From: Bacteroidia bacterium
GTDB lineage: Bacteria > Bacteroidota > Bacteroidia > SpSt-205
Direction: 5' to 3'
Assembly (NCBI GenBank): GCA_026003235.1
Contig: BPGW01000007.1
Span: forward strand, 1-64,000
DNA length: 64,000 nt
Shown: positions 1-64,000 of the stretch, in pieces
Numbering within the stretch: position 1 is the first letter of the stretch
Layout: each line of letters starts with the position of its first letter
Notes under the pieces: generated by a model
The model's database searches: none
What the model was told of the DNA's origin: nothing
The model's input: the letters and a program-made list of their open reading frames with translations, nothing else
Translations under genes and position numbers: made by a program

Positions 1-397
1 GGAATTTACCTACATGTACCGCGACACGGGCACTTACCTCGTACGCCTGATCGTGATGGATGAGCGGGGCTGTGTGGATACGGCTTACCAGCGGGTGATC
101 GTATACGGCGACTTCAGTATGTACGTGCCCACGGCCTTCTCCCCCAATGGCGATGGCGTGAACGATGTCTTTTACCCCGGCGGCGTGTGGTTTGATGTGT
201 ACGACTTTCTCTTCCAGATTTACAACCGGTGGGGGGATCTCATCTGGGAGACTCGTGAGCGAGGCCATGCCTGGGATGGACGCGATGGGCGCACCGGCCA
301 GATCGTGCCAGAAGACGCCTACGTCTTCCGCATCCGAGGCCGAGACTTCAAAGGCAAGTACCATGAATATGTAGGAACCGTAACCGTCCTCAAATAA
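1..397 (+). CDS. T9SS cargo protein, C-terminal end (PKD + type B sorting domain), partial
   Basis: The reading frame is open from the left edge (first full codon at base 2), so the gene starts outside the window. The first 35 or so visible residues resemble the end of a PKD domain (GTYLVRLIVMDERGCVDTA). They are followed by a gliding-motility-associated C-terminal (CHU_C, type B) sorting domain: VPTAFSPNGDGVNDVF, then FQIYNRWGDLIWET, AWDGR and a final beta strand ending in TVTVLK. In Bacteroidota this domain targets proteins through the type IX secretion system to the cell surface. The catalytic or adhesive part is not visible. The next gene begins 7 bases downstream on the same strand and is also a predicted T9SS cargo. 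Confidence 0.9.
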   Translation, partial: EFTYMYRDTGTYLVRLIVMDERGCVDTAYQRVIVYGDFSMYVPTAFSPNGDGVNDVFYPGGVWFDVYDFLFQIYNRWGDLIWETRERGHAWDGRDGRTGQIVPEDAYVFRIRGRDFKGKYHEYVGTVTVLK

Positions 398-404
398 CCC
401 GCCT

Positions 405-2761
405 ATGCGCTACGCCTTTTTCCTTGGGCTTGCCTGGCTCCTGTATGGGCAATGCGGCACCTGCATCGGAAGCAACTGCCTCAACTCCTCCCAAACGGGC
501 CTCTGGACAAGCTGTAACACCTGGGAAGGGGGAAGTTTTTGTGGAGTATGGTCCTCCTTCCAGATGAATAGCCGCTACCCCATCATCAATACGGGCCATA
601 CCGTCACGATAGCGGGGTCCATCCCCTCAAACCTCCAGAACTGCCGCAGCATCTACATCCGCAGTGGGGGCACGCTCACGATCCAGACTCCCTACACCGG
701 CAATACCCTGGGCAGTTATGTCCTGGATGTCTGCGGTACGCTCAACATTAACCTCACCGGCACAGCGGATTTCTCAGAGTTTGAGCTGATTGTTCACAAT
801 GGAGGGGTCGTGAACATCAACTCTGGCACGCTGCGGGTGTATCGCATCGTGATTGAGAGCGGCGGCGTGATCAACCTGAACGGAGGGCGGCTTGAACGCG
901 AATGTCTCTCCTCGAGTCACACCAGGGCTTGACATCCAGGCAGGTGGGCTGCTAAATATCAACAGCGCGAGCGCCCAGCTGCAGGTGCACAGCTGCCTCG
1001 GAACCGCCTACACTCGGCTGAATGGCACAATAGACTGCAAAAATGCGTGTACGAGTACCTCTTACAGCAACTTCCAGCTTGGGAAAGTTTTCGTAAGCCC
1101 GGGCACTTCAACGGGCTTGATTCGGACCCAAACCGCTTATGTGCCGCTGGCGGACCTTACCCGAGCGGCAGACAACAACTTCTGGGGCTGGAATAGCGAC
1201 TACGGCGGCACCGTGGAATATTATGGAACCTCGGCTATTTCCCTGGCGCTGTATTCTCGCTACGAGTACTACACGCTGAAGGTGAGCTGCCCTCAGCTTT
1301 CCCTCTACACAACCACCGACGTAGTAGGAGAGCTGGCCCTGACGGGTGGCAAGCTGGCCCTGAACGGCAAAACGCTACGGATTCGCGGCACGATCCGGTA
1401 TGGCACCGGACACCATCTTATAGGGGATCCCAGCGCGCGCCTTGAGGTGGTGGGCAAACTCTCTTCTCCCATTTCCCCGGGGCTGACGACTTACCTCATC
1501 TCTTCGCAGGGCGTGTCGGGCATCAATTGCCGCAATCTGGCGCTGCGCTTCGGGGGGGCAGCAAGCGGGCAGAGCTTGAAAACCCTCTGGCTGTACCGAG
1601 AAGACGCTGTCGAGCTGCAAAGCCCCCTGGATATCTACGACACCCTTAACCTGGAAACAGGCATTTTGCGCACTTCCACAGCAAACCTCCTAACGGTTCT
1701 CAACACGAATCCTACGGCCGTGCTACACCACACCACGGGATGGTTTATGGTGTACTATGGGTTTGTTTCAGGGCCGCTGCGCCGCTACATCGGAAGCGGG
1801 GGCGGTTATGACTTTCCCTGTCGGGTATCCGAACCTCACCAGCTACTATGTAGGCTGGGACCCTTTGCGGCCGCAAGCCCTTCATCGGCGGCTGCGGCTG
1901 GAGATTCAGAGCCAGAGCGGCCTTAGCTGGATCCAAGTGGAGTTTGTGCCGCCGGTGGGTGATGTGTGTAGCGGTCAACTCAACATCACCGAAGCCGATG
2001 GGACGCCTCACCTACAGCTCCATCCAGAAGGGTATTGGCGTGTCTGGCCCAACACCCCGACCTACACCATAGCGTACGATGTGAAGGCCTACACGTGGGG
2101 CTTTGCGGCCCCTCCCCTGGCGGACAATCGGTACGCGGTCGTGAAACGCCCGGAGGGTTCTACGGCGTGCAGCGACTGGACTCGCGAATCCGGCACCTGG
2201 CCTCCCGCGGGCACCCTCGGCCGGGTGATCCAGACGAACGGGGCAGGCCAGGATACCAGTTATGCCCATCGCCTGGGATGGAATAGCTTGTCGGAGTTTG
2301 CGATAGGGATTACCGATGTGCCGCCTAAGCGCCCTAACCCTCCTGGTAGAAGCCCAGCGACTGCCCGAGGGATTTTACCACCTCACGACCCAGCCGCGGT
2401 TTAGAAGGAGGACGGTACACGCTCTGGGTAGAAGCGCCGGGCAAGCCGCCTTTGCGCACCGCTGAAAGCGCTACGGGCGAGTTCCGAGTGCCGCTACCTC
2501 CTCACCCGCTGCGTGTGCGGGTTAGCTGGGAAGGGCCAGCCGGCCAACGGGCGCAGAGTCCGGTGGTGACCTTGGCTGGGGACTCTTATCCTCGCTGGGA
2601 AAACGGCCAGCTGGAGGTAAGCGAAGGCAGCCTTTTGGGTGTGGAGCGCCGACGGGCGCCTGCACCAGCGCATAACGGGCCCTGCCGTCGTATCCCTGCC
2701 AGGGGGGCTATGGCTTCTGCAGAAAGACACCGGCGAAGTGTACCGAATCAGGGTGCCGTAG
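405..2761 (+). CDS. Secreted T9SS cargo protein, interrupted by five +1 frame shifts
   Basis: The protein starts with a signal peptide (MRYAFFLGLAWLLYG). It continues with a beta-rich, Asn/Gly/Thr-rich body (strand repeats such as GGVINLNGGRL and GGLLNINSASAQL) and ends with a type A-like sorting domain (VWSADGRLHQ...LPGGLWLLQ...YRIRVP). The reading frame changes five times, near 892, 1818, 2335, 2402 and 2635. Each change is repaired by removing one base, and the protein text stays sensible across every joint. The cumulative shift is therefore always in the same direction. Either the gene is decaying or the sequence carries insertion errors. It converges with, and overlaps by 14 bases, the minus-strand gene that ends at 2748. 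No enzymatic domain was recognised. Confidence 0.7.
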
Positions 2762-3692
2762 TTCGGGCCGTGGAAGGAAACGGCCGGAAAGCGCCATACA
2801 GCAGGCCTACCGCTCCCAGGCCTATGACAAGGAGGGTTTGGAGGGCGTGCGCGGCGAGCACAGTCAGCAGGGCGGACTCTTTTTCCCAGCCAAGGGTCAG
2901 CAGAAGCCCCAAGCCGATGACATGGAAAGTACCGATACCGCCCGGCACAGGCAGCGCCATAGCTACCCCCGAACCCACAAGCAGCACCCAGGCGCTCCAA
3001 GCCAGAAAAACGCTTTCCTTGGGGGAGAAGGCTTCCATGACCCCATAGATAGCTGCCCAATAGCCTGCCCATATCAGCAGGGAAAGGGCCGCCGTGAGCA
3101 GGTAAGGCCGCGCCCGCAAGACCCCCAGCAAACCCTGCATAAGCTGGCTCACCAGCCGGTGGGCATAGCGCCGTAGCCCATACAGAGCTATCCCGACCAA
3201 GAATAGGCCCCCGAGCAGCGCGCCCCCTATCCAGGGTAAATAAGGACGCAGCCCCAACGCATCTATCCAGCCAAGCCCCTCAACGGCTACGACGGTGAGA
3301 GAGAGCAGGCCCAGCAGGAGAAGGTCTATAAGCCGTTCGGCTACGACGCTGCCCAGGGAGACAGCTACGGGCACCCTGGCCCAGCGCCAGAGGAGGGTAC
3401 AGCGGAGCACTTCTCCCACGCGGGGCAGGGCTGTGTTAGCGAGGTAGCCCGCCATAAGGCCCCAGAAGGCGGGCGCGAGAGGGGCGGCTTGTCCGCTGCC
3501 GCGCAGCATCAGCACCCAGCGCCAAGCCCGAAGAAGATGCGCGCCCATCATGGCAAGGCCCCCTAGCACGACCCAAGACCACCGAGCTCGCACCTGAAGG
3601 AGCTCACCCCAAGAAAAGTCTCTCAGCACCCACCCCAGCAGAGCCCCCCCCACAAGAAGCCCTACCAGACCCTCTACCAACCGTCGTTTCAC
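2748..3692 (-). CDS. Lysylphosphatidylglycerol synthase-type (UPF0104) membrane protein
   Basis: About 314 residues with roughly eight hydrophobic segments, typical of the LPG_synthase_TM / UPF0104 family. Conserved features include the early arginine-rich HLLRAWRW and the stretch LANTALPRVGEVLRC, followed by VVAERLIDLL. The family includes the flippase part of MprF and many stand-alone proteins of unknown substrate. No C-terminal aminoacyl-transferase domain is present, so lipid transport or an unknown membrane role is more likely than lysine transfer. The chosen GTG start at 3692 overlaps the stop codon of panD as GTGA, which suggests translational coupling. A longer in-frame reading upstream of that start lies inside panD and is not needed. 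Confidence 0.8.
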   Translation of the reverse strand: MKRRLVEGLVGLLVGGALLGWVLRDFSWGELLQVRARWSWVVLGGLAMMGAHLLRAWRWVLMLRGSGQAAPLAPAFWGLMAGYLANTALPRVGEVLRCTLLWRWARVPVAVSLGSVVAERLIDLLLLGLLSLTVVAVEGLGWIDALGLRPYLPWIGGALLGGLFLVGIALYGLRRYAHRLVSQLMQGLLGVLRARPYLLTAALSLLIWAGYWAAIYGVMEAFSPKESVFLAWSAWVLLVGSGVAMALPVPGGIGTFHVIGLGLLLTLGWEKESALLTVLAAHALQTLLVIGLGAVGLLYGAFRPFPSTARTTAP

Positions 3693-4021
3693 AAGCGATT
3701 CCCTTCTCGGGGAAAGACGATACGGGGCTGGTAGCGTCGGGCTTCTTCCTCGCTCATCCAAGCGTAAGCCAAGACAATCACCAGGTCCCCTACCAGGCCC
3801 GTACGAGCTGCTGGCCCATTGAGCCCCACAATCCCACTGCCTCGCGGCCCTTCAATCACATAAGTTTCTATACGACTACCGTTGTTGACATTCAGCACAT
3901 GGATTTTCTCAAAAGGCAGAAGCCCTGCCGCATCCATGAGGTCCCGATCCAGCGTCAGACTCCCTATGTAGTCAATATCCACCTGCGTGATGCGCACGCG
4001 ATGGATTTTGGACTTGAGCAC
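3689..4021 (-). CDS. panD: Aspartate 1-decarboxylase
   Basis: Pyruvoyl-dependent enzyme that makes beta-alanine from L-aspartate for pantothenate and CoA synthesis. The 110-residue product begins LKSKIHRVRITQVD and contains IDYIGSLTLD, where the Gly-Ser bond is the family's self-cleavage site. It also carries NVNNGSRIETYVI and GPAARTGLVGDLVIVLAYA. Length is slightly below the usual 115-130. The GTG at 4021 is preferred because family members start at this point; codons upstream (GTG and TTG alternatives up to 4039) would add only a few Val/Cys-rich residues. The stop codon overlaps the start of the next gene on the same strand. Confidence 0.93.
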   Translation of the reverse strand: MLKSKIHRVRITQVDIDYIGSLTLDRDLMDAAGLLPFEKIHVLNVNNGSRIETYVIEGPRGSGIVGLNGPAARTGLVGDLVIVLAYAWMSEEEARRYQPRIVFPREGNRL

Positions 4022-4063
4022 GCACACCCACACACACAAAGGTAGGGAGAATTCTGGCGTGCC

Positions 4064-4366
4064 TCACCCCACCCGTAGCCCCACCACCGTCACATCGTCC
4101 ACTTGGGGCGCTTCGCTGGGCCAAGCCTCAAAATACCCTGCCAGCCGTTCCCGCTGCACCGGGTAAAGGTTCCTTATGCGGTTCTTTTATTCACTCCCGT
4201 AGGTGCTTCTTACCGAGCCTTTTGCCTGAAGGGCCCCCAAATTGCTCCGCGAAAAATACAGCTGGGTCCCCACCTTCAGCGTCAAAGCCTGACCCCTAAC
4301 CAACAAAAATAAGCTCTCTTTCCCATACCCCTGCCAGGTGTGGCCCGCCCACAAGGAGAGGGGGGG
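4064..4366 (-). pseudogene. Decayed C-terminal remnant of a SpoIIE/PP2C-type phosphatase
   Basis: Three pieces in different frames line up with the end of a Bacteroidota SpoIIE-type serine phosphatase. They are a strand ending LKVGTQLYF, then AEQFGGPSGKRLGKKHLRE in a second frame, then YPVQRERLAGYFEAWP followed by APQVDDVTVVGLRVG back in the first frame. An in-frame TAA lies at 4187-4189, and the usual DG metal-binding residues before AEQFGG are missing. The N-terminal domains are absent: upstream sequence is the promoter and coding region of the protoglobin gene. Both deletions and stop codons are present, so this is real decay rather than a single sequencing error. It fills most of the gap between panD and protoglobin. 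Confidence 0.65.
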
Positions 4367-4394
4367 CAATTGATTTTGCAAACAAACTTTTTTG

Positions 4395-4402
4395 TACCTT
4401 TG
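4395..4402 (+). promoter_or_regulatory. -7 promoter box TACCTTTG for protoglobin
   Basis: Matches the Bacteroidota TAnnTTTG element. It is preceded by an A/T-rich run with TTG and TTTTTTTG at a plausible -33 distance. The box ends 17 bases before the ATG at 4420, leaving a short leader of roughly a dozen bases. Confidence 0.65.
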
Positions 4403-4419
4403 CCCCAAACCCAACGCCT

Positions 4420-4995
4420 ATGACGATCGCAGGCTACAAGTACGGAGAGGTGCCGGCTTCGCCGGTCAGCGTGCAAGACCTGGAGCTGCTAAAGAAGACG
4501 CTTCTCTGGACCGAAGAAGACGACCGCTACCTGAAAAGGGCGGCCGAAGTGCTGCGCGACCAAGTGGAAGAGGTATTAGACCTGTGGTATGGCTATGTAG
4601 GGAGCCATCCCCACTTGGTACACTACTTTACCCACCGCCAGACAGGGGAACCCATTGGAGAGTATTTGCAGCGGGTTCGGGCGCGGTTTGGGCAGTGGAT
4701 TTTGGACCTGTGCGAAAAACCCAAAGACGCCACTTGGCTGGCGTACCAAGAAGAGATCGGCCGCCGACACAGCGACAAAAAGAACCAGACCGACGGCGTG
4801 GAGTCGGTGCCCTTTGTCCACTTCCGGTACATGGTGGCCTTCATTTACCCCATCACCGCTACTATCCGCCCCTTCCTGGCTAAAAAAGGCCACCCTGCCG
4901 AAGAGGTGGAAAAAATGCACCAGGCCTGGTTTAAAGCGGTAACCCTGACGGTGGTGCTATGGTGCCGGCCCTACGTCAAGGAAGGGCTCTTTTAA
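4420..4995 (+). CDS. Protoglobin (single-domain haem protein)
   Basis: A 191-residue protein that covers the full length of the archaeal protoglobins, with no extra signalling domain. Recognisable blocks are IAGYKYGE near the start, the distal pair W56-Y57 in DLWYGYVGSHPHL, EIGRRH with the expected proximal haem-ligand histidine at about 117, VESVPFVHFRYMVAFIYPIT, and KKGHPAEEVEKMHQAW. Protoglobins bind O2, CO and NO in a buried haem pocket, and their physiological role is not settled. It has its own promoter box at 4395. A DUF2024 gene follows 44 bases after the stop. Bacterial stand-alone protoglobins are less common than globin-coupled sensors, so transfer from archaea or thermophiles is possible but not shown. 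Confidence 0.92.
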   Translation: MTIAGYKYGEVPASPVSVQDLELLKKTLLWTEEDDRYLKRAAEVLRDQVEEVLDLWYGYVGSHPHLVHYFTHRQTGEPIGEYLQRVRARFGQWILDLCEKPKDATWLAYQEEIGRRHSDKKNQTDGVESVPFVHFRYMVAFIYPITATIRPFLAKKGHPAEEVEKMHQAWFKAVTLTVVLWCRPYVKEGLF

Positions 4996-5039
4996 CCGGC
5001 GCCGTCTTACTTGCCGGTAGCCTCTTTGCCCAAAAGCGT

Positions 5040-5303
5040 ATGGAAGTAGCGGTGTGGGACACTTACGTCCGCCGCAAGGACGGGCGGATCATGCACTTTG
5101 ACATCATCGTGCCGGCAGAGGTGAAGGATACGGCACAGATTTTTGCCTATGGACGCGCCTACCTCCAAACCAAGGGGGAAGGGGAGCAGCCGCTGGATAG
5201 CCGGCACTGCCGCTTCTGTCACCTTGAGCGGGCACGGCCCGAATGGGAAAAAGCCATCCGCGAGAAAGGCTACGCCATCTTCGGGATGGAGAACTGCGAC
5301 TAA
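5040..5303 (+). CDS. DUF2024 family protein
   Basis: An 87-residue protein that matches the DUF2024 family: it opens MEVAVWDTYVRRKDG, continues IMHFDIIVP and AYGRAYL, and has the cysteine pair CRFCHLE followed by GYAIFGMENCD. Function is unknown. The family is a small alpha/beta protein, and the Cys-x2-Cys plus His could hold a metal or be redox active (inference). The ATG at 5040 is chosen because family members begin there. The same frame is open back to 4959 and would add a hydrophobic, signal-peptide-like stretch (LLTGAVLLAGSLFAQ), so an exported form starting inside the protoglobin gene cannot be excluded. It probably shares a transcript with protoglobin. Confidence 0.85.
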   Translation: MEVAVWDTYVRRKDGRIMHFDIIVPAEVKDTAQIFAYGRAYLQTKGEGEQPLDSRHCRFCHLERARPEWEKAIREKGYAIFGMENCD

Positions 5304-5327
5304 GGGGAGGTAAAGAGGGGGGCAGCG

Positions 5328-5335
5328 TACTTTTG
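5328..5335 (+). promoter_or_regulatory. -7 promoter box TACTTTTG for heptose kinase
   Basis: Matches TAnnTTTG and ends only four bases (TGGG) before the ATG at 5340. Transcription should start at or next to the start codon, giving a leaderless message. Confidence 0.75.
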
Positions 5336-5339
5336 TGGG

Positions 5340-6329
5340 ATGGATTTTTCGGGGCTGTGGATAGTGGTGGTAGGCGATGTGATGCTGGACCGGTACCTGT
5401 ATGGGCATGTCTCGCGCATTTCCCCGGAAGCGCCGGTTCCCATCTTGGAGCTGGAGGCTGAAGAAAACCGATTGGGAGGGGCCGCCAATGTGGCGCTCAA
5501 CCTGCGCAGTCTGGGGGTGCGCACCAGCCTATGCGGCATTGTAGGACAGGATCCGGCCAGCGAACTTCTGGTGAGCCAGGCCGAACAAGCCGGCATAGAC
5601 ACCTACGGCCTGGTGATGGATCCAGAGCGGCCCACCACGACGAAGATTCGGCTTATTGCCCAGAAGCATCATCTGCTGCGGGTAGATCGGGAGAAACGAG
5701 CCCCCCTCCCCCCTCCCCTGGCGGAGACGCTGCTCCTGAAAGTGCGCACCCTCCTGACCCAGCGGCCCCACGCCCTCATTTTGGAAGACTACGACAAAGG
5801 CGCCCTTAGCCCGTTCCTCATCCGCGCCCTCATAGAAACAGCGCAAAGCCAAGGCATCCCTACCTTGGTAGACCCCAAAAAAGAGCACTTCTGGGCCTAC
5901 GAAGGGGCTACCATCTTCAAGCCTAACTTGCGAGAACTAAGCGAAGCCCTACACCGGCCTTTGCAGGGGGCTTCCTTTGCCGAGCTGGAAGAGGCCATCC
6001 TGGAACTGCGGCGGCGCATGCCCCATACCTACACCGTACTCACCTTGAGCGAACGGGGCATCCTGGCCTACGGCGAAGCCGAGGGCTTTGTGCATGTGCC
6101 CGCTCACTACCGAAACATCGTGGATGTATCGGGAGCCGGGGACACGGTGGTGAGTGTGCTGGCTGTGGGCTCAGCGCTGAAGCTGCCCCTTCCGAAGGCG
6201 GTCGCCCTGGCCAATTTGGCTGGCGGGCTCGTGTGCGAGTATGTGGGGGTGGTGCCTGTGCCACGGGATCGCTGGCTGGAACAGGCGTATGCGTTAGGCC
6301 TGCTTGAGAAGTCCCAGGAGCTGGGATAG
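5340..6329 (+). CDS. rfaE1: D-glycero-beta-D-manno-heptose-7-phosphate kinase (PfkB family)
   Basis: A 329-residue ribokinase/PfkB-fold protein equivalent to the kinase half of HldE. It has the start VVVGDVMLDRYLYGHV, the pocket RISPEAPVPILE, the glycine motif LGGAANVALNL, and DPKK before FKPNLRE. The C-terminal PfkB signature is DVSGAGDTVVSVLAV, whose aspartate is the catalytic base. The adenylyltransferase half is absent, as in organisms with split hldA/hldC genes. It phosphorylates heptose-7-phosphate at O1 on the way to ADP-heptose for the LPS core, which fits kdsA and kdsB in the same window. It overlaps the convergent oxoamine synthase gene by 36 bases at its 3' end. Confidence 0.88.
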   Translation: MDFSGLWIVVVGDVMLDRYLYGHVSRISPEAPVPILELEAEENRLGGAANVALNLRSLGVRTSLCGIVGQDPASELLVSQAEQAGIDTYGLVMDPERPTTTKIRLIAQKHHLLRVDREKRAPLPPPLAETLLLKVRTLLTQRPHALILEDYDKGALSPFLIRALIETAQSQGIPTLVDPKKEHFWAYEGATIFKPNLRELSEALHRPLQGASFAELEEAILELRRRMPHTYTVLTLSERGILAYGEAEGFVHVPAHYRNIVDVSGAGDTVVSVLAVGSALKLPLPKAVALANLAGGLVCEYVGVVPVPRDRWLEQAYALGLLEKSQELG

Positions 6330-7346
6330 TTCCTCTTCGGTGTTGTGGGCATGGAGGCTAAGCCGGTAGGCGGGTTGAGCCACGGTAGGCGGCGTAAGGA
6401 GCTTGAGAGGGAGGGCAGCTGCCCCCGCCGGCAAGAGGGCAATCGGTCCTTCCAGCCCTTCATACGGATAGCCGCGTTGCCTGAGGAGGGTGCGAGCTTT
6501 TAAGATGAGGGACTGGAGGCGATGACGCCGAGGTTCCCATGCGTCTGAGCGGCGCAGCACCTGCGCCACCCCCCAGGCTACCACAGGAGGCAGGGCCGTG
6601 GTGTAAATGCCCGCAAACCCCCGCCGGCGAAGGTACTCTATGAGCCACGTGGGACCTACCCAAGCAGCCCCCGCTAAGCCCACCGCCTTACCGAACGTAA
6701 AGAGACGCGCTAAGGGTGAAAACCTCGCACCCCAAGAAATCCCACCCGGCAGGATGAGGGTTGTGTGCGCCTCATCTATCACCAGGGCCGGCTCGTAGCG
6801 GGCACACAAGTGTTGTAAGGCGGCTGCATCAGGCATAGTACCCCGCATGGAGTAGAGCGATTCGACCACCAGGAAGACGGTGCCTTTGGCTTGGCGAAGG
6901 CGCTTTTCTGCCTCTTCCCAGTCGTTGTGGGGAAAGCCCCACGCTGTGGCCCCACTGAGCCGCAGCCCCTGCCGAATAGAAGCATGCACTTCCCGGTCAA
7001 AAAGGACGGTATCGCCTCGTTGAGGCACGGTAGCCCAAAAGGCCAAGTTAGCGGTGAGGCCGCTCGGGAAAAAAAGGGCAGCTTCGCCGGGATGAGCATA
7101 GAGGGCTTGGACAGCTTCTTCGGCGGCCTGGAAAGCCGGATGGTCACCCCCCAGGTACCGCGAAGCGGTGGCTCCACGCCAAAGAACGCGAGGAGCCTCT
7201 TGAAGAATCTCGGTGATCACCCCATCGTGCACCAGGCCTAAGTAGTCGTTGGAGGTGAAGTCGGGCTTTCCTTCGGGCAGGGGCCAGAAAGGCCGAGGGG
7301 GATGGGCTTCAAGCCAGGCTTGGATACGCGCTTGGAGCGGCTTCAT
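6294..7346 (-). CDS. Alpha-oxoamine synthase (8-amino-7-oxononanoate synthase-like)
   Basis: A 350-residue PLP enzyme of the BioF / serine palmitoyltransferase / CapB group. It shows FTSNDYLGL, the loop RYLGGDHPAF, LFFPSGLTANLA, DEAHT (pyridine-nitrogen aspartate and following His) and FTFGKAVGLAGA with the Schiff-base lysine. These enzymes condense an amino acid with an acyl thioester. The short length fits BioF better than serine palmitoyltransferase, but the substrate cannot be fixed by sight. Its start overlaps the stop of a ketoacyl synthase gene (ATGA), and no other bio gene is nearby. Alternatives are a biotin enzyme or a sphingolipid- or capnine-type base-forming enzyme. Confidence 0.82.
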   Translation of the reverse strand: MKPLQARIQAWLEAHPPRPFWPLPEGKPDFTSNDYLGLVHDGVITEILQEAPRVLWRGATASRYLGGDHPAFQAAEEAVQALYAHPGEAALFFPSGLTANLAFWATVPQRGDTVLFDREVHASIRQGLRLSGATAWGFPHNDWEEAEKRLRQAKGTVFLVVESLYSMRGTMPDAAALQHLCARYEPALVIDEAHTTLILPGGISWGARFSPLARLFTFGKAVGLAGAAWVGPTWLIEYLRRRGFAGIYTTALPPVVAWGVAQVLRRSDAWEPRRHRLQSLILKARTLLRQRGYPYEGLEGPIALLPAGAAALPLKLLTPPTVAQPAYRLSLHAHNTEEELSQLLGLLKQA

Positions 7347-8377
7347 ACCCGACGAATCCGAACCGCTCCCATGGCGCCCCCGAATCCCAAGGCTATTACC
7401 ACGGCTTCCTTGCGGCGTGGGGGAGGCTCCGAAGGCCAGAAAGGCTTGTAGTCCAGCTGGGGCCAGGGCCCTCCTTCAAGCAGGTAAGTGGCCCACCGCA
7501 ACGCCACCAGCGGCGCAGCACCAAGGCTATGGCCTACTTGGCTCTTGATAGAGAGCGCTGGAAGGGGACCCCAGACGGCCCGCACAGCTTCCCATTCGGT
7601 GGCGTCCCCCTGGCGGGTGCCCGGCGCATGCAACAGCACAAAGTCAGGGGGCTCTTCCCCCAGCTGAGCCAGGAGCCGCTGAAGGGGCTTCTGCGCTACA
7701 GCGGTATAGGCCTGGCCTGCCTCCGGCCGGGCCGTGCCCGTAACCCCGTGCGTGATCTCAAAAGGAGCAGGAAGCGGCCCCACGATACCGACCGCGATAG
7801 CTTCGCCGAGGGCGAGGGTATTTTGGCCCGTGCCCGGCAGGCTATAAGGAAAAACCGTACGCGAAGAGTAAATACGCAAAGCCGCCATCGCTTCCACAAA
7901 GAAAGGCGCGAGGGGGGTCTCCACCGCACCAAAGAGCACCTTCTCGGTGGGGTGGAGCTGATGCCAGAGCAAGGCCGACTGAAGGGCGTAGAGGCCGCTC
8001 ACGCAGGTTTGGCTGACGCTCCAGGCGGGACCTTCGCAGCCTACGCGGTGAGCCACCCAGGTGGCCAAGGTGCCTAAGGTGGTCTCTGGCGAAAAAGTGG
8101 GAGAGACCCGCTTTTGGGCTTTCCAGGTCTCGTAACCCTCCAGGAAGGGCTGCAAGCTTCCGCGGGCCGAGGCCATGACGACTGCGGTGGGCTGATGGGC
8201 AGCTACGGCTTGTCCCCACTTTTGCCAGAAGGCCTCCAAGAGAGCCTGCGTGCCCGATCCCTGCTGGTGGACCTGCAGACGATACACAGGCCGCGCCCCA
8301 AGAAACGCCCACTGCCCCCCTTCCCACGGCGAAGGAAGCGATTCCAGAAAGTGGAGGCCAGCAGCCCACCTCGTCAT
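7343..8377 (-). CDS. Beta-ketoacyl-ACP synthase-like protein
   Basis: A 344-residue thiolase-fold protein, shorter than FabF/FabB (about 410). The expected triad is visible: nucleophile cysteine in SVSQTCVSGLYAL, first histidine in LLHAPGTRQGD (usually HGTGT), and second histidine in SIKSQVGHSLGAA. It ends with the glycine-rich FGFGGAMGAVRI-type loop common to ketosynthases (here ALGFGGAMGAVRI). The gene overlaps kdsA upstream and the oxoamine synthase downstream, both as ATGA, so the three are probably translated together. I infer that it may elongate or prime the acyl chain used by the oxoamine synthase. An unrelated fatty-acid or aryl-polyene-type role is the alternative. Confidence 0.75.
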   Translation of the reverse strand: MTRWAAGLHFLESLPSPWEGGQWAFLGARPVYRLQVHQQGSGTQALLEAFWQKWGQAVAAHQPTAVVMASARGSLQPFLEGYETWKAQKRVSPTFSPETTLGTLATWVAHRVGCEGPAWSVSQTCVSGLYALQSALLWHQLHPTEKVLFGAVETPLAPFFVEAMAALRIYSSRTVFPYSLPGTGQNTLALGEAIAVGIVGPLPAPFEITHGVTGTARPEAGQAYTAVAQKPLQRLLAQLGEEPPDFVLLHAPGTRQGDATEWEAVRAVWGPLPALSIKSQVGHSLGAAPLVALRWATYLLEGGPWPQLDYKPFWPSEPPPRRKEAVVIALGFGGAMGAVRIRRV

Positions 8378-9189
8378 CGTAGGCTGTAGAGCTGAGCCAG
8401 CTGCGTGAGAAGGGGTTCCACTCGGTCCAGGGGCAGCATCGTGGCTGCGTCGCTGGGAGAAGCCTCAGGCACAGGATGCACTTCCAAGAACACCCCGTCG
8501 GCACCGGCTACCACACCAAGTCGGGCATACAACTCCACAAAGGTCCGCTCCCCCAGCGTCACACCCGCCGCAGTGTTGGGTTTTTGCACGGCATGGGTAG
8601 CATCCATGAGCACTGGATAGCCCCCCTCCCTCAGACGAGGAATATTCCGGAAGTCCACCACCAGGTCTTCATACCCGAAAAAAGTCCCCCGTTCGGTGAG
8701 AAAGATGCGGGTATTGCCGGTGCTGGCGACTTTTTCGGCGGCGAAAAGAGCGGCCTGCGCACTCATAAACTGCCCTTTCTTGATGTTGACGATTCGGCCG
8801 GTTTGGCCTACCGCCAAAAGGAGGGCCGTTTGCCGGGCTAAGAAAGCCGGCACTTGTATAACATCCGCCACTTCGGCTACGGCAGGTACTTCGGGGGTTT
8901 CGTGTACATCGGTCAGCACCGGAACGCCAAAGTCTCGCTTCACGCGAGCCAAGATCTCCAGCGCTTCGGCATCGCCTATGCCTTGAAAGCCCGTAATGCG
9001 GGTTCGGTTCGCCTTTCTGTAGGAAGCCTTGAAGACATAAAAGAACCCCAGCCTATCCGTGATTTGCACGAGCTTTTCTGCGACTTGCGCACATATATCA
9101 TACGATTCCACCACGCAGGGGCCTGCTACCAGGAGAGGTTTTGTTTCTGCCCAACCGAACCAGGCAGGCCACCCGGATGCGTGCATCAC
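8374..9189 (-). CDS. kdsA: 3-deoxy-8-phosphooctulonate synthase (Kdo-8-P synthase)
   Basis: Condenses PEP with arabinose-5-phosphate to make Kdo-8-phosphate for the inner LPS core. The 271-residue protein has the class signature VAGPCVVES near the start, then KASYRKANRTR, VLTDVHE, VPAFLARQTALL, NIKKGQFMSA, LTERGTFFGY, DATHAVQKPN and FLEVHP. The start is either the GTG at 9189 or the ATG directly after it (9186). Both overlap the TGA of the enoyl-CoA hydratase gene. Its stop overlaps the next gene's ATG. kdsB lies elsewhere in the window at 37.0-37.8 kb. Confidence 0.95.
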   Translation of the reverse strand: MMHASGWPAWFGWAETKPLLVAGPCVVESYDICAQVAEKLVQITDRLGFFYVFKASYRKANRTRITGFQGIGDAEALEILARVKRDFGVPVLTDVHETPEVPAVAEVADVIQVPAFLARQTALLLAVGQTGRIVNIKKGQFMSAQAALFAAEKVASTGNTRIFLTERGTFFGYEDLVVDFRNIPRLREGGYPVLMDATHAVQKPNTAAGVTLGERTFVELYARLGVVAGADGVFLEVHPVPEASPSDAATMLPLDRVEPLLTQLAQLYSLR

Positions 9190-9962
9190 TGGCCGCGAAA
9201 AGTAGGGCGGCGTTTCTCTACGAAGGCCCGAATGCCTTCTTGATAATCTTGTGTGCGGCCGGCGATTTCTTGGTAGTATTTTTCGTATTGAAGGGCCTCT
9301 TCGTAGCTGCGCTCAAAGCTGCGCAAGAGAAGCTTTTTGATCAGGGCCAAGGCCTTAGGGGCTTGGGCAGCGTACCGAGTGGCTACGGCGTGGGTGGCTT
9401 CTTCAAGCTTCTCATCGTCTACGACTTGGTTGATCAGGCCCCACGCCAGGGCTTTCTCGGCAGGTAGACGCTCTCCTAAGGTGGCCAGCTCAAAGGCGCG
9501 CTTGAGCCCTACGGTGCGCACAAGGTGGAAAGAAGTAGCGGTATCCAACGAAAGGCCTACATTCACGAACGCAATCACGAAGGAAGCGCTACGAGCGGCC
9601 AAGATGTAGTCACAAGCGAAGGCCAGACCTGCCCCAGCGCCGGCAGCAACGCCGTTCACGCTGGCGATGATGGGTTTTTCCATCTCATGGAGGGCTTGAA
9701 CCAGGGGGTTGTACCGCTTTTCCACCGACTGGCCGAGGGAGCGTTGCACGCCGACGATGTCTTTGAGATCCTGACCAGAACAGAAGGCCTTACCTGCGCC
9801 TCGGATAACGAGGGTGCGGACAGCGGGGTCTTTCCGGGCTTCGCGTAGGGCCTGGAGAAGTTCGGCGCTCAGGGTTTCGTTGAAGGCGTTGAATCGGTCA
9901 GGCCGGTTGAGGGTGAGGTAAGCCACCCCTTCCCGCACTTCGTAGAGAAGGGTTTCGTACAT
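9186..9962 (-). CDS. Enoyl-CoA hydratase/isomerase family protein
   Basis: A 258-residue crotonase-fold protein. It has the opening EGVAYLTLNRPDRFNAFN, the oxyanion-hole strand FCSGQDLKDI, and the second glycine-rich turn VNGVAAGAGAGLAFACD. It resembles the PaaG-type 2-(1,2-epoxy-1,2-dihydrophenyl)acetyl-CoA isomerase and short-chain enoyl-CoA hydratases; no residue seen here decides between them. Fatty-acid or aromatic-acid CoA metabolism is expected. First gene of a four-gene minus-strand operon (echA-like, kdsA, ketosynthase, oxoamine synthase). A -7 box four bases before its ATG drives it. Confidence 0.85.
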   Translation of the reverse strand: MYETLLYEVREGVAYLTLNRPDRFNAFNETLSAELLQALREARKDPAVRTLVIRGAGKAFCSGQDLKDIVGVQRSLGQSVEKRYNPLVQALHEMEKPIIASVNGVAAGAGAGLAFACDYILAARSASFVIAFVNVGLSLDTATSFHLVRTVGLKRAFELATLGERLPAEKALAWGLINQVVDDEKLEEATHAVATRYAAQAPKALALIKKLLLRSFERSYEEALQYEKYYQEIAGRTQDYQEGIRAFVEKRRPTFRGQ

Positions 9963-9966
9963 GGGG

Positions 9967-9974
9967 CAAAAATA
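9967..9974 (-). promoter_or_regulatory. -7 promoter box TATTTTTG for the echA-kdsA operon
   Basis: Read on the minus strand the box ends four bases (CCCC) before the ATG at 9962, again predicting a leaderless message. It drives the operon that includes kdsA. Confidence 0.75.
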
Positions 9975-9986
9975 AGCTGCTATGGC

Positions 9987-12425
9987 CTAAGCGGGGACCG
10001 CCGCACCCAGCGCCTCTGCCTTGAGCCCTTCAATAGCGAAGGCCAGCAGGGAGGGCAGGTCGCTAAAGTAATGCAAGGTAAGCCCTTCCAGGAGGTCAGC
10101 TGGGATATCAGCTATGTCTTTTCGGTTGGCTTCAGGGAGGGCTACGTCCCGCAGGCCAGCCCGCAAGGCTGCCAGGAGCTTTTCTTTGAGGCCCCCGATG
10201 GGAAGGATTTTGCCGCGTAGGGTGATTTCGCCGGTCATAGCCAGGTAAGGTCGGATGGGCTGGCCCGTCACCAGCGAAGCCAAAGCCGCCAAGAGTACCA
10301 CCCCCGCTGAAGGTCCATCCTTAGGCACCGCCCCCGCTGGAATGTGAATGTGCACATCGTGGGTTTTGAACCACTCCGGCGGCGCCAGCTGATAAGAGCG
10401 CACCAGGTGATACGCAATCGTAGCGGATTCCTTCATCACTTCGCCCAGCTGGCCGGAAAGGGTAAGTTTCCCTTCGCCGGGCATGGCGAGGGTCTCAATG
10501 TAGAGCACCTCTCCCCCATAAGGAGTCCATGCCAGGCCTATCCCTACGCCTGGGCGCAAGTTCTCTTCGTAAGCTTCCTTTTCAAAGCGGGGCACGCCCA
10601 GAATCTCCTCCAGTTTTTCGGGCCCCACCGTAACCTGGAAGCGGGCTCGCTGTTTAGAGGGGAGGTCAGCCATCTGACGGGCGGTCCAACGGGCCAGACC
10701 CGCCAACTCCCGCTGAAGCTGGCGCACACCCGATTCGCGGGTATAGTACTCAATGACGCGCAGGAGGGTCTCTTCGGGTACATGCCAATGGGAAGGCTGA
10801 AGGCCGTGTTCGGTGGCGACTTTGGGAAGGAGATGGCGCTGCGCTATCTGGAGCTTTTCAGGCACGGTATAACCTGAAAGCTCAATAACCTCCATACGAT
10901 CCCGCAAAGCAGGGTGAATCGTGTCCAGACTATTGGCGGTAGCAATGAAGAGAACACGCGAAAGGTCGTAGGGAATTTCCAGGTAGTGGTCCTGGAAGGT
11001 GGTGTTTTGCTCAGGGTCCAGAACCTCTAAGAGGGCGTGGGCTGGGTCACCCCGGAAGTCATGGCCTATTTTGTCTATTTCGTCCAGCACGAAGACAGGG
11101 TTGCTGGTACCGGCTCGGCGCAGCAGCTGGAGGATACGCCCCGGCATGGCGCCAATGTAGGTGCGGCGATGGCCGCGGATTTCGGCTTCGTCGTGGAGGC
11201 CCCCCAGCGACATGCGCACGTACTTGCGGCCCAGCGCTTCGGCCACCGACTTAGCGAGAGAAGTTTTGCCCACCCCCGGCGGCCCATACAGGCACAGAAT
11301 CGGGCTCTTCATGTCACGGCGTAGCTTGAGCACAGCGAGGTACTCCAGAATGCGCTTTTTGACCTTTTCCATGCCATAGTGGTCCCGGTCTAAGACCGCA
11401 CGCGCCCGCTTGAGGTCAAAATTATCCCGGGAGTACTCCTGCCAAGGTAGGTCCAATAGCCATTCCATGTAAGCCGTAGCGACGCCATACTCCGGCGAAA
11501 ACGGCGGAATGCGCTCAAGCCGAGCTATCTCTCGCTCAAAGGCTTGTTGCGCTTCGGCAGGCCACTTCTTTTGCTTGGCTTTTTCTTGGTAACGGTTTAG
11601 GTCTGACTGTTCGGGGGATTCTCCCAGTTCATCCTGGATGGCTTTGATTTGCTGGCGAAGGATATAGTCCCGCTGCTGCTGCTCCAGGGTGCTGCGCACG
11701 CGGTTCAGGACCTCCTCCGTGATCTCCAGCACATTGAGCTGGCTCTGAAGCTGGGCCAGGACTTTTTCAGCGCGGACGGCCATGTCATCCAGTTCCAGGA
11801 GGGCCTGCCGTTCTGGCAGTTCCATAGGGAGGTTGTTGGCCAGAAAATTTGTCATGAAGGGCAGGCCCTGGATGTTCTGGAGGAGGGTTTTAGCTTCCTG
11901 GGGGCGGTCAGGGAGCAGCTCAAGGGCTTTGAGGGCGTTCTCTCGCAAAGCCAAAAGCAGGGCTTTCTGATGGGCCTCATCAGGCAGGGTCTCAGGCGCG
12001 TACACAAACTTGGCTTGGAGGAACGGCTCAGTCTGCACAAATTCCGTGAGCCGGATCCGATGTCGCCCTTGTATCAGCAGGGCCACATGGCCGTCTGGCG
12101 TGGGCTGAGCCCGCAGAATCTTAGCCAGCGTGGCCGTGGTGTAGACATTGTCCGGAGAAACTTCCTCGGCTTCCGGGTCCTTCTGCGCTGTGATGGCAAG
12201 GTAGGGGTTGCGTTGGGCCTTCAGCTCTTCCAGCAGCCGAAGCGAACTGGCCCTCGCCACCGAAATGGGCAAAATCACCCCCGGGAAAAGCGTGGTATTG
12301 CGCAGAGGAAGGACCGCCAGCGTCTCCAGCTCCACCAAAGGAAAGCGCAGCGGACCCGTCTCCCGCACCGCATACGCCAGCGTGTCAAACTCGTCCCCAA
12401 AAGGCGAGTTCTCTTCTTTCCACAT
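9987..12425 (-). CDS. lon: ATP-dependent protease Lon
   Basis: An 812-residue LonA protease. The N-terminal substrate-binding domain starts around [15 protein letters not shown]. The AAA+ module carries Walker [14 protein letters not shown] and Walker [11 protein letters not shown]. The protease domain has the catalytic Ser in [13 protein letters not shown] (about residue 706) and Lys in [12 protein letters not shown] (about residue 749). It degrades misfolded and regulatory proteins in the cytoplasm. The ATG at 12425 is chosen because the N-terminal domain begins about 25 residues later; the longer open frame upstream runs antisense through the ddl gene. It is divergent from ddl with a 74-base intergenic region. 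Confidence 0.96.
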
Positions 12426-12487
12426 AGCCCGAAATATCCTAACAAAACCCGTACCGAAACGCACCCCAAGGACGACCTGCTTGCCCC

Positions 12488-12495
12488 TACCTTTG
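12488..12495 (+). promoter_or_regulatory. -7 promoter box TACCTTTG for the ddl fusion
   Basis: The box ends four bases (TGAG) before the GTG at 12500. It lies in the divergent region between lon and ddl. The predicted transcript is leaderless. Confidence 0.75.
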
Positions 12496-12499
12496 TGAG

Positions 12500-15103
12500 G
12501 TGCGGGTAGGTATCCTTTGCGGTGGCGCTTCGCGAGAAAGAGAAATCTCTTACGCCGGCGGACGAACGGTGTACGACCTCCTGGATAGAAGGGCATTTGA
12601 GCCGGTATGCATTTTTTTGGATGCCTTTCACCGCTTTGTACGAATAGGCCCAGAAAAACTCTACTACGGGAAAATAACCGATTTTTTTCCACCGCCTGAC
12701 CGGCTGCCTGGTGACCTTCGTTTTCCGGTGTATGCGGAGCAAGTGTGGTATCCAGAAAGCTCGGCTTACCTGTCAGCGCTGACGGAAGTAGGTCCTGTCC
12801 TGCCTGTGGAAACGCTGGCCAGCGAAATAGACCTGGCTTTTCTGGTGCTGCATGGGCTGGGCGGGGAAGACGGCACCATCCAAGGCCTGCTCTCCCAGGT
12901 GGGGCTTCCCTACACCGGCACAGGGCTCTACGGCAGCAGTTGGGGCATGGACAAAGCTCGCCAACGGGCCTGGCTTGAAGCCTACGGCTTTGCGGTGCCA
13001 ACCTACCGGGTGTTACCTCGCCGCCTGCTGTGGGAAAAGCCCGCCGAACTGGTAGAGCGCATCGTAGAAGAAGTGGGGCTCCCCTGCGTGCTCAAGCATC
13101 CCCTTCAGGGTTCCACCATCGGTGTGGCTATCTGCCGTCGTCCTGAAGAGGTGCTGGCCCATAGCTACCGGTGCGCTTTTACGTGGCCGGTGAGCTGGCT
13201 TCCCGAAGCCCCTACGCCGGCCTTGCTTGACCTGACGCAAGGGATAGGCTTGCCCGCCCTGTACCGAGACGAAGAAGGCACACCCCGGCAACTGATTACC
13301 GATTGGCAAGAGCTTTCGTATTTCCTGGCCCATCGGCCCCACCGAGGGTTTGTAGAAGCCTGGGATGCCCCCGCCGTCTTGCTTGCAGAGCGCTTTGTGG
13401 AAGGGGAAGAGTTCTCGGTGATCGTGATAGAGGCGCCTGACGGGAAGCCGGTGGCACTGCCCCCTACGCACATCCGGAAAGCGCAGGCTCTCTACGATTA
13501 CCGAGCCAAGTACCTTTCGGGGGTCAGCCACAAGAAGACGCCTTCGCCCCACCTGCCCAATGACCGGATTCGGGCCGAGGCCGAACGCCTGGCCCAAGCA
13601 GCCGGCTTGCAAGTCTACGCCCGCTTAGACGGCATCGTGAGCCGTACAGGCGAGGTTTTCTTCAATGACCCCAACACCACTTCAGGCATGCTGCCAGCTT
13701 CGCTGCTTTTCCACCAAGCGGCGGAAGTCGGCTTTACCCCCACAAGCTTTCTTTCGTACCTAATTCAGCGGTCGCTATCCAAGCACGAATGGAGCACGCC
13801 TCGCGGTTTTGTGCGGGAAAGGCGGCTTGCTCTGCGAAGCGCCGCTGCCCCTTCCCCCCTGCGGCGTATAGCGGTGGTTTTCGGGGGGCCTTCCACCGAA
13901 AGGCACATCTCTCTGGAGAGCGGTCGCAATGTCGTGCAGAAACTCTCCAGCAAATACGAGGTTATTCCCCTTTTCCTGCGCGTGCAAGGTGCAGAGCTGA
14001 CGCTGTGGGAGCTCCCCCCTCGGTTGCTTTTCAAAGACAACGCGGACGATGTGGCGGCAGCCCTGGAAGAAGCCGAACCGCCTGAAGTCACGGCGAGGGT
14101 TCGGGCGCGCCTGGAGGCTTACAAGCCCTTCCTGCCGCTTATGGAGAGCTACGCTGCTAAGCCCGTAGCCTGGGAAGAGCTGCCGGCGCGGGTGGATTTT
14201 GTGTTTCTGGCGCTGCATGGGCGCCCCGGCGAAGACGGCACAGTTCAAGCTCGGCTTGAGGCCCTGGGCCTCCCCTACAACGGGAGCCCCCCCGCCGTGT
14301 GTGCCCTCCTGATGGACAAGGAAGCCACGCACCGGTTTGCCGCCGAACGGGGCTTTCTCGTACCGCCTCACAAACGAATCAGCCGCACAGCCTGGCAGAA
14401 CCACCCCGAAAAGGTGCTGGACCTCTTGGAAGAGCATCTCGGGCCGTACCCCTTCATCGGGAAGCCGGTGGATGAAGGATGCAGCAGCGCTGTGCGGGTG
14501 CTGCCCGACCGCCCCACCGTAGAAGCTTACCTAAAGGCCCTCCTCCGAGAAGAGGAAGCGATTCCTCCAGCTCTGCGAGACAAGCTTGGGATTTTGCCGG
14601 ACGAGCCTTTCCCCCCCAAATCGGAAGCCCTGATTGAAAAGTACCTCCACGGCCCCGAGTGGGTAGAAGTCACCATCGGCCTCCTTACCCACACCGAAGG
14701 AGGCCAAGTGCGCTACGAAGCCTTTCTTCCCAGCCAGACCCTAAAAACCGAAGGGATTCTTAGCCTGGAAGAAAAGTTTTTAGCGGGGATGGGTCAAAAC
14801 ACCACGCCAGCCCGCCTTTACCCCGACAATCCTGATTGGAATCGTCAGGCCTGCCAGATCCTTCAGCGGCAGGTAGAGCGGTTGGCCGAGGCCGTGGGCC
14901 TGCATGGCTATGCGCGCGTAGATGGCTTTGCTCGGCTCCTGGGCCAAGGCGAAGTGGAATTCTGGCTGCTGGAGGTCAACACGCTCCCTGGGCTCACGCC
15001 CGCCACGGTATTCTTTCACCAAGCGGCGCTCGCAGGCTACACCCCCCTGCAAGTTTTGGAACACATTCTGGCCGAAGGATGGCGTCGCCAAGGTGTGGGG
15101 TAG
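12500..15103 (+). CDS. ddl: Tandem double-length D-alanine--D-alanine ligase
   Basis: One 867-residue frame encodes two consecutive D-Ala-D-Ala ligase units. Unit 1 (about 1-440) has HGLGGEDGTIQGLL, YTGTGLYGSSWGMDKA, LKHPLQGSTIGVA and ends FNDPNTTSGMLPASLLFHQA. Unit 2 (about 450-867) has VVFGGPSTERHISLESG, HGRPGEDGTVQARLEALG, MDKEATH, GKPVDEGCSSAV and the textbook end EVNTLPGLTPATVFFHQA. The enzyme makes the D-Ala-D-Ala dipeptide for peptidoglycan. Unit 2 carries the better match to the metal- and substrate-binding end (EVNTLPG). Unit 1 has DPNTTSG there, so its activity or acceptor may differ (inference). The GTG start sits four bases after a promoter box. The next gene overlaps it by 25 bases. 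Confidence 0.9.
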   Translation: MRVGILCGGASREREISYAGGRTVYDLLDRRAFEPVCIFLDAFHRFVRIGPEKLYYGKITDFFPPPDRLPGDLRFPVYAEQVWYPESSAYLSALTEVGPVLPVETLASEIDLAFLVLHGLGGEDGTIQGLLSQVGLPYTGTGLYGSSWGMDKARQRAWLEAYGFAVPTYRVLPRRLLWEKPAELVERIVEEVGLPCVLKHPLQGSTIGVAICRRPEEVLAHSYRCAFTWPVSWLPEAPTPALLDLTQGIGLPALYRDEEGTPRQLITDWQELSYFLAHRPHRGFVEAWDAPAVLLAERFVEGEEFSVIVIEAPDGKPVALPPTHIRKAQALYDYRAKYLSGVSHKKTPSPHLPNDRIRAEAERLAQAAGLQVYARLDGIVSRTGEVFFNDPNTTSGMLPASLLFHQAAEVGFTPTSFLSYLIQRSLSKHEWSTPRGFVRERRLALRSAAAPSPLRRIAVVFGGPSTERHISLESGRNVVQKLSSKYEVIPLFLRVQGAELTLWELPPRLLFKDNADDVAAALEEAEPPEVTARVRARLEAYKPFLPLMESYAAKPVAWEELPARVDFVFLALHGRPGEDGTVQARLEALGLPYNGSPPAVCALLMDKEATHRFAAERGFLVPPHKRISRTAWQNHPEKVLDLLEEHLGPYPFIGKPVDEGCSSAVRVLPDRPTVEAYLKALLREEEAIPPALRDKLGILPDEPFPPKSEALIEKYLHGPEWVEVTIGLLTHTEGGQVRYEAFLPSQTLKTEGILSLEEKFLAGMGQNTTPARLYPDNPDWNRQACQILQRQVERLAEAVGLHGYARVDGFARLLGQGEVEFWLLEVNTLPGLTPATVFFHQAALAGYTPLQVLEHILAEGWRRQGVG

Positions 15104-16407
15104 ACGCCGAATCGTCTGCCCTTTCTAAGGCCGTAGCTGCTCAAGGGGTCATCTTACGGCTGTGGGGTCCCCTGGCCTTGAACTGGCTGATGATGGCCCT
15201 GGAAGGCCCCCTGTTGGTGGCTCTGGTGAGCCGCTTACCAGAAGCCACGGCTAACCTGGCGGCCTTCAGTGTGGCCTTTGCTATAGCGCTAATCGTAGAG
15301 GCGCCGGTCATGATGCTCCTTAGCACCAGCGCCGCCCTGGCGGACGACCGACCAAGCTACAAACGCATAGCGAGGTTCGCCCTTGCCCTTACGCTACCGC
15401 TGTCAGGGCTCATGGCCATAATTGGCTCGCCGCCGGTATTTCGTTTTCTCAACGATCGCCTCTGGCATTTGCCTCAACCGCTTTCGGCATGGGTAGCAGG
15501 GGCGGTGTGGCTGCTGATTCCCTGGCCTGCGGTGATCGGGTTCCGGCGCCTGTGGCAAGGCCTTTTGATTCGCCAGGGGCGCTCTCGGCTGGTGGCCTGG
15601 GGCACTGTGCTCCGGCTTGCAGGCATGGGGGCTGGGGCGACCTTGGCTTATGCTTTTTCTTCTTGGCCCGGCGTATGGATAGCGGCGATGGGGCTCTCCG
15701 CCGGCGTGACCACAGAAATGATCGCCATCCGCCTGTGGGCCCAGCCTGTGCTGGGCAAGCTCCCAGCTGAGACCCGAGAAGCGCCCCTGTCTTATCCCCA
15801 AATCGGGGCTTTCTACACCCCCCTCCTCCTGACCTCCCTCCTCCATGTGGCCTTGACTCCTCTGCTAACCACCCTCATGGCTCAGGGTAAAGAACCCCTG
15901 CTTTCGCTGGCAGCCTACCCCCCTCTCACCAACACCGTGTTTCTCTTTAGCTGCGTGGGCGTAGCCTACCAGGAAGTGGTGATTGTGCTGTTAGGCACGC
16001 GGGTAGGCGACCAGCTCCTGCCCTTTGCCCACCGAATTGCGCTTGGGAGCACCCTTCCCTTAGCCCTGCTGAACCTGCCGCAGGTAGGGCACCTTTGGCT
16101 GTCGCAGGTTTTTGCCGTGCCGCCGCCCGTAGAACCCCTCGTACAGCACAGCTTGCTTATCCTTTTGCCGACACCGGCCCTGATCGTGTACCTGGCTTAT
16201 CTGAAAGGGCGCTTCATCCGGGCACGCAAGACCCTACTCAACCTCCTGGCTGCGCTTCTTGAGCTAAGTGCCGTACTGACCTTGAGCCTACCCCTCATAA
16301 GGAACACTAACCTGCCCGCTGTGTATGGAGCCACCCTCGCCCTTCTCGGGGCCCGCATGGCTGTACTTGCCCTCCTGTGGCCCCTCACAAGAAAGGTCAA
16401 AGTGTAG
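15079..16407 (+). CDS. ANKH/MATE-like multi-pass membrane protein
   Basis: About 442 residues with some twelve hydrophobic segments. The N-terminal part (NWLMMALEGPLLVALVSRLP, then ANLAAFSVAFAIALIVEAP) resembles MOP-superfamily exporters related to progressive-ankylosis (ANKH) and MATE proteins. Substrate is unknown. The ATG at 15079 is the first start that avoids a long antisense-like extension into ddl; it overlaps the ddl end by 25 bases, which suggests cotranscription. A link to cell-wall precursor export is tempting from this position but is only inference. The family call is moderate; the membrane topology is clear. Confidence 0.5.
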   Translation: MASPRCGVDAESSALSKAVAAQGVILRLWGPLALNWLMMALEGPLLVALVSRLPEATANLAAFSVAFAIALIVEAPVMMLLSTSAALADDRPSYKRIARFALALTLPLSGLMAIIGSPPVFRFLNDRLWHLPQPLSAWVAGAVWLLIPWPAVIGFRRLWQGLLIRQGRSRLVAWGTVLRLAGMGAGATLAYAFSSWPGVWIAAMGLSAGVTTEMIAIRLWAQPVLGKLPAETREAPLSYPQIGAFYTPLLLTSLLHVALTPLLTTLMAQGKEPLLSLAAYPPLTNTVFLFSCVGVAYQEVVIVLLGTRVGDQLLPFAHRIALGSTLPLALLNLPQVGHLWLSQVFAVPPPVEPLVQHSLLILLPTPALIVYLAYLKGRFIRARKTLLNLLAALLELSAVLTLSLPLIRNTNLPAVYGATLALLGARMAVLALLWPLTRKVKV

Positions 16408-16418
16408 CTGCAAAACCT

Positions 16419-16426
16419 TACCTTTG
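16419..16426 (+). promoter_or_regulatory. -7 promoter box TACCTTTG for the HMA protein
   Basis: Ends three bases (AAG) before the ATG at 16430, the shortest spacing in the window together with the M1 peptidase. Leaderless transcript predicted. Confidence 0.75.
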
Positions 16427-16429
16427 AAG

Positions 16430-16759
16430 ATGACGCGCGCCTGGGTGATAGGGGCTGGGCTCTGGAGTGGAATCCTCTGGGCCCAGCTGGATACGGTGCG
16501 GGTGCACAGCGCCAATATCGTCTGCCAGACCTGCCGCCGAACAATTATTCGGGGCCTTTCCACCCAAAAGGGGATCCGACATGTGGAAGTAGATGTGCCT
16601 CAGAAAACCATCCAAGTGGTGTACCGGCCTGACAAGACCAACCCTGACCGCATTCGGCAGGCGATAGCTCGGCTGGGCTACGACGCCGACCACGTACCTC
16701 GGGACCCCGCCGCCTTTGAGCGCCTACCTGCCTGCTGTAAACGGCCCGAAGCTCATTAG
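16430..16759 (+). CDS. Secreted heavy-metal-associated (HMA) domain protein
   Basis: A 109-residue protein with a probable signal peptide (VIGAGLWSGILWAQ) and one HMA ferredoxin-like domain. The domain has the metal motif CQTCRR (Cys-x2-Cys) and the strand GIRHVEVDVPQKTIQVVY. The C-terminus adds a second cysteine pair, LPACCKRPE. HMA domains bind Cu(I), Zn or Hg; a periplasmic metal-carrier role is inferred. The start is fixed by the promoter box three bases upstream; a longer open frame back to 16325 lies within the previous gene. Monocistronic, followed by the tRNA-Gln promoter. Confidence 0.82.
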   Translation: MTRAWVIGAGLWSGILWAQLDTVRVHSANIVCQTCRRTIIRGLSTQKGIRHVEVDVPQKTIQVVYRPDKTNPDRIRQAIARLGYDADHVPRDPAAFERLPACCKRPEAH

Positions 16760-16792
16760 CCAAGCCCTTGACTTGGTTTGCGAGAAATGTCT

Positions 16793-16800
16793 TACCTTTG
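16793..16800 (+). promoter_or_regulatory. -7 promoter box TACCTTTG for tRNA-Gln and prs
   Basis: Ends eight bases before the tRNA 5' end at 16809. A TTG at 16773-16775 lies 17 bases upstream, fitting the -33 element. A small inverted repeat CCAAG/CTTGG (16760-16776) overlaps this region and may end the previous transcript. Confidence 0.7.
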
Positions 16801-16808
16801 CCTCGCCT

Positions 16809-16879
16809 TGCCCGGTCGTCTAATGGTAGGACAGCAGATTTTGGGTCTGCGTGTGGGGGTTCGAGTCCTCCCCGGGCAA
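16809..16879 (+). tRNA. tRNA-Gln (anticodon UUG)
   Basis: Complete cloverleaf: acceptor TGCCCGG pairs with CCGGGCA. D arm is GTC/GAC, anticodon stem GCAGA/TCTGC with loop TTTTGGG giving anticodon TTG. The T arm is GGGGG-TTCGAGT-CCTCC. Discriminator is A and CCA is not encoded. The GTG start of prs lies only four bases after the tRNA 3' end. Confidence 0.95.
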
Positions 16880-16883
16880 CAGG

Positions 16884-17822
16884 GTGACGCCCGCTCCCTT
16901 CGTCAAACTCTTTGCAGGGTCCGCCTCTCACGCTTTTGCTGAGAAGGTGGCTCAGCACTACGGGCAGCCCTTAGGTAACCTCACCCTACATCGCTTCTCG
17001 GATGGAGAAATGTTGCCCAAGTACGAAGAATCCATCCGAGGAGCGCATGTGTGCCTGATCCAGTCTACGGCAGCACCGGCGGAAAACCTCCTGGAGCTCC
17101 TTCTCTTGATAGATGCGGCGCGGCGGGCTTCAGCCGAAACCATCACCGCCGTGATTCCCTACTACGGCTACGCTCGCCAAGACCGCAAAGAAGAAGGCCG
17201 CGTCTCTATTGGGGCCAAACTCGTGGCCAACCTCCTACAAGCCGCCGGCGCTTCACGCATCGTGACGATGGATTTGCATGCGGGCCAGATCCAGGGTTTT
17301 TTTGACATACCCCTGGATAACCTGGAGGCGTCGGTGGTGCACATTCCCTACATCCAAAGCCTGAACCTCAGCCCTCTGGTGATCGTATCGCCTGATGCAG
17401 GGGGCACCGCCCGAGCCCGAAAATACGCTCGCCACCTTCACGCCGACCTGGCCCTGGTGGATAAATACCGAACCCAAGCCAACCAGGTCCACTCCATGCG
17501 CCTGATTGGCGAAGTGAAAGGCAAGCACGTCATCATCGTAGATGACCTGGTAGACACCGCTGGCACCCTGATCCGAGCTGCCCAGCTCGTCCTGGAGGAA
17601 GGAGCGCTCTCTGTGCGAGCCTGCGTAACGCACCCCGTTCTCTCTGGCCCTGCCTACGAACGCATAGCCCAATCGCCGTTAGCCGAACTCATCGTGACAG
17701 ATACCCTACCCCTGCGCCAGCCCCTCCCTAAGATTACCGTGCTTTCGGTAGCGCCCATTTTTGCTCAGGCGCTTCACAATATCCATCACCACGAATCGGT
17801 CAGCGCCCTCTTCTACAGCTAA
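16884..17822 (+). CDS. prs: Ribose-phosphate pyrophosphokinase
   Basis: Makes PRPP from ribose-5-phosphate and ATP for nucleotide, His and Trp synthesis. The 312-residue protein matches the usual length. It has KLFAGSASHAFAEKVA, the ATP loop FSDGEMLPKYEESIRG, YYGYARQDRKEEGRVSIGAK (flexible-loop region), TMDLHAGQIQGFF, SPDAGGTARARKYA and the PRPP motif VIIVDDLVDTAGTL. The GTG at 16884 is the sensible start; anything upstream runs into the tRNA. No separate promoter is seen, so prs is probably cut from a tRNA-Gln-prs transcript. It converges with pheT, with a 12-base gap. Confidence 0.95.
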   Translation: MTPAPFVKLFAGSASHAFAEKVAQHYGQPLGNLTLHRFSDGEMLPKYEESIRGAHVCLIQSTAAPAENLLELLLLIDAARRASAETITAVIPYYGYARQDRKEEGRVSIGAKLVANLLQAAGASRIVTMDLHAGQIQGFFDIPLDNLEASVVHIPYIQSLNLSPLVIVSPDAGGTARARKYARHLHADLALVDKYRTQANQVHSMRLIGEVKGKHVIIVDDLVDTAGTLIRAAQLVLEEGALSVRACVTHPVLSGPAYERIAQSPLAELIVTDTLPLRQPLPKITVLSVAPIFAQALHNIHHHESVSALFYS

Positions 17823-17834
17823 GAGGGTCTCCGC

Positions 17835-20225
17835 TCAAAAAGCTTCGGATTTTCGGACGACGGCCCCGAGCTTTTCAGCCACCTGAATGGCTTGGCGGAG
17901 GAAGTCTTGGATTTCACCTTCTGTGAGGGTATGGTCAGCCTGCAGCGTAAAGCGAAAGCCGTAACTGGTTCGTCCTGAGCTGTCCTTATAGCGGTCAAAG
18001 GGCTGAATGGAGCGCAAGTAAGGATGGCCCATCTGCCAGAAAGCCTGCTCAAGGTCGGCGTAGGAAAGCCCTTCGGGGATGAAGACGCTAAGGTCTTTGA
18101 CCACGATGGGGTGGTAGGAAAAGCCGGTAAAGCAAGGCAAGCGACGAGGAGGCACGGCCCAGAAGAGCAAGCTTAGCTCGGCGGCAAAGACTTCTTCTTT
18201 TTGCAGTCCGAAGCGCTGTAGGTAAGCGGGGTGCACTTGCCCGGCCAGGCCGAGTTCTGTCTGGGCAGCCAGGAGGCGAACTCCCCAGGCCCAGAGGCCC
18301 TGGGGCTCGGTGAGGGGTTTTTCTTCAAAGGGGGTGCCTAAGCGGCGCAGACAAGCCCGCACAGCCGCCAAGAAATATTCTCCTGCGGGGAGGGTCACCT
18401 CCAAGCCCTCTACGGGCGGGGGACCCCATCCCCATAAGGCCAGTCGCTCTTCTTCCTTGCCGGGCTGGTAGAGGCGCCCCCACTCAAAAGCCCAGAAACG
18501 CCCCGCCCCATGAGCCCGATTGTGGGCCAAGACCTCCAGGCCAGAACCGACCAGTGTGGGCCGTAGATAAGCCAGCTCTTCATACAAGGGGTTGCTTAGG
18601 CGTAGGGCCGTTTCCTCTCCTGGGGGCAAATGGTGCCGGCCCACCAGCGAAGGCGTGCGCACCTCCCAAAAGCCCAGGCCCGTCAAGACTTCCGAAAGGG
18701 CCTCTTTGAGCTCATATTGGATGTCCTCCGCCGAAACCGTCGGATAAGGAGCGGGCTTCTGGTAAGCTGGCGTAGGGAGGGCTTCCCATCCTTCAAGGCG
18801 GAGGAGCTCTTCGGCCAGGTCCACGGGACGGGTCACATCCAGCCGGTAACGGGGCACCGCCACCTCCCATACCTCAAGCGAGTGGGGGTGCACCTGGATA
18901 TCCAGCCGCTCAAGGTATTGACGAGTTTTTTCGGGGGTTAGCTTGAGTCCGGTGAGCCTCTCCAGGTAGGGTAAGGAGATCTGGAAGCGCCGAGGTGCGG
19001 TCCGTGCAGGGTCATGGACTTCTGCGTAGTGAGAGACGGTGGCCGTGGGGTATATCTGCTGCAGCAGGGCGGCGGCGGCTTCTGCGGCCCACGGCACCCG
19101 CTGGGGGTCCGTGCCCCGCATGAAGCGATACCCGCTCTCGGTGTGAAGGCGCAGGCGCCGACCCGTGCGGCGAATCCAAACCGGAAGAAAGTAGGCCGAC
19201 TCCAGAAACACCTCCTGGGTTTGGCTGGAAATAGCCGTGCGAAGGCCGCCCACAAGACCCGCCAGGCAGGCTGGCCCCTGCTCGTCCGCAATCACCAGAT
19301 CGCCCGCCTGAAGATCCAGCACCTGACCCTGGAGGCTTTCCATGAGGGCAGGCTCCTTCAAAGGAGCAATCAGGAGGGTTCGGCCTGCAAGCTTCTCCCC
19401 GTCAAAGGCATGCAAGGGCTGCCCAAATCCAAGGAGGATATAGTTGGTCACATCCACGACGGGGTGGATGGTGCGCAGGCCGGCCGCTTCCAGGCGAAAG
19501 CGCAGCCAGTCCGGTGTGGGGCGACCTGGTTGGATGCCCCGGATGTAAAGCCCACCGTAACGGGGACAGGCCTCCAAGTCCGGCACGTCCAACGCAAGGG
19601 GAAAATCAAACCGTTCGCCCTGCACGCGCCAGGTAGGGGGATGCAGAGGAGCGCCCGTGAGGGCGGCGTATTCCCGCGCTATGCCCCAATGGCTGAGGGC
19701 ATCGCCTCGGTTGGGGGTAGGGCTGATCTCCAGAATCAGGTCGGTGTAATCACCCAGCACCGCAGAGACCGGAGCCCCTATCGGCGCTTCCGGCGGGAGG
19801 AGATAAATGCCGTCGGCTTCCGAACCGATGCCCATTTCTTGGGCAGAGCAGAGCATGCCTTCTGATCGCACTCCCCGAATGGTGCGGGACTCCAGAGGCA
19901 CCCACCGACCCTGCAAATAGACCTGGCTGGAAGGGAGGGCCACAGGCACCCGGTCTCCTTCGCGCACATGGGCAGCGCCCGTAACGATGGTGAGAGGCTT
20001 GCCTTCTCCTATAGACACCTGGCATACCCAGAGCCGGTCGGCGGCAGGATGCTTCTCTATCCTTTCAATGCGACCCACGCGCAGCGTAGCCAAGGCCTCA
20101 GGCAAACGGCGATACGGCGTGAGGCTTTCCACTTCCAGCCCTGCCCGGGTAAGCCTCTCTGCAACCGCTTCAGGGCTTTCGGAAATCTCAACCAGTTCGG
20201 CAAGCCAGCTCCACACAATGCGCAT
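17835..20225 (-). CDS. pheT: Phenylalanine--tRNA ligase beta subunit
   Basis: A 796-residue subunit of the (alpha-beta)2 enzyme. The start MRIVWSWLAELVEISES is followed by the EMAP/tRNA-binding OB domain (VGRIERIEKHPAADRLWVCQV), the B3/B4 editing domain around residues 210-400, the B5 domain, the catalytic-like core and a C-terminal anticodon-binding ferredoxin-fold domain (PPRRLPCFTGF, PFDRYKDSSGRTSYGFRF). The ATG at 20225 is supported by a promoter box six bases upstream. pheS is not in the window, so the two subunits are encoded apart. Confidence 0.95.
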   Translation of the reverse strand: MRIVWSWLAELVEISESPEAVAERLTRAGLEVESLTPYRRLPEALATLRVGRIERIEKHPAADRLWVCQVSIGEGKPLTIVTGAAHVREGDRVPVALPSSQVYLQGRWVPLESRTIRGVRSEGMLCSAQEMGIGSEADGIYLLPPEAPIGAPVSAVLGDYTDLILEISPTPNRGDALSHWGIAREYAALTGAPLHPPTWRVQGERFDFPLALDVPDLEACPRYGGLYIRGIQPGRPTPDWLRFRLEAAGLRTIHPVVDVTNYILLGFGQPLHAFDGEKLAGRTLLIAPLKEPALMESLQGQVLDLQAGDLVIADEQGPACLAGLVGGLRTAISSQTQEVFLESAYFLPVWIRRTGRRLRLHTESGYRFMRGTDPQRVPWAAEAAAALLQQIYPTATVSHYAEVHDPARTAPRRFQISLPYLERLTGLKLTPEKTRQYLERLDIQVHPHSLEVWEVAVPRYRLDVTRPVDLAEELLRLEGWEALPTPAYQKPAPYPTVSAEDIQYELKEALSEVLTGLGFWEVRTPSLVGRHHLPPGEETALRLSNPLYEELAYLRPTLVGSGLEVLAHNRAHGAGRFWAFEWGRLYQPGKEEERLALWGWGPPPVEGLEVTLPAGEYFLAAVRACLRRLGTPFEEKPLTEPQGLWAWGVRLLAAQTELGLAGQVHPAYLQRFGLQKEEVFAAELSLLFWAVPPRRLPCFTGFSYHPIVVKDLSVFIPEGLSYADLEQAFWQMGHPYLRSIQPFDRYKDSSGRTSYGFRFTLQADHTLTEGEIQDFLRQAIQVAEKLGAVVRKSEAF

Positions 20226-20231
20226 GCCTGG

Positions 20232-20239
20232 CAAAGGTA
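20232..20239 (-). promoter_or_regulatory. -7 promoter box TACCTTTG for pheT
   Basis: Read on the minus strand, it ends six bases (CCAGGC) before the ATG at 20225. It sits in the short gap after der. Confidence 0.7.
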
Positions 20240-20244
20240 GCCTG

Positions 20245-21555
20245 TTAGGTGCCTTCTTCCCGGAGGCGAAAGTGAATCCACCACCCAGGAAAGGGGTAAA
20301 GAGCCCGAATTTGCTTGCGCACAAAGTCCAGGTAAGAAGCCCGGAGCTTGTCCGCATGACGCACATGCAGGAGGAAAGTGGGGGGAGCAACTCCCACTTG
20401 CTGGAGGAAACGCACGCTGGGGTGCACAGTGCCCACGAGAGGATGCGGGTGCTGCCGCAAAACCGGAAGCACCCGATCGTTCAAAAGGCGCGTGGGAAGG
20501 GTGTGTTGGCCAGCTTGGTACACCTCAAAGGCTGCCCGGGGGATCTCCGAAAGGCCCCTTCCGGTGAGCGCAGACACCCCCAGAATAGGCACCGGCTCCA
20601 GAGGCCGAACCTTGAGACGAACCCACTCCAGCACGCGTTTTTGCTCCTCAGGCGTGAGAAGGTCTATTTTATTTACCAGGATAACCACCCCACGGCCTTT
20701 TTGTTCGGCCTGGCGCAGGAGCGTAAGGTCCTGAGCGGTAAGGGGCTCCGTAGCTTCCACCACGAGCAGCACGACGTCCGCATGGAAAAGCGCTTCCAAG
20801 CTGCGCAGGGCGGCGTACCGCTCAAGAGAGTGAGGGGGAATGCGGGCCTTTCGCCGCAAGCCGGCTGTGTCTATCCAAAAAAAACGGTGTCCCTTCCACT
20901 CGGCCGGCTCGTAGAGAGCATCCCGGGTGGTGCCGGGCATGTCGCTCACCACGGCGCGCGGAGCCCTGAGCAGCGCATTGAGTAGGCTGGACTTTCCCAC
21001 ATTAGGCCGGCCGATGAGCGCAAAACGAGGCCCCTCCGGCGCTTCTTCGGGAGAAGCGTCCTTTATAAAAGCCTGTAGCGCCTCCTTCAACATAGAAAGG
21101 CCCCGCCCCGTCGTAGCTGAGACAAAAAACACCGGCTCAAAACCCAGCCGATAAAACTCTGCCCCTGCCTGGGCAAGCTTTTCGTTGTCGGCTTTGTTTA
21201 CCAGGAGCCAGACGGGTTTGTTAGGGCTCAAATGGCGTCGCAACCACTGGCCAAAAGTCTGGTCTTCGGGATGCAGGCCGGTCTGCGCGTCCACGATCCA
21301 CCATAGCAGGTCCGCTTCTTCTACCGCAAAGCGCACCTGCTGAGCCACTTGCGCTTCCAGGCCTTCCTTTTCGCCCAAAAACCCGCCTGTATCTATGAGC
21401 CAAATCGGCTTCCCTTCCAGGTGGAAGAGGCCATAATGGCGGTCGCGCGTCACGCCAGGCGTGTCCTCTACGATAGCCACGCGCTTGCCAAGGAGACGAT
21501 TGAAAAGACTTGATTTGCCCACATTGGGGCGACCGATAAGCGCTACCTTGAGCAT
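20245..21555 (-). CDS. der: Ribosome-assembly GTPase Der (EngA)
   Basis: A 436-residue protein with two tandem Era-like G domains and a C-terminal KH-like domain. G domain 1: [26 protein letters not shown] domain 2: [25 protein letters not shown]. The KH-like end includes [15 protein letters not shown]. Der acts in late 50S subunit assembly. The ATG at 21555 begins [13 protein letters not shown], the usual family start. The stop of the upstream lipoprotein gene is four bases before it, so the two are coupled. Confidence 0.96.
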
Positions 21556-21559
21556 AGGG

Positions 21560-22246
21560 CTACAGCATCCTCCGCCACAAGAGCGCGTACTCCCCTGAGG
21601 GTAGCTGCACCAGAAGGCCCCTTTTGTCTCCCCAGCGCACAAACTCAGCCCGCCGAAAAGGCCCTTCTTCGTCCGTCAGGAGAAGGACATTTTCCCGGCG
21701 CTCTATTTCAGGTCCCAGGGGGAGCTGTTCCTCTCGCATGTCCATGGTCTCAGGATCCAGCTGAATTCGTTTCACAACAAGGGCGAGGCTAGGCACAAAG
21801 TTGACAATGATGAGGCCCAGCTCTTCGCCGGGGAGGCCCTCGTAGAAGCCCGCATACAAAAGCGAGTCGGGCGCTAACCAAGGGGAAAGTACCCCAAGCT
21901 TGAGGTAGCGAAAGCCTTGGCCATCAGGGTTCACCTCAATGGCCACCGAATCTGTTGAATTGAGCAGCAGGCTGAATTCGGTAGGTTGGCCAGGCAAAAA
22001 GTCTGGGGGAGTCGCTTCGTCCAGGGTGATCCATCCCCGCACGCCCCGGTAACAGACATAGAGCCAGCTACCCGCTTCTTTTAAGCGAGCTACGACCAGG
22101 CCGGCTGGGAGGGTATCCAGCACCGCCGCCGTAAAAGAAGGCGCCTGACGACGAACCGCAGCCGTTCGGAGTTCTATTTCGCCTTGGGGAGCGGGGGCAC
22201 AACCCCAAAGCCCCACCACCAGCCATCCTATCCCTATGCTTCGCAC
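21560..22246 (-). CDS. SH3-domain lipoprotein of unknown function
   Basis: A 228-residue predicted lipoprotein: signal sequence with lipobox VVGLWGC (modified cysteine at about 16), then a bacterial SH3-like domain. The domain reads [17 protein letters not shown], then [10 protein letters not shown], then [14 protein letters not shown]. The C-terminal 130 residues, rich in short strands ([36 protein letters not shown]), were not recognised. SH3 domains of this kind often bind peptidoglycan. The GTG start at 22246 is four bases downstream of a TAGCTTTG box. It heads an operon with der. Confidence 0.75.
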
Positions 22247-22589
22247 CTCACAAAGCTACAAAAACCCTTGCGCCCCCCCGAAGAGTGCCCTTTCCTTTTA
22301 GCTCAAATGGAAGCTCCCACAACCGGGCCCAAGGGTTTTCACCCTTCCCCTTCACCCTCTCTCAAAAAAAGAAGCCCCCCTTTCCCTAATGCTCAGAGAG
22401 CCGCAGCCTGCAACATTCACCCTTGCCCCTCGTATAGGTAGGGCAGATATGACCCGCCGCAAGCCAAAGGGGGCTACAGGAGATAGTAAATCTTTATATC
22501 AATAAAATTTCGTGTGCAAAATTCGGCCAAATTTTACATCGGTTTTTTCCATACGTAGGTATGACCAACCCCAACAGAACAGAGGGGCT
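22247..22589 (+). other. Intergenic region between divergent operons
   Basis: 343 bases with no convincing gene. It holds the minus-strand promoter at 22251-22258 and C-rich low-complexity tracts at 22330-22440. Next comes a distinctly A/T-rich stretch (22480-22560, with TATATC and AAAATTT tracts) that probably carries the promoter of the VWA/AAA operon. No clear TAnnTTTG box was found for that operon, so its promoter may be of another type. Confidence 0.5.
22251..22258 (-). promoter_or_regulatory. -7 promoter box TAGCTTTG for the SH3 lipoprotein-der operon
   Basis: On the minus strand it ends four bases (TGAG) before the GTG at 22246. Same spacing and same four bases as the ddl promoter. 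Confidence 0.7.
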
Positions 22590-23684
22590 ATGCCCCCTCG
22601 CCTGGATCGCGCCTGGACGCGCGACCTTCCTCCCTGGCAGGAAAAACCTCAATCCGAAGGGGAGCAGACCGCAAGCCCGAACGGGAATCAGGGAGCAGGG
22701 ACAAGCTGTCCTACAGCAAGTTCTCCAGGGGCGTCCTCTTCCTCGGGGAATGCTCCGTCTCAAGGCTCCTCACCCAGCCAGCCCAATCCCACTCCTCAGG
22801 GCTCAAGAGAAGGAGCTCCTCCCTCGGCAGCTCCCTCACCCAGCGAAGCTTCCTCCGACAAGGTCCCTCCACCGGCCTCTCAGCCCGTAAGCTTTGAGGA
22901 AGTTCGGAAGTGGGTTCGGTTGCTTTTCCAGGCTCTCGGTCGCAAAGACTCCCTTGTTTCAGGACTTCCTCCCTTACGGCGAGCTTCCTGGAGGAGGCGA
23001 ATTCCTCTCACGCTGCCAACTCGCCGGATGAATCGGCACCGCGCCTTTCCCTTGCTTCCCTCTCCCGAGGAGGCCGAAGCCTACGCCGAATGGCGCACCC
23101 TGCAAAATACCCTCACTCAGCTGATAGACCTTTTAGCCGAAGACCTGACGGGACCTCCCATCCCTGGGGACCTGTGCTACCATCCTGAAGCGTTAGCCGT
23201 GCGGAAAATAGACAAGCGGCCTCTGAGTCGATGCCGGTATGACCGCGCCCGAGATACCCTCCTCTTTGTCTTGGACACTTCCGACTCCTGTCGTGAGTAC
23301 AGCGCCTTCCTGCAAAAGGTGGCCTACGCTGCGCTGCGGCTGGGGTCTGTAGAGCTTTGGGAGGCCCCCAACGGTCGGATTGTAGGCTATTGGACATGGG
23401 ACCGCCACAGCCAAGCCCCCGCCTTTTACGAGCAGAACCATCAGCACTGGCCTTGGCGGGGACGCGTCCTCGTCTTCCTCGGGGACTACGATGGGGCAGA
23501 CCTGCTTATTGAGGCTTCCCGACACAACCAAGTGTGGTGGCTCTGTAACGAAGAACGCCACAAAGAGCTGGCCGAACATCCCCTTTACGAAGACCGTTCG
23601 CTGCGAGAGTTTCGGGGTAAAATCCTCCCCGTGCGGAACGAAGGAGACTTACTCCGAAGCATCCGAAAAATACGCCCTCTCTGA
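22590..23684 (+). CDS. VWA-like (CoxE/MoxR-associated) protein
   Basis: About 364 residues if started at the ATG at 22590, which has an AGAGGGG stretch just upstream; a GTG at 22512 in the same frame would add 26 residues. Residues 10-95 are a disordered Ser/Pro/Gly/Gln-rich linker. The C-terminal half contains LLFVLDTSDSC, whose D229-T-S-D-S233 fits the metal-binding DxSxS of von Willebrand A domains. It is followed by the alternating strands and helices of that fold (GRVLVFLGDYDGADLL). The gene lies 21 bases before an AAA ATPase gene, the classic MoxR-VWA arrangement. What the pair acts on is unknown. Confidence 0.65.
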   Translation: MPPRLDRAWTRDLPPWQEKPQSEGEQTASPNGNQGAGTSCPTASSPGASSSSGNAPSQGSSPSQPNPTPQGSREGAPPSAAPSPSEASSDKVPPPASQPVSFEEVRKWVRLLFQALGRKDSLVSGLPPLRRASWRRRIPLTLPTRRMNRHRAFPLLPSPEEAEAYAEWRTLQNTLTQLIDLLAEDLTGPPIPGDLCYHPEALAVRKIDKRPLSRCRYDRARDTLLFVLDTSDSCREYSAFLQKVAYAALRLGSVELWEAPNGRIVGYWTWDRHSQAPAFYEQNHQHWPWRGRVLVFLGDYDGADLLIEASRHNQVWWLCNEERHKELAEHPLYEDRSLREFRGKILPVRNEGDLLRSIRKIRPL

Positions 23685-23705
23685 AACTCCAAAACCAGTA
23701 CGGAT

Positions 23706-25631
23706 ATGTTCAGACAAGTAAAACAACGAGTGGAGCAGCTGCTTGCCCGCCTTCAGCGCAAGGCGTGGACAAGCCCGAAGGAGCAGGCGCTTCAAGAGCC
23801 GCTTGCGCCTTCAGAAAGGAAGACCCCGGACAACGTAGCCGAACCCCAATGGCAAGCCCGCGTAAAAACGCTGAACCTTGAGCAGCATGGGTACCTCATT
23901 TCGCCGGAGATGGCTGAGCGTGTACGGTTAGCGCTGGAGACCAGGCCGTTGGCAGGGGCCTTTTTGGCGGGGCCGCCGGGCTCTGGCAAAACCTACCTGG
24001 TAGAGGTCGTGTCCCAAGCGTTAGGGCTCCCTCTCCTGGTGCAGCAGCTTTTCCCTGGTAGCACCGAAGAGACCCTCTTTGTGCGCCTATTCCCCGACGA
24101 GAAAGGAGACATTAGGCCCGTAGAGGGGATCTTGGTGGAAGCGGCCCGCCTCTTGGGGGTCTTGCCTGGCACCCAGCCCACCGCCGCCGGCGTCGTCCTC
24201 CTTTTGGATGAGTGGGATAAAAGCCGACCCTCCGCCGACGGTTTCCTCTTGGACTTTCTCCAAACAGGGCGAATCCGATTTGGCAACATCAAGGTCCAGG
24301 TGCCCCTGGAACGCCTGATCGTGTTCATCACCACCAACGAAGAGCGGGACATCTCTGAGCCTCTACGGCGGCGCCTGTGCCGCATAGAACTGCCCCCGTT
24401 GCCCGTGGAGGGGATGCAGCAGCTTCTCACGCAGAGCCACCCGAATCATCCGCTTCTTTCGCTGGCCCTCTACCTCTACCAAGTTTCCCTGCACCCCAAA
24501 ATGCCCCGACCCTTTAGCGTACAGGAGCTGCGGCAGTTTCTCAGTGCGACCGCCAAGCGCGACGAGGCCCACCTCTCCAACGAGCACTTAGATGCCCTGA
24601 TCTACCAGTTCCTGACCAAGTCGCGCGAAGCCCACACCCTCCTCCGCACCCTGCTTGAGAAAGAGGAAACCGACCCTTCCCTCGCTCCAGCTACTTTACC
24701 CCCCTACTTGGAGCTGAAGCGGCCTTGGAGGCAAGACTCTCTTAGAGCCATAATTGAGGCTTTGCCCAAACTGCGAGAGGAAATAGCCCAAAAGCTCCGA
24801 GAAAAGGCCTACGGGGTGCTTCGCCTGAGAGAAGAGACCTGGCAAATCCTTCAGACACTCAACCGCTTTGAGCCGCCCAAATCTCCTGGGAAGTTTGCCG
24901 CAGGATGGGTAGGGCAAACCCCTCAGGGCCCCCAAATATTCCTAAGACGGCCCCTTCGGTTGGAGGACCTGTCACACTTCGTGGAGGAAGAAGTTCGCAC
25001 GGTTTGGGGCGAAATTGCGCTCTCCTTTGCTGGAATTAGACCTTCTATGAACAAAGCCCCCATCCGCTTTAGCGTAGCGAAAGCGCTTACCGAAGTCTAC
25101 GATCTGACTCTTGTGCATACTGCGGGAGAGGGCATGGTTTTCACGAAGAAGGGGCTTCGTTTGTGGGTAGGCCTACCTCATCCTGAGCTGCTCGTGGAGG
25201 TGCCTTTTGAATCCGTCATGCCCCTAAAGCTGCTGGGGCTGCTCTTGCGCGATGCAAGCAACCCCTATTGGCTCCAGCTGGCCCAAGAGAATCAGTGGGG
25301 AGAATTGGGGACTGAAATCCTGCAGTTTTTGGAGTCCCTTCCGCCCCAGGGAGCCAACGGTCTGCCTTGGGGAGCGGCTTTCCCTCTCCCGAAAGGCACC
25401 TGGGGCATAGTCTACCTGGAGCCCGACACCGAAGGCAGGCTCTACCTGCCTAAGGCGATTCTGTGGGACGATCCCCGGCTCTCCTGCTTAGGCGAGAAGA
25501 TGAACGATAATTGGGGCTATCCCTGCGAGTTAGAAAAGCACCGTGTGCGCCGGGTTACCCAAGGCAGACCCACGGCTACCCGGAAACTCCTCCTGGGTGC
25601 CGTGGAGGTCCTGTACAAGTGGATCAGCTAA
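23706..25631 (+). CDS. MoxR-like AAA+ ATPase with novel C-terminal region
   Basis: A 641-residue protein. Residues 55-330 form an AAA+ module: Walker A GPPGSGKT (89-96), Walker B VVLLLDEWDKS (163-173), sensor 1 FITTNE (207-212), arginine finger EPLRRRLCRIE (218-228), and a helical lid. The remaining 310 residues contain a possible coiled coil (LPKLREEIAQKLREKAYG) followed by a mixed alpha/beta region I could not assign. MoxR ATPases with VWA partners act as chaperones for enzyme maturation or metal insertion. No candidate client is adjacent. The operon ends in a strong terminator and has its own upstream A/T-rich region, so it stands alone as a two-gene unit. Confidence 0.72.
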   Translation: MFRQVKQRVEQLLARLQRKAWTSPKEQALQEPLAPSERKTPDNVAEPQWQARVKTLNLEQHGYLISPEMAERVRLALETRPLAGAFLAGPPGSGKTYLVEVVSQALGLPLLVQQLFPGSTEETLFVRLFPDEKGDIRPVEGILVEAARLLGVLPGTQPTAAGVVLLLDEWDKSRPSADGFLLDFLQTGRIRFGNIKVQVPLERLIVFITTNEERDISEPLRRRLCRIELPPLPVEGMQQLLTQSHPNHPLLSLALYLYQVSLHPKMPRPFSVQELRQFLSATAKRDEAHLSNEHLDALIYQFLTKSREAHTLLRTLLEKEETDPSLAPATLPPYLELKRPWRQDSLRAIIEALPKLREEIAQKLREKAYGVLRLREETWQILQTLNRFEPPKSPGKFAAGWVGQTPQGPQIFLRRPLRLEDLSHFVEEEVRTVWGEIALSFAGIRPSMNKAPIRFSVAKALTEVYDLTLVHTAGEGMVFTKKGLRLWVGLPHPELLVEVPFESVMPLKLLGLLLRDASNPYWLQLAQENQWGELGTEILQFLESLPPQGANGLPWGAAFPLPKGTWGIVYLEPDTEGRLYLPKAILWDDPRLSCLGEKMNDNWGYPCELEKHRVRRVTQGRPTATRKLLLGAVEVLYKWIS

Positions 25632-25653
25632 GCCCCTAAGCAAGTAGGTCTGG

Positions 25654-25681
25654 CCCCCTCCCTGCGGGGAGGGGGTTTTTT
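25654..25681 (+). terminator. Rho-independent terminator of the VWA/AAA operon
   Basis: A very G/C-rich hairpin (CCCCCTCCC, loop TGC, GGGGAGGGGG) is followed directly by TTTTTT. It lies 22 bases after the AAA stop codon. The next promoter box begins ten bases later, so it insulates the two transcription units. Confidence 0.9.
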
Positions 25682-25690
25682 GTTTGGTGG

Positions 25691-25698
25691 TATCTTTG
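25691..25698 (+). promoter_or_regulatory. -7 promoter box TATCTTTG for the envelope gene cluster
   Basis: Ends four bases (GGGC) before the ATG at 25703. A TTTG-containing T-tract from the terminator lies upstream. It probably drives the run of overlapping genes to 31627. Confidence 0.72.
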
Positions 25699-25702
25699 GG
25701 GC

Positions 25703-26314
25703 ATGGGGATAGCTTGGTGGGGGCTGTGCATATGGGGGCAATTGTCTCTCTGGACAGAAGGGGCTATAGGGGTGATTCACCGCGTGCCGGTGGCCCGTCC
25801 CCTCACTTGGGAAGCGACCTTCGCGGCTAAAAGAGGGGAAGCGCGCATGCCGGGCCCTTACGGCTGGGGGGGGCTCTCTTTACGCTATGCCAGCGGCCCT
25901 AAAACCTTTTTGGAAGTGGGGTTAGGGCTGCGGGGCTTTGTACTGTGGGCCAATGGCCTGCAAGAGACGCATCTCCAAGTCAACTTCCCGTTACGGGGGG
26001 GGGTTCGCCTCAAAGACATAGATAGGCCCTGGTGGTTGTGGGTAGGCCTAAGCAGCTCAGTACAACTGGCTGCGCACAGCTCGCCTCGGGTAGGGGGCGT
26101 GTACCGGTTTGCGGACTACTTTGCGCGGTCGCAGCTGCACCTACAAACGGGCTTAGAACGGACTTTTTCGGCTCGCTGGCAAGGAGGGCTGGGTGCCGGA
26201 TGGGATATCTCCTCGGCGTGGGACCGGGGCCTCTTCCGAGCTTACCGGAGCTTGGCTCACCATCTGTGGGTGTATCCTTACCTCCGCTATCGGTTATGGG
26301 CGGAGCATGGGTAA
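25703..26314 (+). CDS. Predicted secreted/outer-membrane protein, unknown
   Basis: A 203-residue protein with an N-terminal hydrophobic segment (WWGLCIWGQLSLW). Many alternating strands rich in Gly and aromatic residues follow (GLSLRYASGPKTFLEVGLGLRG, shortened here to its core GLSLRYASG; PYLRYRLW at the end), suggesting an outer-membrane beta barrel. No family was recognised. It is the first gene after the terminator at 25654 and overlaps the methyltransferase gene by 19 bases. Confidence 0.6.
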   Translation: MGIAWWGLCIWGQLSLWTEGAIGVIHRVPVARPLTWEATFAAKRGEARMPGPYGWGGLSLRYASGPKTFLEVGLGLRGFVLWANGLQETHLQVNFPLRGGVRLKDIDRPWWLWVGLSSSVQLAAHSSPRVGGVYRFADYFARSQLHLQTGLERTFSARWQGGLGAGWDISSAWDRGLFRAYRSLAHHLWVYPYLRYRLWAEHG

Positions 26315-26982
26315 GGGCTTGGCTGGCCTACGGGCGATGGCGCCTCACCCCAAAAACCTATCCGCCGGCCGTCCAAGCGGTGGAAGCGCTGTATCGGAGG
26401 CTTCGGCGCTCTACCGGCTTCCTTCTGGAGGTGGAGCGGTTTGGGGCGGCGGTTCCTCCTTCGGCTTGGGGGCGGCCGACCCAGGTCTCGTTAGCTGCGC
26501 TCACCCGCCGGGCGGCTTCCCCTCCCTGGAAGGGCCGACTCCTCTACGGGCTGACCCAAGCCCGACAACCCCACCGGATCTTAGAATTGGGCACGCACTT
26601 AGGCCTAAGCACGCTGTATATAGGGTTGGCGGTCCCTGCGGCGGAGCTGCACACGGTGGAGGCTTCACCTACGCTTCTGCGGTATGCGCGCCTCCATGCC
26701 CGGCTGCTGGGACTGCGACCTATTTTTCACGCAGGCACCTTCGCAGAAGTCCTGCCTAAGCTTCAGGGCCCCTGGGACCTGGTGTATGTGGATGGAGACC
26801 ACCGACCTGAAGCCTTCTTGGCCTATGGGGAGGCGCTGTTTCCTCAGCTTACCCAGGGAGGCTGGCTGATTTGTGATGATGTGTTTTGGAGTCGGGCGCT
26901 GTACCAAGCCTGGGAGGCGTTGGCGGCGCTCCCGTGGCGCCACCGCACCCTCATAGGTCCCTTTGGCCTTCTGCAAAAATGA
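26296..26982 (+). CDS. Class I SAM-dependent methyltransferase (O-methyltransferase type)
   Basis: About 228 residues. The Rossmann core is visible: ILELGTHLGLSTLYIGLA (motif I), ELHTVEASPTLL (acidic residue after strand 2) and WDLVYVDGDHRPEAFLAYG, typical of the O-methyltransferase family 3/24 group. GGWLICDDVFWS follows. The acceptor is unknown. The ATG at 26296 overlaps the end of the previous gene; the open frame upstream is an out-of-frame shadow of that gene. Its TGA overlaps the ATG of the GT51 gene (ATGA). Confidence 0.8.
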   Translation: MGGAWVRAWLAYGRWRLTPKTYPPAVQAVEALYRRLRRSTGFLLEVERFGAAVPPSAWGRPTQVSLAALTRRAASPPWKGRLLYGLTQARQPHRILELGTHLGLSTLYIGLAVPAAELHTVEASPTLLRYARLHARLLGLRPIFHAGTFAEVLPKLQGPWDLVYVDGDHRPEAFLAYGEALFPQLTQGGWLICDDVFWSRALYQAWEALAALPWRHRTLIGPFGLLQK

Positions 26983-28715
26983 AGAGAGGCCGCTGGATAG
27001 CCCTCAGCCTCGGTCTACCCCTCCTCCTTGGAGGAATCGGCTGGCTCACCCGCTACACCTGGCTGCCTCACGCGCTTTTCTTCTTTTTGCAGGCGTATCG
27101 CATTGACCGGCTCCGCTATGAAGGGGTCCTCTGGGAGCACCCCACGGATCTGCAGTTTACCGGCGTTCTGATAGAAAAGGGCCGTTGGGAGCTTGAAGCA
27201 GACAAGGTGCGGGTGAGGGTAGGCAAGCGGCCAGCCTTACACGTGTGGGGAGGAAGGCTCCGGATGAAAGCTACTTGGGAAGCACCCGCGGAACCTCCCA
27301 CGAGACCCCTTGCGCCGCAAAACCTGCTGGCTTCTCTCCTGGCGTGGCTGGCCAAGCTGGACACTTTAGAGATGGTGCCCGTGGAGCTGCCTTACAACCT
27401 AAGGCTGCAGGTATCCAAGCAAGGCAAAGGGCCCTTTCCCTTTCTGATAGAGCACCCGCAAGGGTGCCTGCAAGGGGAGGCTCGGCTTGAGCCAAATCAG
27501 CTGCATTTTACCGCCCAGCCAGGCGAAGTAGGGGGCGCCGCTTACCTGCGCTGGGAACGGCTGGCGGGCAGCCTCCAAGTGCGCGCCGAAACCCTCTCCC
27601 TCACCCTGCAAGGCTGGCGTGTAGAAGGGTACCACCCTCGTCTGGCCAGTCGGGTGCTGCGCTACGACTCGGTGGGTGGGGTAGCGGTCTGGATACACCG
27701 CCCTGATACCCCCTTCATTGAGCTGAGGCCCCTCCTGCTTCCTCTCCAAGCGACTCTCCAGCTGCGCTGGACGCCTGAACCCCTAAGCTGGAGCCTCCAA
27801 CTCCAGGTTCCCCCTCAACCCCACCAAGCTTACCTGGAGGCTTTCCCCAAAGGCTTCTTTACTTGCCTGAGTAAGGCTTGGCTGGGAGGCCGATCGGCCC
27901 TTCAGCTCCATCTTAGGTACCACCCAGCGCTCCCCGACACCTTGGGCTTGGAAGTGACCTGGCAACCCGAGGGCTTTACCATCCAGCGGTGGGAAGGCTT
28001 TTCTCCTCTGCACCTGCGAGAGCCTTTTTGGTACCGGCCTTACCGCTCTACCCGAGAAATCTGGGTGGGCCCAGAAAACCCCGCTTTTCTGAGCTTTCGC
28101 CAGATCACGCCTTATGTGCTGCTTGCCGTGCTCCACAGCGAAGACGGCCTTTTCTTCCAGCACCAAGGCTTTCATAAAGCCCATCTTCTTAGAGCCATCC
28201 TGGAAAACTGGCGGTGTCGGTGCTTCCGGCGAGGGGCCGGCACCCTCACCATGCAAGTGGTGCGCAATACGCTCCTCAATCGCGAAAAAACCCTGGCCCG
28301 CAAAGTAGAAGAAGTGCTCCTCACAGCCCTGATTGAACGCTTCCGCCTCCTGTCTAAGGAACGGCTGGCTGAGTTGTACTTCAACATCGTGGAATGGGGA
28401 CCCGAAGTCTACGGTCTCACCGAAGCGGCGCATTTTTACTTTGCGAAAGAGCCCCAGGACCTGACGATCCCGGAAGCCCTCTTTCTGGGGGCGATTTTGC
28501 CCAGCCCTCGCGCTTACCGCTATTTCGTAGAGGAGAAAACGCACTGCGCGCTACCTTCCCTCTCTTGGCACTTCCGCAAGATAGCGGGCTTTCTGGTGCT
28601 ACAGCATTACCTTCCTCCAGACTCGGTTGAGACCATCAAACCCGAGCGCGCTTGTCTGACAGGCCCTGCTCAACGGCTCTTACAAGCCCCTGCGTCCCAT
28701 GACACGCTTCCTTAG
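26979..28715 (+). CDS. Peptidoglycan glycosyltransferase (GT51) with large N-terminal extension
   Basis: A 578-residue protein: one N-terminal membrane helix (WIALSLGLPLLLGGIGWL), about 330 residues of beta-rich sequence without a recognised family, then a GT51 domain at about 368-545. GT51 motifs: catalytic Glu in LHSEDGLFFQHQGFH (about 388), GAGTLTMQVVRNTLL, and RKVEEVLLTALIERF leading to LYFNIVEWG. No transpeptidase domain follows, so it acts like monofunctional MtgA, polymerising lipid II outside the inner membrane. The extension between helix and GT51 is unusual and resembles the AsmA-like gene immediately downstream in style. Coupled to the methyltransferase by ATGA. Confidence 0.8.
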   Translation: MKRGRWIALSLGLPLLLGGIGWLTRYTWLPHALFFFLQAYRIDRLRYEGVLWEHPTDLQFTGVLIEKGRWELEADKVRVRVGKRPALHVWGGRLRMKATWEAPAEPPTRPLAPQNLLASLLAWLAKLDTLEMVPVELPYNLRLQVSKQGKGPFPFLIEHPQGCLQGEARLEPNQLHFTAQPGEVGGAAYLRWERLAGSLQVRAETLSLTLQGWRVEGYHPRLASRVLRYDSVGGVAVWIHRPDTPFIELRPLLLPLQATLQLRWTPEPLSWSLQLQVPPQPHQAYLEAFPKGFFTCLSKAWLGGRSALQLHLRYHPALPDTLGLEVTWQPEGFTIQRWEGFSPLHLREPFWYRPYRSTREIWVGPENPAFLSFRQITPYVLLAVLHSEDGLFFQHQGFHKAHLLRAILENWRCRCFRRGAGTLTMQVVRNTLLNREKTLARKVEEVLLTALIERFRLLSKERLAELYFNIVEWGPEVYGLTEAAHFYFAKEPQDLTIPEALFLGAILPSPRAYRYFVEEKTHCALPSLSWHFRKIAGFLVLQHYLPPDSVETIKPERACLTGPAQRLLQAPASHDTLP

Positions 28716-31077
28716 AGGTTTGGGGCGGTTTTTAGCAGGGTTGGTGGTAGGAGGGCTCCTCGCTTTGGGTGCGATCGCCGGAGCCCTCTACCTGAACCGA
28801 GATAAGCTTCTGGCCTGGCTCTCCTCCCAGCTTAGCCAAACCTTCTCCGCTCGCATGGAAGTCCAAGCCGTGCAAGTAGGGCACTTAGGCGATTTGCCTT
28901 GGCTTTCCTTCCGGCTCAAGGGCTTCCTGATGAAAAGCTTCTCTGGCGAGACCCTCTTCACCGCTCGCGAAGCCACCTTGTACTTGAACCTGTGGGAGAC
29001 CCTCGTGGAGAAAAACTACCGGGTGGAAAAAATCACGCTGGAAGGCCCTTACTTGCGGTTGGCCTACGACAAGGAAGGACGCTCGCCTTGGCAAGCGGTG
29101 TTTCGGGGGGATTCCGGAGCGGACTCACCCTGGCGCATTGAGGCGCTGCGCATCCAAGAGGGTCGGTTTGAGTACAGGGACGCTCAGGCGGACTTCTGGC
29201 TCACGCTGGAAGTGGCCTCCCTCCAAGCCACCCTCGCTTACCAGGCAAGCCAACTAACCGTGGAAGGCAGCGTCGAGGGTCAGCTTCAGCGCATGGGTAC
29301 CCTTAAGCAGGCCTGGCTTGAGCGGTACCCCTTTCGGATAGAGGGTCAGCTGGAGAAAGACGACCCTTGGCTCCTTTCTCGGGGCCTTCGGCTCTCTGTA
29401 ACGGGGCTTCAGGCTCGCGTGCAAGGGGGCATCCGCCTCGCTGCAAGCCCCCCTGAGCTATCTCTACGACTGGAGGAGATAGGCGCAGAAACGGCTTTGC
29501 TCCAGCGCTTCTGGGCGGAAGCGCCCGACGTCCTGCGGCACCTCCAAGGCAGCCTGCAAGGCAAAGGTCATATCCGGGGCCCTATCGGGCAAGGCCACCT
29601 GCCCTCCGTAGAGATTTCAGCCTTCCTGCACGTGCGCAAACCCTTCTCCTGGAAAGCCTACCCGGTGCGCTCCCTCCAAGCCCAGGGAAGTCTCTTCTGG
29701 GATCCAGGCCGTAGACCCCGGGGTAAGATTGAGATAGATTCGTTCTTTCTTGCCGGCGGAGCAGCCGATACCCTCTCAGGGCGTCTTTCTTACGATTGGT
29801 ACCGCAAGCGGGGCCGTGCTACCCTGGCTGGCCAGGTAGACCTGCAAGCTTTGACGCAGGCGGGCTTCCTGACGACCGACACCCTCCAAGGCCTCTTGCG
29901 CTCTACGCTCCAAGCCCATCACCAAGAGGGGCGGTGGCTTCTCTCGGGAGAAGGTGAAGTCTCCAACCTAACCTGGCGGGAGCTCGCGGTAGAAAGGACC
30001 TTGTTCCACCTTGCCCCCACCAACCTGGAGTTAGCGCAGCTGGTTTTGCGGCATCCCCAGCTGCGCTGTACAGCGCCTCGGCTTCAGGTCAGTTCTTACG
30101 CTCGGCTTTGGGACAGCACCGCCGCTCCTCTTTCTATTCGGGGTAGCTTGCAGGCTTCGTACCTGGCGTATCAGCCCGCAGATACCGGAGGAGGGCTGCC
30201 CTGGCCTTTGCACCTGGACTTGGAAGCCCGCATAGAAACGCTGGCCTGGCAGGGCCATCTCGTAGGACCTATCCACACCCATCTTGTCTGGCAAGGCGAT
30301 TCTTTCCTGCTGGATCCGCTTCGGGTGGGGGCGGTAGCGGGCGGCTCCATAGAAGGAAACCTCCAGGGGCTACCCTTCCGCTGGAGCGTGGAAGGGGCCT
30401 TCTCTCGGCTAAACCTGGAAGCGCTCCACGCCGAATGGCCCGAATTGGATACGCTCTTTCCGCTGCTACCCCACCTGAAAGGCACCCTCTCGGGTCGTAT
30501 GCAGGGCCGCTTTCCCCTGCGAAAAGGACGCCTCTCCTGGGCCGAAGCCCAGGCCGAACTGACCCTACGGCTGGAAAACTTCGTGGTGGTGGAAAGCCCC
30601 TACACCTACGAACTTTTTTCGCTGATTCCCCTCACCGACTTCAAAAGAATCCAAGTAGGAAGCGTACAAGCCCACCTAACCCTACAAGAAGGGGTGTTAC
30701 GGCTGGATACCACCACCCTTCAGGCCAATCGGTGGCGCATGCGCATAGCCGGCAGCCACACCCTGCGGGGGGAATTGGCCTACGATCTGGAGGTGGAAGT
30801 GCCCCGCCTCCTGCTTGACAAAAGCAGCCAGCGCATAGAAGAGTGGGTGGAAGAGGTAGAAGGCGAACGGCTACGCTTATCCATCCAGGTCAGGGGCACT
30901 ACGGAAAAACCGGTCTTTCGCTGGAAGCCTGCTTCCCGGCCAGCGGCCTGGCCTGAACGCCGTTCAACAACCCCCAAGAAGCGCTCACCTACCCGTCCCA
31001 CCCCAGAACTCCCCGTGGATCCAGAACTAAAGCCTCTCATGCAACCTCCAGCCGCTTTTTTTCGTAATATCGCCTAA
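28699..31077 (+). CDS. AsmA-like inner-membrane/periplasmic protein
   Basis: 792 residues with one N-terminal membrane helix (LAGLVVGGLLALGAIAGALYL). The rest is a very long run of beta strands with the Leu/Gly/Asp pattern of AsmA and TamB-type bridge proteins (VEKITLEGPYLRLAYD, then LEVPRLLLDKS-type strands near the end; the text reads LEVEVPRLLLDKSS). These proteins are thought to form hydrophobic grooves that move lipids between membranes or modulate outer-membrane assembly. The C-terminus is Pro/Arg-rich. It overlaps the GT51 gene by 17 bases, so both are made from one message. Confidence 0.75.
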   Translation: MTRFLRGLGRFLAGLVVGGLLALGAIAGALYLNRDKLLAWLSSQLSQTFSARMEVQAVQVGHLGDLPWLSFRLKGFLMKSFSGETLFTAREATLYLNLWETLVEKNYRVEKITLEGPYLRLAYDKEGRSPWQAVFRGDSGADSPWRIEALRIQEGRFEYRDAQADFWLTLEVASLQATLAYQASQLTVEGSVEGQLQRMGTLKQAWLERYPFRIEGQLEKDDPWLLSRGLRLSVTGLQARVQGGIRLAASPPELSLRLEEIGAETALLQRFWAEAPDVLRHLQGSLQGKGHIRGPIGQGHLPSVEISAFLHVRKPFSWKAYPVRSLQAQGSLFWDPGRRPRGKIEIDSFFLAGGAADTLSGRLSYDWYRKRGRATLAGQVDLQALTQAGFLTTDTLQGLLRSTLQAHHQEGRWLLSGEGEVSNLTWRELAVERTLFHLAPTNLELAQLVLRHPQLRCTAPRLQVSSYARLWDSTAAPLSIRGSLQASYLAYQPADTGGGLPWPLHLDLEARIETLAWQGHLVGPIHTHLVWQGDSFLLDPLRVGAVAGGSIEGNLQGLPFRWSVEGAFSRLNLEALHAEWPELDTLFPLLPHLKGTLSGRMQGRFPLRKGRLSWAEAQAELTLRLENFVVVESPYTYELFSLIPLTDFKRIQVGSVQAHLTLQEGVLRLDTTTLQANRWRMRIAGSHTLRGELAYDLEVEVPRLLLDKSSQRIEEWVEEVEGERLRLSIQVRGTTEKPVFRWKPASRPAAWPERRSTTPKKRSPTRPTPELPVDPELKPLMQPPAAFFRNIA

Positions 31078-31078
31078 C

Positions 31079-31627
31079 ATGAAGGGAGCAACCTGGTGCC
31101 GAAGCGGGCAGGCCACCCTGCTCCTGGGGCCTTGGCTGCTGGGAAGCCTCCTTGTCTATGGCCAGACGCCTTTGCGCACCTACGTGGGAACGGAGTTTAT
31201 CTTGCTGCGGTTTCACCGGGATTATTTGCCGCCGGCGCTGGCCACGGGAGTGGTAGGAGGCCTGGGCCGAGAAATCTGGCGTTCAGGCACTTCGCATGCG
31301 GTCCTGGTGTGGGGCGAAGGCCGTCTGTTTTATCCGCTGGGCTCTACCGTCTTTCCCCTGTCTGGGGGCGCCTCGCTGGGAATAGGCTGGCAAGTCGGCC
31401 TGCCTGACCCCGAACGGTATGCCCTACAACTGCGCTTCGGCTTGGACGGCTACACTTTCCGGACCGACGGGCGCTACAGCATCCCTATCCGCGACCACCA
31501 ACTGCGACCCGTTGTCCAGATCGAGCTCTCCGCCTCCTTCGCAGAACTGGTTTTTGTGCGTTATGGCTTCTACCCCACCCCCGGCACGACCAGCAAGTAC
31601 TTCGTGGCTCTGGGGAGCTACTTCTGA
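31079..31627 (+). CDS. Predicted outer-membrane protein, unknown
   Basis: A 182-residue protein with a signal-like segment (ATLLLGPWLLGSLLVYGQT) and amphipathic strands, ending SKYFVALGSYF, a final aromatic residue typical of beta barrels. Not assigned to a family. It begins one base after the AsmA-like stop codon and is the last gene of this envelope cluster. Confidence 0.6.
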   Translation: MKGATWCRSGQATLLLGPWLLGSLLVYGQTPLRTYVGTEFILLRFHRDYLPPALATGVVGGLGREIWRSGTSHAVLVWGEGRLFYPLGSTVFPLSGGASLGIGWQVGLPDPERYALQLRFGLDGYTFRTDGRYSIPIRDHQLRPVVQIELSASFAELVFVRYGFYPTPGTTSKYFVALGSYF

Positions 31628-31659
31628 CTAAAACTTTTTTTGACAAGCCAAAAAATGCC

Positions 31660-31667
31660 TACCTTTG
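31660..31667 (+). promoter_or_regulatory. -7 promoter box TACCTTTG for mntH
   Basis: Ends four bases (TCTC) before the GTG at 31672, with a TTTTTTTGACA tract at the -33 position. An imperfect inverted repeat (CCTACCTT ... AAGGTGGGTAGG) spans the box and the first codons and could bind MntR, but it is weaker than the one in front of mntR. Confidence 0.72.
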
Positions 31668-31671
31668 TCTC

Positions 31672-32865
31672 GTGCGAAGGTGGGTAGGACCTGGGATCCT
31701 GGTAGCCGTAGGGTACATGGACCCCGGCAACTGGGCCACCGGCGTAGAAGCCGGTAGCGGCTACGGGTACACCCTGGCCTGGGTTATTGTGGCTTCAAGT
31801 TTGGCGGCGATTCTGCTACAAATTCTGGCCGCTCGGCTGGGGCTGTGGGGAGGCACCGATCTGGTAGGGCTGGGTTACCGGTTCTTTGGCCGGCGCATAG
31901 GCGGCTTTCTTGCCTTTACCGCCTTCATCGCTGTGGCCGCCACCGACCTGGCTGAGGTCTTAGGGTTTGCGCTGGCCCTTCGGTTGCTTTTGGGCGTGCC
32001 TATGGCGATAGGGGCCCTCCTGGCGCTGGTAGAAGTGGTCCTGGTCTTGTACTGGAGCGCCCGCCGGCCTCGGCTGCTGGAAACGCTCGTAGGCATCCTC
32101 ACGCTGGCTATCGTGGCTATTTTTCTGTATGAGCTGGTACTCCTGCGGCCTCCCCTTACAGCCGTTCTGGCGGGGCTAATCCCCTCAAGCCAGGCCTTTG
32201 AAGACCCGCAAGCCCTCTACTTGGTGCTGGGGCTCATTGGCGCCACCATCATGCCCCACAACCTGTACTTGCACAGCAGCTGGGTGGCCCAGCAACACCG
32301 AACTTCCTCTCCTGCTGGCGCGAGCGCTTTTCTAACCCAAGACACGGTCCGAAGCCTGAGTCTGGCTCTTTTCGTCAACCTGGCTTTGCTTATCACAGCG
32401 GCGGCGCTGCGGGGCCACCCCGATCCCGTTCACCGGTGGGATATCGCTGAAGCTTACCGTCTTTTTGAGCCGGCGGTGGGGGCCTGGGCCGGGATTGCGT
32501 TTGGGGTAGCGCTTCTGCTCTCTGGCCACAACGCCACCCTGACCAGCACGCTGACAGGGCAATTTGTCTTGGGATACCTCCTGCCAAGGCGGATTTCCCC
32601 AGCGCTGCGGGCTTTTCTGCTGCGCAGCGCCAGCCTGCTGCCTGCCCTTCTGGTGCTCCTCCTGTGGGGAGAAAGCGAAGTCGGCCCCCTCCTCGTGCTG
32701 TCGCAGGTGGTTCTGTCCTTGCAACTGCCTTTCGTCCTGGGACCTATGCTGTATTTTCTCTTTCGCCTGCCAGAAGCCCAAACGGGACGCCTTTCCCTCT
32801 CCTTAGCCTACGCCATTAGCCTCCTGATTACAGGCCTGAACCTGTACCTGATCTGGCGCCTCTGA
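31672..32865 (+). CDS. mntH: Nramp-family divalent metal (Mn/Fe) transporter
   Basis: A 397-residue protein with about eleven membrane helices. The two unwound metal-binding helices are clear: YMDPGNWATG in helix 1 (Asp, Asn ligands) and ATIMPHNLYLHS in helix 6 (the usual Met-Pro-His). It imports Mn2+ or Fe2+ with protons. Slightly shorter than E. coli MntH (412). The GTG start is supported by the promoter box four bases upstream. A superoxide dismutase gene follows 29 bases later with its own weaker box, and an MntR/DtxR regulator is encoded at 45.9 kb. Confidence 0.93.
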   Translation: MRRWVGPGILVAVGYMDPGNWATGVEAGSGYGYTLAWVIVASSLAAILLQILAARLGLWGGTDLVGLGYRFFGRRIGGFLAFTAFIAVAATDLAEVLGFALALRLLLGVPMAIGALLALVEVVLVLYWSARRPRLLETLVGILTLAIVAIFLYELVLLRPPLTAVLAGLIPSSQAFEDPQALYLVLGLIGATIMPHNLYLHSSWVAQQHRTSSPAGASAFLTQDTVRSLSLALFVNLALLITAAALRGHPDPVHRWDIAEAYRLFEPAVGAWAGIAFGVALLLSGHNATLTSTLTGQFVLGYLLPRRISPALRAFLLRSASLLPALLVLLLWGESEVGPLLVLSQVVLSLQLPFVLGPMLYFLFRLPEAQTGRLSLSLAYAISLLITGLNLYLIWRL

Positions 32866-32879
32866 GGCGGCAAAATCCG

Positions 32880-32887
32880 TACTTTAG
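32880..32887 (+). promoter_or_regulatory. Variant -7 box TACTTTAG for superoxide dismutase
   Basis: One mismatch to TAnnTTTG, ending seven bases before the ATG at 32895. The gene may also be read from the mntH promoter. Confidence 0.45.
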
Positions 32888-32894
32888 CCACCGT

Positions 32895-33617
32895 ATGAAC
32901 CGCAGAACCTTTTTAGGCGCGCTGGGCGCGCTGGCGTTGAGCCGTCTGGGCTGGTCTAAGCCCCCAGCTCCGCTCTACCTGCCTGAAGGGCCCCTCGCTG
33001 GCGGATATCCGTACGAACTGCCCCCCCTGCCTTACCCTTACGAAGCCCTGGAACCCCACATAGACACCCAGACAATGAAAGTCCACCACCAAGGCCACCA
33101 CGCAGGGTACGTCAGCACGCTCAACAAGGCCTTGGCAGACCTGCCTGCTTTCCAGCAGATGCCCCTGGAAGAGCTCCTGGCTAACCTGGAAAAAGTACCC
33201 GCCGCACAGCGCACCACCATCCGCAACCACGGAGGCGGCCACTGGAACCACAGCTTCTTTTGGCCGTTGCTGACCCCTAAACCCCAAGAACCTTCCCTGG
33301 AACTGCAAAAAAGACTCTCCGCCGAGTTTGGCAGCTGGGCTGCCTTCCGCGGGCAGCTTTTGGATACCGCCCTGCGGCTCTTTGGCTCAGGCTGGACTTG
33401 GCTGATCAAGCTCCCCTCCGGCCGCCTCCAGATCATCACCACCCCCAACCAAGACAACCCCCTCATGCCTTATGCCGAAGTACGAGGCACGCCCGTCCTG
33501 GGCCTGGATGTCTGGGAACACGCTTACTACCTGAAGCACCAGAACCGCCGCATTGAATACCTCTCTGCCCTCTGGAACGTCATCAACTGGCAGCGCGTAG
33601 AAGCTCTCCTCGGGTGA
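32895..33617 (+). CDS. sod: Exported Fe/Mn superoxide dismutase
   Basis: A 240-residue protein: signal sequence NRRTFLGALGALALSRLGW (two Arg, compatible with a Tat or lipoprotein-free Sec signal), then a complete Fe/Mn-SOD. Metal ligands: His in METHxx-type HHQGHHAGYV (KVHHQGHH), His in GGGHWNHSFFW, and Asp/His in LDVWEHAYYLKHQN. Function is dismutation of superoxide; the signal places it in the periplasm or outside. An exported Mn/Fe SOD is less common than the cytoplasmic form. Paired with mntH upstream, which suggests Mn as cofactor (inference). Confidence 0.92.
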   Translation: MNRRTFLGALGALALSRLGWSKPPAPLYLPEGPLAGGYPYELPPLPYPYEALEPHIDTQTMKVHHQGHHAGYVSTLNKALADLPAFQQMPLEELLANLEKVPAAQRTTIRNHGGGHWNHSFFWPLLTPKPQEPSLELQKRLSAEFGSWAAFRGQLLDTALRLFGSGWTWLIKLPSGRLQIITTPNQDNPLMPYAEVRGTPVLGLDVWEHAYYLKHQNRRIEYLSALWNVINWQRVEALLG

Positions 33618-33618
33618 T

Positions 33619-35433
33619 ATGCGCAGGGTCCTCCTGGGCCTGATTGTCCTGGGTATTGTCGGGCTGGGCAGCGTATGGGTGTACCGCAACTTCCTCAGGT
33701 CGCCCCGCAAGCCTTTTTTATGGCAGAACCTGCCCGAAGGATACAGCGTGGTGGTCTATACGCCTTCTTTTGCCCAAACTTGGAAAAAACTCCGGTCCAG
33801 CCCGCTCTGGTCTATTTGGGCGGAAAGTCCGCACTTGAGCTCCCCTTTCCAGCAGGCCCGGGTCTGGGACTCGCTTTTGAGTCGGTATCCCTTCCTGGCT
33901 GACTGGGTAGCAAGCCGGGGGGTGCTCTTGGCCTTGTATCCGGAAGGGCCCCTTTACCTGGTAGAAGCGCCGTTTCTGGCCAAGTATGGCGATTGGCGGG
34001 GCACGATGGCCGAGCTGGCGCGCCAGTACGGCTGGCCCGTCCACCTGGTCCAGCAAGACGGCTACGCTCTTTGGAAGCTCCCCGACGGTTACCTGGCCCC
34101 CGCCGGCGAAATCCTGGTGTTTTCGCCAGAAGCCAAGCTGGTGGTACGCTTCCTGCGAGGGGAAGCCGTGAGCACGCCCCCCTGGGAATGGACCGAAGAA
34201 GACACCCCTACCTGGCTTTTTATGGGCTGGCAAGGCCCTGAGCTGGAAAAGGCCTTCCAGCATCCCGCTACAGCCTTTTTACGCACCCTACGCTGGGGAG
34301 AGCTGCGCCTGTACCTGGAAGAGGAGGGCCTCGTGGCCCAAGGCCTCTGGCAAGCCGACAGTGGCTTCTGGAACTACCTCAGCCCGGCCTCCCTGGGCCT
34401 GGCTGAACTCTGCCCCCCTTCCACCGAGGCCGTAATAGCCCTCCATCTCCAAGCTCCCACCACCCTCTACCGGCAATACTTGCGCCCCCTCTACGAGCAA
34501 GAAATAACCCAAGCCGAAAAATGGCTGGGCCTCTCCTTTGAAGAAGACTTTTTTGCCCACCTGTCCGGCGAAGTAGGCCTGGTGCAAGCTCAGCAGCCTT
34601 TCATCCTTCTGCGCCTGAAAGACGCTGAGGCCTTCCAAAAAAGCTGGCAAAAACTCCAAAGACGGGTACGCCATCGCACTCCTTTCCGCTGGGAAAGGGA
34701 AAATTACCGAGGCTACGAGATCGCGTCGCTTGAAGTGAAAGGTCTCTTCCGATGGCTTTTTGGTCGGCTTTTTAGCCAGTGGGAAAGCCCCTACTTCGCT
34801 CGGGTGGGAGACTGGGTGGCCTTTGCTCGGGACCCCTCCGTCTTGAAAGTGTGGATTGATGCGCATGTGGAACGACACAGCTTGTATGAGCGGGCTGAGT
34901 TTGCCGAGGCTTTTCCGTCCTCGCCTCGTGGTGCCTTGACGCTGGGGTATTTTCACCTGGCGAACCCCACGTGGCTACGCCCATGGCTGGATCCCGCCCA
35001 ATATGCCCGCTGGCAAAAAGAACTGGCTCCTTGGAGCCAAGCTACCTTCATCTTAAGAGCCCGGGAAGGCCAAACCCTGGACTGTTCTGTGGAGCTGCGG
35101 TGGCGCTCCAGCACCCCAGCAGAAAACCTCCCCACCACCCCTGCTTTAGCCAAGCCGACGATTGAGTTGCCCTCCGACACCACCGCCTACGATAGCTTAG
35201 CCGAGGAGTACTACCCCAACGGCGTGCTCAAACGACGCGCTACGCTCCTAAACGGCCTCCTGGAAGGAGACTACACCGAATACCATCCCAACGGCATAGT
35301 GAAAGTACAAGGCACCTACGAACAAGGCCAAAAAGTAGGCAAGTGGCGCTATTACAACACCCGCGGGGAACTCCTGCGCGAGGAAAACTGGGGAGGAGAA
35401 GAAACCCCTATGGACACCGCTGGCGGCTCTTGA
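33619..35433 (+). CDS. DUF3352-like membrane-anchored protein with C-terminal MORN-type repeats
   Basis: 604 residues: an N-terminal membrane anchor (VLLGLIVLGIVGLGSVWVY), a long periplasmic region resembling DUF3352-type proteins, and at about 535-590 two or three MORN_2-like repeats (EEYYPNGVLKRRATLLNG, EYHPNGIVKVQGTYEQG, then KWRYYNTRGELLREENW). MORN_2 repeats occur in many Bacteroidota surface proteins and in so-called YwqK antitoxins; here they are a tail on a larger protein, so an antitoxin role is unlikely. It starts one base after the SOD stop. Confidence 0.55.
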   Translation: MRRVLLGLIVLGIVGLGSVWVYRNFLRSPRKPFLWQNLPEGYSVVVYTPSFAQTWKKLRSSPLWSIWAESPHLSSPFQQARVWDSLLSRYPFLADWVASRGVLLALYPEGPLYLVEAPFLAKYGDWRGTMAELARQYGWPVHLVQQDGYALWKLPDGYLAPAGEILVFSPEAKLVVRFLRGEAVSTPPWEWTEEDTPTWLFMGWQGPELEKAFQHPATAFLRTLRWGELRLYLEEEGLVAQGLWQADSGFWNYLSPASLGLAELCPPSTEAVIALHLQAPTTLYRQYLRPLYEQEITQAEKWLGLSFEEDFFAHLSGEVGLVQAQQPFILLRLKDAEAFQKSWQKLQRRVRHRTPFRWERENYRGYEIASLEVKGLFRWLFGRLFSQWESPYFARVGDWVAFARDPSVLKVWIDAHVERHSLYERAEFAEAFPSSPRGALTLGYFHLANPTWLRPWLDPAQYARWQKELAPWSQATFILRAREGQTLDCSVELRWRSSTPAENLPTTPALAKPTIELPSDTTAYDSLAEEYYPNGVLKRRATLLNGLLEGDYTEYHPNGIVKVQGTYEQGQKVGKWRYYNTRGELLREENWGGEETPMDTAGGS

Positions 35434-35974
35434 GCTGGCGAAGGTAAGCTTGCTGCCCCGTAGAGAGGGGGTAGCGCGCCGCCTGATCCAGCCAATAGCA
35501 AGCGGAATCCGGTACCACCTGCGCCAAAAAGAGGTACGCTGGCACGCATGAGGAGTCCTGAGAGAGCGCTTCCCGAAGGTAAGCCTGGGCTTTGTCCAGT
35601 TGGCCGGTGTGCCATGCCAAGCGCCCCAAGTACGCTCGCACCCAGGGATCTTCTGCCAGCTGCCGAAGCCTCTGCACATACACCATAGGCGGCGCCGAGA
35701 TACCTTCGCCATACAAGAGCTGAAACACAACCCCCTGCGCATACAAGCGGGGCACCGAATCCGATAGCCCAGCAAGCTGGCTAAGGAGATTCTGCTTTTC
35801 CTCCGCCGTCAAGGGCTCGCCCGCTTCGGCTCGCCAGAAGGCTGCATCAAGCTGGCTTTCCAGCGTAGGGGGCCGAGTAAGGGCCGAACGGCGGGCCCCC
35901 CACATCAGAAGCCCCGCCACAAGCAGGCCAGAGAGGAGCCAGCCCCCCCAGCGAATCCACTCACTTCGGCTCAA
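35408..35974 (-). CDS. Single-pass membrane protein with TPR-like repeats
   Basis: 188 residues: one N-terminal helix (WLLSGLLVAGLLMWGA) and a helical repeat region (VRAYLGRLAWHTGQLDKAQAYLREAL) typical of tetratricopeptide repeats. The start used is a TTG at 35974, overlapping the end of the HU gene; a later GTG is possible. It converges with the MORN protein gene, overlapping it by 26 bases. Function unknown; scaffold role inferred. Confidence 0.6.
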   Translation of the reverse strand: MSRSEWIRWGGWLLSGLLVAGLLMWGARRSALTRPPTLESQLDAAFWRAEAGEPLTAEEKQNLLSQLAGLSDSVPRLYAQGVVFQLLYGEGISAPPMVYVQRLRQLAEDPWVRAYLGRLAWHTGQLDKAQAYLREALSQDSSCVPAYLFLAQVVPDSACYWLDQAARYPLSTGQQAYLRQLKSRQRCP

Positions 35975-36269
35975 AGCGCTTGAGGAGAGAAGGATTGTGC
36001 GCGATCGCTTTAGCCAGCTCCGCGGAAGGGGTGAAGTGGATTTTCAGGCGAGGCGGCACCGTGATTTCTTTTTTAGCGGTGATGAGGCGGCCTTTGCGGG
36101 CGCGCTGATACTTGAGAGAAAAACGACCAAAGCGGCGCAGCTGCACCTCTTCCCCGCGCTGAAGGGCTTCCTGCACAGCCTCCAAAAGCGCCTCCAAGGC
36201 AGCGCTGGCATCGGCTCGGGAGAGACCTGTACGCTGGCTAATCGCCTGCACCAGATCGCGTCGTGTCAT
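35961..36269 (-). CDS. HU/IHF family DNA-binding protein
   Basis: A 102-residue histone-like protein. It has the HU N-terminal helices (TRRDLVQAISQRTGLSRADA), the strand QLRRFGRFSLKYQRARKG and the C-terminal TVPPRLKIHFTPSAELA. The beta-arm that contacts DNA carries the RxxRxGR-type segment ARKGRLI. The ATG at 36269 is the family start; the 80 residues of open frame upstream are antisense-like sequence inside the protease gene. It overlaps the protease gene by 32 bases and may be translationally coupled. Confidence 0.9.
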   Translation of the reverse strand: MTRRDLVQAISQRTGLSRADASAALEALLEAVQEALQRGEEVQLRRFGRFSLKYQRARKGRLITAKKEITVPPRLKIHFTPSAELAKAIAHNPSLLKRFEPK

Positions 36270-37053
36270 AAGGGTGAGCAAAACTACGGTAGCGCGCCCA
36301 TACAGCCCATAGCACAGAAGCGGGAATGGCAAAGGAAATCCCCTCATACAAGCCGGAACTCGTCGCAATGTCCGACACCATCCCCACGACGTGGCCCTTT
36401 CTGTCCAAGACGGGGCTGCCCGAACTGCCTGACTGCGCGGGGAGGGACAGTTGCAAAAAGGGAAGCTTGACGCCGGGACTGACCTCAAGCTGGCGAAGGG
36501 GCGCCGATACAAACCCCTCCTGCAAAGTACCCAAGAGCCCCCAAGGCGCCCCCACCGAAACGACAGCCTGGCCGATGGCAGGCACCGTCTTTTCAGGACT
36601 CAAAACCAGCCCCTCCCCTTTTAGCGATGCGCTGCGAAGAATAGCCACATCCGCCACCGTGTCTCTCCAAACAACTTCGGCCGGGTAACAAGCGCCTTGC
36701 GCATCCCACACTTCCACCTCCAGGCGCCCGGCCTGAGAAGGAAAAACATGCCGGCAGGTAAAAAGGTGCCCCGCTTGGTCAAAGAGCCAGGCCGTACCTC
36801 GGGTGGTTTCTCGAGTGTACCGGTACGTGGCCCGCACCTCCAGCCGGAAAACCCGAGGAACTAAGTAAGCTGCCAGCGACTGACGCCAGCGTTCCTGATA
36901 CAGAAGGGGGTCTGTGCTTTCCGCTACGACGAGGGTTTCGGGCTTCAGGGGCGAGGGCTGCTCCGCAGGACGAACCTGCCGGCATCCTCCCAGCAGGCCT
37001 AAGAGCACCGCCCCTTCACAAAAGGGTCTGAGCCAAGGCCTTGGCTCGTTCAT
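36238..37053 (-). CDS. Trypsin-like (S1C/HtrA-type) serine protease, lipoprotein
   Basis: About 271 residues: lipobox LLGLLGGC near residue 24, then a chymotrypsin-fold protease without PDZ domains. The triad is visible: His in LFTCRHVFPS, Asp in VADVAILR, Ser in AQSGSSGSPVLD. Expected to sit in the periplasm, tethered to a membrane, in protein quality control or processing. The ATG at 37053 gives a clean signal sequence; an ATG 24 bases upstream is an alternative. It overlaps the end of kdsB by 38 bases. Confidence 0.85.
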   Translation of the reverse strand: MNEPRPWLRPFCEGAVLLGLLGGCRQVRPAEQPSPLKPETLVVAESTDPLLYQERWRQSLAAYLVPRVFRLEVRATYRYTRETTRGTAWLFDQAGHLFTCRHVFPSQAGRLEVEVWDAQGACYPAEVVWRDTVADVAILRSASLKGEGLVLSPEKTVPAIGQAVVSVGAPWGLLGTLQEGFVSAPLRQLEVSPGVKLPFLQLSLPAQSGSSGSPVLDRKGHVVGMVSDIATSSGLYEGISFAIPASVLWAVWARYRSFAHPYDTTRSGAGD

Positions 37054-37756
37054 ACTCTTCCGGCGTGTCAATCGCAAAGCTACGGTAGGGGGTCTCCTCT
37101 ACCCAGATGGAATAGCCGTGATAAAGCCAGCGCAGCTGCTCCAGCTGCTCGGCCTCCTCCAACGGGCACGGCGAAACAGCCACTATCTCAATCAGCGTGG
37201 AACGCCAGTACCCATACAACCCCACATGACGAAAATACCCCACTTTGCTGAGCATCTCTGCGCTTGTAAGAGGAAGGTCCCGAGGGTGGGGAATAAGAGC
37301 CCGCGAAAAATACAAGGCCCTCCCCTCTTTGTCGGTCACCACTTTGACTACGGAGGGCGACATCAGCTCCTCGTAGTCCAAGATGCGGTGCATGAGGGTC
37401 ACGAGGGGGCGGCGCTGCAGCGCCTCCCGAATCAGAACAAGCTGCTGGGGGTGAAGGAAAGGCTCATCAGCCTGGATGTTGACGTAGGCGTCGTACACAA
37501 ACCGCTCAGCCACTTCCCCCAGCCGTTCCGTACCTGAAGTGTGCGTGGTGCGGGTCATGACAGCCCGGCCACCGAAGCTCTCAACCGCCTGAACTACCCG
37601 CATATCATCCGTGGCCACGAGGAGGTCTTCGCCAAAAACCTCGCGAGCCCGTTCGTAGACGTGGTAGATGATAGGTTTGCCGCGCAAAGGCAAGAGAACC
37701 TTGCCTGGAAGGCGCTGAGAATGGTACCGGGCCGGAATCACGCCTAAAACACGCAT
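37016..37756 (-). CDS. kdsB: CMP-Kdo synthetase (3-deoxy-manno-octulosonate cytidylyltransferase)
   Basis: Activates Kdo with CTP for the LPS core. 246 residues with VIPARYHSQRLPGKVLLP (CTP-binding), VATDD, MTRTTHTSGTERLGEVAE, VNIQADEPFL, VKVVTD and FRHVGLYGYW. The ATG at 37756 begins MRVLGVIPARY as in other family members; the longer open frame upstream crosses a divergent promoter. It pairs functionally with kdsA at 8.4-9.2 kb. A TAGGTTTG box lies 14 bases upstream of the start. Confidence 0.95.
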   Translation of the reverse strand: MRVLGVIPARYHSQRLPGKVLLPLRGKPIIYHVYERAREVFGEDLLVATDDMRVVQAVESFGGRAVMTRTTHTSGTERLGEVAERFVYDAYVNIQADEPFLHPQQLVLIREALQRRPLVTLMHRILDYEELMSPSVVKVVTDKEGRALYFSRALIPHPRDLPLTSAEMLSKVGYFRHVGLYGYWRSTLIEIVAVSPCPLEEAEQLEQLRWLYHGYSIWVEETPYRSFAIDTPEEYERAKALAQTLL

Positions 37757-37770
37757 ACGCCAGACTTCTG

Positions 37771-37778
37771 CAAACCTA
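37771..37778 (-). promoter_or_regulatory. -7 promoter box TAGGTTTG for kdsB
   Basis: Minus-strand box 14 bases before the kdsB ATG, giving a short leader. Its upstream part overlaps the promoter of the divergent radical SAM gene. Confidence 0.6.
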
Positions 37779-37792
37779 ATGCCAAATCCGGA

Positions 37793-37800
37793 TACCTTTG
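37793..37800 (+). promoter_or_regulatory. -7 promoter box TACCTTTG for the radical SAM gene
   Basis: Ends five bases (TTGGG) before the ATG at 37806 and so decides that start over an in-frame ATG at 37779, which lies upstream of the box. Confidence 0.75.
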
Positions 37801-37805
37801 TTGGG

Positions 37806-39146
37806 ATGCGCTTGGTGTGGGCGGATGAGAGCGGCCGCATCTATGACGAAAAGCGATGGCAGGCCGCTGGGCGAAGTGCGTTCTGGGTCTTTCCCTGGCC
37901 TACTTTCGGGGAGTGGAGGCCGCTGCCGGAGGGGAGTGTGCTGTTTCATTTGCCTGGCCGGCGTCCGGTAGGGGTGGCTCCCGATGGCCGATTGCGCACC
38001 TATAGCCGAGGCTGGGCAGTGGCGGCCTTCGTGGCGCCGGCTCATACCCAGCTGGCCCTCAGCGCATGGGAAAAAACCCCCGAAGCCCCCACCCTCCCCC
38101 TCTATGCCTATACAGCCGTAGGATGGCAAGACGGCCGATTCTGGGTGCCTGCCCTCCGAGTAGACCCGCAACCCCGCCAGGATGCCGACCGTTTCCACCC
38201 TCCTGCTATTGAGCGGGGCAAAAGAGCGCTCCTCAAGCGCTTCCCTCACAACCGGCTGGTGGCTCACCTCATGCACAACTGTGTAGACCGCTACTGCTGC
38301 CCCGCCGCTCGTAACTTGGCTCTGGGGCGGTGGGAATGCCCCCTGCCCGTTTCCCCTGCCTGCAACGCCGCCTGCATCGGCTGCATCTCCCTCCAAGAAG
38401 CCCACGAGTCCCCTATCCCCAGCTCCCAGGAACGGCTGACTTTCCTCCCTACCCCCGAAGAGATCGCCGAACTGGCTGTTTACCACCTTGAGCGGGCCCC
38501 AGACCCCATCGTGAGCTTTGGCCAGGGATGCGAAGGTGAGCCCCTCCTGGCTTGGAAAAACATCCTGGAAGCGGTCACCTTGATTCGTAAAAAAACATCC
38601 CGCGGGGTTATCAACCTCAACACCAATGGCGCTTGGCCCGCTATCGTTGAAAAGCTGGCAAGGGCTGGCGTAGATAGCTTCCGCATTAGCCTCAACAGCG
38701 CTCAGCCACCGTGGTATGAGCGCTACTACCGTCCTCGCAACTACACCTTCGCCAGCGTGAAAGAGTCCATTCGTCGGGCGGTGGCGCTGGGCAAATGGGT
38801 CTCCATCAACTATTTCACCCTGCCAGGCTTCACCGATCAGCCTGCCGAGTACCGGGCCCTTCAGACGCTTATCGCCGAAACCGGCCTGCACATGATCCAG
38901 TGGCGAAACTTCAACATAGACCCCGACTGGTACATTGAACGGATGGGCTTTTCGGAAGCGGAGTTTGAGCCGCCGCTGGGCATCCGGTTCCTAATGAAAG
39001 ACCTGCGAAAGCCCTTTCCCCATCTGCGATATGGCTATTTCAATCCGCCTGCGCGATATATCGCTCGCGTCTTTGCTGAGGGTGAAGCTCGCTTTTCTCC
39101 TGGTAGGACCGCCCAAGAGCCAGGGGCAGTCCCTGACGCCCATTAG
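37806..39146 (+). CDS. Radical SAM protein of unknown function
   Basis: 446 residues. The iron-sulfur motif is C186-N-A-A-C190-I-G-C193, the canonical Cys-x3-Cys-x2-Cys. It is preceded by four further cysteines at about 159, 164, 165 and 178 (NCVDRYCCPAAR, WECPLP), which could bind a second cluster as in SPASM-type enzymes, although here they lie upstream. The TIM-barrel strands are seen in IVSFGQGCEGEPLL and INLNTNGAWP. The first 150 residues are a separate domain I could not identify. Substrate unknown. The start is set by the promoter box. The 3' end overlaps the next gene. Confidence 0.78.
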   Translation: MRLVWADESGRIYDEKRWQAAGRSAFWVFPWPTFGEWRPLPEGSVLFHLPGRRPVGVAPDGRLRTYSRGWAVAAFVAPAHTQLALSAWEKTPEAPTLPLYAYTAVGWQDGRFWVPALRVDPQPRQDADRFHPPAIERGKRALLKRFPHNRLVAHLMHNCVDRYCCPAARNLALGRWECPLPVSPACNAACIGCISLQEAHESPIPSSQERLTFLPTPEEIAELAVYHLERAPDPIVSFGQGCEGEPLLAWKNILEAVTLIRKKTSRGVINLNTNGAWPAIVEKLARAGVDSFRISLNSAQPPWYERYYRPRNYTFASVKESIRRAVALGKWVSINYFTLPGFTDQPAEYRALQTLIAETGLHMIQWRNFNIDPDWYIERMGFSEAEFEPPLGIRFLMKDLRKPFPHLRYGYFNPPARYIARVFAEGEARFSPGRTAQEPGAVPDAH

Positions 39147-39783
39147 TACGCATCGTCCTACGCAGGGCATAAACGCCAACCTGGTAGAGCCCGGCGCCCT
39201 CCAAGTAGAAAGCGGGTTTGAGCCGTATGTAGGGGCTACCCTTAGACCTGAGTTCGTCCTGCAACCTCGCCTGGGCCTGAGCAGGAAAGTAGAAGTTTTC
39301 TGGACCGGCCGAGTGGAAAAGGCCACCCCCTTCTGGCGCTGGCACACCCTGGCCTTTTCTGCCAAGGTTCAAATCCTCAAGCGAAAAACCTGGCAAGTAG
39401 CCTGGGTAGGCTGGGGATATTTACCTCTGGGGCCTCTTAGAGCCCGCGCCGAGCTGGGGTGCCTGGCCGATTTTCTTTTGGGGAAGCGAGGGGTTCTGAC
39501 CCTCAACGGCTCAGGGCAAGCGGGACCTGGCAGGCCCCCCAGTTATTTCGCGACGGCTTTTTATACGCACGAGATAAAGCCCCATGTTTACACTTGGGTG
39601 GAGGCCTTTGCGTATGGGCCTGCCTCTACCCTGGGCTTGGGAAGCGGCCTCCAGTACCTGGTTGGGAAGGAAAGGCTGGGAGCTGTAGACGTGGCCTTCA
39701 ATTACCGGAGCGGGGGAGCCCTCCAGGTGCTGGTAGGGCTGAGTAAAAAAGGCCAGCTATTTCGCCGGAAGGGCCATGCTTGA
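39082..39783 (+). CDS. Predicted outer-membrane beta-barrel protein, unknown
   Basis: About 233 residues from the GTG at 39082 (signal-like VKLAFLLVGPP), or 250 from an ATG at 39031. The body has barrel-like strands (VESGFEPYVGATLRPEFVLQ, shortened; then AFNYRSGGALQVLVGLSKKG near the end). No family recognised. It overlaps the radical SAM gene by 65-116 bases, so the exact starts and stops here are uncertain. Confidence 0.55.
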   Translation: MKLAFLLVGPPKSQGQSLTPISTHRPTQGINANLVEPGALQVESGFEPYVGATLRPEFVLQPRLGLSRKVEVFWTGRVEKATPFWRWHTLAFSAKVQILKRKTWQVAWVGWGYLPLGPLRARAELGCLADFLLGKRGVLTLNGSGQAGPGRPPSYFATAFYTHEIKPHVYTWVEAFAYGPASTLGLGSGLQYLVGKERLGAVDVAFNYRSGGALQVLVGLSKKGQLFRRKGHA

Positions 39784-41242
39784 GGCGAGGCGTGTGCGTT
39801 TCGGGCTGCTGCTTGGGGCTACTTATGCGCTGCTTCTGGTCGTGCTAGGGTACAGGGTTTACGAGGATGCCTCCATTCCCCTGGGCAGTGTGGCGCTCCG
39901 CCAGCCAGAGAAACTAAAAAAGGACTTTTCCCTGCAAGGCACCTCCACCGAACGCCTGCTGGTCAATTACCTGTATGCGCCGCTTATAGGAAAATGGGGG
40001 TTGTTTTTCGGCTTGCATGCGGCCTTCAGTCTGCTGCTTTTAGCCGGGCTGTGGCGCCTTGCTTACCGCCTGATAGGCTCAGAAGGATGGGCATGGATAG
40101 CGGTGTGGACAGTCTTGCCGGGGCTATACCATCACCACTGGGGGAGCAATGAGCTGTATTACCCCTATCTAACCCCTTCTCTCCCTGCCAAAGCCGCCGG
40201 AGCCTGGGTATGGGTCAGCCTGCTGGAGGGGAGGTTCGGCTGGGCTGCCCTGGCGCTCGCCTTTGCCACGGTTATCCATCCCAGCGTCGGCTGGCAAACC
40301 TGGGTTTTTTCTCTACCCCTGGTTGGGGCTGCACAAGGACGAAAGCGCTGGCCCTACGCCCTAAGCAGCCTTTTCACAGTAGCGCTGACCCTGCTGATGT
40401 TTTTCCAGGCCCGTCCAAACCCTTCCCAAGCCCTGCTTTGGCAAAAAATCTTTTTGGGTTTTCGCATGCACATGCACTTTTACCCCGAGTACTTCCGCCC
40501 TTCCAGCCATGGGCTTTTCAGCTTTTTGCTTGTGAGCGGACTGCTCCTGACCTTCAGGCGAGACCGAAACCTCTTCGGGGTCTTTGCGCTGTACGCAGGA
40601 AGCCTGCTCCTATATGTAGCCAACCGGTACACGGTGGGGTGGGAACCCCTTCTATACAGCCAGCTTCCTCGGGCCACGGTATGGCTCAAGCCACTGGGGG
40701 TTTTTGTGCTGGGGAAGTGGCTTCGCTCCAAGCTCCCGGAATGGCCTATCTCAACCCGCAGCGCCTTCCTGCTGCTAAGCCTGATAGGATGGGGGGCCTT
40801 CCGCCTGGCGCGACATCCGGAAATCGGACGAGACTTCCTTCAGGTTTTCCGGTGGCGGGAAAGTTCGGTATGGAAATTGGGGCTGTGGGGGGATGAACAC
40901 CTGCCCTTGGATGCCGTGGTGGCAGCCCCTCCAAGAGGCATGAGCGCTCTTTTTGCCCTTCAGCGGAGCGCTTACCTGCGCATAGATTTCATCGGCCGTC
41001 CGGACCCCCAGGCTTACCGGCAGCGCTTGCTCCAGCTTTACGGGATAGATCCGGTCGAGGGAGCTTCGGCGTGGCGAACTCTCATGACGAAAGGCGACTC
41101 CCTTTTCGTTGAGCGGTGCCGAACCCTCCCTGACTCGCTGCGGCTGTGGGGCATCACCCACGTGGTGGTTCCCGCCTGGGCCTGCTTGCCTTACCGCCTT
41201 CTGTGGAAGGATGAGCAGCTTGCGCTCTACGAGGTGCGATGA
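39776..41242 (+). CDS. Multi-pass membrane protein, unknown (GT-C-like topology)
   Basis: 488 residues with about ten hydrophobic helices in the first 360 and a soluble C-terminal part. Motifs such as WGSNELYYPYLTPS and the periplasmic-looking loops recall glycosyltransferase GT-C or O-antigen-type membrane proteins, but no catalytic motif was confirmed. The ATG overlaps the stop of the preceding gene by 8 bases. It is the last gene before the tRNA cluster. Confidence 0.55.
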   Translation: MLEARRVRFGLLLGATYALLLVVLGYRVYEDASIPLGSVALRQPEKLKKDFSLQGTSTERLLVNYLYAPLIGKWGLFFGLHAAFSLLLLAGLWRLAYRLIGSEGWAWIAVWTVLPGLYHHHWGSNELYYPYLTPSLPAKAAGAWVWVSLLEGRFGWAALALAFATVIHPSVGWQTWVFSLPLVGAAQGRKRWPYALSSLFTVALTLLMFFQARPNPSQALLWQKIFLGFRMHMHFYPEYFRPSSHGLFSFLLVSGLLLTFRRDRNLFGVFALYAGSLLLYVANRYTVGWEPLLYSQLPRATVWLKPLGVFVLGKWLRSKLPEWPISTRSAFLLLSLIGWGAFRLARHPEIGRDFLQVFRWRESSVWKLGLWGDEHLPLDAVVAAPPRGMSALFALQRSAYLRIDFIGRPDPQAYRQRLLQLYGIDPVEGASAWRTLMTKGDSLFVERCRTLPDSLRLWGITHVVVPAWACLPYRLLWKDEQLALYEVR

Positions 41243-41265
41243 CCTTGTGAGCACCGAAAAGGTCG

Positions 41266-41273
41266 TATATTTG
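41266..41273 (+). promoter_or_regulatory. -7 promoter box TATATTTG for the tRNA-Ala/Ala/Ser operon
   Basis: Ends nine bases before the first tRNA. A TTG at 41245-41247 lies 18 bases upstream, giving a good -33/-7 pair. Confidence 0.75.
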
Positions 41274-41282
41274 TGCCCGCTC

Positions 41283-41356
41283 GGGGGGTTAGCTCAGTTG
41301 GTAGAGCGCCAGCATGGCATGCTGGAGGTCAGCGGTTCGAAGTCCGCTACCCTCCA
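41283..41356 (+). tRNA. tRNA-Ala (anticodon GGC), with one extra base in the T loop
   Basis: Acceptor GGGGGGT/ACCCTCC contains the G3:U70 pair that identifies tRNA-Ala. Anticodon stem CCAGC/GCTGG encloses ATGGCAT, anticodon GGC. The T stem AGCGG/CCGCT encloses TTCGAAGT, eight bases instead of seven. The neighbouring tRNA-Ala has the normal TTCGAGT. The extra A at 41340-41341 is either a real defect or a sequence error. CCA is not encoded. Confidence 0.88.
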
Positions 41357-41367
41357 CGCCCGTCTGC

Positions 41368-41440
41368 GGGGGGTTAGCTCAGTTGGTAGAGCGCCAGAAT
41401 CGCACTCTGGAGGTCAGCGGTTCGAGTCCGCTACCCTCCA
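41368..41440 (+). tRNA. tRNA-Ala (anticodon CGC)
   Basis: Nearly a copy of the preceding tRNA: same acceptor with G3:U70, same D arm and T stem. The anticodon stem is CCAGA/TCTGG with loop ATCGCAC, anticodon CGC, which reads GCG. The T loop has the normal seven bases. It lies 11 bases after the first tRNA. Confidence 0.92.
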
Positions 41441-41444
41441 CTAA

Positions 41445-41534
41445 GGAGAGGTGCCGGAGTGGTCGAACGGGCACGACTGGAAATCGTGTACCCCGACAAA
41501 ATCGGGGTCGGGGGTTCGAATCCCCCCCTCTCCG
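41445..41534 (+). tRNA. tRNA-Ser (anticodon GGA)
   Basis: A class II tRNA with long variable arm (CCCCGACAAAATCGGGG). Acceptor GGAGAGG pairs with CCTCTCC, and the discriminator is G as expected for Ser. Anticodon stem CACGA/TCGTG with loop CTGGAAA gives GGA. It starts four bases after tRNA-Ala(CGC). Confidence 0.94.
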
Positions 41535-41561
41535 CCTCTCCGCTTAGGTAGGCGAGTTTTT
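41533..41561 (+). terminator. Probable terminator of the tRNA operon
   Basis: CGCCT (41533-41537) can pair with AGGCG (41550-41554), followed by AG and TTTTT. The stem starts in the last bases of tRNA-Ser and the T run abuts the ispG promoter. A weak five-pair stem, so moderate confidence. Confidence 0.45.
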
Positions 41562-41562
41562 G

Positions 41563-41570
41563 TTTCTTTG
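41563..41570 (+). promoter_or_regulatory. Variant -7 box TTTCTTTG for ispG
   Basis: One mismatch to TAnnTTTG. It ends five bases (GAGCG) before the GTG at 41576, the same spacing as other leaderless starts here. Confidence 0.55.
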
Positions 41571-41575
41571 GAGCG

Positions 41576-43489
<1,914 letters not shown>

Positions 43490-44643
43490 GCCGCTCGCAA
43501 GCCTCCTCCAGTAGCTCTATCGGCCGAGCAAAGCACAAACGCAGCCAGCCTTCGCCTTCTTCCGAGCTGTAAAAAGGCCCCAGCGGAATAGCCGCCACCC
43601 CTACCTCCCGCGTAAGGGCTTCGGCCAGCTCTACATCCCCCTGGGTCACGCCAGGGGGGCGCACCAGCACAAAATAGCCCCCTTCCGGCGGTAGCACTTC
43701 CAGAGAGGTGCTCTGCACAAGTCGCTCCAGAAAAAACCTCCGACGCGCCAAAAGCGGCCGATGAAAGTAAAGGGCCCTTTCAAGATCCTGGCTTAGGTAC
43801 GCTGCGACCACCGCCTGCAAAGGCGTAGGCGCACAAAAAGGAATGAACTGATGCACCGCCCGAATAGCGGCGGTAAGGGCTGGTGGCGCAGCCACATACC
43901 CCAACCGCCAGCCGGTCGCCCCCACCATCTTGCCCAGAGAACCCACCACCACAGCCCGCTCCCGAAGAAGGGGAGACTGCCGCACACTCACAGGACGCAC
44001 GGCCTCTTCTTGTCGCCAGTCGGGGTGCCACGTCATCAGCTCGTACGCCTCGTCCACAACGATAAAAAGCTCAGGAAAGCGCTCGGCTATCGCCTCCAGC
44101 CGAACCAAGTCAGCCTGACGCAAACACAGACCCGTTGGATTGTGAGGGAAGTTGAGCAGCAGAAGCTGGGTAGCCGAGGAAAGGACCGCTTCAAGGTGGT
44201 CCCAAGGAAAGGCCCAGGGTAGTTTCAGGGGAATGGAGACGGGGCGAGCTTGCAGACCCGCCATCCGAAAAGCTGGCAGGTAGCTATCGTACGCCGGTTC
44301 TACGAAAACCGCTTCTCCGCCTGGCGTCGTCAAAGCCAGGATGGCGGCAAAGAGCCCTTCCGTAGCGCCTACCGTGATAGTGATTTCGGAGGTGGGATCG
44401 TAGCGCACCCCAAAAAAGCGCTCAGAAAGGGCTGCTACTTGCTCTTGCAGAGGGGGGTAGCCAGCAGGAAAGGAATACTGGTGATGGTTGCCTGGCTGGC
44501 CCACCTGAGCGGAGGCTAACTCCAGCAAGCGCGGGTCAGGCTCCAGCCACATTAGCCCCTGCGCCAGGTTGAGCGCCCGGTGAGCCTGGGCCAGGGCCGT
44601 CATACGGGCAAAAATGCTCGGCGGAGCAGAAAAACGCATGGCT

Positions 44644-45771
44644 CTAAAGATAGCGAGTCTCTTCCTGCCACACCACGCCCCGCTGGCTTAGGTAGTCGGT
44701 GAGAAAAGCCCAAGCCCGGGGATGTTGAGCCAAGATTTCAGGGGGCAGGATGCCGGGGGGGAGGTTTTCCCGAAGGAGCCAGTTGACCACGGCCGCCGCA
44801 GGGTAAGCCGTAGCTCGCGCCATGGCGCTGTGGCCTTCTAAGGCCTCCACGCGGAGTGTATAAAGGCGCTGAACGAGGCGACCGGCTTCGTAGCCCGTGA
44901 TTTCCACCCGCATGAAGACCCAATCCCGGTCCTGGGGGCCCAGATGCCAGACCCGACTCAGCACGGCTTCGGTAAAGGCCCGCGGAGAAAGGCGCTGCCC
45001 CTCCACTTCCAGGGGTTCCTCTGAAAGGAAACCGCTGCGCACAAGCCAAGCCACGGCTTCGGCATGGCCTGGGTACCGAAGGGTCTTCTCACGCAAGGTG
45101 GGCACCCTCGTAGTAGAGAGGAGGGTTCGCAGGCCGTCGGTGTTGAAGGCTTCCAGGGTGCCTATGCCGGGCACTTCAACCAGCTCTACCTCGGAAAGGG
45201 GCGGCTTGATCACAAGCTGGCCGTTGAGGCGCTGGCGCACAGGACGCAAGTACTCTTCAAGCACATCCGACACGGAAAAGGGCGCCTTGTACTGCCAGGG
45301 CCAGCTTCGCTCATAAGGCAACCCTCCCACCCAGCATGTGAAGGAGGTAACTTCCTGCATTACGCTAAGCGCCCGCCCCAGGAAGGCGTGGCTGAGCCCC
45401 GGCGCCAATCCACAATCTACAGCGACCACCGCCCCATGACGAAGAGCCTCCTGCTCTAAAAGGAAAGGGTCCTCCGGAAAAAAAGAGATGTCCACGAGGA
45501 TTTTGCCCCAGGTGACGAGCTGGCTAAGTACCGAAAAAGCCACCCGCCCTGGGAGGGCTATCACCACCAAGTCGGCTTTTGCAAGGTAAGGCGCCAGCCT
45601 TTCAAGGTCAGTGCCTTCCGCTTGCACTCCTTGCACAGCGAGGCCCTTTTCCTGTAAGGCGGCCAGGGCCGCAGCTTCTCGATCCACCACCGTAACCGTA
45701 TGCAAGCTGGCCAGATCCTCGGCCAGCAAACGGCCCATTTTGCCTGCCCCAAGAAGCAAAACATGCGCCAT
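44644..45771 (-). CDS. Saccharopine-dehydrogenase-like / L-lysine dehydrogenase
   Basis: A 375-residue protein with an N-terminal Rossmann fold (VLLLGAGKMGRLLAEDL, then VTVVDREAAAL) and a saccharopine-dehydrogenase C-terminal domain. Recognisable blocks are VVAVDCGLAPGLSH, FTCWVGGLP, PFSVSDVLEEYLRPV and LRYPGHAEAV. It matches the lysine dehydrogenase / lysine-ketoglutarate reductase-like group of Bacteroidota; substrate is inferred. The ATG at 45771 follows a TATTTTTG box by five bases. Four bases separate its stop from the aminotransferase start. Confidence 0.82.
   Translation of the reverse strand: MAHVLLLGAGKMGRLLAEDLASLHTVTVVDREAAALAALQEKGLAVQGVQAEGTDLERLAPYLAKADLVVIALPGRVAFSVLSQLVTWGKILVDISFFPEDPFLLEQEALRHGAVVAVDCGLAPGLSHAFLGRALSVMQEVTSFTCWVGGLPYERSWPWQYKAPFSVSDVLEEYLRPVRQRLNGQLVIKPPLSEVELVEVPGIGTLEAFNTDGLRTLLSTTRVPTLREKTLRYPGHAEAVAWLVRSGFLSEEPLEVEGQRLSPRAFTEAVLSRVWHLGPQDRDWVFMRVEITGYEAGRLVQRLYTLRVEALEGHSAMARATAYPAAAVVNWLLRENLPPGILPPEILAQHPRAWAFLTDYLSQRGVVWQEETRYL
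44645..44652 (-). promoter_or_regulatory. Variant -7 box TATCTTTA for the aminotransferase
   Basis: One mismatch at the last base; minus strand, five bases (GAGCC) before the ATG at 44639. It overlaps the last codons of the upstream dehydrogenase gene. Confidence 0.5.
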
Positions 45772-45776
45772 GGAAC

Positions 45777-45784
45777 CAAAAATA
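45777..45784 (-). promoter_or_regulatory. -7 promoter box TATTTTTG for the lysine-dehydrogenase-like gene
   Basis: Minus-strand box five bases (GTTCC) before the ATG at 45771. It lies in the divergent region shared with mntR. Confidence 0.7.
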
Positions 45785-45846
45785 CCACCAACATCCCATC
45801 TTTACTTGGCTGAGGGGACAAGCCCAGGGCCTTCTGCGAATCTTTT

Positions 45847-45860
45847 ACCTTTGTAAAGGT
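45847..45860 (+). promoter_or_regulatory. MntR promoter with inverted repeat (probable autoregulatory operator)
   Basis: ACCTTT-GT-AAAGGT is an inverted repeat of two perfect six-base arms. It contains most of the -7 box TACCTTTG (45846-45853) and runs into the GTG start at 45859. A dimeric DtxR/MntR protein bound here would block transcription start, so autoregulation is likely. Binding is inferred from symmetry and position. Confidence 0.6.
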
Positions 45861-46494
45861 GCACACGGTCGCCGAGGAAAACTACCTGAAGGCCCTATGG
45901 TATCTGGGTGGAGCCCAAGAAGAAGTAAGCATGCAGGCGCTCTCCCAGCGGGTAGGCGCCACGCCAGGCGCTACCACCGATATGATCAAAAAGCTCGCAG
46001 AAAAGGGCTACATCACCTACAAGCCTTACCACGGCGTGAGGCTTACCGACAAAGGCCTTTCTATAGCCCTGCGGGTGATCCGAAGGCATCGCATCTGGGA
46101 AACCTTCGTATCGGTCAAGTTAGGCTACACCGGAGAGAAAATACACGACCTGGCCGAAAAGCTGGAACACTTGTGCGACGATGAGTTTGTGGAGCGATTG
46201 TACCGCTACTTGGGAGAGCCGCAAGTAGACCCTCATGGGGACGAGATTCCACCGCCGGTGGAAGCCCCCCGTCCCTTGAGCCAGCTGCTGCCCGGCCAAA
46301 CAGGCCGTATTCAGAAGGTGCCCGACCATCCTCTCCTCCAAGAAGCTTGGCGCCTCTTGGGCCTCCAGGTGGGCGACCTCTGCCAAGTCGTGCAGCCCTT
46401 CCCCCTGGACAACGCCCTCTGGGTACGCTGCGGTGAACGGTTCCTCCTCATCCCGCCTACCTTAGCGGAAAACCTATGGGTGGATATTGTTTAA
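45859..46494 (+). CDS. mntR: DtxR/MntR-family metal-dependent regulator
   Basis: A 211-residue regulator: winged-helix DNA-binding domain (VAEENYLKALWYLG, TTDMIKKLAEKGYI), dimerisation domain with metal-ligand candidates (IRRHRIWETF, EKLEHLCDDEFVERL, DPHGDEIPPP), and a C-terminal FeoA/SH3-like domain (LSQLLPGQTGRIQKV to the end). Such proteins repress Mn or Fe uptake genes when metal is plentiful; mntH in this window is the obvious target (inference). The GTG start lies five bases after a promoter box and inside an inverted repeat. A WD40 gene follows six bases downstream. Confidence 0.92.
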   Translation: MHTVAEENYLKALWYLGGAQEEVSMQALSQRVGATPGATTDMIKKLAEKGYITYKPYHGVRLTDKGLSIALRVIRRHRIWETFVSVKLGYTGEKIHDLAEKLEHLCDDEFVERLYRYLGEPQVDPHGDEIPPPVEAPRPLSQLLPGQTGRIQKVPDHPLLQEAWRLLGLQVGDLCQVVQPFPLDNALWVRCGERFLLIPPTLAENLWVDIV

Positions 46495-46500
46495 CCTGTC

Positions 46501-47388
46501 GTGCGTCTTTTAGGCACATGGGACTTGCCTGGGCATGGAGGGCCTGTCTATGCTCTGGCCTGCGACGAGGAGAAAAACACGCTTTTTTCGGGTGGGGCGG
46601 ATGGCATCATCGCCGAATGGCGCTGTACCTCGGGTAAACAAGCGCGAGCCGTAGCCCGAACGCCGGGCGCTATCTATACCCTGCACTGGGTGCCTGAAAG
46701 AGAACACCTCTACGTAGGCGAGAGCTCCGGCACCGTATATGCGCTGGACCTGGCTGAGAAAAAACTCTTGCGAGCCGTCAAAGCGCATGAGAGTGCGGTT
46801 TTTGGGCTGGGTTCGCACCCGTCGGCTGCCGAGGGGTGGAGCACCGGACGAGACGGGAAGTTTCTGTATTGGGACCTCCAAGAAGCCCGCCCTTACGCCG
46901 CGGTATCGGTAACCCCAGCGGGTCTGCGCGGGTTTGCGCGGGCGCAGGAAAGCTTCTTTTGTGCAGGGCGGGACGGAAAGCTGTATCAGATTGCCCGAGG
47001 CCAGCACCATGTCTCTAAGTCTGTCGTGGCGGACCCTCACTTTGTATTTGCGCTTCAGGCCTCGCCGCAGGAAACATGGATAGCCAGCGGAGGGAAAGGA
47101 GGCACGCTTCAACTCTGGACCCCCGACCTGGAGCTGGTGTGGGAAACGCCTGCCCATGCCTATACCCTTTCGGCGTTAGCCTGGAACCCCACAGGCAGGA
47201 TCCTCGCTACCGGCGGACGCGACCGCGTGATCCACCTGTGGGACGTAGAGGAGCAGAAAAAATGCCTCTCCCTCCCGGGGCATGTGCGCTCGGTCAACGC
47301 CCTTCTCTGGCTAAACGCTGAGACGCTGGCTTCAGCGGGCGACGATGGCCTCATCAAGATTTGGCATCTGGAAGGTTTGCCCGTCTGA
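46501..47388 (+). CDS. WD40-repeat protein
   Basis: A 295-residue protein made almost entirely of WD40 repeats, about seven, enough for one beta propeller. Typical repeats are LPGHGGPVYALACDEE, LFSGGADGIIAEWR, ILATGGRDRVIHLWDVEE and LASAGDDGLIKIWHLEG. No signal peptide, so cytoplasmic. WD40 proteins are interaction platforms; the partner is unknown. It starts with GTG six bases after mntR and is probably cotranscribed with it. The 3' end overlaps convergent dprA by 35 bases. Confidence 0.85.
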   Translation: MRLLGTWDLPGHGGPVYALACDEEKNTLFSGGADGIIAEWRCTSGKQARAVARTPGAIYTLHWVPEREHLYVGESSGTVYALDLAEKKLLRAVKAHESAVFGLGSHPSAAEGWSTGRDGKFLYWDLQEARPYAAVSVTPAGLRGFARAQESFFCAGRDGKLYQIARGQHHVSKSVVADPHFVFALQASPQETWIASGGKGGTLQLWTPDLELVWETPAHAYTLSALAWNPTGRILATGGRDRVIHLWDVEEQKKCLSLPGHVRSVNALLWLNAETLASAGDDGLIKIWHLEGLPV

Positions 47389-48460
47389 CCCACCCGCCCG
47401 GCGACTGCTCAATCCAGCCCTCCACTTCCATCATCATGAGCGTGAAAGTAAGCTGCGCGGCAGGCACCTCAAGTAAGGCCAGCAGTTCCTCTACATGACG
47501 CCTACCTCCCTTCAAGCACTCATAAATGCGGGCCTGCAGGGGATCAGAAGGACCCTTTTCCTCAGAAGGGGGGAAAGGGAGGCGACTGCATTGCAGCTTG
47601 AGCTCTTCCAGAAGCTGGGCTGGGTCATAGGCCACTTGAGCTATCTGCTCTGCCATTAGGCGATGCGTGCCGCGCGAAGTGGGAGAGAACACCTCTCCGG
47701 GCACGGCGTAGACGGGGCGATTGGCGGAGAAGGCGGCCCGCGCCGTGGAGAGGGCGCCTCCTTTTTCGCCAGACTCCACCACCAGCGTAAGGTGCGCCAG
47801 CCCGGCAATGATGCGGTTGCGGTAAGGAAACTGCAGGGGGTGCAAGGCCGTACCAGGAGGGTATTCGCTGACCCAAGCGCCGGCAGACAAAATCGCCTCG
47901 GCCAGCCGTTTATGAGCGGAAGGATAGATACGGTCCAATCCATGGGCCAGTACCGCGAGGGTTTTGCCCCCTTGCTGTAGCGCCACCTGATGGGCCCTTG
48001 CGTCAATGCCGTAAGCAAGGCCGCTCACAATCGTTACCCCCTGCGCTACAAGCGCTTCCACGAAGTAGTCTGTCGCTTTGAGCCCATACGAGCTGGGCTT
48101 GCGGGTGCCTACCACCGCCACCGCAGGATAACCGCTAAGGGAAAGGGTGCCCTTCACATAAAGCACGGCGGGGGGTTGTACCGCTTCCTCCAGGAGGAGG
48201 GGGTACCGCACATCCCAATACGGTACCACCTGCACCCCCAGACGCTGGCACGCCTCAAGGATAGCCTGAGCCTTCTCCAAGTGAGCCGGAAGGGAAGCCA
48301 GCGCCCGCTGCAAAGGCGCCGGATACCGTGCCCATTCGCGTCTCGGGAGAGACCGAAGCACCGTAAGCGTGCCGTGATCTCGGCGCAGCCGCCGAATCAG
48401 CTTGCCCGAGACCCCTGGCTCCTCAAGCAGGGCCACCAGTAGGCGCAGCTCCTCATTCAT
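47354..48460 (-). CDS. dprA: DNA-processing protein DprA (Smf)
   Basis: 368 residues: an N-terminal helical SAM-like region, the Rossmann-like DprA core (VAVVGTRKPSSYG, IVSGLAYGIDARAHQVAL, VLAHGLDRIYPSAHKRL, FPYRNRIIAGLA, VVESGEKGGALSTARAA) and a C-terminal winged-helix domain. It loads RecA on incoming single-stranded DNA in natural transformation. Its ATG overlaps the end of porQ by eight bases. Confidence 0.94.
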   Translation of the reverse strand: MNEELRLLVALLEEPGVSGKLIRRLRRDHGTLTVLRSLPRREWARYPAPLQRALASLPAHLEKAQAILEACQRLGVQVVPYWDVRYPLLLEEAVQPPAVLYVKGTLSLSGYPAVAVVGTRKPSSYGLKATDYFVEALVAQGVTIVSGLAYGIDARAHQVALQQGGKTLAVLAHGLDRIYPSAHKRLAEAILSAGAWVSEYPPGTALHPLQFPYRNRIIAGLAHLTLVVESGEKGGALSTARAAFSANRPVYAVPGEVFSPTSRGTHRLMAEQIAQVAYDPAQLLEELKLQCSRLPFPPSEEKGPSDPLQARIYECLKGGRRHVEELLALLEVPAAQLTFTLMMMEVEGWIEQSPGGWVRRANLPDAKS

Positions 48461-49502
48461 GAGCAGGGGCGCTTCGGGAAAGGCGCACCGTCAGAGAAAA
48501 ACTATGGGCCGCAGCCCGCCGGAAAAAGAGCACATACGCATAATCCAACGACCATCGTCGGGTACGCAGACCTACGCCTGTACTTAGCCCACCCAGCGCC
48601 TGACTTCCCACAGGATTGAGTTCCCGCCGGCGCTGCACATGATAGGCCAGCCGAAGGGTAAAAGGCTTATCTGGCAAGATCTCCACACCTGCCACGATGT
48701 GCCGGAAGAGGTGTTCGGTCCACCGAGGAGGGGGCGGAGGAATGGGGTTGCCCAAGAGGTCGTAGCGTACAGGCTGCAAGGGATCGTTGTAAGCCATACG
48801 CCACCGCTCCAGATGGATGAACCCCACCTGCACCCGAAAAGGCGCATGCGGCAAGCGATAGGTAACCGTAGTCTGGAGGGAGGTGGGGAACGGCTGGGCA
48901 AAGGGCCGCCCTTGGGGACGATAGAGTTCAGCTCCCACATTACGCAAGACGGCGCTCACAGCCATCCCTCGCAAGGTGTCTTCGTACACCACCCCTATAT
49001 CGGTGCCGAGGCCCAGGCGCCAGTAGCGGTCCAACGAAAGGGCCGAAAAAGGAAGCTTGAGGTTCATGCCTATTCGCCAGCGACCGAAGCCTCGTCCTGC
49101 GCCGCCCATGAGAGCACCTTCGTAAGCGTAGAAGGTGCCCAGCCGATTGCCGAATTCATCGGTGTAGGGGATAGCCCCGTAGTGCATGTACTGGAGCCCC
49201 CCCCAGAAGGTTCCGACGCCAGGCTGGTGATGCCCATACATCACGAAAGAAGAGACCACATCCGCCAAGTAAGGCTGAAAAGTAAGCTGAAAGGTGCGGT
49301 GCATGAGGTCTGACAGGAGGGCGGGGTTTTGGGCTACAGCCCCCAGGTCAGGTACCCCTGGCCAGGCCAACCCTCCCAGCGCTGCACTCCGAGCTGAGGG
49401 GGGCATGTTCAAAAAGTCGTAGCTCCAGCCCCCCGCAATCTGAGCCCAGGCCACACTGGCCAGACCCACCTTACCGAGCCACCTGCGCAAAATGCGCCTC
49501 AA
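48453..49502 (-). CDS. porQ: Type IX secretion system protein PorQ
   Basis: A 349-residue PorV/PorQ-type outer-membrane beta barrel. After the signal peptide it shows the family block YDFLNMPPSARSAALGG, then AVAQNPALLSD and the repeated barrel strands, ending FSLTVRLSRSAPAHE. PorQ belongs to the attachment complex that links T9SS cargo to A-LPS. It agrees with the sorting domains at 1-397, 405-2761 and 55.2-57.1 kb. It overlaps ispH by 32 bases. Confidence 0.88.
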   Translation of the reverse strand: MRRILRRWLGKVGLASVAWAQIAGGWSYDFLNMPPSARSAALGGLAWPGVPDLGAVAQNPALLSDLMHRTFQLTFQPYLADVVSSFVMYGHHQPGVGTFWGGLQYMHYGAIPYTDEFGNRLGTFYAYEGALMGGAGRGFGRWRIGMNLKLPFSALSLDRYWRLGLGTDIGVVYEDTLRGMAVSAVLRNVGAELYRPQGRPFAQPFPTSLQTTVTYRLPHAPFRVQVGFIHLERWRMAYNDPLQPVRYDLLGNPIPPPPPRWTEHLFRHIVAGVEILPDKPFTLRLAYHVQRRRELNPVGSQALGGLSTGVGLRTRRWSLDYAYVLFFRRAAAHSFSLTVRLSRSAPAHE

Positions 49503-50376
49503 TGTGGGCTTTCACTTGTTCCATCAGCCACTGAGGCGTGGAAGTGGCCCCCGCAATGCCGATTCGCTCGGCTCCTTCCAGCCACGCCCACTGAATCTCT
49601 TCCGGCGATGAGATGTAGTAGCTGCGGGGGTTAGCCGCTTGGCATATAGAGAAGAGGGCTTTGCCGTTGGAGCTTTTGCGCCCCGCCACAAAGATCACCA
49701 CATCCTGGCTACGAGCGAACTGGATGAGTTTGGGCTCCCGATTGGAGACCTGACGGCAGAGCGTATCCGCGATGATAGCGTGAGGAATCCGGTCTTGGAG
49801 CGCTTTGGCCACCGCAGCAAAAAGCGCCGGCGCCTTCGTCGTCTGACTGAAGAGATAAGTCGGCTTCTCTGGGTCAAGGGGGAGATGAGCCACTTCGTCC
49901 GCAGAGGAGACCACAAAGACGTCCGCTTGCTGGATCTGCCCCAGAAGGCCTACCACTTCGGGATGGCCTATCGTCCCCAGAAGGAGGATTTGCACGCCTG
50001 GCTGGTCCAGCTCCCGAATGCGGTTCTGGAGCTTGAGCACCACGGGACAAGAAGCGTCAAGAAGCTGGATCCCATACTGGCGGGCTATGGCATAGGTCTC
50101 AGGCGGCTCCCCATGGGCCCGAATGAGTATCGTCTCTCCCGCCAGGCGAGGTAGGTCAGCGTGTGAAATGACACGCAGGCCTTTTTCCTGGAGCCGTTTG
50201 ACCTCCTCGTCGTTGTGGACAATATCGCCCAGGCAGTAAAGGTAGGGGTGTTCGGCCAGGTAGGCTTCGGCTACTTCCACCGCATACACCACCCCAAAGC
50301 AAAAGCCCGAGGCGGAACTGATGGTCACCACCGGCTTTACCGACGAAGCCGACGACTCAGAAGGAAGCGGGTGCAT
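49471..50376 (-). CDS. ispH: 4-hydroxy-3-methylbut-2-enyl diphosphate reductase
   Basis: A 301-residue IspH (LytB), last step of the MEP pathway, making IPP and DMAPP. The three [4Fe-4S] cysteines are in SGFCFGVVYAVEVAE, LDASCPVVLKLQN and ADTLCRQVSNREPKL. Other family blocks are GDIVHNDEEVKRL, IRAHGEPPE, GTIGHPEVVG and GRKSSNGKALFSIC. The ATG at 50376 lies inside the end of cmk (20-base overlap). A start nearer to VVTISSASGF is possible. Confidence 0.95.
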   Translation of the reverse strand: MHPLPSESSASSVKPVVTISSASGFCFGVVYAVEVAEAYLAEHPYLYCLGDIVHNDEEVKRLQEKGLRVISHADLPRLAGETILIRAHGEPPETYAIARQYGIQLLDASCPVVLKLQNRIRELDQPGVQILLLGTIGHPEVVGLLGQIQQADVFVVSSADEVAHLPLDPEKPTYLFSQTTKAPALFAAVAKALQDRIPHAIIADTLCRQVSNREPKLIQFARSQDVVIFVAGRKSSNGKALFSICQAANPRSYYISSPEEIQWAWLEGAERIGIAGATSTPQWLMEQVKAHIEAHFAQVAR

Positions 50377-51043
50377 AGATGAGTTCTTTGGCCCAATTTA
50401 CAACCGTCTCTATTTGCTGGGGAATGGTAAGGTGGGTGGTATCCAGCACGCGTGCATCGGGGGCCTTGCGAAGGGGGCTAATGGGACGATTTTCATCGCG
50501 CTGGTCCCGCTCCAAGAGCTGGTGCCGAATCGCTTCGGGGTCGGCTGGGATCCCTCTGGCCAAGAGCTCCTGATAACGACGCTGTACACGAGCCTCTATG
50601 TCTGCGCACATAAATACCTTGAGTTCGGCATGGGGAAAGACGACGGTGCCGATATCTCGGCCGTCCATGACCACGCCACCGTGCTGGCCAAGCCGGCGCT
50701 GCTCGGCAATTAACCGCTGGCGCACCCAGAGCACCGCACTGACCTCGCTGGCAAAAGCGCTAATCTCAGGACGCCGAAGCTCCTCTTCCAGACGGCGATC
50801 CCCCACATAGACCATCATTTCCTTGCCTTCTCGCTCCAGATGCAGGGAAAAGGAGGCAAGCCACTCGGGAAGTTTTTCCGCCTGAAGCTTCCTTATGCCC
50901 TGCTCCCAGAGGTACCACGCTACAGCCCGGTACATGGCGCCTGAATCTATGTGAAGGTAATCCAAGGCCTCGGCTACCCCCCGAGCCGTAGTGCTTTTGC
51001 CGGTAGCGGCATAGCCGTCTATCGCAATAATGATACGGCGCAC
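50357..51043 (-). CDS. cmk: Cytidylate kinase
   Basis: A 228-residue CMP/dCMP kinase: P-loop IAIDGYAATGKSTTARGVA, HIDSGAMYRAVAW, MDGRDIGTVVFPHAELKVF and the lid RDQRDENRPISPL. The GTG at 51043 gives VRRIIIAIDGYAATGKS, the normal start, and follows a TATCTTTG box by eight bases; the longer open frame upstream runs into the neighbouring Sel1 gene region. It heads an overlapping minus-strand operon cmk-ispH-porQ-dprA. Confidence 0.94.
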   Translation of the reverse strand: MRRIIIAIDGYAATGKSTTARGVAEALDYLHIDSGAMYRAVAWYLWEQGIRKLQAEKLPEWLASFSLHLEREGKEMMVYVGDRRLEEELRRPEISAFASEVSAVLWVRQRLIAEQRRLGQHGGVVMDGRDIGTVVFPHAELKVFMCADIEARVQRRYQELLARGIPADPEAIRHQLLERDQRDENRPISPLRKAPDARVLDTTHLTIPQQIETVVNWAKELIYAPASF

Positions 51044-51051
51044 CTTACAAG

Positions 51052-51059
51052 CAAAGATA
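51052..51059 (-). promoter_or_regulatory. -7 promoter box TATCTTTG for cmk-ispH-porQ-dprA
   Basis: Minus-strand box eight bases (CTTGTAAG) before the GTG at 51043. It lies between the Sel1 gene and cmk. Confidence 0.7.
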
Positions 51060-51087
51060 CGACTTCTCGGGCGACCGCATAGCCTTT

Positions 51088-51960
51088 CTAAGGAGCCGAG
51101 GAGCTGGGCCGAACCCACGCCGGCGGCAGGTAGAGCAAGCGACGAAGGACCGCTATCCACTTGGGCAAGTACTCGGCGTGGTAAGCGGCGATGCGAGCGC
51201 GGTACTGCTCCTCCAGAGAAGCCCGCTCATTCTCAAGGACTTTTTGGGCCCAGAAGAGAGCGGAGTCGGGCTGGTTCCACCGCTCCAAGGACCACTCTGC
51301 CAGCAGCACTTGCGCAGGGATGTAGTTTTTCTCGGCGGCCTGGCGCAGCCAAAAGCGGGCTAAGGAGTCATTTCGGGAAGTGCCTTTCCCCTGACCGTAG
51401 TAGCGGCCCACCGTCGCCATGGAGGGGGGATCCCCCAGCTGCGCCGCCTGAAGCGCATACCCCAAAGCGGCTTTCGGATCGTAAGGCAGCACCTGGACAT
51501 GCAAAGGGCTCACGCTATCGGGCGGCTCCAGCATCTGGTACAGAACCCGTAAAGCCAAGATGTGGTTTTGGCGGGCGGCCGCTTCCAGGAGCTTGCGGCC
51601 TTCGGTAGGGCGCTTGGGGCCCTCTATACCCCGCAAATAAATAAGCCCAAGAAGGTACTGCGCTTCTGGCAGGCCGGCCGAGGCAGCCTTCTGAAGGTAA
51701 AACCGAGCGCTATCTGGCTTGAGGTCAATCAGTTGAAAGTATTCCACGAGCGCCATCTGGGCGGCTACATTGCCTCCTCGGGCCTCCCTACGCAGCGAAT
51801 CCAGCACAGCAGGAGGAGGAGCCTTTAGCTGAAACCGCTTGTCTTTCCCCACCACCCCTTCTGTGATAGAAAGACCCTGGGCCCACACCAGCCCTCCTGT
51901 CAAGGTCCACCCCTCAAAGACGAGCCAAAGCCTCTTCCACCCGAACAGGAATCTCCTCAT
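51088..51960 (-). CDS. Sel1-repeat secreted protein
   Basis: About 290 residues: N-terminal signal ([18 protein letters not shown]), then Sel1-like repeats (ARFYLQKAASAGLPEAQYLL, LGYALQAAQLGDPPSMAT, ARFWLRQAAEKNYIPAQVLL). Sel1 repeats are short helical pairs used for protein interaction. Two ATG codons (51972, 51960) are possible starts. Both overlap the purC 3' end by about 50 bases, so a later start is also conceivable. Role unknown. Confidence 0.75.
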   Translation of the reverse strand: MRRFLFGWKRLWLVFEGWTLTGGLVWAQGLSITEGVVGKDKRFQLKAPPPAVLDSLRREARGGNVAAQMALVEYFQLIDLKPDSARFYLQKAASAGLPEAQYLLGLIYLRGIEGPKRPTEGRKLLEAAARQNHILALRVLYQMLEPPDSVSPLHVQVLPYDPKAALGYALQAAQLGDPPSMATVGRYYGQGKGTSRNDSLARFWLRQAAEKNYIPAQVLLAEWSLERWNQPDSALFWAQKVLENERASLEEQYRARIAAYHAEYLPKWIAVLRRLLYLPPAWVRPSSSAP

Positions 51961-52859
51961 GAATGCGATCATAGTCCCGAGGCTGGAAGGGCTTGCCCAC
52001 CAGGCGCTGGTAGACTTCTACGTACCGATCCCGCGCCTCGCGTATCACCTCCACATCAAGCGGGGGAGGGGTAGCGTTGGGTTGGCCCTGAAAACCCCGC
52101 CGCATAAGCCACTCCCGCACATACTCCTTCGTCAGGTGAATCTGAGGGTCCTTGCGCGCTTGCCGCTCATAGTAACCCTCAAGCTTGAGATAACGAGCGC
52201 TGTCAGGGGTGTGCACCTCATCCACAAGCACCACCTCCCCCTCTATTTCGCCAAACTCATACTTGGCATCACACAAGAGCATGCCGCCCCTCTCCGCTAT
52301 CTGAACCCCCTTCTGAAAGAGCGTAAGCGCATACGAGCGGATTTTTTCCCACTGGGCGGCGGGCACCAACCCACTTTCCACGATTTCCCGCTCGCTGATT
52401 TCCACATCGTGTCCAATCACGGACTTGGTGGTGGGGGGTAATGATAGGTTCGGGGAGGATGTCGTTTTCAATGAGCCCTTCAGGCAAGCGTACACCGCTG
52501 ATGAGCCGTCCGCCTGTGCGGTAAAGCCGCCATACATAGCCCACCAGACACCGCCGCACTATCACTTCCACAGGAAAGACGCGCGCCTGACGCATGATAA
52601 GCACATTGGGGTCCGGCGTGCTGACCCAAGCCAAGGGAATCTCCTCCCGAAAAGTCTGAAACATAAAATCGCTGACCTGCGTAAGCACCTGCCCTTTGTA
52701 GGGAATGGCCTCTTTGAGCACCACATCGTACGCAGAAATGCGGTCGGTGGTGATGATCACCAGGTACTGGTGGTCAATTTCGTAGATATCCCGGACTTTC
52801 CCTCGGCGGAAGCCCGTCTGACGAGAAAACCGGTAGTTCGTTTCGTATAAGACTTTCAT
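51914..52859 (-). CDS. purC: Phosphoribosylaminoimidazole-succinocarboxamide synthase, one frame shift
   Basis: PurC (SAICAR synthase) of purine synthesis. N-terminal part: [37 protein letters not shown]-terminal part in another frame: [40 protein letters not shown]. The frame changes at a run of six C (plus-strand G run 52433-52438); removing one base gives [12 protein letters not shown] and an intact protein. Because purC is needed for purine synthesis, a base-count error is more likely than gene loss. The ATG overlaps the carboxylase stop as ATGA. Confidence 0.9.
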
Positions 52860-54412
52860 AGGGGAATGTTTCCGTGTTTGCGGGGGGGGCGGGAGCGCTT
52901 TTTCTGCTGAAGGCTCTCCAAGGCCGCAAAAAGAACGCGCCTTGTCTCCTCCGGAAAAATAACCGCATCCAGAAAACCCCGATCTGCAGCCCGGTAAGGG
53001 TTAGCGAAAATGCGACGATACTCGGCGGTTTTTTCGGCCAATGCTGCGGCGGGGTCCGGCGCTTCGGCTATCTCCCGCTTGAAGACAATTTCAGCGGCGC
53101 CTTGCGGACCCATCACCGCGATCTCCGCCGTCGGCCAGGCAAATACATAATCCGCTCCAATGTGGCGCGAATTCATCACATCGTAAGCCCCGCCGTACGC
53201 CTTGCGTAGAATCACGGTCAGCCTCGGAACCGTGGCTTCACAAAAGGCGTAAAGCAGTTTGGCTCCTTCTTTGATAATGCCGCCCCACTCCTGGTGGGTG
53301 CCAGGCAAAAAGCCCGGCACATCTTCCAGCACTATGAGAGGGATGTTGAAGGCGTCACAAAAGCGCACGAAGCGCGCCGCCTTTTGAGAAGCGGCAATAT
53401 CCAACACGCCCGCCAGCACAAGGGGTTGGTTAGCTACGATGCCCACCGTATACCCGCCTAACCGCGCAAAACCAATGACAATATTGGGAGCAAAGGCAGG
53501 CTGGATCTCCAGAAAGCTGAGGGGGTCCACCAGAGCTTGGATAACCTGCCGAACATCGTAATGCTGAGCAGGGTTTTCTGGGACGAGATGTTTGAGCTGG
53601 GGCACAAGCTGGTCCGTCGGCGTGAGCGAAGGCCCCCGAGGGGGCTTTTCCTGCCAGTTGAGAGGCAGGTAAGAAAAGAGCCGGCGGGTCAAGAGCAGCA
53701 CTTCCACATCGTGGGGGGCCACAAGATGGGCTACGCCGCTTTTCTGGGCATGCACCTGGGCACCCCCCAAGTCTTCAAAGGAGACCTCCTCATGCGTCAC
53801 CGTCTTGACCACATTGGGCCCCGTGACAAACATATACGAGGTGGCCTCTGTCATGAGAATGAAATCCGTGATAGCGGGGCTGTAGACGGCCCCGCCTGCA
53901 CAAGGTCCCAGGATGACCGAGATCTGGGGCACGATACCCGAAGCCAGCACATTCCGGTAGAAGATGTCGGCGTACCCCGCCAGCGAAAGAACCCCTTCCT
54001 GGATGCGAGCCCCTCCGGAGTCGTTCAAACCTATCAAAGGCACCCCGTTTTCCAGGGCCAGTTCTTGTAGGCGCACAATCTTCTGGGCATGCATCTCGGA
54101 TAACGAGCCCCCAAAGACCGTGAAGTCCTGGCTAAAGACCAAAACGGGCCGTCCTCCGATGGTGCCGCGGCCTGTGACCACGCCATCGCCGGGTATGCGC
54201 TGCTTTTCCAGCCCAAATTCGCGGCTGCGGTGGGTCACGAAGGCGCCTATCTCCTCCAAGCTTCCTGGATCCAGGAGAACCTCCAGCCGCTCTCGGGCGG
54301 TGAGTTTGCCTTTGGCGTGCTGAGAAGCGATTTTTTCGGGTCCGCCGCCCGCAAGGGCTTCCTGACGCTTGCGAAAAAGCTTATCGCGGGCCCTTTCCTC
54401 CACCCCGCTCAT
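52856..54412 (-). CDS. pccB: Acyl-CoA carboxylase carboxyltransferase (propionyl-CoA carboxylase beta type)
   Basis: A 518-residue carboxyltransferase with both crotonase-like halves. N half: [58 protein letters not shown] half: [40 protein letters not shown] (shortened: [10 protein letters not shown]), [11 protein letters not shown] and [11 protein letters not shown]. It transfers CO2 from carboxybiotin to propionyl- or a related acyl-CoA. The biotin carboxylase and carrier subunits are not in the window. Coupled to yebC upstream and purC downstream by ATGA overlaps. Confidence 0.9.
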
Positions 54413-55161
54413 GAAGCCTCGGCGTATTTGGCCGCAATCTCGTCGGTCATGGCCAGGTTATGGTAGACCTTCTGCACATCGTCATGGTCCTCCAGCTGCT
54501 CAATCAGCCGAATGGCTTTCTGAGCCTCTTCCCACCCCACTTGCACATACGAGGTTGGCACCCAAGCCAGCGAGGCTTCCTCAGGTTCTATGCCGAGCCG
54601 GTCCAGCACAGCCTGCACCGCCCCAAAATCCTCAAAAGCACAGGTGATGACCGCTGTCCCCTCCCCAATCTCCACATCTTCGGCCCCTCCTTCGATCAGG
54701 GCTTCAAGAAACCGCTCTTCGTCTGGGATGCGCTCGGCAGGTAAAGTAAAGACGCCCTTGCGGACAAAAAGATAAGACACAGCCCCGGAGGTAGCCAGGC
54801 TCCCCCCACCCCGACTGAAAAGCGTACGCAGTTGGGAAACGGTGCGGTTGGTGTTGTCGGTCATGGCTTCAATGAGCACGGCCACGCCGCCTGGCGCATA
54901 CCCTTCGTACATGACTTCGGTATACTGCTCGGCGCCTGAGTCCCCTTTGGAAATGGCCCGTTCTATGACGTCCTTGGGCATGTTGGCGCGGCGAGCGTTC
55001 TGGATCGCCAAGCGAAGTCGTGGATTGAAATCGGGGTTAGCTCCTCCTTGCCGCGCAGCCACGGTAAGCTCCCGCACCAGTCGGGTAAAAAGGGCACCCC
55101 TTTTCGCATCTACCGCAGCTTTCTTTCGCTTGATCTGGGCCCATTTGCTATGGCCGGCCAT
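54409..55161 (-). CDS. yebC: YebC/PmpR family protein
   Basis: A 250-residue YebC protein: [71 protein letters not shown] and [11 protein letters not shown]. The family has been described as transcriptional regulators and, more recently, as factors that help ribosomes through proline-rich stretches. Its own box TATCTTTG lies four bases before the ATG. First gene of yebC-pccB-purC. Confidence 0.95.
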
Positions 55162-55165
55162 GGTA

Positions 55166-55173
55166 CAAAGATA
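55166..55173 (-). promoter_or_regulatory. -7 promoter box TATCTTTG for yebC-pccB-purC
   Basis: Minus-strand box four bases (TACC) before the ATG at 55161. Divergent from the M1 peptidase promoter. Confidence 0.75.
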
Positions 55174-55225
55174 CGGCGAGTCAAGGAGGCCCGATAAAGC
55201 CGATTGCCCCTGAGCCCAAAAGCCT

Positions 55226-55233
55226 TACCTTTG
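55226..55233 (+). promoter_or_regulatory. -7 promoter box TACCTTTG for the M1 peptidase
   Basis: Ends three bases (GGG) before the ATG at 55237 and fixes that start over an ATG-like codon at 55204. Confidence 0.75.
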
Positions 55234-55236
55234 GGG

Positions 55237-57125
55237 ATGCGCTTTCTCTGGCTGGGCTTAGCCGCTGCCCTATGGGCGCAGCAAGACGCCGCTACGCGCG
55301 CCCTTCTCTTGAAGTACGACGCCACCTTCTGGTGGCTCAACCTCACGGTAAGCCACACTTCTACGCAGTTGGGGCCCTCGTGGGTGCTGACTCGCCTCAG
55401 GGTGACCGCTCCAGCGCTGGATACCTTGGTCTTTGAGCTGCATAGCGCGCTCACGGTGGACTCGGTCGTAGTGCAAGGAATTCGTCGCAGCTTTATCCGT
55501 CGGGGTTCTACCGTGCGCATCCCCCTCAACCCCCAGCCTCCCCAAGGCACAGAGCTGGAAGCCCTCGTCTATTACCGGGGTACGCCCCCCTCTTCGGGGA
55601 AGCACCGGCATCTTCAACCGGTCGTCGCCCTCCTGGGGCAACCAAGTCACTTGGACCCTCACCCAGCCTTTTTATGCCCACACCTGGTGGCCTTGTAAGC
55701 AGATCCTCTCCGACAAAGCCGACTCGGTATGGACTTTCCTGACGGTGCCGCTGGGGACACGAGCCGGCGCCGTCGGCCTCTTAGAAGGGACCGACACCCT
55801 ACCCCTCACCCAGCAAGTACGCCTCCGCTGGAAGAGCCGCTACCCGATTGCCTATTACCTCGTAGCCTTCGCCGTGGCCGAATACATAGACTACAGTTTT
55901 TATGCCCCCATCCCAGGCGCCCCTCAGCCCGTTTTGGTGCAAAACTACCTCTACAACAACCCACAAACCCTGCCCTATTTTCAAGACCAGATTGACACCA
56001 CAGCCGGGCTCCTGCGGGAGTTTTCCCGGCTATACGGCCCGTATCCCTTTTGGCGAGAAAAGTACGGCCACATGATGGCTCCTTTCTCGGGGGGGATGGA
56101 ACACCAGACGATGACGACGCAAGGCTTTTTTACCTTCACCCTGACGGCGCACGAACTGGCGCACCAATGGTTTGGCGACTGGGTCACCTGCGCCAGCTGG
56201 CAAGACATCTGGCTCAACGAAGGCTTTGCCTCGTACAGCGAATACGTAGCGCTCCAAAGGCTCGGCGGCGCCGCTGCCGCCCGCTCTTGGCTCGTCAACA
56301 CCCACGACGATGTCGTCTCCAACCCCCCGCGGCAGCGTATGGGTAGCCGACACCTTGAACGATAGCCGCATCTTTGACAGCCGGCTCACCTACAACAAAG
56401 GCGCCTACCTCCTTCACATGATCCGCTTTCGCTTGCAAAACGACTCTCTCTTTTTTGCGGTTTTGCGCGCCTACCTCGCCCTTCAAGGCGGACAAACAGC
56501 GCTGGCCGGGGACCTCCGGCAAGTTTTGGAACAAGCGACAGGCCAAAGTTGGGCTACCTTTTTCCAGCAGTGGTATTACGGAGAAGGCCACCCTATTTTC
56601 TCTGCCCGTTGGAATAGCGCAGGGGGGGGGATCTGTGGCTGGAACTTTCCCAGCAAGGCAGCTGGCCAGCGAGCGTGGCCTTTTTTGATACGCCGGTGGA
56701 GATTCGTCTGGCCCGACAAGGCCGACCTGATACCACCGTGCGCCTATGGCCTTCTCAGCCTACCCAGGCCTTCTACCTATCTGGCGTGGGTACTGTGACG
56801 CAGGTCCAGATAGACCCCGACTACGGGATTTTACGGCAAGTAAGCGCTATCACGCAGGATGCCACGCTGGCTTTACCTGGGGCTTTGGGGCTGGGGGGTG
56901 CAGATAGGGCCGGTTCCGCTCAAGACAGGAGAAAGACTTGAGGCAGCGCTGCCAGGACCAGGCACTATTCAGATTCGGGATGCCCGAGGCACGCTGCTCC
57001 TCCAGGAGGAGGTGGCAGAACCCACCTGGAGCGCCGTCCTGAACCTACCAGCGGGGTGGTATCTCTTCAGCTGGGGGGACGCTTTAGGCCGTAGCGCCGT
57101 ACGCCGCCTTCTGGTCGTGCCTTGA
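55237..57125 (+). CDS. M1-family zinc aminopeptidase with T9SS sorting domain, four frame shifts
   Basis: Signal peptide ([15 protein letters not shown]), M1 N-terminal beta domain, then the catalytic domain. It has [11 protein letters not shown] (variant of the GAMEN exopeptidase motif) and the zinc site HELAHQW followed 18 residues later by the glutamate in LNEGFASY. The end ([20 protein letters not shown]) looks like a type A T9SS sorting domain. The frame changes at C6 (55585-55590), C6 (56323-56328), G9 (56622-56630) and at about 56880-56900. Three need one base removed; the G9 site needs one added. All parts are well conserved across the joints. It probably cleaves peptides outside the cell. 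Confidence 0.82.
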
Positions 57126-57147
57126 CCCCCACCCCACCAAAAAGCCG

Positions 57148-57155
57148 TATCTTAG
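57148..57155 (+). promoter_or_regulatory. Variant -7 box TATCTTAG for the TPR gene
   Basis: One mismatch to TAnnTTTG; ends four bases (GCGC) before the ATG at 57160. Confidence 0.5.
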
Positions 57156-57159
57156 GCGC

Positions 57160-58608
57160 ATGTTCTCCCACGAGGAAGACGGCATAGATGTAGAAGGCCT
57201 GCGCCAGCAGTTTGAAGCAGAACGAGCAGCCGGGAGGCTGGGGTATTTCAGCTTGGCGGAGCTGGAGCATCTGCTGGAGTGGTACCTTTTCCATCGGCTG
57301 TACCCTCAGGCCTATGAGGTGATCCAACATGCCGCCTCGCTGTATCAAGACGCCCCCGAAGTGCCTTTCTGGCGCAGCCGTGTAGCCTTTGAGCGCGAAC
57401 GATACGCCGAAGCCTACCTCCATGCCATGGCCGCCCTGGAAAAAATCCTCCTTACCGCCGAAGTCTACAACCACTTCATTGAAGTCTGCATGGCCGCTGA
57501 ACGAGTGGACTCTGCCCTGTATGTCTTTGACCTGTGGTGGGAAGAAGCCCCCACCCCCGCAGAAAAAGCTCGCGCTGCGGCCTTCTTGGCAGAAGAGCTC
57601 CTGGTTCGCAAGCAGGCCGAGGAGGCTATTCCCATCCTTTGGCAGGGGCTGGGCGGTCTACCCCGCTCGGCGCCTGTATTTTGCTGCGCAGCTGGCTAAG
57701 GCCTACCAGCAAAGTCAGCGAGGAGAGCGAAGGGCTCCAAGCGTTTTTTGCCCGCTTGTGGGACCACCCTTCGGATGTTTCGCTTTGGCTGGGGCTGGCC
57801 CGCCTTTACCTGGTTAAGCGCAGTTACGCTCAGGGGGTGCAAGCGCTTGAGCAAGCCCGCCTGCTCCTGGAAGCCACCGAAAACGACAGCGACACCGCTT
57901 GGGGTACGCTTTACCGCCTGTGGGCCCAATACTACGAAGCCATAGGCCAGCCTTTCCAAGCCTACCGAGCCTGGCTCCAAGCTCGAGAACACCTGCCTTA
58001 CCACCCTCAGGTCCTGGGGCGGTTGGTGGCCTACTACCAAGAAAACGGTCTCTGGGAGGCCGCCGAACCCTACCTTCAGCGCCTGCACCAGAAAGCACCT
58101 CACTGGGCGCAGACCCGCTGGCACCTGGCCCGCCACCTCCACCACACCGGCCAGTACAAAGACGCCAGCTTCTATTACCAAACCCTCCTGCACCACCCTC
58201 AGTACGGGCCAGAAGCCACTTACCACCTCCTCCGCCTGTACTTGGAGACGCACCGGGTGGACCGCCTCAAGAAGCTCTTAGACAAGCTGCTAAGTCGCTA
58301 CGGAAAAACCCCTACACCCTGGTTGTACTGGGTAAAGCGGGCGTACCAAGAAAAGCTAGAAGGGTCTGGCCTATCTCTTACTGGAGAGTCTGCTGCGCAA
58401 AAAAAAGAAGCTAGATACGGCGTCGTTGTATTACTGGCATGCTGCGCTGGCCCTGAGCCGGGGGCAGGTGGAAGGGGCAGCGCATAGCCTTGAACAGGCC
58501 CTTCTGCTGGCTCCGGCGGAAGCTACCCTTTTTACCGAGCTGACCCAAAAACTGGGTTCCCTGCCCCTGCCCATCTCCTGGCTCCTGCGACAATATGGCT
58601 TACGGTAA
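57160..58608 (+). CDS. TPR-repeat protein, three frame shifts
   Basis: About 480 residues once repaired, almost all helical tetratricopeptide repeats (LEHLLEWYLFHRLYPQAYEV, AEAYLHAMAALEKILLTAE, EAAEPYLQRLHQKAPHWAQT, AAHSLEQALLLAPAEA). The frame moves from 1 to 2 at the C4 run 57661-57664, from 2 to 0 near AAA 57711-57713, and from 0 to 1 at GGG 58362-58364. Each is repaired by deleting one base. No signal peptide is obvious. Its stop overlaps the comA start by 14 bases. Function unknown. Confidence 0.75.
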
Positions 58609-59371
58609 TTTCTCTTTTCCGGCCCTCCCTTTTCGGACCGAGAAGCCTCGCCAGATGGGTTTGACCATGGTCATGGACAAGGGCCTGGGTGCGCGGGCTG
58701 CCGCCGACCTGGTGGCCAACGCCGCCCCCTACATAGACCTGGTCAAGCTGGGCTGGTGCACCGCTTACCTGACCCGCAGCCTGGAAGAAAAACTCCAGAT
58801 CTATCGCGAAGCGGGGGTTCAGCCTTACTTCGGCGGCACGCTCTGGGAAGCCCTATACATCCGCCGCGCCGAAGGGGAGTTTTTCCGCCTCTTGGAGCGC
58901 TACCAAATCCAGGTGGTGGAAGTCTCTGACGGCAGCGTGGAAGTGCCCCATGAAGAGAAGCTGCGTTGGATAGAAACTTTTCGCCAGCGAGGCTATACCG
59001 TCCTGTCCGAAGTAGGCAGCAAAGACGCTACGAAGGTGCTACCTCCTTTCCGGTGGATAGAGCTCATTCGCGCTGAACTGGAGGCGGGTTCCAGCTGGGT
59101 CATCGCCGAAGCCCGCGAAAGCGGCACCGTAGGCATGTACCGCTCCACCGGCGAAGTGCGCGAAGGCCTTGTAGAAGAGGTCGTACACGCTATTCCCCCT
59201 GAAAAGCTCATCTTTGAAGCTCCTCAACGCAGCCAGCAAGCGTGGTTTATCCGGCGCTTCGGCACCAACGTCAACCTGGGCAACATCGCCCCCGAAGACA
59301 TCATTAGCGTAGAGACCCTCCGCCTGGGCCTGCGAGGCGATACTTTTTGGAGCTTTTTGGAGCAGCGGTGA
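58595..59371 (+). CDS. comA: Phosphosulfolactate synthase (ComA)
   Basis: A 258-residue TIM-barrel protein matching archaeal and bacterial ComA: QMGLTMVMDKGLGARAAADL, YIDLVKLGWCTAYL, GVQPYFGGTLWE, VVEVSDGSVEV, EVGSKDATKVLPP, and EARESGTVGMY followed by IFEAPQRSQQAW. It adds sulfite to PEP, giving 2-phospho-3-sulfolactate, a step to coenzyme M in methanogens and to sulfolactate or cysteate in bacteria. No comB, comC, comD or comE was seen in the window. It overlaps the TPR gene before it and nuoH after it (GTGA). Confidence 0.88.
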   Translation: MAYGNFSFPALPFRTEKPRQMGLTMVMDKGLGARAAADLVANAAPYIDLVKLGWCTAYLTRSLEEKLQIYREAGVQPYFGGTLWEALYIRRAEGEFFRLLERYQIQVVEVSDGSVEVPHEEKLRWIETFRQRGYTVLSEVGSKDATKVLPPFRWIELIRAELEAGSSWVIAEARESGTVGMYRSTGEVREGLVEEVVHAIPPEKLIFEAPQRSQQAWFIRRFGTNVNLGNIAPEDIISVETLRLGLRGDTFWSFLEQR

Positions 59372-60262
59372 ATGGGCTCTTGCTGGTAGGGCTGCTGCTG
59401 GGCTATGCCCTTGGGGTGGTGTACGCAGAACGGAAAATCGCCCGCCTGGGTACAAGACCGCCAGGGACCCATGGAAACCGGCCCTTATGGGATCCTCCAG
59501 ACGCTGGCTGACATCCTCAAGCTTTTGCGCAAACAAGAAAGCCTACCCGCTACGGCGGTGCGGGGGCTTTTTCTCTCAGCCCCCCTCCTGGCTTTGGCGG
59601 CTTCAGTGGGCGCTTGGAGCTGGCTACCTTTCCTGAAGCCTTCAGCCTCAGGACCCTACGGCCTCTGGCTGGCCCTGACCGTGCTGGGGTTGGAAGCAGC
59701 CGCCGTCTTCTTGGGGGGATGGAGCAGCGGCAGCAAATACGCTCTGCTGGGCGCCTATCGCCTTCTTGTAGCCCTCTTAGCCTACGAACTCATCTTGGGC
59801 CTGCTGCTTTTGACGGTGCTGACCCATTACGGCAGCTTTGACCTTCAGGCCATTGCTCAGGCTCAGCGCACCCGACCCGGCCTCCTCCAAAGCCCTTTTC
59901 TCTTTCTGGCGGCAGGGCTTTGGCTTGCGGCAGGGATCCTCGTGGCGCACCGAGCGCCCTTTGACCTGCCCGAAACAGAATCCGAACTCGTAGCTGGCGC
60001 CTTCACCGAATACAGCGGTTTCCGCTTTGCCCTCTTTATGCTAAGTGAGTATGTGGTCCTCCTCCTGGAAGCGGTCTGGGTAAGCTGGGTGTTCTTGGGG
60101 GGCCTGCTCGCTGTGCCTTTTCTGGTGGTGCTGAAGATTCTCCTGCGGTGGGCCTGGCCTCGGTGGCGCCCCGACCAAGTGGTGACCTTGGCCTGGCGCT
60201 ACGGCATCCCCCTCGCTTTCGCCGCTTGGATAGGCGAAATGGTCCTCCAGCGCGCCTCCTGA
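59368..60262 (+). CDS. nuoH: NADH-quinone oxidoreductase subunit H, one frame shift
   Basis: Membrane subunit of complex I at the quinone site. Family blocks: YAERKIA in helix 1, QDRQGPMETGPYGILQTLAD, and APFDLPETESELVAGAFTEYSG, the best-conserved loop. About 297 residues after repair, with roughly eight helices. The frame shifts at CCC 59441-59443; deleting one C joins AERKIAA to WVQDRQGP. The GTG start overlaps the comA stop (GTGA). No other nuo gene is adjacent, which is unusual since complex I genes are normally clustered. Confidence 0.87.
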
Positions 60263-60278
60263 ATTTTAGCCGCTATCG

Positions 60279-60286
60279 TACTTTTG
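60279..60286 (+). promoter_or_regulatory. -7 promoter box TACTTTTG for the exbB-exbD-tonB operon
   Basis: Ends four bases (GGGT) before the ATG at 60291. Leaderless start predicted for ExbB. Confidence 0.75.
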
Positions 60287-60290
60287 GGGT

Positions 60291-60968
60291 ATGCTGTGGC
60301 TGCAAACGCCCGCCGGAGAAGTCACCTTACCCCCTCCCAAGCCCATCGAACTGACCTTGCTGGACTTCATCCAAATGGGTGGGTGGACCATGGTCTTGAT
60401 CATCCTGCTGGCCGCCATTGGCTTGTACATCTTCCTTGAGCGCTACCTGCTCATCGCTAAATACGACAAAGATCCCTCGGCCTTCATGGAGCAGGTGAAA
60501 AGCGCCCTGAGGCAGGGAGATGTACGCCGCGCCGAAGCCCTCTGCACAGCTACACCGACACCTTTTGCCCGCATGGTAGGCAAAGGCCTGAATCGGCTGG
60601 GCTCTCCCCTCCCCGACATCGCCGCAGCCGTCCAGAACCAAGGCAACCTGGAAATCCTCCAGCTGGAAAAAAACATCTCGTACCTGGCTACCGTCGCTGC
60701 TTTGGCGCCCATGCTGGGCTTATTGGGCACCGTGACCGGCATGATCCAGGCCTTCATGAAGATTTCCCACCTCCAAGGCAACGTTAATCCCGCCGCCCTG
60801 GCCAGCGGCATCTATGAAGCTATGGTCACCACCGCAGCAGGGCTCCTCGTGGCAATCCTGGCCAACTTCGGCTACAACTTCCTCGTCAACCGCATCCAAA
60901 GCTTCATCCTTAAGATGGAAACAACCAGCATGGCTTTCTTGGACCTCCTTCAAGAACCCGTACGCTAA
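60291..60968 (+). CDS. exbB: MotA/TolQ/ExbB proton channel protein
   Basis: A 225-residue protein with three membrane helices: WTMVLIILLAAIGLYIFLERY, then ATVAALAPMLGLLGTVTGMIQAF (shortened to APMLGLLGTVTGM as the family signature) and MVTTAAGLLVAILANFGYN. It forms the inner-membrane proton channel that energises TonB. First gene of an operon with exbD three bases downstream. Confidence 0.93.
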   Translation: MLWLQTPAGEVTLPPPKPIELTLLDFIQMGGWTMVLIILLAAIGLYIFLERYLLIAKYDKDPSAFMEQVKSALRQGDVRRAEALCTATPTPFARMVGKGLNRLGSPLPDIAAAVQNQGNLEILQLEKNISYLATVAALAPMLGLLGTVTGMIQAFMKISHLQGNVNPAALASGIYEAMVTTAAGLLVAILANFGYNFLVNRIQSFILKMETTSMAFLDLLQEPVR

Positions 60969-60971
60969 GGT

Positions 60972-61373
60972 ATGTTCAAGCGTCGCCTTACGCCTGCTGC
61001 GGATTTTTCTGTAGCCAGCTTAGCTGACATGGTTTTTTTGCTGCTCATTTACTTCATGGTCACGTCGAGCTTTGTCAGCCAGGCGGGCATCCAAATTGTG
61101 CTTCCTCAGGGCACTTCAACCCAGCCCAGCCCGGCTCCTCACAGCATCACCATCACCGCCAAGGGAGAGTGGTACTGGGACAACCGACGCATCCGTAAAG
61201 AACACCTGGAAGGGTATATACGGGCAGCTTTGAGCACGGCTTCGGCGGACCCTGCGGCTCGGGCTATCACGGTTCGGGCTGACCGAAGCGTCGTCCTGGA
61301 AGAAGTGGCCTACGCCATCTCCCTTATTGCCCAATACCGGGGTACCGTCGTCCTGGCCACTCGCCGCCCATGA
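60972..61373 (+). CDS. exbD: ExbD/TolR family protein
   Basis: 133 residues: a single membrane helix with the essential aspartate in VASLADMVFLLLIYFMVTSS, then a periplasmic domain (ITITAKGEWYWDNRRI, ITVRADRSVVLEEVAYAI). It partners ExbB. The stop overlaps the ATG of the TonB-like gene (ATGA). Confidence 0.93.
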   Translation: MFKRRLTPAADFSVASLADMVFLLLIYFMVTSSFVSQAGIQIVLPQGTSTQPSPAPHSITITAKGEWYWDNRRIRKEHLEGYIRAALSTASADPAARAITVRADRSVVLEEVAYAISLIAQYRGTVVLATRRP

Positions 61374-62086
61374 TCGCTTCTTCTTACGAAAAGGACGAGC
61401 GAAAAAGCCGGCAGCTAAGCCTTCTCCTGACCCTGATAGGGGTAGGAGGGTTCCTGGTGCTGGCCTACTTCTGGGTGGTGCTGCGGGGAACCATCCCTCC
61501 GCAGGACGAAAACCCTTACATCGTCGTGGGCCGGGTAGACTTTGGAGGGGTAGGAGGCAATCCGCCGCCAGGCCCCCCTACAGCCGTAGAAAGCCCTCCT
61601 TCGTCGGCTCACCCTTCTGTAAAAGAGGCCCCTCCTCCCTCAAAGAGCGAAAACTTAGCCACCAGCCCAGCCCCCAGCCCCGTGAAAAGCCCCCCTTCTG
61701 CTTCCTCTGACCCCGAACCTGCACCCCCCGCCGAAGAAGAAGAGGAAGAAGAACTGGAAACTTTCCAACCAGGTCCCACTAACCAAGCCGCAGGAGGAGG
61801 CACCGGCACCGACTTCCAATTCGGCGAAGGAGCCGAAGGCCTCCAAAACCGCCGGCTACTCTACTTTATACTGCCTGAATACAAAATACAAAAGGAAGCT
61901 CGGATCAGGTTTGAGCTTTTTGTCCTTCCGGATGGGCAAGTCTATCAGGTCCGGGCGCTTTCGCTCCAAGCCCCCCCTGAACTCAAGCGCGCCGGAGAAG
62001 ACGCCATCCGCCAATGGCGCTTCAATTCCATTCCCACGAACGAAACCCAACGCATGACTGTCACGATTCGCTTCCGCTTGCGGTGA
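61370..62086 (+). CDS. TonB-like energy transducer
   Basis: 238 residues: one N-terminal membrane helix (LSLLLTLIGVGGFLVLAYFW), a Pro/Ser/Glu-rich linker (with six consecutive Glu), and a C-terminal TonB-type domain (IRFELFVLPDGQVYQVRAL, AIRQWRFNSIPTNETQRM). It should pass the energy of ExbBD to outer-membrane receptors. The stop overlaps the M23 peptidase ATG as TGATG. Confidence 0.85.
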   Translation: MIASSYEKDERKSRQLSLLLTLIGVGGFLVLAYFWVVLRGTIPPQDENPYIVVGRVDFGGVGGNPPPGPPTAVESPPSSAHPSVKEAPPPSKSENLATSPAPSPVKSPPSASSDPEPAPPAEEEEEEELETFQPGPTNQAAGGGTGTDFQFGEGAEGLQNRRLLYFILPEYKIQKEARIRFELFVLPDGQVYQVRALSLQAPPELKRAGEDAIRQWRFNSIPTNETQRMTVTIRFRLR

Positions 62087-63861
62087 TGCTGTTAGGGCAG
62101 CTTCTGTGGCCCTTAGCTGGCTCCCTCACCCTCACCGGCAGCTTCGGGGAAATCCGCGGCCAAACCTTCCATACCGGCATAGACCTCTCTGTGGGGGAAA
62201 AGATCGGGACCGTGCCCGTCTTAGCCGCTGGAGACGGCTACGTCTACCGCTTGCGCCTTAGCCATACCGGCTTTGGCAAGGTGCTTTATGTGCGCCATCC
62301 CAACGGTCTGATCACCGTGTACGGGCATCTTTCTCATTTTGCGCCCCGAGGAGAGGCCCTTGTGCGCGCCCTGCAAGCTGCTCAGCGCCGCTTTGAAGTA
62401 GAAAAATACCTTTCCCCCTCCGAATGGCCCGTACGAGCTGGGGATACCCTGGGCTGGGCCGGTAATAGCGGCTATTCCTTCGGACCCCACCTGCATTTTG
62501 AGGTGCGCACACCCACCGAAAAACCCGTCTGTCCCCTACGATACTTGCCTCCCCTGCCCGATACCCAGCCCCCCTTGTTTTTCCGCCTCGTCGTGGCGCC
62601 TCTCACCCCCGCCAGCCATGTAAACGGATGGGGAGAACGCAAACAGATCCGCTTCCGCCAAGTGAACCGCTCCCCCACTGAACGGCGTTATGTGAGCCTG
62701 GATACGCCGCGGGTAGGGGGACTTGTAGGACTGGCTTACACAGCTGGCGACCGAGCAGGCGGCGGAACCGCCTGGCTGGGCCTGGCACGCATAAGTCTCT
62801 ACGATGAACAAGGCACCTGCCTCTACCAGGCCAGCTGGGAAACCTTAGACTTTGACTGGCGTCGCTTTCTCCGGTGGCACCTGGACTACGCTTACCAGCA
62901 AGTGTATCGGCTGGGCTTGGCGCGCTTATTTGTTCGGGAGGGGCCTGCCATCCCTTGGGAGGCCGGCCAAGGTGTCCTTCAGCTCAAGCCGGGCGAGATG
63001 CGCACAGTGGAGGTGGTCGCCCAAGACTTTGCTGGGCATACCGCTCGTCTGCGGCTCACGCTGCGCGGGGATGCCCCTTATCCTGGGCTGGCCCCACGAA
63101 GGCCCCTTGACCCTCGGCGCCCCTGGAGCCTTGAAGAAGGCCTCCTCCTGAGCCGCGAACCTTTTCTTACCCCTTGGGGAGACACCGTGCTCCCCCACCG
63201 CCCTCTGGCCCTGGAAGGCCGCCTGCCCTCCAGCCTCCAACCCTTACGAGGGGGCCCTCCCCAACCCACCTACCTCCGCGCCTGCATTCCCCCAGGCCAT
63301 CCTTACCAGCTTCCGCTCTCCCCCACCTGCACCCTCCACCTCTGGACCGAAACCCTCCAAGATACCCTCTACTGCCAGGTCCAGGAACGGAAAAGGCCCT
63401 GGGGACCTGCTTTCTTCGTCGGAGATCCGCTCGTGCCGCTGCGCTTTCCCGCCGAACTCCGTTGGAAGGTACCCTCCACAGGCTTGCCCCAGAAGGGGTA
63501 TCCTGTCTTTCGTCCGGAGGGCAGCACCATTTGGTCACCGGTTTTGGGCGCCCGCCTGGAAGGACACACTTGGCGCATCCCCGTACGAAGCTGGGGAGAA
63601 TACGGCCTAATGCACGACACCTTCCCGCCAACAATCCGGTTCCTGCGGCAGGCAGGCCCTTTCTACCTCTTTTCTATCCAGGATCTGGGCAGCGGAGTCA
63701 ACCCCTATGCCCTTCGGGTAGAAAGCCCAGAAGGCCCTCTCTACCCCGAATACTACGAACCCCAAGAGCTCCTGTATGTGCCTCAAACCGCCGGTCGCCC
63801 CCTGCGCATCACGGCCCGAGACCGGGTAGGCAACACAAGTCACCGCACCTTTATCCGCTAA
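62086..63861 (+). CDS. M23-family (LytM) peptidase
   Basis: 591 residues: signal peptide (MLLGQLLWPLAGSLTLTG), then an M23 domain at about 20-160 with the zinc ligands in FHTGIDLSV (His, Asp) and GPHLHFEVR (HxH). The long C-terminal region (about 160-591) is strand-rich and typical of Bacteroidota M23 proteins that probably act as cell-wall hydrolases or regulators. The zinc ligands look complete, so it may be active. The ATG is fixed by the TGATG overlap with the tonB-like gene. Confidence 0.88.
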   Translation: MLLGQLLWPLAGSLTLTGSFGEIRGQTFHTGIDLSVGEKIGTVPVLAAGDGYVYRLRLSHTGFGKVLYVRHPNGLITVYGHLSHFAPRGEALVRALQAAQRRFEVEKYLSPSEWPVRAGDTLGWAGNSGYSFGPHLHFEVRTPTEKPVCPLRYLPPLPDTQPPLFFRLVVAPLTPASHVNGWGERKQIRFRQVNRSPTERRYVSLDTPRVGGLVGLAYTAGDRAGGGTAWLGLARISLYDEQGTCLYQASWETLDFDWRRFLRWHLDYAYQQVYRLGLARLFVREGPAIPWEAGQGVLQLKPGEMRTVEVVAQDFAGHTARLRLTLRGDAPYPGLAPRRPLDPRRPWSLEEGLLLSREPFLTPWGDTVLPHRPLALEGRLPSSLQPLRGGPPQPTYLRACIPPGHPYQLPLSPTCTLHLWTETLQDTLYCQVQERKRPWGPAFFVGDPLVPLRFPAELRWKVPSTGLPQKGYPVFRPEGSTIWSPVLGARLEGHTWRIPVRSWGEYGLMHDTFPPTIRFLRQAGPFYLFSIQDLGSGVNPYALRVESPEGPLYPEYYEPQELLYVPQTAGRPLRITARDRVGNTSHRTFIR

Positions 63862-63910
63862 CACTCTCCCCCCTATCCGCTGTATCGGGCCAGTTCTGCA
63901 TTTTTGCTTA

Positions 63911-64000
63911 GTGGAGGCCGGCCAGCTACAAGCGCTCCTAAAGCTGCTCGAAGACCCTGACCCTGTCGTACAAAGCCATATTGAACAGGTTCTCCTGGAA
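63911..64000 (+). CDS. Start of a further gene, possibly SirB1/transglutaminase-like, partial
   Basis: A GTG at 63911 opens a frame that runs off the window (EAGQLQALLKLLEDPDPVVQ). The Leu-rich opening with LLEDPDP is typical of Bacteroidota SirB1-like (transglutaminase/TPR) proteins. A CATTTTTG box ends four bases upstream, the usual spacing here. Only 30 codons are visible, so the call is tentative. Confidence 0.4.
   Translation, partial: MEAGQLQALLKLLEDPDPVVQSHIEQVLLE

Follow-up and report, generated by a model that had tools for sequence, protein, structure and literature searches.

The window analysed here, a stretch of 64,000 nucleotides from a Bacteroidia genome, carries protein genes and tRNA clusters that are headed in many places by a short octamer, TANNTTTG, hereafter the box. 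The gap denotes the number of bases between the end of the box and the start codon. The boxes discussed below are as follows.

4037..4044, minus strand: panD box TACCTTTG, gap 3 to the GTG start at 4033
4395..4402, plus strand: protoglobin box TACCTTTG, 17 bases upstream of ATG 4420
5328..5335, plus strand: heptose kinase box TACTTTTG, gap 4 to ATG 5340
9967..9974, minus strand: echA box TATTTTTG, gap 4 to ATG 9962
12488..12495, plus strand: box TACCTTTG of a Ddl-type gene, gap 4 to GTG 12500
16419..16426, plus strand: HMA protein box TACCTTTG, gap 3 to ATG 16430
16793..16800, plus strand: tRNA-Gln box TACCTTTG, 8 bases upstream of 16809, a non-coding control promoter
20232..20239, minus strand: pheT box TACCTTTG, gap 6 to ATG 20225
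22251..22258, minus strand: box TAGCTTTG of the 22246 gene, with an atypical G at position 3, gap 4 to GTG
25691..25698, plus strand: box TATCTTTG of the 25703 gene, gap 4 to ATG
31660..31667, plus strand: mntH box TACCTTTG, gap 4 to GTG 31672
37793..37800, plus strand: box TACCTTTG of a radical SAM gene, gap 5 to ATG 37806
41266..41273, plus strand: tRNA-Ala box TATATTTG, 9 bases upstream of 41283, at the head of a tRNA cluster
41563..41570, plus strand: ispG one-mismatch box TTTCTTTG, gap 5 to GTG 41576
45777..45784, minus strand: box TATTTTTG of a saccharopine-dehydrogenase-like gene, gap 5 to ATG 45771
45846..45853, plus strand: mntR box TACCTTTG, gap 5 to GTG 45859
51052..51059, minus strand: CMP kinase box TATCTTTG, gap 8 to GTG 51043
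55166..55173, minus strand: yebC box TATCTTTG, gap 4 to ATG 55161
55226..55233, plus strand: box TACCTTTG of the 55237 gene, divergent from yebC, gap 3 to ATG
60279..60286, plus strand: box TACTTTTG of an ExbB/TolQ-type gene, gap 4 to ATG 60291

The initial annotation listed 14 starts with a box 3-6 bases upstream, and indeed an exact TANNTTTG was found at the given distance before each of them. The four-base gaps that it described as recurrent were observed at 5340, 9962, 12500, 22246, 25703, 31672, 55161, and 60291, and the other listed starts had gaps of 3 (16430, 55237), 5 (37806, 45771, 45859), or 6 (20225). Although all of its entries held, the list overlooked panD (4033) and CMP kinase (51043). 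Variant boxes mentioned for three further genes were also present with one mismatch each, namely at ispG, at the 44603 gene encoding a putative aminotransferase (CATTTTTG, gap 5), and at the TPR gene 57534 (TGTCTTTG, gap 4). The box as a signal of leaderless transcription fitted the listed starts but not position 4395, where it lies 17 bases from the ATG of the protoglobin gene; this gene would therefore not be leaderless, and the box would be a short-leader promoter at most. For the CMP kinase message, we infer a leader of about 3-4 nt.

The window contained 28 TANNTTTG sites, and 100 shuffles gave a mean of 15.9 (sd 4.1). Since one of the 100 shuffles reached 28, the number of sites alone represents only a moderate excess. 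What stands out from chance is the position of the sites relative to ORF starts. An ORF of 100 aa or more began with ATG or GTG 3-6 bases past the box at 15 of the 28 TANNTTTG sites and at 14 of the 20 TAHHTTTG sites in the window. The same was true of 531 of 18230 sampled positions (2.9%), giving a binomial P of ~1e-17 for 14/20, and of 6 of the 208 window sites matching the 29 other permutations of the six fixed letters. Fifteen of the 20 TAHHTTTG sites head protein genes at a gap of 2-8, two head tRNA clusters, and one is that of the protoglobin gene (gap 17); those at 4304 and 11417 fitted no class.

A sharp peak had been predicted for the distance between box and start codon, and when the count was extended beyond the window to 464 kb of the genome with control motifs, such a peak was observed at 4 bases. 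This gap histogram was built without any gene calls. Among 185 boxes, the codon at exactly gap 4 was ATG in 43 cases, GTG in 17, CTG in 1, and TTG in none, in agreement with the earlier statement that ATG and GTG are both used, TTG being absent. Four of five control motifs gave no peak at gap 4, including TAHHTTTC and TAHHTCTG over the same 464 kb, and the one-base variant TAHHTTAG gave a small one (6 ATG at 33 sites). In the whole genome, TAHHTTTGN{3,6}ATG had 314 matches, the reversed motif had 15, and the motif with the gap moved to 14-17 had 47. The gap-4 peak was also present in stretches of a single-contig relative.

We then examined whether the box has the properties of a promoter. A logo of 103 genes with an exact TAHHTTTG box, from which TTG starts and boxes less than 60 bases from a sequence start were left out, read TA(C/T)(C/T)TTTG. 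Upstream, it was A-rich at box -8 to -6 and A/T at box -16 to -14, which, counted from the inferred +1, corresponds to AT-rich patches near -18 and -27/-28; no information peak for a -33 TTTG element was found near box -21. In the tRNA clusters, the box was located 8-10 bases upstream of all 11 leading tRNAs and of none of the 4 internal tRNAs. With genes at stretch ends (19) kept as a separate class, the exact box was found before divergent genes in 54 of 102 cases, before close same-strand genes in 36 of 201, and before far same-strand genes in 5 of 42. At a gap of 3-8, the divergent genes with a box numbered 54/102 for the exact motif and 70/102 when one mismatch was allowed, the mismatched boxes having G at position 3 in 9 cases and at position 4 in 2; five control windows gave 4-12/102 and 7-17/102, respectively. 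A Sigma70_r3 profile search gave no match in the 82%-complete genome.

The box was also kept across genomes while the spacer varied. In this comparison, alignments starting after query residue 12 were dropped, and for 10 of the 16 query genes the searched loci contained no relative that could be aligned. The box and its 4-base gap were kept at echA in 7 of 7 near relatives, and an exact box was found among 11 family relatives at a gap of 4-5 before yebC in 10 and at a gap of 3-6 before pheT in 9. Both alignable relatives of the heptose kinase gene had boxes, in L003 at gap 4 and in L112 at gap 5; the panD orthologue in L003 had one at gap 4. For mntH, a box was present in L157 (gap 5) and absent in L163. 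The tRNA control, the bias toward divergent genes, and this conservation support the view that the box is a promoter placed at the start codon.

The gene starts are unannotated and the codon-based caller often misses the N-terminus; a range of candidate starts was scanned, and the boxed start coincided with the called start in 50 boxed cases. Of 20 boxed proteins tried, 7 (yebC, pheT, echA, mntR, EF-Ts, YchF, and a nucleotidyltransferase in L100) had at least one protein model that placed residue 1 at position 1, and the Asp_decarbox profile did the same for PanD. Among the supporting models were TIGR00472 for pheT, two YebC models for yebC, and PRK03902 for mntR, for which the better-scoring NF047407 aligned residue 3 to position 7. 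The other boxed proteins were a few residues off, had an N-terminus that the model did not reach, or had extra residues before the model, as in L13 (residue 16 to position 9) and the ExbB/TolQ-type protein, whose start was not confirmed by the TolQ model (residue 35 to position 18). EF-Ts was boxed at gap 5 and L13 at gap 8, the start of the latter being less certain. Scanning L187-L189 for the start of rpsU gave nothing.

Of the 103 boxed genes, 1% had Shine-Dalgarno (SD)-like 4-mers at -16 to -4, a low value that arises partly because the box itself occupies this region. Unboxed close same-strand genes were counted where an ATG lay near the called start (124 of 165); SD-like 4-mers occurred in 11% at -16 to -4 and in 14-19% further upstream, and 36 of the 124 overlapped the preceding gene by 4 bases. 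Among the divergent or far genes without a box (52), the value was 15% at -16 to -4, slightly above the 10-12% upstream. Overall, there was no clear SD excess before the starts. A 16S rRNA was found in none of the 11 genomes of the genus.

From these sequence patterns, TAYYTTTG would be the -7 element of the Bacteroidota housekeeping sigma factor, and the family of this genome appears to place it so that +1 falls on the ATG or GTG or within about 4 bases of it. Because the element and the transcription start site (TSS) are 4-5 bases apart in F. johnsoniae, according to the excerpted text of PMC6847099, +1 and the start codon would coincide at gap 4. With the -7 element in this position, genes with their own promoter would therefore mostly yield leaderless mRNAs. 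The 5'-terminal RUG probably loads onto a ribosome already carrying initiator tRNA, and downstream operon genes may often be read by coupling at overlapping stop/start ATGA. Accordingly worded, leaderless transcription is very probably usual in this family for own-promoter genes, about half of which fit; the earlier description of it as a general mode holds to that extent and not for all such genes. Several observations count against this reading: the lack of a -33 element in the logo, the small share of boxed far same-strand genes, the absence of a box at mntH in L163, the slight SD-like excess in the 52 unboxed divergent or far genes, and the gap-3 starts, which require a 3-base spacing to +1, below the usual one.

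An alternative is that the boxes are real but mostly secondary promoters, the main messages being leadered from upstream and the leaderless ones minor. An exact box does occur at gap 13-18 in 12 of the 102 divergent genes, and the boxed close same-strand genes may have internal promoters. However, each of the windows at 23-28, 33-38, 43-48, and 53-58 held an exact box in only 4-7 of the divergent genes, compared with 54 at 3-8, and no leader-length class of similar size was visible in the scan, which reached 58 bases; we thus regard this alternative as improbable. A shade less probable still is that the box acts in translation, as an AT-rich element that is unstructured or binds S1, with the true transcription starts further upstream. 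Bacteroidota have no SD, and the signals described ahead of their start codons are AT-rich or A-rich (parts of PMC3160421, PMC3155529, and PMC10783764). Nevertheless, the same box heads untranslated leading tRNAs and no internal ones, is rarer at close same-strand than at divergent genes, and is sequence specific, as the lack of a gap-4 peak for TAHHTTTC and TAHHTCTG indicates; the tRNA control and the divergent-gene bias led us to drop this reading. That AT-rich octamers near starts were simply picked by eye, by chance or through the choice among unannotated starts described above, is scarcely credible and was dropped given the call-free gap histogram and the permuted-motif counts, together with the share of 14/20 against 2.9% expected, the conservation of the box with a variable spacer, and the starts backed by protein models.

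We also surveyed the placement of the box in other genomes. The ratio of near to shifted matches was 3.2-8.7 in ten genomes of the family, whereas the median was 1.19 in 285 other genomes of the class; the pattern is strong in this family rather than a general feature of the phylum. Weaker use may be wider in the class, since 45 of the 285 exceeded a ratio of 1.5. High ratios in families f65, f50, and f10 rested on low counts, and that of f65 was not borne out at the gene level (1 of 34 divergent genes boxed); some single genomes of the phylum likewise had a high ratio on very few matches, for example 16 versus 4 in G299. No ATG peak at gaps 3-6 was found in 73 loci of other Bacteroidota. A phylum-wide property was thus not borne out for most genomes by the 73-loci count, the class survey, or the gene-level counts.

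By the IVYWREL amino-acid temperature index, the family samples ranked high, at about 59-84 °C; the index serves as a rough ranking only, because some controls gave impossible values (down to -27 °C). G012, of the same order, had an index of about 59 °C and a weaker whole-genome signal (174 near, 103 shifted). Family f41, pooled without L118, which appears masked, had an index of about 25-38 °C yet a clear signal. Thermophily is a candidate for the sole cause of the leaderless habit, with G012 and f41 speaking against it. On balance, we lean toward a picture of an uncultured, possibly thermophilic family in which leaderless RUG mRNA would be the default at own-promoter genes, including those of core translation, with ATGA coupling downstream and SD-type initiation almost unused, and in which similar but weaker shifts would have arisen separately in other families of the phylum (f41 and f86).

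Bacteroidota lack SD sites, and how their ribosomes find the start codon is still being worked out; for a family in the same class, the answer may be leaderless initiation at about half of the own-promoter genes. The family offers a natural comparison of the same promoter with a different leader habit, and the evolution of leaderless initiation becomes testable inside one phylum. A start-finding rule for its genomes would be an RTG 3-8 bases past TAYYTTTG.

Among the matches listed from open PMC papers, none described a leaderless-rich member of the Bacteroidota. Leaderless mRNA is rare in three other Bacteroidota with RNA-seq; about 3.7% of 5' UTRs are shorter than 10 nt in B. thetaiotaomicron, and 5.5% of mRNAs are leaderless in F. 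psychrophilum. In the excerpts of PMC6847099, 87% of predicted leaders of F. johnsoniae exceed 10 nt, and leaderless mRNA was weighed and judged unable to explain start-codon finding. The primary (sigma-ABfr) promoters of Bacteroidota, compared in B. fragilis, F. johnsoniae, B. thetaiotaomicron, and F. psychrophilum, are given as TAnnTTTG/TAHHTTTG with the same six fixed bases as here, and G is avoided at both free positions there and here. The same excerpts report AT-rich patches near -18 and -28 in F. johnsoniae, matching this family, and a much less evident -33 element. The box elsewhere is usually further from the start, whereas in the present genome its exact form precedes 54 of the 102 divergent genes at gap 3-8.

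Zheng et al. 2011 (parts of PMC3160421) likewise used promoter-like signals directly ahead of start codons to predict leaderless genes and reported them for 1 of the 37 Bacteroidetes/Chlorobi genomes (2.4); these numbers may be too low for Bacteroidetes, because only Pribnow-like signals were sought there. In Deinococcus, which belongs to another phylum, leaderless mRNA is a major mode, as predicted here from sequence, and 47% of D. deserti mRNAs are leaderless as cited in the excerpt of PMC8779481. M. tuberculosis and M. smegmatis have a large leaderless fraction and an RTG start rule, as predicted for this family; among the M. tuberculosis genes that have a primary TSS, the leaderless share is 26%. 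According to the excerpted PMC4633059, ATG and GTG work at the leaderless 5' end in mycobacteria, TTG and CTG are ineffective, and leadered genes need an SD. The mycobacterial promoter element is another one, and leadered genes there use SD, while here no clear SD excess was observed. Furthermore, the leaderless genes of M. tuberculosis include no ribosomal protein and no elongation factor, whereas here EF-Ts is boxed and, less certainly, L13.

All 14 TAnnTTTG boxes that the initial annotation had listed before start codons in the window (bases 1-64000 of contig C7; GC 60%) were found in place, with gaps (the bases between the box and the start codon) of 3-6. The frequent four-base gaps and the one-mismatch variants that it described were likewise observed, the gap being 4 in 8 of the 14; the box at 4395 proved to lie 17 bases from its gene. 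Boxes before panD (4033, gap 3) and the CMP kinase gene (51043, gap 8) had been overlooked. Exact TAHHTTTG stood at a gap of 2-8 in 15 of the 58 gene calls in the window, and its one-mismatch form in 7 more. Individual sites and genes in the window are as follows.

4304-4311, minus strand: TAHHTTTG site with neither a long-ORF start codon nor a tRNA at the right distance; chance or an unrecognised RNA gene
11417-11424, minus strand: TAHHTTTG site of the same kind
12500-15103, plus strand: "ddl" gene, 867 aa, matching the D-Ala-D-Ala ligase N-terminal part in two stretches and the C-terminal part in three; suggestive of ligase duplication or fusion
16793: box leading tRNA genes
41266: box leading tRNA genes
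41576-43489, plus strand: ispG (GcpE), 637 aa, with a one-mismatch box directly after the tRNA cluster
55237-56798, plus strand: M1 peptidase region, distributed among several frames; partial matches to the Peptidase_M1 profile lie at 55745-56365 and at 56310-56798, and 55237-55698 gave no match in the profile search; this may reflect a frameshift, a pseudogene or an assembly error

The association of the box with start codons markedly exceeded chance. In the window, 14 of 20 TAHHTTTG sites were followed at 3-6 bases by an ATG or GTG that begins an ORF of 100 aa or more, as against 531 of 18230 sampled positions, and the 29 other arrangements of the box letters gave a total of 6 of 208 in the same test. 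The raw count of TANNTTTG sites showed a moderate excess (28 against a shuffle mean of 15.9; 28 was reached in 1 of 100 shuffles). Furthermore, the peak that the initial annotation had expected of a motif-to-start distance count beyond the window appeared at gap 4. Using the window and 20 stretches of 20 kb (464 kb), and no gene calls, we counted 0, 1, 3, 11, 43, 13, 11, 13, 8 and 3 ATG codons at gaps 0-9 from 185 boxes, with 17 GTG, 0 TTG and 1 CTG at gap 4. Four of five control motifs had no gap-4 peak. TAHHTTAG, one base off the box, had 6 ATG at gap 4 among 33 sites, which may include weak promoters, and the 6 ATG at gap 11 among the 69 sites of TAHHTCTG were taken as chance. In the whole source genome (2.06 Mb, 11 contigs, 82% complete), there were 314 matches to TAHHTTTGN{3,6}ATG, as against 15 to the reversed motif and 47 to the version with a gap of 14-17.

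Since tRNA genes are a translation-free control, a box before them tests the promoter role. Among 15 tRNAs (12 from the source genome's sample and 3 from relatives), all 11 that lead a cluster had exact TAHHTTTG 8-10 bases upstream of the mature 5' end, and the 4 internal ones lacked it; such a distance is consistent with transcription beginning 4-5 bases past the box and a short precursor. When 388 genes from codon-based calls were classed by neighbour arrangement, an exact box at gap 2-8 was found in 54 of 102 divergent, 36 of 201 close same-strand, 7 of 24 middle-distance, 5 of 42 far same-strand and 1 of 19 stretch-end genes. The low far same-strand count disfavours a simple rule that every first gene is boxed, and may reflect missed small genes or longer leaders. 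With at most one mismatch and a gap of 3-8, boxes preceded 70 of 102 divergent genes, as against 7-17 in five control windows, and 54 of 201 close same-strand genes, as against 9-11. Alignment of 103 boxes gave TA(C/T)(C/T)TTTG(C/T), A-rich near -18 and A/T near -27/-28 of the presumed +1, and showed no -33 element. A study of F. johnsoniae reports the same box pattern and AT-rich patches in 241 promoters (PMC6847099). Judged from these sequence features, the TAHHTTTG box is a promoter.

The boxed starts are well supported for several genes and putative for most. At least one curated model aligned residue 1 to model position 1 in 7 of the 20 proteins tried, namely yebC, pheT, echA (NF006699), mntR (PRK03902), EF-Ts, YchF and a nucleotidyltransferase (locus L100), and PanD did likewise in addition. 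The remaining proteins were a few residues off, did not reach the N-terminus or had no hit; L13 and ExbB/TolQ carry additional residues ahead of the model start. Signal-peptide-like sequence, judged by eye, lies right at the start of many boxed proteins.

Conservation was examined for 16 genes, 10 of which had no alignable relative among the loci searched. The echA box and its 4-base gap were retained in 7 of 7 near relatives, with the four spacer bases variable. By echA, the nearest named relatives of the source genome are the MAGs SKYB7, SKW103, RSWP8, SKW77, SKYG57, SKYG92 and SKYB87 (77-84% identity), mostly titled Bacteroidia bacterium (RSWP8, Sphingobacterium sp.), several of which presumably come from hot springs. 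For yebC, 10 of 11 family relatives had the exact box (gap 4-5) and the remaining one TATCTTCG; for pheT, 9 of 11 had it (gap 3-6) and the other two had one-base variants at gap 4; in G012, a genome of a sister family, the gaps were 9 and 24, respectively. The box was also present in alignable relatives of the heptose kinase (2 of 2), panD (1 of 1) and mntH (1 of 2). In the more distant Bacteroidia MAG SKYG108 (38% GC; echA 53% identical), the ATG of echA is likewise preceded by TACCTTTG with a 4-base gap, and the 15 kb locus holds 27 boxes, with 3 ATG at gap 4.

Subsequently, the ratio of TAHHTTTGN{3,6}ATG matches to those with a gap of 14-17 (near to shifted) was compared among 295 genomes of the class. 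It was 3.23-8.73 in 10 genomes of the window's family; in the other 285 the median was 1.19, the 95th percentile 1.84 and the maximum 3.29, with 45 above 1.5 and 37 below 1. Two further family genomes gave 245 to 62 (G008) and 237 to 42 (G011). The absolute excess in the family f41 (278-400 in 3 genomes) was as high as in the window's family (192-316). The f41 genomes (G051, G090 and G123), which belong to the class, are larger and AT-rich, with 36% GC in stretches of G051 and G123. Outside the class, the 9 genomes of f86 in a 247-genome phylum survey summed to 671 near and 215 shifted; the ratio was 2.0-5.8 in all nine (G318, G342, G363, G374, G378, G385, G405, G412 and G493). Among divergent genes, an exact box stood 3-8 bases before the start in 54 of 102 in the source genome, 16 of 34 in genome G006, 10 of 18 in relatives' loci L002-L008 and 4 of 6 in G012, and, as sampled, 22 of 82 in f41, 5 of 64 in f86 and 1 of 34 in the family f65. 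Of 308 divergent genes in 73 loci from other Bacteroidota, 7 were boxed, with no excess over gaps 13-18, 23-28 and 33-38 (11, 8 and 14); GTG at gap 3 was conspicuous there (27). Because these loci were chosen for the similarity of their echA, with many from Pontibacter and orthologous sites recurring among them, they form an uneven sample, whereas the surveys are even. The trait thus ranges from strong in the window's family through intermediate in f41 to slight in f86, with no sign of it in the pooled others.

In F. johnsoniae, the distance from this element to the transcription start is 4-5 bases (PMC6847099). With a gap of 4, +1 would here fall on the first base of the start codon, A or G, and the purine +1 and RTG start rules would then coincide. 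No clear Shine-Dalgarno (SD) signal was observed at -16 to -4 in boxed, unboxed close or 52 unboxed divergent or far genes: SD-like 4-mers occurred in 1% of the boxed genes, where the box occupies the stretch, in 11% of the unboxed close genes against 14-19% upstream, and in 15% of the 52 against 10-12% upstream, a slight excess. Overlap with the preceding gene was seen in 76 of 124 unboxed close same-strand genes and amounted to 4 bases (ATGA) in 36, counts that are approximate because the nearest ATG was used as the start; the 4-base overlaps suggest coupled re-initiation. Ribosomal protein bS21 was found in 12 of 13 genomes of the order. YchF has been discussed as regulating leaderless translation (PMC8779481), and its own gene has a box 4 bases before the ATG (L091:3811-4929, plus strand).

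Taken together, these findings give good support to a real promoter pattern adjacent to start codons at the sequence level, from which we infer leaderless transcription. Leaderless transcription itself is already known. In the Bacteroidota studied by RNA-seq, few messages lack a leader or have a very short one: 5' UTRs below 10 nt make up 3.7% in B. theta (PMC7366714), 5.5% of mRNAs are leaderless in F. psychrophilum (PMC9723704), and 87% of predicted leaders exceed 10 nt in F. johnsoniae (PMC6847099). A 2011 prediction assigned leaderless genes to 1 of 37 Bacteroidetes/Chlorobi genomes, warning that only Pribnow-like boxes were sought (PMC3160421), and a 2017 study considered leaderless mRNA or S1 binding as possible sources of the upstream signals in Bacteroidetes (PMC5397173). 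Among the matches listed from the open PMC literature, none describes a Bacteroidota family with leaderless transcription as the common mode. TTG and CTG are avoided here, as they are at the leaderless position in mycobacteria (PMC4633059). In M. tuberculosis, the leaderless genes include neither ribosomal proteins nor elongation factors, whereas here EF-Ts is boxed at gap 5 (L094:11486-12328, minus strand) and, less surely because its start is less certain, L13 at gap 8 (L092:5078-5521, plus strand).
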